Of a stretch of 39,384 nt of DNA, positions 1 through 39,384 are shown piece after piece (position 1 is the stretch's first letter; the number at the start of each line of letters is the position of its first letter). The stretch spans positions 1 through 39,384 of the forward strand of contig CALSCO010000688.1 in assembly GCA_943704415.1 (NCBI GenBank), in the 5' to 3' direction. This DNA comes from Parvularia atlantis. Its lineage: Eukaryota > Opisthokonta > Rotosphaerida. The translations under genes and the position numbers were made by a program. A model generated the notes under the pieces. It saw nothing but the letters and a program-made list of their open reading frames with translations, had not been told where the DNA came from and searched no databases.

Positions 1-1063
1 GGGGGGTCACGCTCGCCGCAGGTGAGCCCGCCCGAGCGAGCCTCGCCCGGTCGCGCCTCGCCCTAACACGCACATGACTTGCCCCTCAGACTCGTCTCCG
101 TCCTCGTCGTCAGATGATGGCCGGCCCAAGGGCGTCGTCGAGACCGCCAAGCCCGCGACGAAAAAGGCGAGCAAGCCCGCCAAGCCCGCGGCTTTAACCC
201 CGGCCCCGGCGCCACCGGCTGCGGCTGTGCGTGCTCCACCGCGGTCGGTCGACCCGCATGACATTGACGCAGCATCTCCGCAGCCGGCCAAGCCAGCCGC
301 GCACATGCCGCCTGCCGAGCCCAAGCAGCCGGCGGTGGCGGTGGACATGCGCCGCGCGGCGGCCGCTGCTGACCCGTCGTCGCAGATCGACTTTTCCCTG
401 CCCCCGGCCGACGAGAACTACCGCCCGCTCGGCATACCCGTCGTGCCGCTGCTCGCGCCATCGTTGGCCGCGTGCGTGCCCCGCGCCACGCCCCCTCGTG
501 CTGACGCTCACAACGAGAACCGATTCGCAGAGCGGCCGAGACAAGCAGCAGGACGGCTGGCGATGTGACGCTGCTAAACGAGGACTCGTGGGCCAACCTG
601 CTGAGCACGGACCAGAGCGCGGCTGCGGCAGCCGCGAGCGGGAGCCCCGGCGAGGGCGCAGGCGGGCCGGCGGGCGACGACGCGAGCAGCCGGTGGACGC
701 AGCTGCAGATGAACGCGAAGCAGCAGTTTGAGCGGGAGAAGGAGCGCAAGGAGCTGGAGGCGCGCCGGCAGGCGGAGGAACGCGAGTTGGAGCAGCGGCG
801 CGAGCGCGAGGCGCAGGAGAAGCTTGAGTGCGCGCGCTTTGTTTGCACACCGGTGTCGCACTGGCTCACCGCAGGCGCGGCGCAGGCGCGAGCGGCAGCT
901 GGCCGAGGAGCGGCGCAGGCGCGAGCGGGAGGAGCAGGAGGCGGAGCGCGAGGCAGCGCGGCGCGCGCGCGAGGAGGAGGTGCGAGGCCGTTGCCGTCGG
1001 CCAGAGGCATGCTCACGCGCGTCACCGCAGATTGCCGCGAGCGACCACGACGGCGAGTTCTGA
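1..1063 (+). CDS. 3' end of a BRD4-like (BET family?) gene, 5' truncated
   Basis: Only the C-terminal part is present. Proposed exons are 1-21 (tentative), 90-471, 531-827, 886-979 and 1031-1063. The protein is Ser/Pro/Ala-rich (an acidic SSPSSSSDDG patch comes first), then has a motif DSWANLLSTD followed by a long Arg/Glu-rich helix (KQQFEREKERKELEARRQ and onward) and ends SDHDGEF. In animal BRD4 and Drosophila Fs(1)h-long, a SWASLV motif precedes a similar charged helix, so a BET-type chromatin reader is my best guess. The bromodomains and NET domain, if any, lie off the left edge, so this is inference from one short motif plus low-complexity sequence. The third intron is a multiple of three, so reading frame alone cannot decide it. 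Any protein with a coiled charged tail remains possible. Confidence 0.45.
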
Positions 1064-1980
1064 CCTCTCTCGCCGCAGTCTCTGTCACATACTATCGCGG
1101 AGTGCACAGTCGATGAGAAAACAACTCAAACATTCTTCCTCGGCAGGGTGGGCTGATCAGCCGTGTGGTCTGGGTGGTCAATAGCCTCGCCGAAAAGCAG
1201 CTGGGCCTCGTCCATGATGGCATACACGTGCTCCGTCTGCGCACGCTCGATGGCAGCACTCCATTTCGCCCCCAGGATGACGAGGGTGCTGTTCCTGAAG
1301 AAAGTTGTCGAAGCCAACCTTCGCGGTCGTCATGGTGTATCCGTTCTGATCCTTGGCGCTGAGAACATCATTCAAGCTGTAGCGGTAGACAATCTTGCCC
1401 TCGGCGACAAGTTTCTTGACCAAGTGCACGCCTCTTGCGCGAGAAGCCTTACTGCAACACTGCCTCTCGTATCAACTTACGCCAGAGTACCTTAAACAGG
1501 CTGTCGAGAAGCAGGACGCCTACCTTAGCCAGCCGATCAACGTGCGCGAGCGTCAAGGTTGACTTTCGTTTGAACGGTCGCTTCAACTTTCTCTGGGAGT
1601 TTCAAGTTGTGCGCGGAAACAAAACGATTGACGAGCATCTTTCCCGATTCCTCGCCCCTGGCCCCTGGCGACGCTGACTGGAGTCCTGTCTACGCATCCA
1701 CGACGCGACTTCGCCGGAAGAGATATCCCCGCGCGAGCGAGTACAAGGCGTTCTGGAAGTCGCTCCCTACGCCCCACTGGGCGGTGATTGATGTCAGGTC
1801 GTCTACGCCGCAAAATCTGAAGAACAACGTCTGGTACATCGTCTACGCGCCTGACTTCTCCGAGTTCACGCTGAAGTGCAACAATGAAGACGATATCACT
1901 CTTCCGTTCGCGCCCTGACACCGACATATGTTTCCCCGTCACATACCTTAGCCTTTTGTACAGGTGTACAGCGTTGCGCG
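1064..1980. other. AT-richer island with broken coding-like relics
   Basis: This roughly 900-base stretch is visibly less GC-rich than the rest of the window and has no gene that I can model. Coding-like segments lie in opposite orientations: about 1126-1429 on the minus strand (containing IMDEAQLLFGEA, which looks like a Walker-B-type ATPase segment, and KKLVAEGKIVYRY) and about 1391-1918 on the plus strand (containing LTPEYLKQAVEKQDAYLSQ and NNVWYIVYAPDFSEF). These faintly recall the P-loop ATPase part of RHS/Crinkler-type proteins, which expand in chytrids and oomycetes, but that is a weak impression. It looks broken and rearranged, and I treat it as a relic. Confidence 0.35.
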
Positions 1981-3784
1981 TCAGAACAGGCAGCGCCCAG
2001 CGTGCCGCGGGAACGGCACGACGTCGCGGACGTTGTCCAGCCCCGTCAGGAGCATCATCAGGCGCTCAAAGCCGAGCCCAAACCCGCCGTGCCGCACCGA
2101 GCCGAACCGCCGCAGGTCGAGGTACCAGTCGTACGTCGCCGGCGCGAGCCCGCACCGCCGCATCTGTGCCTGCGCGCGCACCGCGGCGGCGTGAGGCCGC
2201 GCGTGTGTGAAGCGTGACGCGTGCGCTCACCTCCAGCTCGGGCAGGCGCTCCTCGCGCAGGCTCCCGCCCACGAGCTCGCCGATGCGCGGCACGAGCAGG
2301 TCAACGGCCGACACGGTCTCGCCGGGCCTGCACGGCGGTCAGCAGCCACGACACGACGCCTGTGCGGCCGCACGCACACGGCCGCGTCGCGCTCGTCGCA
2401 GCGCATGTAGAACGGCTTGATGTCACGCGGGTAGTTTGTCACAAAGACGGGCGCGCCGACGACGCGGTCGGCGAGGTACTTTTCGTGCTCGAGGTGCAGC
2501 GGCTCACCCTGCGCGTCCCCCGCGTTAGAGCGCACCCGAGCGCCGCACGCACGCCACGTACCCAGGTTGTCGGGAACTTCCACGACTGCCCCGACGCCGC
2601 CAGCCGCCGGATCGCCTCGGTGTAGGTCATCGTCTCGTAGCGCCCGTCCAGTCGCGCGAGCGCCTCGAGGCGCGCGACGAGCCCGACGCCGCCGCTGTGC
2701 GCGCTCGAGACGTCGTCTGCGCTGCGCGCATGCGTCTCCATCACCTCGAGCTCGTCGCGGCACGTCTCGAGCATGTACGTGACGACCGCGTGCAGCAGCC
2801 CGGCCGTGACCCCGTTCAGCTCCGGCAGCGAGTCAACAAACGCGGCCTCGGCCTCGAGCATCCAGAACTCAGCCAGGTGCCGCGGCGTCTGCGAGCCCTC
2901 AGCGCGGAACGTCGGGCCGAGCGTGTAGACGCGCGAGAGCGCGCTGGCGAGGATCTCTGCCTGCACCAGTCACGCGTCAAGCACGCGCACGGTTCGCACA
3001 AGAGGCACGCGCGCGTGTGCACCTGCAGCTGGCCCGAGACGGTGAGGAACACGGGCGCGCCGAAGAAGCCGCCGTCGGCGTTGTCGGCGCGCGGCTCGAC
3101 GCGGAACATCTCGCCGGCGCCCTCGCAGTCGGTCGCGGTGAGGATGGGCGTGTTGACCTGGGTGAACTGCTGCGCCTGGTGGGCCGGCGCTCGGTCAGCG
3201 CGCGCTGACCGGGCTAGGGCACGCGACACACTCGCAGGTGCGCGTGGACCGCCCAGGCGGCCTCGTGGCGCATGCGCAGTACCGCACCGATGAGCCGCGT
3301 GCGCGGGCGGAGGTGCCCGATGTCGCGCAGGAACTCGACCGAGTGCGCCTTCTTCTGCAGCGGGTACGTCTGCCCGAGTGCGCGCGCATCATCAGCTCGC
3401 GCGCGCGCGCAATCGACAGGCAGCGGACGCGCCTCAGCGGGGCACGTGCCCAGCACGGCCACCTCGCTCGCCTGCAGCTCGACGGCTTGGCCGGCGCCGC
3501 GGCTGGCGACGAGCGTGCCGGCGACCCTGACGCTCGTGCCGGTCGTGAGCCTGCGCGCACGCATCCGTCTCTCTCAGCCGTCGCAGTCCACGCGTGAATC
3601 GGCCGCACCGCTCGGCCTGCGCCACCGGCACGACGACCTGCAGGCCGCGTGCGCTCGTGCCGTCGCTCACGTGCACGAACGCGACGCTCTTGAGCGCCCG
3701 CACCGAGCTGACCCAGCCGCGGACCTCGACCGCGCCGCCGGCCGCCGCCTGCAGCACTTGTCTGACAGTGAAGCGCGCCGTCAT
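1981..3784 (-). CDS. NARS2: Asparaginyl-tRNA synthetase, bacterial/mitochondrial type
   Basis: Class II aminoacyl-tRNA synthetase charging tRNA-Asn, most likely for mitochondria. Exons (minus order): 3609-3784, 3232-3550, 3023-3175, 2562-2960, 2378-2508, 2231-2327, 1981-2169, giving 487 residues (E. coli AsnS has 466). An N-terminal OB-fold anticodon domain ([20 protein letters not shown]) precedes the catalytic core. Class II motif 2 is in [20 protein letters not shown] and motif 3 is [14 protein letters not shown], followed by the family ending [13 protein letters not shown]. It matches bacterial AsnS far better than the cytosolic eukaryotic form. The first residues [14 protein letters not shown] carry Arg and no acids, which suits import but is not a clear presequence. 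An Arg/Ala-rich stretch in exon 2 (after VLGTCPAEA) may hide a further intron. Start 3784 lies 35 bp from the divergent PSMD9 start. Confidence 0.92.
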
Positions 3785-3819
3785 TTTTCTTCTCGCTCTG
3801 CGTTCTTCGCCTCGCGACA
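3785..3819. promoter_or_regulatory. 35-bp shared start region between NARS2 and PSMD9
   Basis: Only 35 bases separate the two divergent start codons. The stretch is pyrimidine-rich on the plus strand and has no TATA-like box. Any promoter for either gene must fit here or overlap the other gene's first exon. Confidence 0.5.
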
Positions 3820-4779
3820 ATGCCGGCCGCCCTGCCCGACGACGCGGCGACGCGCGCGCGCGCGCTCGTGACGCAGCGCGATGCGCTCGAGCGGCAGATC
3901 AAGGAGGTCAACGAGGCGCTGCTGGCGGTGCAGCGCGCGCATGCCTCCTGGGAGTGGCCGTCAGCGTGTGCTGACGCGGCCCGCGCGCCCGCATGCAGCA
4001 AAAGGGCGTGGGGATGCACGGGCGCCTGGTGGACGACGAGGGCTTCCCGCGCGGCGACATCGACGTGTACCAAGTGCGCACGCTGCGGCACGAGATGGCC
4101 CGTGCGTGGCCCGCGCCGCGCGGACGGCGACGAGCACGGGCTGACGCGCGCCGACACCAGGCCTGCTGTACGACCACAGGCAGCTCACGCGCGACATCGA
4201 GGCCGCCCTCGCCGACGTGCACGCGAGCGCAAGCCAGCGCGGCGCACCGCCGACGGGGGCGCAGCCGCGTGCGTTCAGGCCGCGCTCGCCATACCGCGCT
4301 CATGTCGCCCGTCGCAGCCGTGCTGCCCTTTGCGCGCATCGAGGACGTCTCGGCGGGCTCGCCAGCGGACCGGGCGGTGCGTGCGGATGCGAAGGTGTGG
4401 GCACGGCGGGCACTGAGCGCGCACACAGGGCCTGAAGAAGGGCGACCTGGTCGTGCGCTTCGGCCACGTGGACGCCGGCAACCACCGCGAGCTCAAGGCG
4501 CTGGCCGAGCTCACGGCCGCGTCCGAGGGGGTGCGCAGGAGGGCGGTGCTGTGCGCGATGCTGAGGCACTGGGTGCGCAGACGGAGCTGCTCGTGGTCGT
4601 GCAGCGCGCCGGGGCCGGCAACGTCGATATCATGCTCACGCCCGGCAAGTGGGCCGGCCGCGGCTTGCTCGGGTGCGCGCGTGAGGCGGTGTGCGTTGCG
4701 GCTCACGCTGCTGACCCAGCAATCTCGCTCGCGCGTGCGCAGGTGCCACGTCGTGCCGCACCACATGACCGCCGCGTGA
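3820..4779 (+). CDS. PSMD9: 26S proteasome assembly chaperone PSMD9 / Nas2 (p27)
   Basis: Nas2/p27 binds the C-terminus of the base ATPase Rpt5 during assembly of the 19S proteasome cap. Exons: 3820-3927, 3999-4101, 4161-4268, 4318-4376, 4429-4530, 4581-4672, 4743-4779; 202 residues (human 223). The N-terminal helical part ([17 protein letters not shown], then [20 protein letters not shown] and [12 protein letters not shown]) matches the family signature. A C-terminal PDZ domain follows ([20 protein letters not shown]), ending in the conserved [14 protein letters not shown]. All introns use GTGCN donors and CAG acceptors. Five of the seven exons are 37-103 bases. With PSMG1 at 26.3-27.4 kb, this is one of two proteasome assembly factors in the window, though not adjacent to it. 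Confidence 0.93.
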
Positions 4780-5110
4780 CGCTGTGAGGTGCGTGCCGCG
4801 GGGATCTGCGGGCACCGGCTGTGGCGGGTGATGAGCTCTGCTCTTTTGTCCTGACCTCTGAAAACGCGCGCCTCCGGGCGCCGCTGGGTTGAGAAACGGG
4901 TGTGGCCGCAATTGCTGTGCGGTCCCTGACGCCAACATATCTTGCTTCGTGCTCGCGCTCTTCCGCAATGGGCGTTCGTGCTGCTGACACACAGCGCCGC
5001 CAGTCGCAGCAGCCCTTGTGCATTGTGTACTCTGCTTTTTGGACAGACGCTTTTCGTTTCGGGACAAGCACAGGCGCAGGATGGGGACATATGGCCGCGC
5101 GCAGAGGCGC
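4780..5110. other. Gene-free convergent spacer
   Basis: The 331 bases between the stop codons of PSMD9 and prolidase are less GC-rich than the flanks, with short T-rich runs near 5030-5060. I see no tRNA, snRNA or coding segment. It probably holds both 3' UTRs and poly(A) sites. Confidence 0.6.
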
Positions 5111-6427
5111 TCACGCCGCCGCTGCAGCGACCTTGCCGACGGCGATTGCCGGGTCCTCGACCACGGCAACCTTGCCGACCGAGAAGGCCGGGTCCGCGAC
5201 CGCGCGCGCACCGGCCATCCACTGCTCGACGTCGCTGATCTCCTTTGGCGCGTCGGTGATGACCTCGTACGAGTCCTCGGTGATGCGGATGCAGTCCTCG
5301 ATCTGCGCGTGCGAGGCGCGACCGTCAGCCCGCGAGCGCACTTGTGTCGGCCGCGGCAACGCACCCGCACGCCGCCAAAGTTAATGTACTGGTCGATCAC
5401 CTGCACACCGCGCGTGTCAGCGCAGCACAGCGCAGCGGGCGGCTGCGGCGGCGCGCACATCAAAGTTGTAGTACTTGGCCGTGCGGGTGTTGGCGCGGGC
5501 CTCCTCGATCAGCATCTCGACAAAGTAGACGCCTGTGGGACACGTGTGAGCGCGTGCGCGGCCGACCAGCCGGCCGTGGCGCAGGACGCACCCGGCTCAA
5601 TCGTAAACACCTGGTTGTACGCGAGCACCCACGGCGACGGCGTCGGGTCGTGCACGTCCAGGCCGACCGGGTGGCCGAGACCGTCTGCGCGCAAAAAACG
5701 CGTGAGTGGCCGGAAGACGGCCACGGGGGGCGCAGGCTCGGCGCACGCGGGTAGAAGGTCGAGAGAACGCCAGCGCTGAGCAGCTCGTCGATGCTGCCGA
5801 CGAGGATGCCGGCGGCGGCGAGGCCCTCGACGAGCTTGCGGTTGACGATCGACGTGATTGTGCTCCACGAGACGCCTGCACGTGCGCGCGCGCGTGAGCG
5901 CCCTGGGCAGCGACAGCAGTGCGGCGGCGGCGGCGTACCGGGCGCGCAGGCTTCGATCGCGGCCTTCTGCGCCTGCAGCACCGTGTTGTAGATCGCGGTC
6001 TGCGCCGAGGTGAAGACACCGTTGGCCGGGAAGGTGCGCGTGACGTCCGAGGTGTAGCCGCGGTACTCGCCTGCGGCGTCGACGAGGATCATGTCGGTGG
6101 CGCCGACGGGGGCGTCGTTCTGGATGTAGTGCAGCACGGCGCCATTCTTGCCCGCGCCGAAAATGCCGATGTACGACTGGAAGCGCAGGCCGCAGTTGTA
6201 GCACTCGTGCAGGAAGAGCGACTCGAGGTCCGACTCGGTCGAGCCCGAGGGGCGCACGGCCTGCATGACGGCCTCGTGCGCGCGGCTCGTCACGTCGCTC
6301 GAGATGCGCAGCAGCTGCAGCTCGCGCTCGGTCTTGACCTGCCGGACGCCGAACAGGTACGCCAGCAGGCGGCTCGAGTCGAAGGTGTAGCTGCGCGCCC
6401 CCGAGGGCCGGCGTGAGCAGGGCGCGC

Positions 6428-6471
<44 letters not shown>

Positions 6472-7418
6472 GCGTGTGCGCGCACCTCGCCAGCTCCGGG
6501 AAGCGCGCCAGCGCGTCGGTTGAGCTGACGACGTTGATGCGCGACACGGTCTGCTCGCGCAGGAAGCTCAGGATCTCGTCGTCGTACAGGACGTCATCGC
6601 TGTCGGTCTCGGCCTTGATGGCTGCGCAGCCGGGTCAGCGTGCAATGCGTGCACGTGCACGTGCCCCGCACTGTCAAAGTTGTCCACGCCGCCGTCATAG
6701 ATGATCTCGGAGCGCGACTTGCGGCGCACGAGCATGACCGCGCGCATCGTCTCAAGGCTGAGCAGGAACGACACGTCGGGCACGTTGTAGCCCGTGAGGT
6801 AGCTGCGTGCGGCGCGCGTGGGGTCGGCAACACGCGAGAACGTCAAAAAAAAAAAAAAAGAAACGCATGCGAGCGCACAGGAAGTTCGAGTCCTGGCGGA
6901 AGAGGATGTCCGTGTCCGAGTTGGAGCGCTCCTCCTGCGCGTTGCCCAGCAGCAGCACCCACTCGTCGTCCTGCGTCTGCGACGACGAGCGGAACCGGGC
7001 GAGGAGCTTGTCGCGGTGCTCGCGAAACATGCCGTTCGTGCTCGGCGCGTTGAACGGCGCGCGGCAGCCCGGCATGTCGACAGCGGGCGTGTCGAGGGCG
7101 GGTGCGGGGCCGAAGTAGTCTGGCGGGCCAGGGGCGTTGAGCGCGCGGCACGCGGGAGGGCGCGTGCGTGCGTGCGCACCCGGCGGCATCATGTTCCAGG
7201 CCGAAAACATCAGCAGGCCCGTGACGACGAGCAGCAGCGGCGTGATCGCGCGACGGCGCTGCGAGCGCGCGACGTGCGCTGCATCACGCCACCGGCGCTG
7301 AATTGAGCGCGCGTGCGCGCGCCGCGCGTACCTCGACCACGACGACGAGCGGCGGCGTCGGCGGCGGCGTCTTTCGCCCCGCCTCGACGTCATCGAGGGG
7401 CACCTTGACGTCAGCCAT
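5111..7418 (-). CDS. PEPD: Prolidase-type M24 metallopeptidase with N-terminal membrane anchor
   Basis: Xaa-Pro dipeptidase/aminopeptidase fold. Exons (minus order): 7332-7418, 7180-7258, 6879-7119, 6672-6802, 6486-6621, 6391-6485 intron, 5939-6390, 5747-5875, 5592-5684, 5459-5532, 5365-5400, 5111-5302; 549 residues (human PEPD 493). After a short Pro-rich head, a hydrophobic segment (AITPLLLVVTGLLMFSAW, about residues 33-50) predicts a type II membrane anchor. The aminopeptidase-P-type N-domain includes LYLTGYNVPDVSFLLS. The M24 metal ligands are all visible: Asp in ILVDAAGEYRGYTSD and its second Asp, His in PHGLGHPVGLDVHD, Glu in TIEPGVYF, and Glu in RIEDCIRI. So the enzyme looks active, with two bound metal ions expected. 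Prolidases are usually cytosolic; the anchor suggests secretory-pathway, vacuolar or surface work. One intron carries a 41-base G run and another a 15-base A run. Confidence 0.92.
6430..6470. repeat. 41-base G homopolymer inside a prolidase intron
   Basis: An uninterrupted run of 41 G on the plus strand (C on the sense strand of the gene) within the 95-base intron 6391-6485. The flanking splice signals (donor GTGCGCGC, acceptor GCGCGCAG) and reading frame are intact. The exact length is unlikely to be reliable. Confidence 0.95.
6845..6859. repeat. 15-base A run inside a prolidase intron
   Basis: Fifteen A on the plus strand (T on the gene's sense strand) within the intron 6803-6878, upstream of its acceptor. 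It could act as a long polypyrimidine tract, which is otherwise absent from most introns here. Confidence 0.9.
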
Positions 7419-7467
7419 CTTCGAGAGTCGATTGTGTGACAGCGAGACGGCGGTGGCGCGACTCGCG
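7419..7467. promoter_or_regulatory. 49-bp divergent start region, prolidase / RAD1
   Basis: Head-to-head start codons lie 49 bases apart. No recognisable core-promoter element. Confidence 0.45.
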
Positions 7468-8803
7468 ATGGACGCCGCGCCCGCCACGGCCACCGCCACC
7501 GCGCCCGCACAGCCCGGCCAGCAGCAACAGCCGCCGGCGCGCCACGTGCCGTTCGAGGCGCGGCTCGACAACGTCAAGACGATGGCGAGCATGCTCGCGG
7601 CGATCCAGTCGCAGCCCGTGCGTATTTTTGGCGCGCGATCGCGTTTCGCGCGCCAACGTCTGGACGCGCCCGCAGAAGGTGACCTGCGCCGTGACCGGGC
7701 GCGGCGTGCGCTTCTCGTCGGACGACTCGCACTCGGTGCAGGCCTTCGCGTACCTGCAAAAGTCGTTGCGTGCCGACACCGTCTGGCCGTGGCGCGCGCG
7801 CACGCTCACAATCGCGCGCGCGCCGACCAGGCTCTTCCGCGACTACCGCCTCGACCGCGACCTGCGCTTTACGATCAGCCTCGACACGCTCCTGAGCTGC
7901 CTCAACATCTTCGGCGCGCCCGCGAGCGGTGCCGCCGCGACGAGCGTGTCGCTCGACCTGCTGTTTGACGAGCAGGACCGGTCGCTGCACCTCGTGTGCG
8001 TGGGCGCGAGCTGCCCGCCGCTCGACGCGCCAGTTAAGCGCGCGCGGCAGGCTGTACGACGAGGGCGTGGTGACGACGTGCAACCTGCGCACGTACCAGC
8101 CCGTGCCGCCGGTCGACTTTGGCTTCCGCAACTCGCCCATCGTCAACAAGGTCATCATCAAGGTGTGCGCGCGCAAGACGGGCTGCACCAAGGCTCACGG
8201 GCGCACGCGCGCGCGCGCGCGCGCCAGTCGTCGTGGCTCAAGGACGCGTTTGACGAGATGGACGGCACGAGCGACAAGGTCAACCTGCTCGTCGCGCCCG
8301 CGAGCCCGTACTTTCGCATCTCGACGGTCGGCATGGCCGGGAGCGCCGAGGCGCGCAACACACGCGGCCCCGCTGCATGCGCCTGATGCGGGGGCCGCAG
8401 GTCGACTACCCGAAGACGGCCGACGTGATCGAGACGTTTCAGTCGGAGGACGCGATCGTGCAGAGGTGCGCGCCGTTTGTCGCACCTCGCCGTCACCGAC
8501 AGAGCGAGTGCAGCTACCGCCAGAGCTCGTTCGTGTCGGTGATGAAGGCGCTCGCAATCTCGCACAAGACGTCGCTGCGCATGAACCGGCGCGGCTTCCT
8601 GCACCTCATGTTCATGATCCAGCTACAGGCCGACACGGACGAGCTGCTTTTCGTCGAATACTTTGTGCGTGGCCGCGCACCAGGTGGCTGCGCTGACGCC
8701 GCGCGCACAGCTCGCGCCGGTCGAGCCGGACGCGTACTACCCGGGCGCGCCCGCAGCGGACGACGAGGGCGGGGCGGCGATGGACACGCAGCGCGGGCGG
8801 TGA
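7468..8803 (+). CDS. RAD1: RAD1 subunit of the 9-1-1 checkpoint clamp
   Basis: RAD1 forms the PCNA-like 9-1-1 ring with RAD9 and HUS1, loaded at damaged DNA to activate checkpoint signalling. Exons: 7468-7617, 7676-7764, 7831-7995, 8051-8162, 8228-8350, 8401-8465, 8514-8664, 8711-8803; 315 residues (human 282). Family landmarks occur in order: ARLDNVKTMASMLAAIQ, SLDTLLSCLNIFG, FGFRNSPIVNKVIIK, DAFDEMDGTSDKVNL, SPYFRISTVGMAGSAE, VDYPKTADVIETF and RRGFLHLMFMIQ. The exon joins reproduce the spacing of animal and yeast RAD1. An Ala/Pro/Gln-rich head of about 27 residues is extra. The fifth intron (8351-8400) has no GT donor in phase and is best explained as GC-AG. Confidence 0.92.
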
Positions 8804-8861
8804 TGCGGGACGGGTTCGCACGTGTAAATACGTAGGCTGTACATGAGCACGACCAGCCCCG

Positions 8862-10004
8862 TCACGCCCCGCGCGCGCCCGCCAGCGCCTTCATGCGCGA
8901 GCGCACGGCCGCGTCCAGATGGGCGTACACGGCGAGGCTGCCGTCGATACCCGTCTGGAACACGCCCTCGAAGCGGTCGCTGTGCAGGCGCGACTCCATC
9001 TGCTGAGGGCGGTGAGCGGACAGCGACCGACGGCGCGACCGCGCACCTCGAAGAACGAGACCTTCTGCGACTTTGGCAGGACGCCGACGGTGAGCACGGG
9101 CCCGTTGCCAGACTCCTCAAGGTGGTTTATATCTGCCGTGTGCGACCGGCGTGAGCGCGCGCGATCGCGGAAGGCCGCAGGGTGCTGCGCACCGAGCAGC
9201 GCCTTGCCGTCGAGGAAGCCCACGGAGCACGCTGCGCGAATGGCCGCCACCGCCCGTCAGCCGCGTGCGTGGCACGCCACGCCGCCGCACGCACCGCACA
9301 GGTAGTCCTTCATGGCGATGCCGGCGTCGATCATGGCGAGCGTGGTCGCGTTGATGCTGGCGGCGGTCGTGGCTGCGCGCGCCGCGTCTCGACATGCGCA
9401 CGAGCGAGCACACGCACGCACGCGCGCACCGCCGTCGGCCTGCAGCACCTGCACGTAGATGTCGATCTGCGAGCGCGGGAAGAGCTGCGTCATGACGACG
9501 GCCTCGAACGACTGCTTGAGCGCGACGGCGACGTCGACGAGCTTGCTGCTCACCGCGCACGTCAGCGACAGACGCATGACATGCGCGCGGGCGTGCGCTG
9601 CAGACCGGTCGCCGCGCGTGCGCCGCCGCCGCTCGCCCGTGCTGAACGTGGCCATCGAGTACTCGCACGTGATCACGGCCTGCTCCTGCACGAGCGTCGC
9701 GACGGCGGCGGCGGCGCGCCCGCGCTGGCGCATCTCGCGCGGCCCGTAGACGGCGACGAGGACCTGCGCGCCGCGTCAGCCGCGCGGGCCGCCGTGCGCA
9801 GGCGCGACGCGACCTTGGTGTTGCCCATTTCGACGTACGCCGAGCCGTCGGCCTCGCGCAGCACGCCCAGGCGGCTCTGCATGCGGCGCAGCTCGCCCGG
9901 CCGGCGCCCGTCCAGCCGAAGGCCCTCGGGCGTGACGTACTCGACCTTGGCCTGGTGCGGCGGTGGCGCGGCGGGCTGAGCGTGCAGAACACGGCAGAGG
10001 CCAT
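8862..10004 (-). CDS. RRP41: Exosome core subunit RRP41 (EXOSC4/Ski6)
   Basis: RNase-PH-fold subunit of the six-member ring of the RNA exosome, which degrades and trims RNA 3' ends in nucleus and cytosol. Exons (minus order): 9993-10004, 9814-9951, 9606-9763, 9430-9545, 9295-9372, 9193-9231, 9047-9132, 8862-8999; 254 residues (human 245). The sequence runs TPEGLRLDGRRPGELRRMQS, ADGSAYVEMGNTK, ATFSTGERRRRTRGDR, FPRSQIDIYVQVLQADG, CSVGFLDGKALL and ESRLHSDRFEGVFQTG, matching EXOSC4 throughout. RNase PH catalysis is lost in most eukaryotic RRP41s. The first exon encodes only MASA before a 41-base intron, so the start is the least certain point. The stop lies 58 bases from that of the convergent RAD1. 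Confidence 0.92.
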
Positions 10005-10053
10005 GCGCGCACCACGGCCATCGCTCTCGTCTGGCTGAGAATGCGACGTCAGC
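10005..10053. promoter_or_regulatory. 49-bp divergent start region, RRP41 / DHHC transferase
   Basis: Head-to-head start codons lie 49 bases apart, the same spacing as prolidase/RAD1. No motif recognised. Confidence 0.45.
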
Positions 10054-11341
10054 ATGCCGGCGGACGTGCTGCGCGTCGTCGCCCGCTCGCGCTGGCGGCG
10101 CTGGCAGGTCGACTGCGCGGGCATGACGTGCAACGTGTTCGCGGTGGGGACGATGTGCCTCGGCTACGTCGTCGTGACCGTGTGGACGATCGTGCCGTGG
10201 CTCGGCTGGACGACGGGCGGCGTGGCGCACCTGCTGCTCGCCCACGTCCTGTTTGGGCTCATGTTCTGGTCGTGGGTCAAGGCCACGTTTGGCGATCCAG
10301 GCACGCCGACGACGCGCACTCTGCGCTCAACTGACAGGGGGTGCGCCGCGCCAGGGTTTGTCGGCCTGCCGCCCGAGGGCGTGTGCCTCTACGACGACCT
10401 GCCGAGCAACAAGGTGCGCGCCATCGCCTGCGCCGCACGCACGGCATGCCCACCCGCGATGCCAGGTGCGCCTGCGCTTCGGCGAGCACGTCACGTTCTG
10501 CGACAAGTGCGAGAACTACAAGCCGCTGCGGTCAGGTGGTGTGCGCGCGCACTGCGGGACGCTCACGCTGCGCACACGCCACGCAGCGCGCACCACTGCT
10601 CCACGTGCCGCCGCTGCGTGCGCCTGATGGACCACCACTGCAGTGCGCGGCGCACGTGCGTGTCCGAGCGAGACCGATGCTGACGCGCCGCGGCGCCCCA
10701 GTTTGGGTCAACAACTGTGTGGGCGAGTACAACCACAAGGCGTTCATGCTGTTCCTGCTCTACACGCACGCCTGCGCGGTCTACACGCTCGCGATGGTCG
10801 CGCTGCGGACATACACGTGCATCACGGGGTCGCTGCGCGCGTGCGCCGCGCAGGCATCGGCCGTGACGATCGTCCTGAGCGCGCTCACGCTGTTCCTCGC
10901 CCTGCTCTTTGCGCTCTTCGTGCTCATCATGGGCTGCGACCAGCTGTGCTCGCTCTGGAAGGATCAGACGTACATCGAGAAGCTCAAGCGCGAGCGCGGC
11001 TTTGACGTCGCCGCCGCCGACATCGCCCCGACCAGCGCCGTCTCCGAGAAGCACAGCGGCGGCAGCCCGGTCCCGCCCGCGTCGCCGTCGCTCGTCGCGC
11101 GATGGGCCGACTACCTCGTGCCGCGCTGGCCGCGGTTCAAGTGCGCGCCGGGACGCGACGTGCGCCGATGCTCACGAATGCCCGCCGCGCCAGACACGTC
11201 TTTGCGCGCGACGAGGAGTTTTCGCTCACGTGGCTGCTGCCGCTCGACACCAACCACCGGCACGACCGCTGGTACGCCGATGTGAGCGAGATTGACGACT
11301 ACACGCGGCCGCCACCGCCGGCGCCGGCTGAAACGTCTTGA
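10054..11341 (+). CDS. DHHC-type protein S-palmitoyltransferase
   Basis: Transfers palmitate from CoA to cysteines of membrane-associated proteins, usually at Golgi, ER or plasma membrane. Exons: 10054-10413, 10466-10530, 10587-10642, 10702-11140, 11194-11341; 355 residues. Two membrane segments (NVFAVGTMCLGYVVVTVWTI and HLLLAHVLFGLMFWSW) precede the Cys-rich domain, which reads VTFCDKCENYKPLRA, then HHCSTCRRCVRLMDHHC, then IWVNNCVGEYNHKAF once introns are removed; the catalytic Cys is the last of DHHC. Two more membrane segments follow (about AFMLFLLYTHACAVYTLAMV and VLSALTLFLALLFALFVLIM). The C-terminal tail is cytosolic, with SLTWLLPLDTNHRHDRWYAD. The intron at 10531 starts GTCAGG, chosen because it restores the Cys-rich domain exactly. 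No ankyrin repeats, so the subtype is unclear. Confidence 0.92.
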
Positions 11342-11401
11342 GAAGGGTCTTCCAATTTTTGCCGTGTTTTGTTGTTGTTGTTGTGCACACTTGCCTGATG
11401 A

Positions 11402-12359
11402 TCACTTGGCCTTTGCGCGCTTGCGCCCGCCTGCGGCGGCCGGCGCGGCTGGTGCAGCAGGCGCGGCGGGCCGGATGCTCTTGTAGCTGGCCTTGACTCG
11501 CCCAACGTCGTAGTCCACGCGCAGCAGCCGCCCGTTGAACGGCGCGCCCTGAAGCTCCATCGCGGCGTCGGCCGCCTCCTGCGTCGCAAACTCAATGTAG
11601 GCAAAGCTGTGCCGTACGTTTTGCACGTGAGCTGCGCGCGCCTGCGCCCCAGCAAGGCTGCGCGCACACCCTTTCGAGCGCTGCGTGCCAGAGTCGAGGC
11701 CGAGGCGCACGGACGCGATCTCGCCGCACGCGCTGAAGGCGTCAGTCAGGCTGTCTTCGGTCGCGTCGTACGGCAGGTTGCCGACGAAGATCGTCGTGCT
11801 CTTGTGCCCGCCCGGCACGGCTGGCGGCGGGCGCGTTCAGCACACAGCGTCAGGCATCCTGGCGCGCCGCACGCACCCGTGCTCTTGAGCGGCGGCGGCG
11901 GCTTGGCGCCGCGCGACATCGATATGTCCAGGTACCGGTCCTTGAGCACCTGCCCGTCAAGCGCGCACGCCGCCTGCGCCTCCTCGATCGTGTCAAAGTC
12001 GACGTGGGCGTAGCCGCGCGGCCGATTTGAGTCGTGGTAGCGCGGCATACGGATGGCGCTGCGCTCACGTCAGCACGGGCGCCTGGCCGAGCACGGCCGC
12101 CGCACCGCACGGGCCCCACGGACGCGAAGAACGCGCGCAGGTCGTTCTCGGACGCCGCGTACGAGATGCCCGAGACGAACACGGACGGCACGCTCGCGTC
12201 GACAGCGTGCTGCTCCTGCTGCGCGCGCGGCCGCTTGCTCGCGGGCTCATCCGCCGGCGCCGACCGCTTCGTCGCGCTTGCTGCCGGCTCGGGCGCGGCC
12301 GCAGCGGCCTCGGCGGCGGCAGCGGCGGCGGCCTTCTTGGCCTTCGACTTTCGAGGCAT
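11402..12359 (-). CDS. Two-RRM RNA-binding protein, nucleolin/Nsr1/Gar2-like
   Basis: Exons (minus order): 12106-12359, 11877-12058, 11670-11820, 11402-11606; 263 residues. A Lys-rich, Ala-rich head (MPRKSKAKKAAAA, with KRSAPADEPASKRPR resembling a nuclear localisation signal) precedes two RRMs. RRM1 has RNP2 SVFVSGISYA and RNP1 RPRGYAHVDF; RRM2 has RNP2 TIFVGNLPYD and RNP1 RSKGFAYIEF. The tail is Ala/Pro-rich and ends GGRKRAKAK. Layout and basic termini resemble fungal Nsr1/Gar2 and other nucleolar pre-rRNA processing factors, but the acidic Ser tracts and RGG tail of those proteins are missing. A general nuclear RRM protein is equally possible. Stop 60 bases from the DHHC gene's stop. Confidence 0.88.
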
Positions 12360-12447
12360 CGTGGCCTGTCACGAAGCTGAGCGGCTCGTGTGCGTTTACG
12401 AAACTGCAAGTGTGGCTGCGTGTCGCACTTTTCTGAGCGCTGGCGAT
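12360..12447. promoter_or_regulatory. 88-bp divergent start region, RRM protein / VID27
   Basis: Start codons diverge over 88 bases that are less GC-rich than the coding flanks. No motif recognised. Confidence 0.4.
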
Positions 12448-15400
12448 ATGCAGTCTGTCTTGAACGCGCTGAGCGGCCTGGTGTTCGGCGGCGACTCTGG
12501 CGACGGCGGTGCGCTCACGGGCAGTCTTCACGAGCGTGTGCCGGCGGCGCGCAGCTTCCGGCAGACGTGCGTCGCGCGGCCGGCGCTGGCCAATCCGCTG
12601 GCCAACCTGTCGCACCCAGCTACCTCACGGCGACGGCCGAGGTGGGCAAGACGACGACCGCGCACCAGTCCACGCTCAACATCATGCGCAGCGAGGACGA
12701 GGACACGGACGACGACGGTGCGCGCGCACGCACTTTGCACGCGCGTGACGTGGCTGACCGGCATTCGCGCGTGCACAAAGACATCGAGCGCTCGTTCCTG
12801 ATCGACGAGAGCATGAACGTCTACGCCGAGAAGACCGACGACGGCAACATCGCGCTCTTCTTCCGCGGCAAGCTGCCCAACGTGCGTGCGCGACACCTTG
12901 CGGCGCACCTCCGCTGACCGCTTGCAGGACGCCGTGGCCGAGTACTACTTTGAGGTCGAGCCAGGCAAGGTTGGCAAGCTCGAGGCGCTCGAGCGGAACG
13001 TGCTGCGGGCCGTCTACGAACGCAAGTACGGCCGTGACGCGACCGGCGTCGCTGTCGCCGAGCTCGAGCGCCTGCGCGGGTGCGCGCAAGCCGGCTGCCG
13101 GCCCAGCCCAGTGCTGATGACGTTGTCGCCAGCTCGCGCTCGCGCCCGATGGTCCCGCTCGGCACGCCCGTGGCCAAGCCCGCGGCCAAAGCGACCTCAG
13201 CCACGAGCACGCCCGCATCCGCCGGCAGCAGCCGGGCCGCGCCGCATACGACCGGCCCGGTGCCGAAGATGGGCTCGCTCGACGACGACGGTGCGCGGCG
13301 CACGGCTGCCCGCCCGGGCGACGGTGCTGAGCGTGCGCGTGCAGCCGCGGGCATGTATACGCTGGTCTCGAGCGCGGCCGTGAAGCTGCTCCGCTTCGAC
13401 GGTGGCGCGCTCCAGTACGTGCCCGTCAGCAGCAACGCGACCATCGCCGTGCACAAGCTCAACACGGGCAACTTTGACTGTGCGCGCCTCGCGCGGCCTG
13501 CGTGCGACGCATGTGCGACTCACGCGGCCGTGCACAGTCAAACTGTCGATCACCGTCGACGGCAACAAGATCGAGGCCCCGCTAGACAGCCAGATGGTCG
13601 TCAAGTTCCCGAGGGTGCGCAGCCCGTTCGCAAGGTGTGCGCTGCCCAGCTCACGCGCGCACGAGCGCAGAGCGCGACCGTGGAGATGTCGCTTGCGATT
13701 TTCCGTACGTGGACGCGGCCGCGCTGGTGGCTCAGGGCTGAGCATCGGCGCACGCGCAGCCAATGCATACGGCGTCAAGTTCAAGAACGCGGACGAGCGC
13801 GCGGCCTTTGCAAAGGCGGTCATGAAGGCCTGGATGGAGCATGCACGCCACGAGACCGTCCCCGTGCGTACCGTGCCACAAGTGCGCGCGTACGAGGCAG
13901 GCCTGACCGCGTTCGCCAGGACGACGATTGCCGGATGTACCTGCCGCGCGGTGCGTGCCGCTGCCCCGCGCGCGCGGTGCAGTGGCTGAGCGTCGTGCTG
14001 CCGCAGCGATCGACGAGGACGAGGACGGCGAGCAGGCCGCCGATGACGACAACGAGGACGTGGACGAAGAGGAGGAGCAGGAGGAGGACCGCCGACGCAT
14101 CCGACAGGGCACGCGGAGGGTGCGGTGTTGCTGCGCCCGTGCGTGTGCGGTGACATCGCACTTACGCTGCGCTGGCGCAGGATGACGGCGAGAGCGATTA
14201 TTCGACCGGACGCGCGGGCCAGGACGAGTTCAAGCGCGCCGGCGCCGAGCACAACAGCCAGCTGGCCGTGGGTGCCAGCCGCACCGAGCGCGTGTTTGTC
14301 ATGCGCGGCAACATGGTGCGCTGCTTCCGTCGCCTTTCGGCCGCCGCTGACTCGTTCGCAGATGGGCTTGTTCCGCGCCAACGCGGACAACGAGCTGCAG
14401 TTTGAGCTGACGCGCAAGGACCTCAAGGCGCGCGACGGCTCGCCACTGAAGCCGGTCAAGGTGCAACCGCGGCGGGGGTGGCTGTGCGCGGCTGACCGGC
14501 CGTCGCGACCAGGTCATGATGCACCAGCAGGACGCGTCGATGCTCGCCGTGAACTCGCACGACCAGCGCCAGATCAGCCGCATCGACATGGAGACGGGCA
14601 AGGTCGTCGAGGAATACGTGCGTGCCGGTGCCAGTCGACAGTGCCGGGCGCCCCGCGCTGACGCCGCTGCCGCTGTCGCAGTCGGCCGGCGAGTCGAGCG
14701 TGGTCGACATCGCGCCCGTCGAGCGGTTTGCCCAGGCGACGAACGAGCGCACGTTTTCGGCCATCTCCGGCAAGGCCCTGTTCAAGATTGACCCACTGCA
14801 GGCCTCGGGCGGCAAAGTGCAGGACGGCTCGCTGTGCGCGACCGCGCGTGTGCACGCTGTGCCGGCGCGCACGCTGACGACGCCGCGCTGCAGCAAGGCG
14901 TACTCGTCCAACATGGGCTTTACGTCGCTCGCGACGACGAGTGCGGGCGAGGTCGTCATCGGCGACACGAAGGGCCAGCTGCGCCTGTTTAACAAGTACG
15001 CGACGAACGCCAAGACTCAGCTGCCGGGCTTTGGCGGTGCGTGCGTGTGGGTGTGGTGCGGACGACAACGTCTCGCTGATCACGCCCTTACCGGCAGACG
15101 CGATCCTCGGCGTCGACGTCTCGGCCGACGGCAAGTGGATCCTGGCCACGTGCGCCACATACATCTTGCTCTTCCCGGCCGAGCACCCGGAGGAACCCCA
15201 GAAGACGGGCTTCAGCAAGCCGCTTGGCGTGCACAAGGTACGGCGCCCGCGTCCGCGTCCGGCGAGCAACCGCTAACCGTGCCGCAGCCGCGCCCGATCC
15301 GCCTCGAGCTGACGCCGGAGCACAAGATCAAGCTGGGCAGCGACAAGGCGCGCTGCCCGCCGTGCCCGGAGGGGGGGGGGCGGGCGCTGCTTGCATCTGA

Positions 15401-15805
15401 TCACGCGCCGCGCGCGCCACGCAGGTGTCGTTCACGCCCGCGCGCTTCGACAAGACGGCGAACGGCCTTGAGCGCTCGATCGTGACGAGGTGCGCGCTGG
15501 GTTGAGCGGGCATGCGCGGCGCAGGCCTGACCGTTCTGGGCAGCACCGGCCCGCACGTGATTACCTGGAACTTCCGCCAGGTCAAACAGGGCAACGTCGA
15601 CCGGTACCGCATCCACACCCACGCCGACAGCGTCGTGCAGAGCCAGTTCCTGTACGGCCAGTCGCGCGCGGTCGCCGTGGCGCTGCCCGATGACGTCTCG
15701 CTCGATGAGGTCAAGCAGTTCTCGCTCGCGCCGAACGTGTACGCGCGCGGCCGCGCGAGCATGGGCGGCCGCACGCGCGACGACATCGTCAACTCGCCGC
15801 ATTGA
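12448..15805 (+). CDS. VID27: VID27-family protein (vacuolar import and degradation)
   Basis: Homologue of yeast Vid27 and plant CYPRO4-type proteins: a PH-like domain plus a C-terminal beta-propeller, linked in yeast to vacuolar import of gluconeogenic enzymes. I place 20 exons and 19 introns (first exon 12448-12508, last 15544-15805), giving 759 residues (yeast 782). Landmarks: IERSFLIDESMNVYAEKTDD, VLRAVYERKYGRDA, an acidic DEDEDGEQAADDD tract, VFVMRGNMMGLFRANADNE, KVMMHQQDASMLAVNS, RFAQATNERTFSAISGKALF, GVDVSADGKWILATC and STGPHVITWNF. Very short exons occur (34 bases at 13671, 31 at 13920). Intron 15348-15424 fits only as GC-AG and holds a 10-base G run. The N-terminal join (intron 12509-12564) and the 12718-12780 intron are the least certain. 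Animals lack VID27. Confidence 0.9.
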
Positions 15806-15889
15806 GGGATGATCGCTGTGTGCGTCCGTGTGCGTGCGTGCTGTGAAGTGTGCGGAAGATTCCTTGTCAATCGCATCGTGGCACGTGCG

Positions 15890-17817
15890 ATGCCGCCGCC
15901 ACGCCGATCGTGGGTGCGCGTCGCGGCCGTGTTCTGCGGCTTCGCGCTCGTCTGCAACTTTGTCCCGTCCGAGCCCTTCCTCACGCCGTACCTGCTCGAC
16001 GACAAGCACTTTACCGAGGACGAGCTCAACAACCAGATCTACGCCGTGTGCGTGCGCAAGCCCGGATGCGCGCGCGCGCGCGCCATTGACCGGCGCGGCC
16101 GGCCGCCCAGCTCCACCTATGCCTTCACGGCGTTCCTGCTCGTCGTCGGGCCCGTCGCCGAGCTCGTCGGCTACAAGGCGCTCGTCGTGGGCAACGCGGC
16201 CTCGCACGTCGTCACGCGGCTCATGCTGATCTGGGGCACGGTGCGCGCCGCCGAGGGGCCGCATCGGGCCTCACGCCCGCCGCCGCCGCCGGCGCGCAGA
16301 CCATCGGCGCCATGCAGTTCATGCAGGTCACGTACGGCCTCGCCATGGCCTGCGAGGTCGTCTACTTTGCCTTTGTCTACAAGCTCGTGGACGAGGCGCA
16401 CTTCCAGCGGCTGGTGCGCACACGCGTGACGATCGCCCGCGTGACGCCGCCGGCCGCGCAGACAAGCCTCACGCGCGCGGCCACGCTGCTCAGTCGCGTG
16501 TTCTCGGGCGTGCTCGGTGCCGCTCGGCACTTGCTGGCAGCGCGCGCGCGGCGCCCTCTGACTTGATCCGCGCAGCCCAGGTGCTCGTGACGTTTGCCGG
16601 CGTGCCCCTCGTCACGCTGTTCTACGTCTCGTTCGCCTCGAGCTGCATCGCCCTCGTCCAGTCGCTGTGGTTCCCCGGGAGCGACCCTGTGCTGTTCGGT
16701 GCGCGCGCGTGCGGCTGCCGTGCTTCTGTGCAGCTCACACGAGACGCGCGGCCGGCAGCCAAGGCCGACACACCCACCGACGCGCGCGCGGGCCGCCTGG
16801 GCGCCGCGCTCGCCGAGATCTGCCGCCAGACGGTGGAGGGCGCGGCGTACGTGCGCAAGACATACGGCGACGGGACGCTGCTGTGGCTCTCGCTGCTGTG
16901 GTGCACGGCGCAGTGCGCGATCCTCGCGATTGAGGGCTACGCGTCGTCGCTCTGGTGCGCGGGCCTGCGCAGGCACCCAAAGCGCGCAGTCTGACCGGCC
17001 GTGTGCGTGCAGGTATGAGGTCGACCCGGCGGTCGAGTACAACGGCTTTGTTGACTCGGCTGCGCGCATGTTTGGCGCGGCGGGCGCGTTCCTGCCGGCT
17101 GTGCTCAACCTACAGTCGCACGTGCGTCCCGGGCCATGCGCCACGCACGCACGGCTGCTCACGCGCCGCCGCAGAAGGGCATCCCGGGTGTGCTCACCGT
17201 GCTCTCGTGCACGCTCGCGGCCGCGCTCGTCGTCGCGATGTCGTTTGCCAACAGCATCTGGGTGTGCTACGTCGGCTACATCGGCTTCGAGGGCCTCATG
17301 TACTTCATGACGGCGATCATCGCCGTGCAGATCGCCTCGTGGTGCGCGCTGCCTGCGCGTGTGCGCATCGCCGCCTTGACACGCGCGCGCGGCAGCATCG
17401 CGGACGACCGCTTCGCGTTCGTCTTTGGCCTCAACATGTTTTTTGCGGCGGGCATGTTCACGTTGATGCAGATCGTCGTGTCATCGCTCGGCATGACCAT
17501 CACCGCGCGCTTCCACGTCTACAGCGTGCGTCTTTGCGTGCTGGCGACGCGCGATACAGTGGCTGACGCACGCGGGTGGGCAGGGCTACATTGTCGCCGT
17601 CGTCATCATCGCCGTCATCGCCGCCTGGCGCGCCTTCGCCGTTGCCACCGCGGCCTACCCGATCGACTTTCACGCGCTCGGCAGCGGCAGCGTCGGCGCC
17701 GGCACCGACACGCTCATGTCGGCCAGCTCGGACGAGCTTGACGAGTTTCTCGACGACGGCGACGGCGGCCTGGGCGAGGCCGAGATGGTGGCGCTGCGCA
17801 TGGGCATTATCAGGTAG
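15890..17817 (+). CDS. SLC19-family carrier (reduced folate / thiamine transporter type)
   Basis: Multi-pass carrier of the reduced-folate-carrier family, which moves folates or thiamine across the plasma membrane. Exons: 15890-16047, 16111-16240, 16300-16413, 16462-16516, 16576-16698, 16759-16954, 17013-17121, 17175-17341, 17396-17525, 17584-17817; 471 residues (human members about 500-590). The family signature is clear: NFVPSEPFLTPYLLDDKHF then TEDELNNQIYAV, and CEVVYFAFVYKLVDEAHFQR. The second half has YNGFVDSAARMFGA and RFAFVFGLNMFFAAGMF. About eleven to twelve hydrophobic helices are visible, and the acidic tail (SASSDELDEFLDDGD) is cytosolic. The substrate cannot be told from sequence. 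Families of this type are typical of animals and some protists and unusual in fungi. Same strand as VID27, 84 bases downstream. Confidence 0.9.
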
Positions 17818-18234
17818 CCTCTGCCAGTGCGCGTGAGCGAGTGAGCCTGAGCACAACAAAAGCTTTGGCATGTGAGTTGCATCGAGAAAAAAACACAGCC
17901 TGCGTCACAGAACGCGGCTAAGAACGCGGCGTCTGACGACCTGCGCACGCTGTCCCTGCAGCCTTTACCTGGCGTACACCCCCCCGGGGCCAGCATACAT
18001 AGTGGCCGAGGGAGCTGGCTGGAGAGAAGAATCAGCCATCGCATGCAACTTGAATATGCCGCGCAACCTAGTAGTAGTACAACAGCGTGGGCGCAGGCTA
18101 CCCAAACAGCGCCGGCGAGGTAAACGAACAGGAGAATCGTCGCCGTGACTCGGTCAAGTGCGTGCATTCGGCAACAGCGGCGGCAGCGACCAAACAACAG
18201 GCGCCTAACTTGAGGGCCCAGCGCCGACGATATC
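17818..18234. other. Longest gene-free stretch, 417 bases
   Basis: This tandem spacer is clearly richer in A and T than its neighbours. No tRNA, snRNA, repeat or coding segment was recognised. It should hold the 3' end of the SLC19 transcript and the promoter of the orphan gene that follows. Confidence 0.55.
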
Positions 18235-18788
18235 ATGACAGCCGCACCGTCCACGCCACAACCCGTCGTCGGCCGCGCCGTCCTCTGCTTCGTCCCGCGT
18301 GCGCCGCCGGCCGCGGCGTGGTTCCAGGTGCGCCGTGTACGCAGCGGGTGGTTTGCGCGCAAGAGTGATGCGCGGCGCAGGGCCACGTTGTGCTGCGCGG
18401 CGGCGGGCGGGCGCTGGGCCTGCTGGGCGAGCAGGTGGCGCCGCCGTCGTCGGTGGCCGTGCACGAGTGCTGCTACCCGCACGGCCCGCCCGAGTTCTAC
18501 GACGTGACGGTGGTGGACCACGGGCGCGGCGCGGACGTGCGGCTGGAGGGCGTCGAGAAGGGCGTGGGGCTGCTGGGGCCGATGCAGGGCGCGCGGCTGC
18601 GCTGGGCACCGGACGGGCTGCTGCTGGACGCGGAGGCGGCCGAGGCGGTGGCGCGCTTCTTCCCGGGTGTGGTCTTCACGCCGTCGGTGCACGTGGCCGT
18701 GGGCGAGCTCGAGCTGAACATGTCGGACGAGAGCGTCAGTACTGACGACGACGCCGCGACAGCACACGTGCATTGCCATCATCTGTGA
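18235..18788 (+). CDS. Orphan protein of 166 residues
   Basis: Two exons, 18235-18327 and 18381-18788, with one GTGCGCC...CAG intron. I do not recognise the family. The product starts with an Ala/Pro-rich head and VVGRAVLCFVP. It continues GHVVLRGGGRALGLLGEQVA, HECCYPHGPPEFYDVTVVDH, VRLEGVEKGVGLLGPMQGAR and FFPGVVFTPSVHVAVGELEL, and ends acidic and His-rich (DDDAATAHVHCHHL). Alternating hydrophobic residues suggest a small beta-rich domain; no signal peptide or membrane segment. Support for coding: open frame across the splice, GC-rich codon third positions like its neighbours, and a stop 27 bases before the convergent gene's stop. Function unknown. Confidence 0.65.
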
Positions 18789-18815
18789 TCGTTGTACAGG
18801 CACGCCAAGGCTCTC

Positions 18816-21800
18816 TCAGCGGCGCGCGGGCACGCTACGGCTCTCGCGCTGCATCAGCTTGAGCAGCTGCGAGCGCACTGCGCCGACCGTGAGCACGTCG
18901 GCCTCGCCCACGAGGATGTCGGTCGTGGCGGTCGCCGGCGCCGCATTGCCGCTCTTGAGCAGCGCGAGCAGGTCGTAGATGCTGTAGTTGCGCGGGACGA
19001 CCTGCGGCGAGGGCCTGAGCGCCGCCCAAGAGCGGGGCCCCCAGGCGCGCGCACCTCCCACAGCCGCTCGAGCAGCTCGCGGTTGGTCGGGTTGTGCTCG
19101 AGCACGGTGGCAAAGACCGTGTGGAACAGCTCGACCTGCTGCACGACGTCGTTGGAGGCGCTCGCGTCCTGCGCCTGGCGTGGCTGTCAGGCGGGGGGCC
19201 GACACGGAGCACGCAGCGTCGCACCTGCGCGATGGCCTCGTCCCACCGGCGCAGGCTGAGCAGGAAGCGCACCGCGGCGGGCGCCTCGTTCAGGGTCACG
19301 AGCAGCGCAGTGAGGGCGCGCACGCTCGCGTCGGGCTGTGGCCACGCGAGCACCGCGGTCGGGTTGGCCGGCATGGCGGCCTGCAACGCGCGCTGGCGGA
19401 AGCCCTCGAGGATGCGCGACGAGTCGCGGCGCCAAAGGCGCGTGTTGTTGGCGTTGCGCGCGTTGCCCGCCTTGGTGCGGATGCTCAACGACTGGGCGCA
19501 AGCGCGAAAACGTCGCTCAGGGGTCGGTACACCGCCAGCAGGCGCGCACGCACGCACTTTGAGCGCTGCCGCATGCGCAAACGTGACGAGCTTGCACAGC
19601 TGCGCCGGAAGCAGCCGCACGAGCAGGGCGCACAGCGCCTCAAACAGCAGCAGACGCGGCGAGCGCATGCCGCGGCCCTTGACGGCGACCTCCTGCAGCG
19701 ACTCCTCGCGGAAAAAGTGGTCCAGCATGACGAGGTCGTCGCCGTCCGGCAGGTCGGCGTCATCTGGCGCGGCGTACAGTACGTGTCAGCAGCCGCGGCA
19801 GCAGCAGTGAGCCGGCCCCGAACCGAGCTCGCCCAGCGACAAGAACGCCATCAGCTCAGGCAGCACAAGCTCGGGCAGGTCCAGCACAAACGTCTCGAAG
19901 CGGCTGCGATCTGCGCGCCGCCACGGCGCCGTCATCAGTGACCCGCCCGGCCGCGTGTGCTGAGCGGAAGCTTGCACCCTCGCACGTCTCTGTCGGCGTC
20001 TTCGACTGGCGGAAGCGCGAGGCGCCGCGCTGCAGGATCGCGCGCAGCTCGCCGAGCGTGTCGCCGCGCAGGATCATGCTGGCCTCGCCCTGCGCCGACG
20101 GCTGCGCGGACGGCTGCGTAGGCGTCGCGGACGCCTCGGCCCCGCCCGGCGACGCGGCGGGCTCCTCACGCTCGCTGAACGCCGCGACCATCACCGGCAG
20201 GGCCGCGTCCTCGTCCTCCTCGAGCGTGCGCAGATACTCTTCCACGATCGCTGCGATGCGTCAGAGGCGCGCACGTCGTGTGCAACGGCACTACGCACGC
20301 TTCAGCTGCTTGTTGAGCGGCGTCTGGACGCGGAACGCGCGGAAGGCGGCGCTCATGGGCTCGGTGCCGTTCGCAAGCTCGAGCGTGCGAGACGGCAGAT
20401 CGTCGTCGGCCGCGTGCTCGCGCGGCTGCCCGTCAAAGTCCTCCAGGAAGAGCGACAGGTGCGAGCGCAGGTACCGCCGCTGCGACGGGAAGTTGCCGAG
20501 CAGCGCGACGGCCAGGGCGGGGCTCTGCACGAGCTCGCGGCGCAGCAGGTCGCGCGCAGCCGCGATCGCCGCCTGGTTGCCGGTGGACGAGATGAGCGGC
20601 GACGCCTGTGCGAGCCGCTCAGTGCGCCGCACGCCGCAGCACCTGCGCGTGCGTGCCTGGAAGCTACTCAGCAGGAACGCCGCGTCGAGGATCTGGCGCG
20701 CGTGGTGGCGGTGCAGCGACCTGCGGCGCGCGCGCGTGACGGTCAGCCATACGTCCGCCTCCCACGCGCACGAGCACCGAACCACAGCTCTGCGGGCGCG
20801 TCGGGCGGCGCAACAACGTCCACGACGCGGTTGTGCTGCGCGGGGCGGAAGCGTGTAAGCACAACGCCGGCCCCGTCCGCTGAGCGCGCGGCACCTGGAA
20901 CTGCATAATGCCACGCGCGCCCCACAGGCCGACCTGCGCCGCGGGGCCGTACGTCGCCCAGGCCTCGGGCAGCTCCGGTCCGAGCTCGGTCGGGTGCGGC
21001 ATCACACCCACCAGACGCCCCGTGGTGACGGCGTAGACACTGGTGACGCGTGTGAGCAACGTAGTCGGCGCACATCGACGCCACGCACAACGACGCGCGC
21101 GCGTCCACCACGATCAGGCTCAGCCGGTGGTACAGTAGGCGCACAGGTCCCTCCGGCGCGCCGCTGCTGGTCGCGCCGTCGAGCCGCGCGAGCACGCGCG
21201 TGTGTACGGTGTTGCCTATGAAGGCGCAGACCGACACCGTCCGGCCTGTGTCCAGCACGAGCAGCTCACGTGTGACCGGGTGCACGGCGTACGCGGCCAC
21301 GCGCGGCAGCGGGCCGGTCGCCGCGCCCTCGGCCGGGTGGTGGCGACCCCAGACCATCGACAGCACCGGACTGTTGGCCTCGTGCGCCCAGAAGTAGCAC
21401 AGATCCTCGCCGAGCGCGCCGGCGGGCGCCCCGGGTGCGTCCAGCGGGGCGCACGTCGCCGGCATGAACGCGAGGCCACCGTCGATGCTGAGCAGGCGCA
21501 CGGGCGCGACGCCGCGGAGGAGCACGCGCAGAGCCACGGCGGCCCAGACGAGGCTGAGCTGCTCCTGCGCGTTCTCCTGCACGAGCAGCGGGATCACGCT
21601 CACATCGCACGCGTCCGCGCCGCGCTTGTCGGCGTAGACCTCAGTGAAGACGAGCACGGCGGCGTCGGGCGTGCCGCTGCGCTCGAGGATGGCGTCGCGC
21701 ATGCGCACGGCGTGCTCGAGCGGGATGCGGTCGCGCAGCGTGCGCAGCCACACCGACCGCCGCCGGCTAAACAGCCAGCCCTCGAGCGCGCCGTTCTCGC

Positions 21801-22398
21801 GCACGACCCACGCGTGCACCGCGCCGGCCATGCGTGCGGCCGCGCCGACGCTGCCGGGCGCCGCGGCGCCGGTGGACGGTGCCGGGCCGCCCGGCGTGAT
21901 GCCGCCGCCGGCGCCCGACCCGCTGCTGCCGCCGCCGCCTCCACCGCCTCCGCCGTCTGCTGCCGCCGCGGCGCTGTTGACCGGCTCGGGCAGCAGGCCC
22001 TGGCCGACGAGCACCTGCACGACGGGCGCGGGCTGGGTGCTGAGCAGCAGGCTGTCGGCCAGCGGCGCGCTCTCGCTCGGCCCGGCCGCGCTGAGCAGCT
22101 GCACCGTGAGCGCGTTCATGGCGGCCTCGACGCCGCCCGCCGCTGCTGCTGCTGCCGCCGCCGCCGCCGTCCCGCTGGCCGCCGCGCCCAACGCTGCCGT
22201 CGCCGCCGCCGCTGCTGGCACGACGTCGAACGCGACGAGGGTCGTCCCGCCCTGGCGCAGCGCGACAAACACGTGGCCCGGCGCGGCCCACACGCGCGCC
22301 ACGCCCGCGGCCGGCCCCGCCGCGAACAGCGCGCCGAGCGCGGCGCCGCCCCGCAGCACGGCCGGCGCGGCGCCCTCGAGCGGCGCGAGGCGCAGCAT
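18816..22398 (-). CDS. Large beta-propeller/alpha-solenoid protein, HPS6-like (BLOC-2) or RMC1-like
   Basis: Proposed exons (minus order): 21074-22398, 20895-21039, 20753-20835, 20657-20720, 20299-20605, 19978-20250, 19824-19910, 19558-19763, 19225-19491, 19055-19174, 18816-19001; 1020 residues. The first half is beta-rich (propeller-like), interrupted by Ala- and Gly-rich linkers; the second half is helical. The C-terminal stretch (ALTALLVTLNEAPAAVRFLL, WDEAIAQ, QQVELFHTVFATVLEHNP, YSIYDLLALLK, LTVGAVRSQLLKLM) has the order and spacing I recall from the end of human HPS6, a BLOC-2 subunit acting in endosome-to-lysosome-related-organelle traffic. RMC1/Mic1 or another Vps-C-like solenoid is the alternative. 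Weak points: introns of 34 bases (21040-21073) and 32 bases (20721-20752), and a GC-AG intron at 20606-20656. Confidence 0.6.
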
Positions 22399-22431
22399 CA
22401 ACGGTCACGGTAGATCGATCTGTGCGCAAGG
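22399..22431. promoter_or_regulatory. 33-bp divergent start region, shortest in the window
   Basis: Only 33 bases lie between the start codons of the HPS6-like gene and TMEM115. Transcription must start inside this gap or inside the opposing first exon. Confidence 0.5.
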
Positions 22432-23914
22432 ATGGACGTGGTTGCGCAGGCCCGCGACGCCGCCGCTGCGCTGCCGCCGGGGACGCGCGCCCTCGCCGCG
22501 GCCAGCGCCGTGCTCGCGCTGCTCGGCTGGGTCGCGACGGGCGCCGACGGCCGCGCGGCGCTGTGGCCGCACCTGGCCGCGTCCGGCTAGTGCGTGCCGC
22601 GCGTGCAGCGTAACGTTGCCCTCACGCGACGCGGGCACGGCGCAGCGTCCTCCCGCCGTCGATGAACGTCTGGGCTCTGCTGACGGCCGGCCTCTTCGAG
22701 TACAGCGTGCTGCAGGCGCGTGCCGCTGCTCCGTGCTGCTGCCGCAAGCTCACGGCGCACGACACGCGCGCGCGCAGCTGCTCGTCACCCTGCCGCTGCT
22801 CGTGCTCGCCGCGCGCTACCTCGAGGGCGTCTGGGGCACGCTCGAGCTGCTGCGGTTCGTGGCCATCGTCAACGCGGCCGCGGCCCTGCTCGTCATCGTC
22901 TTCCAGATCGTCGGCTACGCGCTCACCTTCGACCCGCTCGTGCTGTACGGCACGTACGTCAGCGGGCACGTACCGCTGCTGCTCGCCTTCCTTGTCGCGT
23001 TCAAGCAGCTCGTGCCCGAGCACACCGTCACCCTCGCCGAGCCTCTGCGCCTGCGCGCCAAGGACGCACCGCTGGCGGGCGTGGCGTTCGCGGTCGTCTT
23101 CTACCTGCTTACGGGCCGCGTCTTCCTGGCCATCTTCGCCGTCGCGGGCTTCTTCGCCGGGTGGGTCTACCTGCGCTTCTACCAGGTGCGTGGCACGCTG
23201 CGCCCGCGTGTGCGGCTCACCCCGGGAGGGCGCGCAGTACCGCGACGGCATCCGCGGCGACCGCAGCGAGACTTTCTCGTTCGCCATGTTCTTCCCCGAG
23301 CCGCTGCAGTGCGTTGCGGCCGGCCGCGCCGCCGCCGTGCGCCGACATCGCGCCGTGTTGCGCAGGCCGCTTGCCAAGGCCGCTGCAACGATGGTCTTCC
23401 GCATGCTCGTCGTCGTGCGCCTGTGCGACCGCGTCGAGCCGCGCACGCAGGAGGAGATCGAGATGGAGGAGGCGATCTTCGTGCGCAAGGACGCGCCGTC
23501 CGTGCTCGGCACCGAGACGTCCGACGCCGAGCGGCGGCGGTGTGGTGCACCGGCGCGCGACGGACGCGCGTGCTGACGCCTGGGGACGCCGCAGGCAGAA
23601 GGCCCTGCACGCGCTTGAGACGCGTCTCAACGCGCCCCCGCTGCCCGCGGCCAGCTCGCCCTCGAGCGCGGCGGCCACCACGCCGTCCGCGGCGCCGCAG
23701 CGGCCCGGCACCCCCTTCGCGCTCGCCCCGAGCGCCCCGGTTGCCGCGGCCATCCGCCCACCCACGGGACCGCCCGCGTCGTACACGGCCGTCACGCTCG
23801 TGCCCGCGTCGGACGCGCCCGCGTCGCCGGACCACGCCTCGTGCGTTTGCAGCCCGTGCGCGCGCGTGTCGCAAACGAGCTCACGCACGATACAGGACCG
23901 ACGCGGCCGCATGA
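22432..23914 (+). CDS. TMEM115: TMEM115-family Golgi membrane protein (DUF1751, rhomboid-like)
   Basis: Rhomboid-fold pseudoprotease family, Golgi-resident in animals and tied to retrograde Golgi-ER traffic. Exons: 22432-22589, 22646-22715, 22778-23185, 23238-23308, 23366-23539, 23595-23840, 23896-23914; 381 residues (human 351). Match to human TMEM115 is collinear: VWALLTAGLFEYSVLQ, LAARYLEGVWGTLELLRFVA, LVAFKQLVPEH, GWVYLRFYQ, FSFAMFFPEPLQP and DAERRRQKALHALETRL. Six or so membrane helices; cytosolic Ala/Pro/Ser-rich tail. No Ser-His rhomboid catalytic pair seen. The second intron (22716-22777) fits only as GC-AG after CAG; removing it aligns 26 residues with human without a gap. The last exon (19 bases) is the least certain. 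Confidence 0.9.
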
Positions 23915-24000
23915 GCTCGTTGGTGCGGCCGTCTGCAGCTGCTGTACAGGAATGTGTGCGTTGCTTTGTGTGTGCGGTGCATGCTCCTCCCCCCCGCGCG

Positions 24001-26242
24001 TCACGGGGCCGTCTGCTGCGTCATAAAGTCCAGCTGGCGCTTGACGTAGAAGAGCATATAGCTGCGCGCCGGCGCCCCACCGTCAGTCGCGCTCGCCCGC
24101 TCGCCCGCTCGCCCGCAGATACGCCACGCACGCGTTCGTCTGCAGCACCTCGCTCCCGTGCACCTTGGTGACTTTGTCGTCGTCGATCTTGAACCACTGC
24201 GCCCCGCAGTCGCTCAGCACCGCGCCTCCCGCACGCGTATGCGCGTCCGCGCACCTGCTCGTTGCTGAGCACGTAGATGACGTAGTGGCCGCTCTCGAGC
24301 GTGCCCAGGTGCGTGATGACCGCAAACAGCGCGTAGTCGTACCCGAGCAGCAGCGCCTTGGGCAGCCGCGGTGGCGTCTCGGCGTCGCTCGCCGCGCCCG
24401 ACAAATTGGCCGAGATGAACGGGCCGAGGTTGAGCGAGGTCGGGAAGGCGCTGAACGTGTCAATTTTGAGGCTGCTGGCGGCCGAGTGCTCGAAGCGCTG
24501 CGCGCGACAGTCGCCGCCGTCAGCGCGAGCCATGGACAACACGCGCGAGCGAGCGCGGACGCGCACCTTGATGTGGATCGTCAGCACGCATGGCGCCATC
24601 CAGATCGACAGTTGCTTGGTCGAGGCCTGGTACCCGCCGCAGTTGTCGCAGCGCACGTCGGTGCTCCCGAGGCGCTCGGGCCGCGTGAACCGCCGCAGGC
24701 AGTCCATGAGCGCGTTGTTGTCGTCGTCGTCGCCGTGGCCGTTGCTGCGCGACGTGAGCGCCACGGAGATGTCGAAGAAGGGGTCGCGGGCTGCGGCGTT
24801 TGCACATGCGTGAGAGCGCTGCGATGCGATGCGAGTGCCGCACCGGTCGACACGTTGCCGCAGTTAAGGCAGGTCACGTCCGACTTGAGGATGCCCTTGA
24901 AGACGCGGTGCACGACGCACGTGCAGTCGCTCGGCGAGCCTGCGCCGCGGAGGCGTGGGCGTGCTGCAGTGCGGGCGCGTGCACGCCGCGCACCGTTGCA
25001 ATGCGAGTGCAGCCCGTTGAGCACGGTGATGAAGAACTCGTGCGCGTCCTGCTGCTCGTACCCGGCCAGCTCGCTCGAGAACGTCCACATGGCGTGCAGG
25101 AACTGGTGCGGCGCGAACGGCGCCTCCTGGCCCGAGAAGCACTGCGCGCGCGCGGCGCGGATCAGGCGATCGTGAAGCGGGTCATGCACGCGCGCACCTG
25201 CATGAACAGGTCGTCCGTCAGGCACGCCAGGCACACGACCGCGGCCTGCGGGTCTTGCTGCTGGCGGATCGGGCACGTGCGCGGGCTGCGCGCGCGGCGC
25301 GTGAGCAGCGCGCAACATCGCGCAACAGCGCAGGACGCACTTGTGCCCGTCCGTGAGGAAGTACGAGCGCATGAGCGGGTTGTGCAGCAGCGCCTGCAGG
25401 ATCGAGTTCATGAAGCACGTCGAGCCGAGGTTGTACAGCCCGCGCAGCCCTGCTGCGGGTGCGCGCGGGCGGCCCGTGAGCGACACGACAGCCGCCCATC
25501 GTGCCCCGAGGGGGCGCCGCACGCCACCGCTGCACTTGCGCACGACGCCGTCGCGGCGGATCGCGTCCCGGTCGCGCTCGCTCAGGCTCGCCAGCTGGTA
25601 CCGCGCGCGCTTGAGCACGCGCCCCGAGTCGAGCGACCACGTGTCTGGTGGCCAGCCGCGGCGGTGAGTGAGACACGGGCCGTATCGAGCGCGAGGCAGC
25701 AGCCGCACAGGCCCGCGCCGACAAGCCCTCGTCGTACAGCGCGCGCTGCTGCTGCCGCACGAGCCGCTCAAAGTCGGTGTCGTAGACGTAGTCGCGACAG
25801 GCGAGGCAGAACAGGCTCTTGCTCGTGAGGTCGAGCGCTGCGCGCGCGTTCCGCGTCAGCCAGAGCGCAACCAACGCGACAGTCTGTCGGCCGACGCGCA
25901 CCAAAGTTGTGCTGCTGCTCGGCCAGGTGCGCGGCGATGTGCGCGCCGCCGCACGCGAGCGACACGCACTGCAGGCACGCGTGCACGCGCCGGCTGTGCC
26001 CGCACACGCCGCAGTTGACCGGCGGCAGCTGCGCGTCGCGTCGCTCGGTCGGTCGCGTGCGTCGTGGAGGCAGGCAAACATACCTTGGCGTCGACCCCGC
26101 CCGCCGGCAGCAGCGGCAGAAGCACCGCGTCGGCCGCGCCCGCCGCCGTCTCGGTCCAGCGCAGGACGGTGGCCAGCGCCGCGAGCGCGCGCCTATCGCC
26201 GCGCAGGCGCGCCGTGTGCGCACACGCCGACGTCGCCATCAT
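24001..26242 (-). CDS. UBP8: SAGA histone H2B deubiquitinase Ubp8/USP22
   Basis: Ubiquitin-specific protease of the SAGA DUB module, removing ubiquitin from histone H2B in the nucleus. Twelve exons (minus order): 26084-26242, 25902-26028, 25709-25837, 25528-25644, 25341-25452, 25198-25285, 24994-25141, 24844-24939, 24567-24790, 24255-24497, 24132-24196, 24001-24061; 522 residues (human USP22 525). An N-terminal ZnF-UBP domain (NCGVCGHSRRVHACLQCVSL, HNFALD, FCLACRDYVYD) precedes the catalytic domain. The Cys box is GLYNLGSTCFMNSILQALLH, QQDAHEFF follows, and the His box is GTLESGHYVIYVL. Zinc-binding CLACL, TCLNCGNVST and VRCDNCGGYQ are also present. Closest to USP22/Ubp8 by the shared phrases CLRRFTRPE, STKQLS and RFEHSA. 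The catalytic residues look intact. Tandem with PSMG1, which ends 33 bases upstream. Confidence 0.94.
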
Positions 26243-26275
26243 CAACTGATTGCGCCGGTTGCGCGGCAGCGAGGC

Positions 26276-27417
26276 TCACAGGTACAGCGGGTTGCTCGTG
26301 CGGCGCGGCATGCGGCGTGACCACGCGCGGTGGTACTTGCGCAGGACCTCGCCCACGTTGTTCTTCTCGGCCAGGGGCAGGCGCAGCAGCGCCGGCTCGA
26401 ACGCAAGCAGCGTCGGCAGGGTCATCTGCGCGTCGGCGTCCCTCGCCTCGAGCAGCGAGAGGTACATGCGCCCGGGGATGTTGCGCAGCTGACACTGCCC
26501 GCATGTGCGCACAAGCTCGTTGTTAAGACCACGCTCGCCCACATTCAGCCGCGACGCACGTGCGTCAGCAGCGCCGCGCTCGGGCCCTCGACCACGTTGG
26601 GCGACTCGAGGAACGGCGCAATCGGCGCGCGCCCGGCCGACGACGTGTGCAGCACGCGCAGCAGCGGTGGCACGGCCTCGTCCTCCTGCATCACCTCGCG
26701 GTCGACGATGTAGCTGGCCGGACGCAGCGACTCGAGGAGCGTGATACTGTTGGCCGCGTCAGCCGTCCCTCTGCAGCGCACGCTGGCGCACCTCTGCGGG
26801 CTCACACTCGCCATCACCACGGCCGCCCAGTGGAACGCGCGCTCGACGGGGATGGGCCCGCGGCACAGCATCACCAGCGCCGTGTTGCGCTCGTCCACGC
26901 CGAACAGCTCGCACACGGCGTCCTCGGGCGCCTTGCTGGCGCGCTGCCCCTCGACGGCCGTCTCCTCGCCGTACAGGTGCTGCAAGCGAGGCGTGAGCGC
27001 GCCGCGGCACACGAACGGCGCAGCCGCGCACCGGCACAGGCGGCACGGTCAGCGCGCCGAGGCGGCGCTTGATCGGGAAGACGGCGTCGAGCGCGTGCTC
27101 GCCGGGCCCGTTGAAGCCGACGACGAGCGCGGTCGTCGCGAGGGGTCTGCCATCCCTGGGCGCGGTCGCGGCGGTTTCCCACTGAGCGCGTGACGCGCGC
27201 GCGTGTCACGCACGACCCATGCGCATCGCGAGTCGCGCACCTTCCACTTGAGGTCGCCCTCGCACAGCGCTGTGAGCACCTGCCGCACGGGGCGCGCACC
27301 CACTAGCACGTCCGCGTCGTCCTCGTCCGCCTCGGCGCCGTACAGCCGCGCGCGAAAGAGCGGCGCGGGCGCTTCAGCCTCGTCGTCCGAGTCGGACGTC
27401 AGCACATCGTCCGGCAT
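26276..27417 (-). CDS. PSMG1: Proteasome assembly chaperone 1 (PSMG1/PAC1, Pba1)
   Basis: PAC1 pairs with PAC2 to build the proteasome alpha ring and block its dimerisation. Exons (minus order): 27241-27417, 27032-27181, 26792-26979, 26560-26746, 26276-26494; 306 residues (human 288). An acidic head ([14 protein letters not shown]) is followed by [14 protein letters not shown], a strand-rich core ([13 protein letters not shown]), [50 protein letters not shown] and [14 protein letters not shown] near the end. These line up with human PSMG1 in order, including its PNIV-DLPAAVL segment. The start at 27417 is the first ATG in frame. The animal-like resemblance is notable because yeast Pba1 is highly diverged. 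The C-terminal HbYX-like motif would be NPLYL, but the true Hb-Tyr-X at the last three residues (LYL) fits the family. Confidence 0.88.
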
Positions 27418-27650
27418 GCTGCAAAGCGCGTGATGCGCCCGCCGGCCATGTGCGCGACCGCGTGGCCGCTTCACGTCCCTCACTTTTTTTTTCCTTCCTT
27501 CGCCCTCCCCGGGGCCTCTCGCACGCGCCTCGTGCCGCGCGCGACCGCCCGCCGCCGCGCGTCACACGGTGCCCGTCTCACCCCGCCCCGCCGTGCGCGC
27601 GCGCGCCAACGCAGAGTCCCGGGCATTCGCAGTCCCCCGCTCGCACACCC
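27418..27650. promoter_or_regulatory. 233-bp divergent region, PSMG1 / Hsp70
   Basis: This is the widest head-to-head gap in the window and the only one with a strong sequence feature: a pyrimidine tract around 27480-27510 on the plus strand (nine T then CCTTCC repeats). Such tracts often mark strong fungal promoters. I see no clean heat-shock element (alternating nGAAn/nTTCn blocks). Confidence 0.5.
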
Positions 27651-29866
27651 ATGGCCACCCTCGAGGAGTTTGACGGCGCCATCGGCATCGACCTCGGCAC
27701 GACCTACTCGTGCGTCGGCGTGTGGATGCAGGACCGCGTCGAGATCATCGCCAACGACCAGGTGCGCGCCGTGCCCGCCGTGCCCGCTGTTGGCCGCTGA
27801 CGAGGGCGCCGCGACAGGGCAACCGCACCACGCCCTCGTACGTCGCCTTCACCGAGAACGAGCGCCTGATCGGCGACGCGGCCAAGAACCAGTCGGCCAT
27901 GAACCCGAAGAACACGGTCTTTGACGCCAAGCGCCTGATCGGCCGCCGCTTCAACGACGCGTCGGTGAAGAGTGCGTGCGGCCGCGTGCCCATTGTTTAT
28001 TTCCCGCGCCGGTCGCTCACGCCGCCGCGACGCACGCGCGCAGAGGACATGGTCAACTGGCCGTTCACGGTGATTGAGAAGGACGAGAAGCCGTTCATCC
28101 AGGTCGAGTACCAGAAGGAGACGCGCGAGTTCAGCCCCGAGGAGATCTCGTCGATGGTGCTGATCAAGATGAAGGAGACGGCCGAGGCGTACCTGGGCAA
28201 GACCGTCAAGAAGTCGGTCATCACCGTGCCGGCCTACTTCAACGACGCGCAGCGCCAGGTGCGTTGCCCGTGCTTGCGGCTCCCGGCTCGCAGTGACGGC
28301 TGACGCGCACGCGCACGCGCACGCACACGCACACCAGGCCACGAAGGACGCCGGCCTCATCTCGGGCATGGAGGTCCTGCGCATCATCAACGAGCCCACG
28401 GCCGCGGCCATCGCGTACGGCCTCGACTCGGCCAACGACAAGAAGAAGAAGGAGCGCACGGTGCTCATCTTCGACCTCGGCGGCGGCACGTTCGACGTGT
28501 CCCTGCTCACGATCGACTCGGGCATCTTCACGGTCAAGGCCACGGCCGGTGACACGCACCTGGGCGGCGAGGACTTTGACAACCGCATGGTCGAGTACTT
28601 CAAGGGCGAGTTCAAGAAGAAGCACAAGAAGGACCTGAGCGAGAGCGCGCGCGCCGTCCGGCGCCTGCGCACGGCCTGCGAGCGTGCCAAGCGCAACCTC
28701 TCGGCCGCGACGCAGACCTCGATCGAGATCGACTCGCTGTTCGAGGGCATCGACTTTGCCGCGACGATCACCCGCGCCAAGTTTGAGGAGCTGTGCATGG
28801 ACCTGTTTACGGGCTGCATCGACCCGGTCGACAAGGTGCTCAAGGACGCCAAGTACAAGAAGGAGGCGGTCGACGACATCGTGCTCGTCGGTGGCTCGAC
28901 GCGCATCCCCAAGATCCAGTCGCTGCTGCAGGTGCGGTGCCGCTTGCTTTTTTTTGTTTTTGTTGGGGGGCGTGCTGTGGTCGTCTCACGCGCCGCCCGC
29001 GCGTCGTGCAGGACTTCTTCAAGGGCAAGGCGCTCAACCGCTCGATCAACCCTGACGAGGCCGTGGCCTACGGCGCCGCCGTCCAGGCCGCCGTGATCAT
29101 GGGCAAGCAGAACGAGAAGACTGAGAACCTGCTGCTGCTGGACGTCGTGCCGCTGTCGCTCGGCGTGGAGATGCAGGGCGGCGTGATGGCCGTCGTCGTC
29201 CCGCGCAACACGCCCATCCCGACCATCAAGAAGAAGGTGTTCACCACGACCGAGGACCGCCAGACCACGGTTGAGTTCCCGATCTACGAGGGCGAGCGCC
29301 CCATGTGCCGCGACAACAACCTCCTCGGCCGCTTTGAGCTGACGGGCATCCCACCCGCACCGCGCGAGACGCCCGAGCTTGAGGTCACGTTTGACCTCGA
29401 CGCCAACGGCATCCTCCACGTCACGGCCGAGGACCGCGGCACACACCGCAAGAACGACATCGTCATCAAGAACGACTCGGCACGCCTCTCCTCAGCCGAC
29501 ATCTCGCGCATGCTTGCCGACGCCGAGAAGTTCAAGGAGGAGGACCGCAAGAACCGCGAGCGCGTCGCCGCCCGCGACGGCCTCAAGCACTACATCTACC
29601 AGGTCCAGGACTCGCTCAACGACCCTCAGGTCCTCCTGAAGATGTCGGGCGACGTTGATGCCCTGACCGAGGCGCTCAACGAGACGCTCGTCTGGCTCGA
29701 CACGGACGAGACGGCCGACAAGGTGTGGCGCGCGCCCAGTCCCCTGTCGCGCTGCTCGTGCTCATGCGTGCCCCGCCCGGCCCCGCAGAACGACATCGCC
29801 GCCAAGCAGAAGGCGCTCGAGAAGAAGGTTGGCCCGGCGATGGGCCGTCTGTACAACCGGAAGTGA
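27651..29866 (+). CDS. HSP70: Cytosolic Hsp70, Ssb-like, without EEVD tail
   Basis: ATP-driven chaperone. Exons: 27651-27761, 27818-27971, 28044-28258, 28338-28931, 29012-29722, 29789-29866; 620 residues. Hsp70 signatures are intact: [59 protein letters not shown] and [18 protein letters not shown]. It ends AMGRLYNRK without the EEVD that binds TPR co-chaperones. The phrases [20 protein letters not shown] and [20 protein letters not shown] resemble fungal ribosome-associated Ssb (about 613 residues, also lacking EEVD) more than canonical Hsc70. Other parts ([18 protein letters not shown]) are canonical, so the class call is provisional; a binding partner such as RAC is not visible here. Five introns is many for an Hsp70. 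Confidence 0.93.
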
Positions 29867-29977
29867 GCGGTGGCCGCCCTCTGCCCTGTTCTCTTTGAGT
29901 GTCGTTGCTTCCTGTCCCACGCACACCGCACTGGCTCGCATTGCACGTACGCACGCGGCGCAAAACACGCGCACCGT

Positions 29978-32124
29978 CTACGCGATAACGACGGCCTTGC
30001 TCGTGTCGAGCACTGCGCGCCGGTTGTGTGTCAGCCGCAGACGGGCCGACGCAGACAGGCCGACACAGACGGCGCACCGTAAAACTTGTTGTAGCCGGGG
30101 CCGTTGAGGTCGCGCCGCGTGATGAACGAGTGCGTGGCCAGGCCCGAGCCGGTCGCGCTCACGGCCTCCCACAGCGACATCCAAAAGCCGTACTCGAGGT
30201 CACTGTAGCCAGCGTTGCGCGCCGCGCTCACGCCCTCGCCCTGCTGCGCCGTCAGCGCCCGCCGGCCCCGTCGCTGCCACCACCACGCGCCTTGATCGCG
30301 AAGAAGGCGTTGATGCAGCGCAGCGACGAGCGCGGCGGCTCCTTGTCCGAGCCGTCGGCGGCCGCAAACGTGCCGATGCACACGTCGCCGTACTGCGGCA
30401 GCGGCTGCCACAACGTGACGTCGTTCCTGGTGGAGCGCGTGCGCGTGTGAGCTGAGAGGGATGCGCGCGACAGCCACCCGCCGCGCACTCGCGCATGAAG
30501 AACCTGGCGTTGGTCCAGATGCGCTCAAAGGCGATCGGCTGGCGCACGATCACACCGTCGTCAAACACGACCGGCACGCTGTAAGTCGGGGCGCTGTCCG
30601 GCGCGCGTACGCGTGTCAGCTGCGAGCCGCCGTCAGTGTGCGCGCTAGAAACGCACTCGTAGCCCTGTACGACGACGTCGCCGAGCGGCACGTAGCCAGC
30701 CGGCGCCACGGGCTGGGCGCGCGTCAGGGCCTACGTGGCGCGCATGCCAGTCACGCACGCGCACCCGCCAGATCGAGTGCGACTGCAGCGCGACGTTGAT
30801 CTCGCCCGATGTGTCGTACACGCGCGTGAACTGGCTCACGAGTTGTACGCGCAGCTCGCCGGCCGGCGGCGACGGCGGCACGTAGCCACGCAGGGCCTCG
30901 TACACGGGTGTGGCGATCCAGCTGTCGGGCGCGCGCAGGCCGAGCACGGCGATCGCGGTGGCGCTGAGGTCGTACACGCGGACCTCGCGCGCGATTGTCT
31001 GGTTGTTGTTGATTCGGTAGCCGCTGACGATGAAGCTGAGGCGCGGCCAGTCAAAACCGCTTGTTTACGCGTCTCACGCGTCCGTGACACACGGGATGTT
31101 GCGGAACGGCTGCGCGTCGCGACCGTGGCCGCCTGCTCGCCCACTCAGCTGCCTGCGCGGTTGTGCGCGCACTCTCACGCACCGTTCTGGCCGCCACCGT
31201 GGTCGGCGCAGATCAGGATCACCGTGTCATCCCACAGGCCCACGCTGCGGTACGCCTCGACGACCTCGCCGACGAGCTGGTCCGCATACTCGATCGCCTG
31301 CTCGTGCCCGTGAGCCCGCGCGGCGCAGGTAGGGGGCAGCGTGCCTCAAAGTACGTCGGCGAGCCCCAGAACGAGCCGTGGCCCGCGCCGTCGACGTGGT
31401 CGAGGTGGATGCTGCGCGCGCGCGCGGCGGTGAGCAGAGCCGCGCGGCCTGGCAGACCGAGCGCACAAGAGCATGTCCGGGCGCTCGGCCTTGGCCCAGG
31501 CGATGGCCGCGTCGGTTGTCTGGCGCTCGTTGCCGGGACTCTGCTTGATGTCGAGCACGGGCTCGTCCTCGATCAGGCGCCCGAAGCCGCTCCTGGGCGT
31601 GTTTCATCCGCGCGAGTGAGCCGCAATCAAGCGCGTCTACGGGCGCGGACCAGTGGTAGAACGCGCCGATCTTGGCCGAGGGCACCTGCTCGCGCAAGAC
31701 CGCGAACATGGACGGCGTCTGCACCGAGTCGCCGCGCTCCCAGCCGTTGGTGTAGACGCCGTGCTGGTCGGGACCGGCGCCGCCGACCATCGAGAACCAG
31801 TTCTGCGAGCTGCTCGTGCCGATCACGTTCTGCGCGTGCACAGGGCACGTTGGTTGCTGTCGCGCTGCACACGCGCGCGCGCCCCGCACGCACCTGCATC
31901 TGCAGCGTCGCCGTGCCGTTGGCGATCAGGCCCTTCATGACGGGCGCGTTGGCAGTGGCGAGCCAGTCCTGCGCCCCCGCGCGCGCCGCTCAGCCTCGCG
32001 CGTCGCGCGCATCGCACGCCGCACGCACGCCGCCGAGGCCGTCAATGCCGATGACGAGCACGCGCACGGCCGCGGCCGGGGCGGCGAACAGGGCGAGCAG
32101 GGCGAGGGCGACGGCGGCGCGCAT
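29978..32124 (-). CDS. Secreted alkaline-phosphatase-superfamily domain fused to a VPS62/DUF946 domain
   Basis: Twelve exons (minus order): 32029-32124, 31894-31968, 31651-31829, 31467-31592, 31345-31411, 31183-31297, 31093-31132, 30765-31035, 30504-30712, 30291-30426, 30078-30243, 29978-30012; 504 residues. A signal peptide (MRAAVALALLALFAAPAAA) leads into a type I phosphodiesterase/alkaline-phosphatase-like domain: VLVIGIDGLGG (metal Asp), TSSSQNWFSMVGGAGPDQHG (nucleophile region), FYHWSGFGRLIEDEPV, HLDHVDGAGHGSFWGSPTYF and ADHGGGQNGGHG (metal Asp/His), then RNIPFIVSGYRI. The second half has the VPS62/DUF946 pattern: RVYDTSGE, SIWRPVAPAGYVPLGDVVV, AFERIWTNARNDVTLWQPLP and NKFYGV. Two introns (31298-31344, 30244-30290) fit as GC-AG. 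Substrate unknown; the metal ligands look complete. No GPI-type C-terminus. Confidence 0.85.
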
Positions 32125-32189
32125 GGCTCGGCACGTGGCAGTCTGACACAAAGCGATTGGCCGCGCGTCCTACCCACGTGACACCCAGC
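32125..32189. promoter_or_regulatory. 65-bp divergent start region, phosphatase-VPS62 / EMC7
   Basis: Two ER-targeted proteins start head to head 65 bases apart. No motif recognised. Confidence 0.4.
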
Positions 32190-33215
32190 ATGGCAGCGCG
32201 CGCAGTCCTCCTCGTCTTGGCCGCGCTCGTCGCGGGGGCGCTCGCCGCCGCCGCCGACCGCGGCCGCCTCGAGGGCCGGCTCGTGCGGAACCACCTGCTC
32301 GTCGGTGCGCGCGTGCTGCACCCGCGCTTGCTAGTGTGTGTGACGGCCGCGCCGCAGACGTCGCCACGCTACCCGCGAGCACGCGCGTCGTGCTCAATGG
32401 CGGCGAGTATGTCGGCTTTGTGCGCGAGGACGGCAGCTTCGCCATGTGCGGCGGGCGCTGGCGTGTGCACGTGCGCGTGCGCGGGGTGGCTGAGCGCGCC
32501 GCACGCTCAGCAACAACGTGCCCTCGGGCGTGCATGTGCTCGAGGTCCAGTGCGTCACGCACGCGTTCGACAAGGTGCGCGCACCCACCACGGTCGAGGG
32601 GCGCTAGGGCTGCTCACGCGCCGCGCCAGCTGCGCGTCGACTTCTCCGCGAGCGAGAAGACCAAGCCGCGCGTGACGCTGGTGCAGCTCGGCGCCGACGA
32701 CGCCACCGCGCAGGAGCTGCCGTACCCGGTGCGGATGGAGGCGCGGGCGGCGCTCGAGTACTTTGTGGTGCGGTCGTGCGCTCGCGCCTGGTGCATCGCC
32801 ACGCCTGAGTGCCGCGCCGTCGCAGAAACGCGAGGGCTGGAACGCGATGTCGTTCCTGGGCAACCCGATGATGATCATGGTCGCGGTCATGTTCGGCATG
32901 GCCTACATCCTGCCCAAGCTGACCGAGGGCATGGGTGCGCGACGCCGCATGGCAGCCCTGTGCTGCCGCCTGACGCACCGGCCGGCCGTGCATAGACCCC
33001 GAGGCGCTCAAGGAGGCGCAGCAGCAGCAGGCGCAGATGCTCCGCGGCGTGACGGTGCAGCCTCGCGCCTGCACAGGCCCAGCTCACGCGCGCGCGCGCA
33101 TGCTCAGGGCGGCGGCGCGGGTGGCACGGACATCTCGCAGCGCCTCGCGACCATGTTCAACGACGGCGAGGGCGCGGCGGCGCAGTCGTCCACGCCGAAG
33201 AAGAAGTCCAAGTGA
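32190..33215 (+). CDS. EMC7: ER membrane protein complex subunit 7
   Basis: EMC7 is a lumenal beta-sandwich subunit of the EMC insertase for tail-anchored and multipass proteins. Exons: 32190-32304, 32358-32445, 32511-32574, 32630-32767, 32826-32934, 32996-33054, 33108-33215; 226 residues (human 242). Signal peptide MAARAVLLVLAALVAGALA; lumenal domain with VVLNGGEYVGFVREDGSFA, NNVPSGVHVLEVQ and ELPYPVRMEARAALEYFVKR; membrane helix in FLGNPMMIMVAVMFGMAYIL; cytosolic DPEALKEAQQQQAQML and a Lys tail (TPKKKSK). The join VKREGW matches the human IKRESW. The fifth intron ends in TAG rather than CAG. The donor of the last intron could be GTGACG or GTGCAG (both in phase); I chose the latter. Confidence 0.92.
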
Positions 33216-33340
33216 TGGGCGTTGTGCGCGCGCGCGCGCTGTACAAAGGGAAAACGGGCGCTGTCTCTGGCAGGTGGGGGTTGCGGGCTGCGAAGCGGAT
33301 CGATCGATGCTCTAGCAAGGCTCTGGGGCGGCCGCCAGGG

Positions 33341-34000
33341 TTACCTCGTCGCCGACCACTGTTCGTTGAGTCGCTCGGTCTCCTCATTCAGCAGCTCCTC
33401 GCGGTCGCGCTTCGTCGGCGCGTAGTGCATGGCGAGGCACGCAAACACGAGGCCGAGCAGCTTATGCGCCGTGCGTGTCAGCGGGGACAACGCAGCAGCG
33501 CTGATGTGTGTGCGGCGGCGCACCTGCACAAAGCTCGCCGCCAGTCCCGTTATCCTCACGTCGTTGAGCGCCTCGAAGTTGATCGCGTACAGCGGCTCCT
33601 GGCACCCCTCCGTGGGCGCGTCGTCGCCGACGGTGAGTAGCTCGACGCAGTTGCTCGGCACGGGGAAGTCTGTCACGTTCCAAAAGCCGCAGCAAAAGTA
33701 CTGGCGGGACGGCGTCAGCAGCGCGCAGCTGGTCGCGCCCCGCGCCCGCCGCAGCGCACGTTCGACTCGATCGCGTACAGGCTCGACGCGGTCGTGTCGC
33801 CCTTGGCGTACTCGTTCTGCCAGGCCTCGTAGAGGCTGACGTTGATCTGCGCGCCCCGCGCCGCCGCACCGTGAGCACGGGCCGCGCCCCTCCCCCTTCG
33901 CACGACGCGGCGCGCAGCACCTGCTGCTCGTCCGAGTAGAACGTGATGACCGTGAGCGAGAACACGACGCAGATGCTGACGACGAGGGTGAAGATGTACT

Positions 34001-34042
<42 letters not shown>

Positions 34043-34461
34043 TCAGCGTCAGCGTGCGGGTGGGCGGACAGCACGGCGCGCTCACCAGGCCCATCAGCCG
34101 CGCGCTCTCACGCGTGGAGCTGTACCACCCGAGGAACGAGACGGCGAAGATGAACACGCCGATGACGATAAAAGCTGCGGCGTCAAGTGTGAGGAGCGCG
34201 CGCGCGGCCCGGCGGCGAGCGGCGGCGCACAGACGGGCAGGATGGACGCGAGCACGTTGAGCGGGTTGGCCAGGAACGCCCAGGTCGAGAAGCCGATGAG
34301 CACGCAGCCGGTGCCCTGTGCGACGCGCGCGGTCGCGCGTTCGGCGGCTCGCTCTGGTCAGGCAACGGGCGGACGCGCACCAGGAAGATGAGGCTGAACC
34401 AGTAGACCGCGCCGCGCCACTTCTCAAACTGCTCGGCGCGCCGCCGCCAGTTGGACGCCAT
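33341..34461 (-). CDS. Tetraspanin
   Basis: Four-helix membrane organiser protein. Exons (minus order): 34381-34461, 34231-34315, 34086-34174, 33921-33998, 33760-33846, 33524-33700, 33341-33460; 238 residues, the usual tetraspanin size. Helix 1 GAVYWFSLIFLGTGCVLIGF; helix 2 FIVIGVFIFAVSFLGWY then the family's STRESARLMG; helix 3 YIFTLVVSICVVFSLTVITF; large loop with the hallmark NYFCCGFWN and Cys pairs in PSNCVELL and TEGCQEPL; helix 4 FVQLLGLVFACLAMHY; cytosolic tail KRDREELLNEETERLNEQW. The CCG motif with two more loop cysteines supports correct disulphides. Fungi have only a few tetraspanins; the subtype is not assigned. The last intron ends in AAG. Confidence 0.88.
34001..34042. repeat. 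GGC triplet repeat, about 14 units, in a tetraspanin intron
   Basis: Fourteen GGC units on the plus strand (GCC on the gene's sense strand) sit directly upstream of the acceptor of intron 33999-34085, in the place of a polypyrimidine tract. The intron is one of the longest here (87 bases), mostly because of the repeat. Confidence 0.9.
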
Positions 34462-34538
34462 GGTTCGCGGCTGCGCTTGCGGTTGCACTGGGCGGGCGCA
34501 CGGGGAGCGGCCGGTTCGGCACAGGGAACTTCCCAGCA
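34462..34538. promoter_or_regulatory. 77-bp divergent start region, tetraspanin / PRP16
   Basis: Start codons diverge over 77 bases. No motif recognised. A second in-frame ATG for PRP16 lies at 34563. Confidence 0.4.
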
Positions 34539-37500
34539 ATGCCGAGCCAGGCTAGTTCCAGCATGGCGCGTCGAGTGTCGAGCGGCGTCGCGGCGTCGCT
34601 CGAGCCGCCCGCGGCGCTCGTGGAGCAGGTCGCGCTCGAGGTCAGCCGCGCGCTCAACCTGCCGGGCAACCCGAACCACCTGCTGGCCAAGAAGGTCATC
34701 CACGCGGCGCGCGCCGCGTCGGTCGCCGCACAGTTTGTCGAGGGTGCGCCAGACGCGCGCGCACGGACCGCTCTTGCCAGCAGCGTGACCGTCTTGCGCG
34801 CGCCCGCAGCCTGCGCCGCGTACGGCAAGCTGCGCCACGACTTCCTCGAGGTGCTCTACGTCAAGATCACCAGCTACGAGGAGGAGGCCGCGCCCGCGCC
34901 CGGCCTGCAGCCCGTGCCGGCCGCGAGCACGCCGTTCACCGGGCCGACCGGCTTTGGTGCTCACGAGCGCCTCGAGGCGCCGCAGCTGCGCGGCGGGCTC
35001 TTCCTGCCGCACAGCAGCAGCGGCGCCCCCCACGTGCACGACGGCGGCGCACCGGTCGCGCCGGCCGACGAGACGAGCAGCGTCAGCAGCAACGGCACCG
35101 ACCCGGCCAACGAGCACCGCTCGCTCCTCGGTCTCGACGCCCTCGCCGAGCGCAAGCGCCAGGAGCAGGCCGAGCGCGAGCGGGCCAAGCGCGAGGCCGA
35201 CGGCGAGCGCGAGGTGCCGGGCGGCAAGCGCGCACGTGCCGGCGAGCGTGACGGCGAGCGCGACCGCGAGCGTGGCCGCGACCACGACACGTTCCGCGAG
35301 CACGAGCGGGACCGCGACCGCGGCCGCGAGCACGATCGCTTCCGCGAGCGCGAGCGTGACCGCAACCGCGAGCGAGAGCGTGAGCCGTACCGCGAGCGCG
35401 ATTCGCGCGAGCGCGACCAAACGCCCGCACCGACTCACAACGGTTCGCGTGCGCCGTTGTGCCGCGCCGTGTCGTACGAGCTGACGTGCAGACGTACAGA
35501 GTTCAAACGACCGCTGAGTCGCGAGGCGATGGCGACCGACAAGCGGCTGCGCGACCGCGAGGTCGTCCGGCGCAGCGAGTGGGAGGAGACGCCGCGCGAG
35601 CGCGCGAGGCTGGGCACGCCGAGCCGGCCGGGCTCTAGCACCGGCAGCGCCACGGGCTCGTTCTCGACCTGGTCGGGCAACGTCACACCGTCGCTGCAGT
35701 TTGAGCGCGACGACACGGTCAAAAAGGCCCCGGTCGGGTGGGAGAACGCGACGCCGCGCATCTCGTCGTCCTACGGCGATTTTGGCCCGGTGAGCACACG
35801 CACGCACACACAAGCGCGTCACGCCTGACCGCGCGTGCGCCGCAGGGCCTGACGGACGAGGACGCCGTGCACGGCAGCTGGAACGACCCCGACATGGTCA
35901 AGGAGCGCGATGCGCTGGGGCGGCCAGCAGGTGCGCCGCGCGCTTCGGACGGCTGCGCGCGCAGCTCATACACTCTCCGGGGCCAACAGCATCTGCGGTA
36001 CCCGCGGGCCAGCGCCTCGGCTGGCAAAAGGGCCTCGACAAGCGCATGTGGGAGGAGGAGCAGCTCAAGCTCGAGCGCGAGTGGTACAGCGACCGCGAGG
36101 AGGAGACGGTGCGCGAGGCGGCGCTTCGTGCGGCGGGGCTGATCGGTCGCCGCGCGCTCCAGGTCGTCGACGAGGCGCACAATCCGTTCGCCGAGCACGA
36201 CGAGTACTTTGCGCGCAAGGAGCAGGAGCTGGCCAAGCGGCAGATCGTGCGCGCGTGTTGTGCGATGGCACGCGCACCAGCTGAGCCGCACGTGCACCGT
36301 GCGCCCTGTAGAAGAAGCTGTCGATGCGCCAGCAGCAGCTCAACCGGGACAACGAGGCGTGGGAAACAAGCCGCATGCTCGTCTCGGGCGTGGTGCAGCG
36401 CACGAGCGTCGACACGGACTTTGAGACAGAGGAGGAGGTGCACCGGCACTGTGTGTCGCATCTGCCGCTGACAGACAGCACGTGTGCCGGCGCACAGGTC
36501 CGTGTGCACCTGCTCGTGCACGACCTCAAGCCGCCATTCCTCGACGGGCGCATCGTGTACACGCAGCAGCTCGACCCGGTTATCCCGATCAAGGTACGCG
36601 CGACGCCGTACAGCGCGCTGATGTCACTGACGAGTCGCGTGCAACACAGGACCCAACGAGCGACATGGCCCTGTTCTCGCGCAAGGGCTCGCAGCTCGTG
36701 CGCGAGAAGCGCGTGCAGCGCGAGCGGTCCAAGGTGCGGACAGCCTGCCTTGCTGTGTGCGCCGCACAGCCTGCCGACACGGCGTGCAGGCCAACGGCAA
36801 GTTCTGGGAGCTCGCCGGCACGCGGCTGGGCGCGCTCATGGGCGTACAAAAGGAGGAGGGCGCGCAGACCAAGGGTGCGTCGCGGCTGCGCGACGGTGCT
36901 GGCGCTGAGCGCGTGCGCCGTGCAGGCGCGGCGCAGGACGAGGCCGAGTACAAGCACGACTCACAGTTCTCGACGCACATGAAGGATAAGAATGAGGCCG
37001 TGTCGTCGTTTGCGCGCTCCAAGACGCTGAAGGAGCAGGTGTGCCGGGCCCAGCTGCGTCGCTGGCACGCGCACTCACGCGGCGCTCGGCGCAGCGCGAG
37101 TACCTCCCGGCGTTTGCGGTGCGCAACGAGCTGCTGCGCATCATCCGCGAGAACCAGGGTGCGGTGCCAGCGCGCATTGCTTGTGCGCGTGGCGTCTGAG
37201 GCGCGATGCGCACCGCAGTCGTCGTCGTCGTGGGCGAGACTGGCTCTGGTGCGTCATAGACGCGCTCGTGCCGTGGCCGGGCGCGGCTCATCCGCGCGTG
37301 CCCTAGGCAAGACGACGCAGCTGACGCAGTACCTGCACGAGGACGGCTACGGGACGTACGGCCTGATCGGGTGCACGCAGCCGCGCCGCGTGGCGGCCAT
37401 GTCGGTCGCCAAGCGCGTGTCGGAGGAGATGGAGGTGCGTTCGCAGACGCGCGGCGGGGCCGGGCAGGCGCGTGACACGTGACGCGTGCACTGCCAGTGC

Positions 37501-39325
37501 AAGCTCGGCGACCTCGTCGGCTACTCGATCCGCTTCGAGGACTGCACGTCCGAGAACACGATCATCAAGTGTACGCCACGCGCTGGCTGACTGCACGCTC
37601 GGGCCTGACCCCGCGTGCGCGCGCCAGACATGACCGACGGCGTGCTCCTGCGTGAGTTCCTGAGCGCCAAGGAGCGCGACCTCGACAAGTACAGCGCGAT
37701 CATCATGGACGAGGCGCACGAGCGCTCGCTGCACACGGACGTGCTGCTCGGCCTGCTGAAAAAGGGTGCGCGCGCGTGCGGCTGTGCGGTGGCACGCAGC
37801 TGACGCGCGCCGCAGTCATTTCGCGCAGGAGAGACATGAAGCTGATCGTCACGTCGGCCACGATGAACGCGGAGAAGGTGTGCGTTCCCTGGCCGCTGCC
37901 GCCTGCGCATTGCTGAAACGTGCGGCCGCGTGCAGTTTGCCAAGTTCTTTGGCGACGTGCCCGTGTTCACGATCCCCGGGCGCACGTTCCCGGTCGACAT
38001 CCTGTTTTCGAAGAACCCGTGCGAGGACTACGTGGACGCGGCCGTGAAGCAGGCGCGCAGCCGCTGGTCGCGCAGAGGAGGAGGCGCGCTGACGGGCCGA
38101 GCGCACGCCAGGTCTGCGCGATCCACCTGTCGGGGCAGCAGGGCGACATCCTCGTGTTCATGACGGGCCAGGAGGACATTGAGACGACGTGCGAGGTCGT
38201 GGCCGGTGCGACGAGCGTGCCCGCGCGTGGCGTGTGTGCAGCGCGTGCTCAAGCGCCGCGCCAGAACGCCTCGGGCAGCTTGAGGACGCGCCGCCGCTCG
38301 CGATCCTGCCGATCTACTCGCAGCTGCCGGCCGACCTCCAGGCCAAGATCTTCCAGCGCGCGCCCGACAACGCGCGCAAGTGCATCGTCGCGACCAACAT
38401 CGCCGAGACGTCCTTGACGGGTGCGTGCCCCGCGACCACCCCGCACGCGGCGCGGTCTGAGCTGGCGGGCGCGCGCGCAGTCGACGGCATCATGTTTGTC
38501 GTCGACACGGGCTACTACAAGCTCAAGACGTACAACCCCAAGATCGGCATGGATGCGCTGCAGGTGTACCCGATCTCGCAGGCCAACGCCAACCAGCGCG
38601 CCGGGCGTGCGGGCCGCACGGGGCCGGGGTGCGTGCGCGGCGCAGGGCGGCAGCGTGGACGGGTGCTGACAGCCTGCTGCGTGGGCAGGACGTGCTACCG
38701 GCTGTACACCGAGCACGCATACCGGCACGACCTCTTCCCTAACACGATCCCGGAGATCCAGCGCACCAACTTGGCCAACGTCGTGCTGCTGCTCAAGTCG
38801 CTCGGCGTGAAGGACCTGCTGCAGTTTGACTTCCTGGACCCGCCGCCGCAGGTGCGCGCCGTTGCGCGCGGGTGCTCGCTCGCTCACGCGCCCCGACAGG
38901 ACAACATCCTCACGTCGATGTACCAGCTGTGGACGCTCGGGGCGCTCGACAACACGGGCGAACTCACGCCCGTCGGTGCGCACCGACGGGCGACAGCCGT
39001 GTGCGCTAACGCACGCGTGCGGCACGTTGCAGGCCGGCGCATGATCGAGTTCCCGCTCGACCCGTCGCTGTCCAAGATGGTCATCGTGGGCGAGGAGCTC
39101 GGGTGCACGGCCGAGATTGTGGTGCGGCGTGCCGCGCCGTGCTGCCAGCGTGCGGCCGCTCAGACGCGCGACGCAGACGATCGTCTCGTGCCTGTCGGTG
39201 CCGACGATCTTCTACCGCCCGCGCGAGCGCGAGGAGGAGAGCGACAACATGCGCGAGAAGTTCCTCGTGGCCGAGAGCGACCACCTGACGCTGCTGCACG
39301 TCTACCAGCAGTGGAAGGCCAACGG
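34539..39325 (+). CDS. PRP16: Pre-mRNA splicing DEAH helicase PRP16 (DHX38), C-terminus beyond window
   Basis: PRP16 remodels the spliceosome after the first catalytic step and proofreads splicing. I place 24 exons up to 39325; the next intron runs into the G tract at the window's end, so the OB-fold and tail are missing. The N-terminus is disordered with an Arg-Asp/Glu-Arg repeat region (35240-35430) and DHX38-like blocks: [43 protein letters not shown] and [20 protein letters not shown]. Helicase motifs: GETGSGKTT (I), DEAH in [13 protein letters not shown] (II), TSATM (III), [10 protein letters not shown] (V) and [12 protein letters not shown] (VI). A 30-base exon (37219-37248) supplies the start of motif I. 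Intron 38053-38111 fits only as GC-AG. Identity as PRP16 rather than PRP2 or PRP22 rests on the N-terminal blocks. Confidence 0.94.
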
Positions 39326-39365
39326 GTGCGGCGCGGGCTGCTAGCGGCGCGTGACTGAGCGGCGA

Positions 39366-39384
39366 GGGGGGGGGGGGGGGGGGG
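39366..39384. repeat. G run of at least 19 at the window end, inside a PRP16 intron
   Basis: The last 19 bases are all G. They lie about 40 bases into an intron that starts GTGCGGCG at 39326. The window also begins with six G. Confidence 0.9.

What the first reader, a model, noticed from the sequence alone, without database searches (positions are those of the whole stretch)
1..39384. Introns start with GTGCG instead of GTAAGT: possible change in U1 snRNA
Across about 150 introns in 20 genes on both strands, the dominant donor is GTGCGYG. Branch-like CTGAC/CTCAC/CTGAG motifs sit some 15-30 bases before a CAG acceptor, and there is usually no polypyrimidine tract. Standard U1 (5' ACUUACCUG) pairs with GTAAGT and would mismatch the C at +4. 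A donor consensus this uniform suggests either a U1 5' end changed to pair with GTGCG, or heavy reliance on U6 and on intron length. High GC alone does not demand a fixed G-C-G at +3 to +5.
Basis: partly seen in the sequence, partly recalled or inferred. Interest (0 to 1): 0.8.

Follow-up and report, generated by a model that had tools for sequence, protein, structure and literature searches.

The report
GTGCG splice donors in GC-rich protist
The genes in this very GC-rich eukaryotic DNA are cut by about 150 short introns that mostly begin GTGCG, a start already described in some small green algae, and most of that pattern is explained by base composition plus ordinary splicing rules, although the RNA that reads it (U1) could not be examined here.

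Summary
Spliced alignment to seven solved-structure homologues, with no donor rule beyond GT or GC, gave 58 introns, 51 well determined. Of those, 33 begin GTGCG; +4 is C in 42 and A in 1. A motif-blind gene finder gave 93 of 153. Introns are short (median 58-59), mostly end CAG, carry a CTGAC/CTCAC-type branch motif about 18 nt from the end, and lack a pyrimidine tract.

The inference of a changed U1 is weakened, not excluded. Against intron-internal GT contexts, +3G is at background (89% v 81%), +4C modestly raised (85% v 63%), and the strongly selected bases are canonical: +5G, -1G, -2A, more weakly +6T. A at +4 is not depleted relative to C, as a U1 changed to pair with C would predict, but A counts are tiny. 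Ostreococcus and Micromonas are reported to use GTGCGT donors, and Ostreococcus also splices GTRNGT introns (PMC2483917, PMC3879977).

Most likely: ordinary U1 and U6 acting on donors reshaped by GC-biased mutation, with a mild +4 preference. No U1 lies in the window, no genome is held, and the organism is unidentified.

The parts
34563..39344 (+). PRP16/DHX38-like spliceosomal helicase gene; 20 introns placed by homology, 18 of them with margin >=3
37159..37218 (+). PRP16 intron, AGG|GTGCGG, margin 18
38421..38480 (+). PRP16 intron, CGG|GTGCGT, margin 18
38629..38688 (+). PRP16 intron, GGG|GTGCGT, margin 18; by eye, a eukaryotic PRP16 fragment in L004 has an intron at the same position and phase with donor GTGCGC
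38053..38111 (+). GC-AG intron of PRP16, CAG|GCGCGC, margin 9
27651..29866 (+). HSP70 gene, 5 introns
27762..27817 (+). HSP70 intron 1, CAG|GTGCGC, margin 13
28259..28337 (+). HSP70 intron 3, CAG|GTGCGT, margin 22
28932..29011 (+). HSP70 intron 4, CAG|GTGCGG, margin 18
29723..29788 (+). HSP70 intron 5, AAG|GTGTGG (+4 T), margin 16
5111..7418 (-). Xaa-Pro dipeptidase (M24) gene, 10 introns modelled, 8 homology-placed, 7 of these 8 GTGCG
8862..10021 (-). RRP41 exosome gene, 7 introns modelled, 6 homology-placed
7468..8803 (+). RAD1 checkpoint clamp gene; 6 homology-placed introns
1981..3784 (-). asparaginyl-tRNA synthetase gene, 7 introns; holds the only +4A donor of the 51 (GAG|GTGAGC, 2230-2170, margin 5)
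24001..27417 (-). ubiquitin hydrolase (UBP8/USP22-like) gene model with an N-terminal PAC1 match, 16 introns modelled, 6 homology-placed
12448..15805 (+). VID27 gene, 19 modelled introns, 15 GTGCG
15890..17817 (+). SLC19-type folate/thiamine carrier gene, 8 modelled introns, 8 GTGCG

Best explanation
These are ordinary major-spliceosome introns of a GC-rich (about 70%), gene-dense, intron-dense eukaryote (probably unicellular, inferred). An unchanged U1 5' end (ACUUACCUG) still pairs with the exon end (-2A, -1G) and with +1, +2, +3 (G or A), +5 (G) and, where present, +6 (T). Position +4, a weak contact, has lost A under GC-biased mutation. Its C is mostly the local default and is mildly preferred over T and G, perhaps at the U6 ACAGA-box step, where +4 faces the central adenosine. 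Short introns and a CTGAC/CTCAC branch motif about 18 nt from CAG supply the rest (intron definition). Shown here: donor statistics, composition null, branch motif, intron length. Inferred: the U1 sequence, the U6 contact and the mutational history.
For: Selection relative to intron-internal or exon-internal context falls on canonical positions: +5G 33 of 35 v 69 of 151; -1G 40 of 51 v 256 of 1292; -2A given -1G 22 of 40 v 63 of 254; +6T 11 of 33 v 9 of 69 (p=0.03; 31 of 93 in the motif-blind HMM set, p=0.003). +3G is at background and +3A is not lost. At +4 a model favouring A and C alike fits better than a C>T pairing model in the motif-blind HMM set (dLL 21.3 v 14.1) and ties in the homology set (4.7 v 4.8). 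Standard U1 already separates the 45 homology-anchored donors from decoy GTs (AUC 0.89 v exon and 0.89 v intron GTs; 6.2 of 9 positions paired on average). In O. lucimarinus EST-confirmed introns are GTGCGTG outside chromosome 2 and GTRNGT on it, and the authors think a single spliceosome more likely (PMC2483917, passages and section 16); Micromonas canonical introns favour AG|GTGCGT with NCTGAC (PMC3879977, passages). In Saccharomycotina, +4 switches came with an invariant U1 ACUUACC (U1 found in 227 of 230 genomes) and U6 ACAGA (PMC10581693, section 7).
Against: +4C exceeds the composition null (33 of 39 v 69 of 109, p=0.015; motif-blind HMM 93 of 106, p=3e-5), and there is no sign of selection for +4A (dLL 0), which standard psi5 pairing alone would give. 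At +3 in the motif-blind HMM set a C at U1 nt6 fits slightly better than the standard U (dLL 1.8 v 0.7), the reverse of the homology set (1.2 v 2.4). Hypothetical U1 ends with G at nt5, or G and C at nt5-6, give higher AUC (0.91-0.94 v 0.89 in the homology set; partly circular) and stronger duplexes (median -10.1 or -11.8 v -5.1). The U1 of O. tauri is reported as annotated with reads, but its sequence sits in a supplement that I could not read (PMC7671301). Intron-internal sequence (taken from the motif-aware models) may not be neutral. The +4 A counts are 1 to 5.
Confidence: 0.72

Rival explanations
1. U1 has changed: nucleotide 5 (normally pseudouridine) is G, possibly with C at nt6, so that the 5' arm pairs with GTGCG. 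Donors and U1 covaried.
For: +4C enriched over T beyond composition (motif-blind HMM C v T odds ratio 4.9, p=1e-4; homology set of 45, 3.2, p=0.04); the C>T pairing model improves likelihood by 4.8 (51 introns) and 14.1 (153 introns) over neutral; a C at nt6 fits +3 slightly better than U in the motif-blind set (1.8 v 0.7). Precedent for a second U1 with an altered 5' arm: the diplonemid S. specki (PMC12621601, passages).
Against: A at +4 is not depleted relative to C (A v C odds ratio 0.77, 1.24 and 0.83 in the three sets) while T, which would wobble with G, is. At +3, A is not depleted, as C at nt6 would require, and the standard U fits better in the homology set (2.4 v 1.2). The same core donor is reported in O. 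lucimarinus alongside GTRNGT introns.
Confidence: 0.1
2. U6, not U1, has covaried: the central A of ACAGA is G (ACGGA), pairing with +4C and +5G.
For: The same +4 counts as for the U1 rival, since the two predict the same preference. Precedent: an A-to-U change at this U6 position in Cyanidioschyzon merolae, as stated in PMC10581693 (section 7).
Against: ACAGA was invariant in the 240 species of that study; T, which could wobble with G, is depleted at +4 while A is not.
Confidence: 0.05
3. Composition alone: no preference at +4 at all; GTGCG is what a GT followed by a selected +5G looks like in these introns.
For: +3G and most of +4C match intron-internal GT contexts.
Against: +4C 85% (homology) and 88% (motif-blind HMM) v 63%, p=0.015 and 3e-5.
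Confidence: 0.11
4. A recent burst of introner-like repeat introns stamped one donor sequence across the genes.
For: Micromonas introner families carry AG|GYGCGT donors (PMC3879977, passages); 43 real intron pairs reach 30 bits against 10-20 in five shuffles.
Against: No near-identical introns among 154: best pair 38.3 bits, tops of the five shuffles 35.6-37.4; the excess of weak pairs could come from the shared branch motif (inference).
Confidence: 0.02

Closest known systems
Canonical introns of Micromonas (Mamiellophyceae)
   Same: AG|GTGCGT donors and a CTGAC branch motif (PMC3879977, passages); GC of about 64-66% (PMC3033335, passages)
   Different: There the branch motif is 43-52 bp upstream of the acceptor and most genes have no or few such introns; here about 18 nt and 154 modelled introns in 18 genes; +6 is more often C than T here
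Introns outside chromosome 2 of Ostreococcus lucimarinus
   Same: GTGCGTG donors, ACTGAC branch (PMC2483917, passages)
   Different: Intron-poor, with a stricter consensus (87% ACTGAC in 319 EST-confirmed introns); here 18 of 51 donors depart from GTGCG and the branch motif is CT[ACG]A[CG]
+4 switches in Saccharomycotina yeasts
   Same: The +4 preference departs from A (PMC10581693, passages and section 7)
   Different: Switch is A to U, associated there with METTL16 and SNRNP27K loss; here C, with T disfavoured
Alternative U1 of the diplonemid S. specki
   Same: A real case of a U1 gene with an altered 5' arm (PMC12621601, passages)
   Different: A stretch of Cs beside a standard copy; nothing shown here about U1

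Membership tests
Major (U2-type) spliceosomal introns | GT-AG (or GC-AG) ends | tested here: met
   Of 45 introns, 43 GT and 2 GC; RAD1 adds 5 GT and 1 GC of 6. The aligner allowed only GT/GC and AG, so other ends were not tested
Major (U2-type) spliceosomal introns | CTRAY-like branch site upstream of the acceptor | tested here: met
   CT[ACG]A[CG] in 114 of 154 v 27.4 expected; strict CT[AG]A[CT] in 64 of 154 v 13.8
Mamiellophyceae-type GTGCGT introns | G|GTGCG core donor | tested here: met
   33 of 51 GTGCG; -1G 40 of 51
Mamiellophyceae-type GTGCGT introns | T at +6 as the commonest base | tested here: not met
   +6 C 27, T 14 of 51, though T is enriched over context
Mamiellophyceae-type GTGCGT introns | Organism belongs to Mamiellophyceae | not testable with these tools
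   No genome held; gene content gave no placement
U1 with changed 5' arm | U1 snRNA gene whose 5' arm pairs with GTGCG | not testable with these tools
   No U1 in the window at gathering or E<=5; no genome
U1 with changed 5' arm | Donor preferences that match the new pairing (A disfavoured at +4 and +3) | tested here: inconclusive
   C up over T, but A not down relative to C; +3 models disagree between sets; A counts tiny
Introner elements | Near-identical intron copies | tested here: not met
   Best pair 38.3 bits v 35.6-37.4 in five shuffles

The most novel reading that the evidence does not exclude
In this lineage a spliceosomal RNA has covaried with the donor: U1 nt5 (psi to G), or the central A of the U6 ACAGA box to G, so that +4C is a paired base. 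That would be a natural compensatory change in one of the most conserved RNA contacts of eukaryotes, in an intron-rich genome.
Probability: 0.15. Interest if true: 0.75.

Novelty: new member of a known kind. Interest (0 to 1): 0.33.

Why it matters
A GTGCG consensus in an intron-dense genome (about 6 introns per kb of coding sequence in the motif-aware models) shows how far GC bias may move a donor while -1G, +5G and +6T stay enriched. It gives a clean system to ask whether U1, U6 or composition sets +4. If U1 or U6 proved changed, it would be a rare natural covariation.

Tried and rejected
Whole-genome search for U1: no genome held. U1 in the window by Rfam at gathering and at E<=5: none; the three weak E<=5 matches are two miRNA families and a snoRNA. 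Finding more of the organism: HSP70 in viral contigs gave three loci at 46-48% identity, not read; PRP16 in viral contigs gave none; PRP16 in genome contigs gave one scaffold of a bacterial MAG with a 61-residue eukaryotic PRP16 piece, and that MAG has no U1 match at E<=10. Cafeteria was considered for its GC of about 70% (PMC6972860, passages) and set aside: 1.67-1.89 introns per gene there v 154 in 18 here. Introner burst: rejected. 'Seesaw' between exonic AG or -1G and intronic GCG: significant only in the motif-aware set (p=0.014; 0.006), not in the homology set of 45 (p=0.21; 1.0) or the motif-blind set (p=0.32; 0.07); +4C v AG p=0.11, 0.64, 0.41; so not used. The antisense intron null was not used, because the branch motif CTCAC reads GTGAG there. 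Other +4 models gave dLL 4.6 and 16.9 (C only), 2.2 and 12.5 (T disfavoured), 3.1 and 8.4 (G disfavoured) in the homology and motif-blind sets. The motif-aware HMM has a known error: its PRP16 protein lacks the RAGRTGPG stretch that homology supports before the 38629 intron. The motif-blind HMM also errs (HSP70 intron 1, v 36). The script label NUP133 (18816-22398) is wrong; Pfam gives an HPS6 C-terminal domain. The script label RAD9 is RAD1. The SLC19 alignment was not used for spliced alignment. Papers opened but not relied on: PMC11732430 (passages) and PMC2518118 (passages).
Full report
What is there. The window is eukaryotic nuclear DNA, 65-75% GC in 2-kb steps, packed with genes. A gene finder told nothing about donors beyond GT placed 153 introns in 18 genes, 93 starting GTGCG. 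Pfam and solved-structure searches name 16 of the 18 gene models: AsnRS, PSMD9/Nas2, Xaa-Pro dipeptidase, RAD1, RRP41, DHHC, an RRM protein, VID27, an SLC19 carrier, a protein with an HPS6 C-terminal domain, a ubiquitin hydrolase, HSP70, a phosphodiesterase/sulfatase-like protein, EMC7, a tetraspanin and PRP16 (PRP16 by solved structures only). The model at 18235-18788 matched nothing in Pfam, and the one at 22432-23914 matched only a domain of unknown function (DUF1751), which I take from recall to be TMEM115.

Independent check. For seven genes with solved homologues I ran a spliced protein-to-DNA alignment that knows only GT (or GC, penalised) and AG, then banned each donor in turn to see how much score was lost. 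58 introns were placed and 51 had a margin of at least 3. In these, 33 are GTGCG; +3 G 43, A 5, C 2, T 1; +4 C 42, T 6, G 2, A 1; +5 G 47; +6 C 27, T 14, G 9, A 1; -1 G 40; -2 A 23. The seven dropped are listed in the observation check. The motif-aware model gives 154 introns, 111 GTGCG and 11 GC donors, but has at least one error against homology.

Other signals. Introns have median length 58-59. CT[ACG]A[CG] lies in the last 45 nt of 114 of 154 (27.4 expected). In the 115 of 154 introns with a CT[GC]A[CG], a median of 18 nt follows its A (19 in 33 of the 45 homology introns). CAG ends 142 of 154. There is no pyrimidine tract.

Is GTGCG more than composition? As a whole, yes: 30 of 45 homology-anchored donors against 66 of 404 intron-internal GTs, p=4e-12. 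Position by position the answer differs (the null is intron-internal sequence of the motif-aware models). Given GTNCG, G at +3 is 89% in donors and 81% inside introns (p=0.42). Given GTGNG, C at +4 is 85% (homology), 88% (motif-blind HMM) or 90% (motif-aware) against 63%. Given GTGC, G at +5 is 94% against 46%. Given GTGCG, T at +6 is 33% against 13%. On the exon side -1G is 78% against 20%, and -2A before G 55% against 25%. So the strongly selected bases are those of the ordinary consensus, and the odd-looking +3 and +4 are largely what these introns offer, with a real but modest surplus of C at +4.

What reads +4? Of simple models, 'A favoured' (standard psi5) gains nothing. 'C with T as wobble' (a G in U1 or U6), 'C only' and 'A and C alike' gain about equally in the 51 homology introns (4.8, 4.6 and 4.7 log units); in the motif-blind HMM set they gain 14.1, 16.9 and 21.3. 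A counts are 1 to 5, so this is suggestive only. A preference for C or A over U would fit a contact at the U6 central adenosine rather than U1 pairing; that U6 m6A43 faces +4 comes from PMC10581693 (passages). At +3 the two sets disagree: the standard U at U1 nt6 fits better in the homology set (2.4 v 1.2 for C), C slightly better in the motif-blind set (1.8 v 0.7). Hypothetical U1 arms pair better with the donors, being written from them (median duplex -10.1 and -11.8 v -5.1), yet the standard arm already separates donors from decoys with AUC 0.89 v 0.91-0.94 (45 donors).

Precedents. I read passages and section 16 of PMC2483917: EST-confirmed O. lucimarinus introns outside chromosome 2 have the 'atypical consensus GTGCGTG' while chromosome 2 introns prefer GTRNGT; the authors raise snRNA changes as conceivable but hold a single unchanged spliceosome more likely. 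Passages of PMC3879977 give AG|GTGCGT for Micromonas canonical introns. Passages of PMC7671301 say O. tauri U1, U2, U5 and U6 are annotated and give distinct read profiles; sequences are in a supplement that I could not read. Section 7 of PMC10581693 reports no U1 or U6 change behind +4 switches in Saccharomycotina. Passages of PMC13326754 say that F. borealis, from a study of genomes in which 95% of introns escape GT/AG, has two U1 versions with identical 5' ends (the 95% from the abstract listing). Passages of PMC6461891 report a conserved U1 motif in the B. natans nucleomorph although its introns show no donor motif beyond GU. Against these, passages of PMC12621601 describe an altered second U1 in S. 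specki. PMC3033335 (passages) links high GC to frequent GC-AG introns; this window has a few (3 of the 51).

What could not be done. No U1 or U6 match lies in the window, no genome is held, and the searches made found no relative except a 61-residue PRP16 fragment, 87% identical, in a scaffold of a bacterial MAG. By eye, that fragment has an intron at the same place and phase as the window's 38629 intron, with donor GTGCGC in a T-rich intron: one case in which GTGCG is not composition, and so a point against a pure composition reading. The organism is unidentified.

Conclusion. I put standard U1 and U6 with GC-shifted donors at 0.72, composition alone at 0.11, changed U1 at 0.10, changed U6 at 0.05 and an introner burst at 0.02.

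Noticed in passing
window 1080-1960: Island of 51-60% GC in a 70% GC contig with only short, overlapping open frames on both strands and no gene model made; looks like a broken or foreign insertion. Its frames were not searched against families.
   Followed up: partly
window 6431-6470 and 39366-39384: Poly-G runs, one inside the dipeptidase intron 6391-6485 and one at the contig end; possible sequencing or assembly artefact.
   Followed up: no
window 27651-29866: HSP70 whose model ends in MGRLYNRK, without the C-terminal EEVD of cytosolic HSP70s (motif recalled); best solved matches are heat shock-related 70 kDa protein 2, HSP70 1A and heat shock protein 70A, with SSB1 behind.
   Followed up: no
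window 24001-27417: One gene model matches a proteasome assembly chaperone profile (PAC1) N-terminally and zf-UBP plus UCH C-terminally; a fusion, or two genes joined by the model.
   Followed up: no
window 18816-22398: Protein with an HPS6 C-terminal domain match (E 2e-10).
   Followed up: no
window 1981-3784: Asparaginyl-tRNA synthetase whose only solved match at E<=1e-50 is 6pqh (bacterial, recalled).
   Followed up: no
window 38053-38111 and 8351-8400: GC-AG introns with exonic AG (CAG|GCGCGC in PRP16, GAG|GCGCGC in RAD1).
   Followed up: partly
L004 1-1195: A bacterial MAG scaffold in the GTDB set (MKVN01000029.1) begins with eukaryotic fragments: one with short introns that looks like a ribosomal protein gene (by eye, not searched), and a PRP16 fragment; contamination or chimera.
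   Followed up: partly
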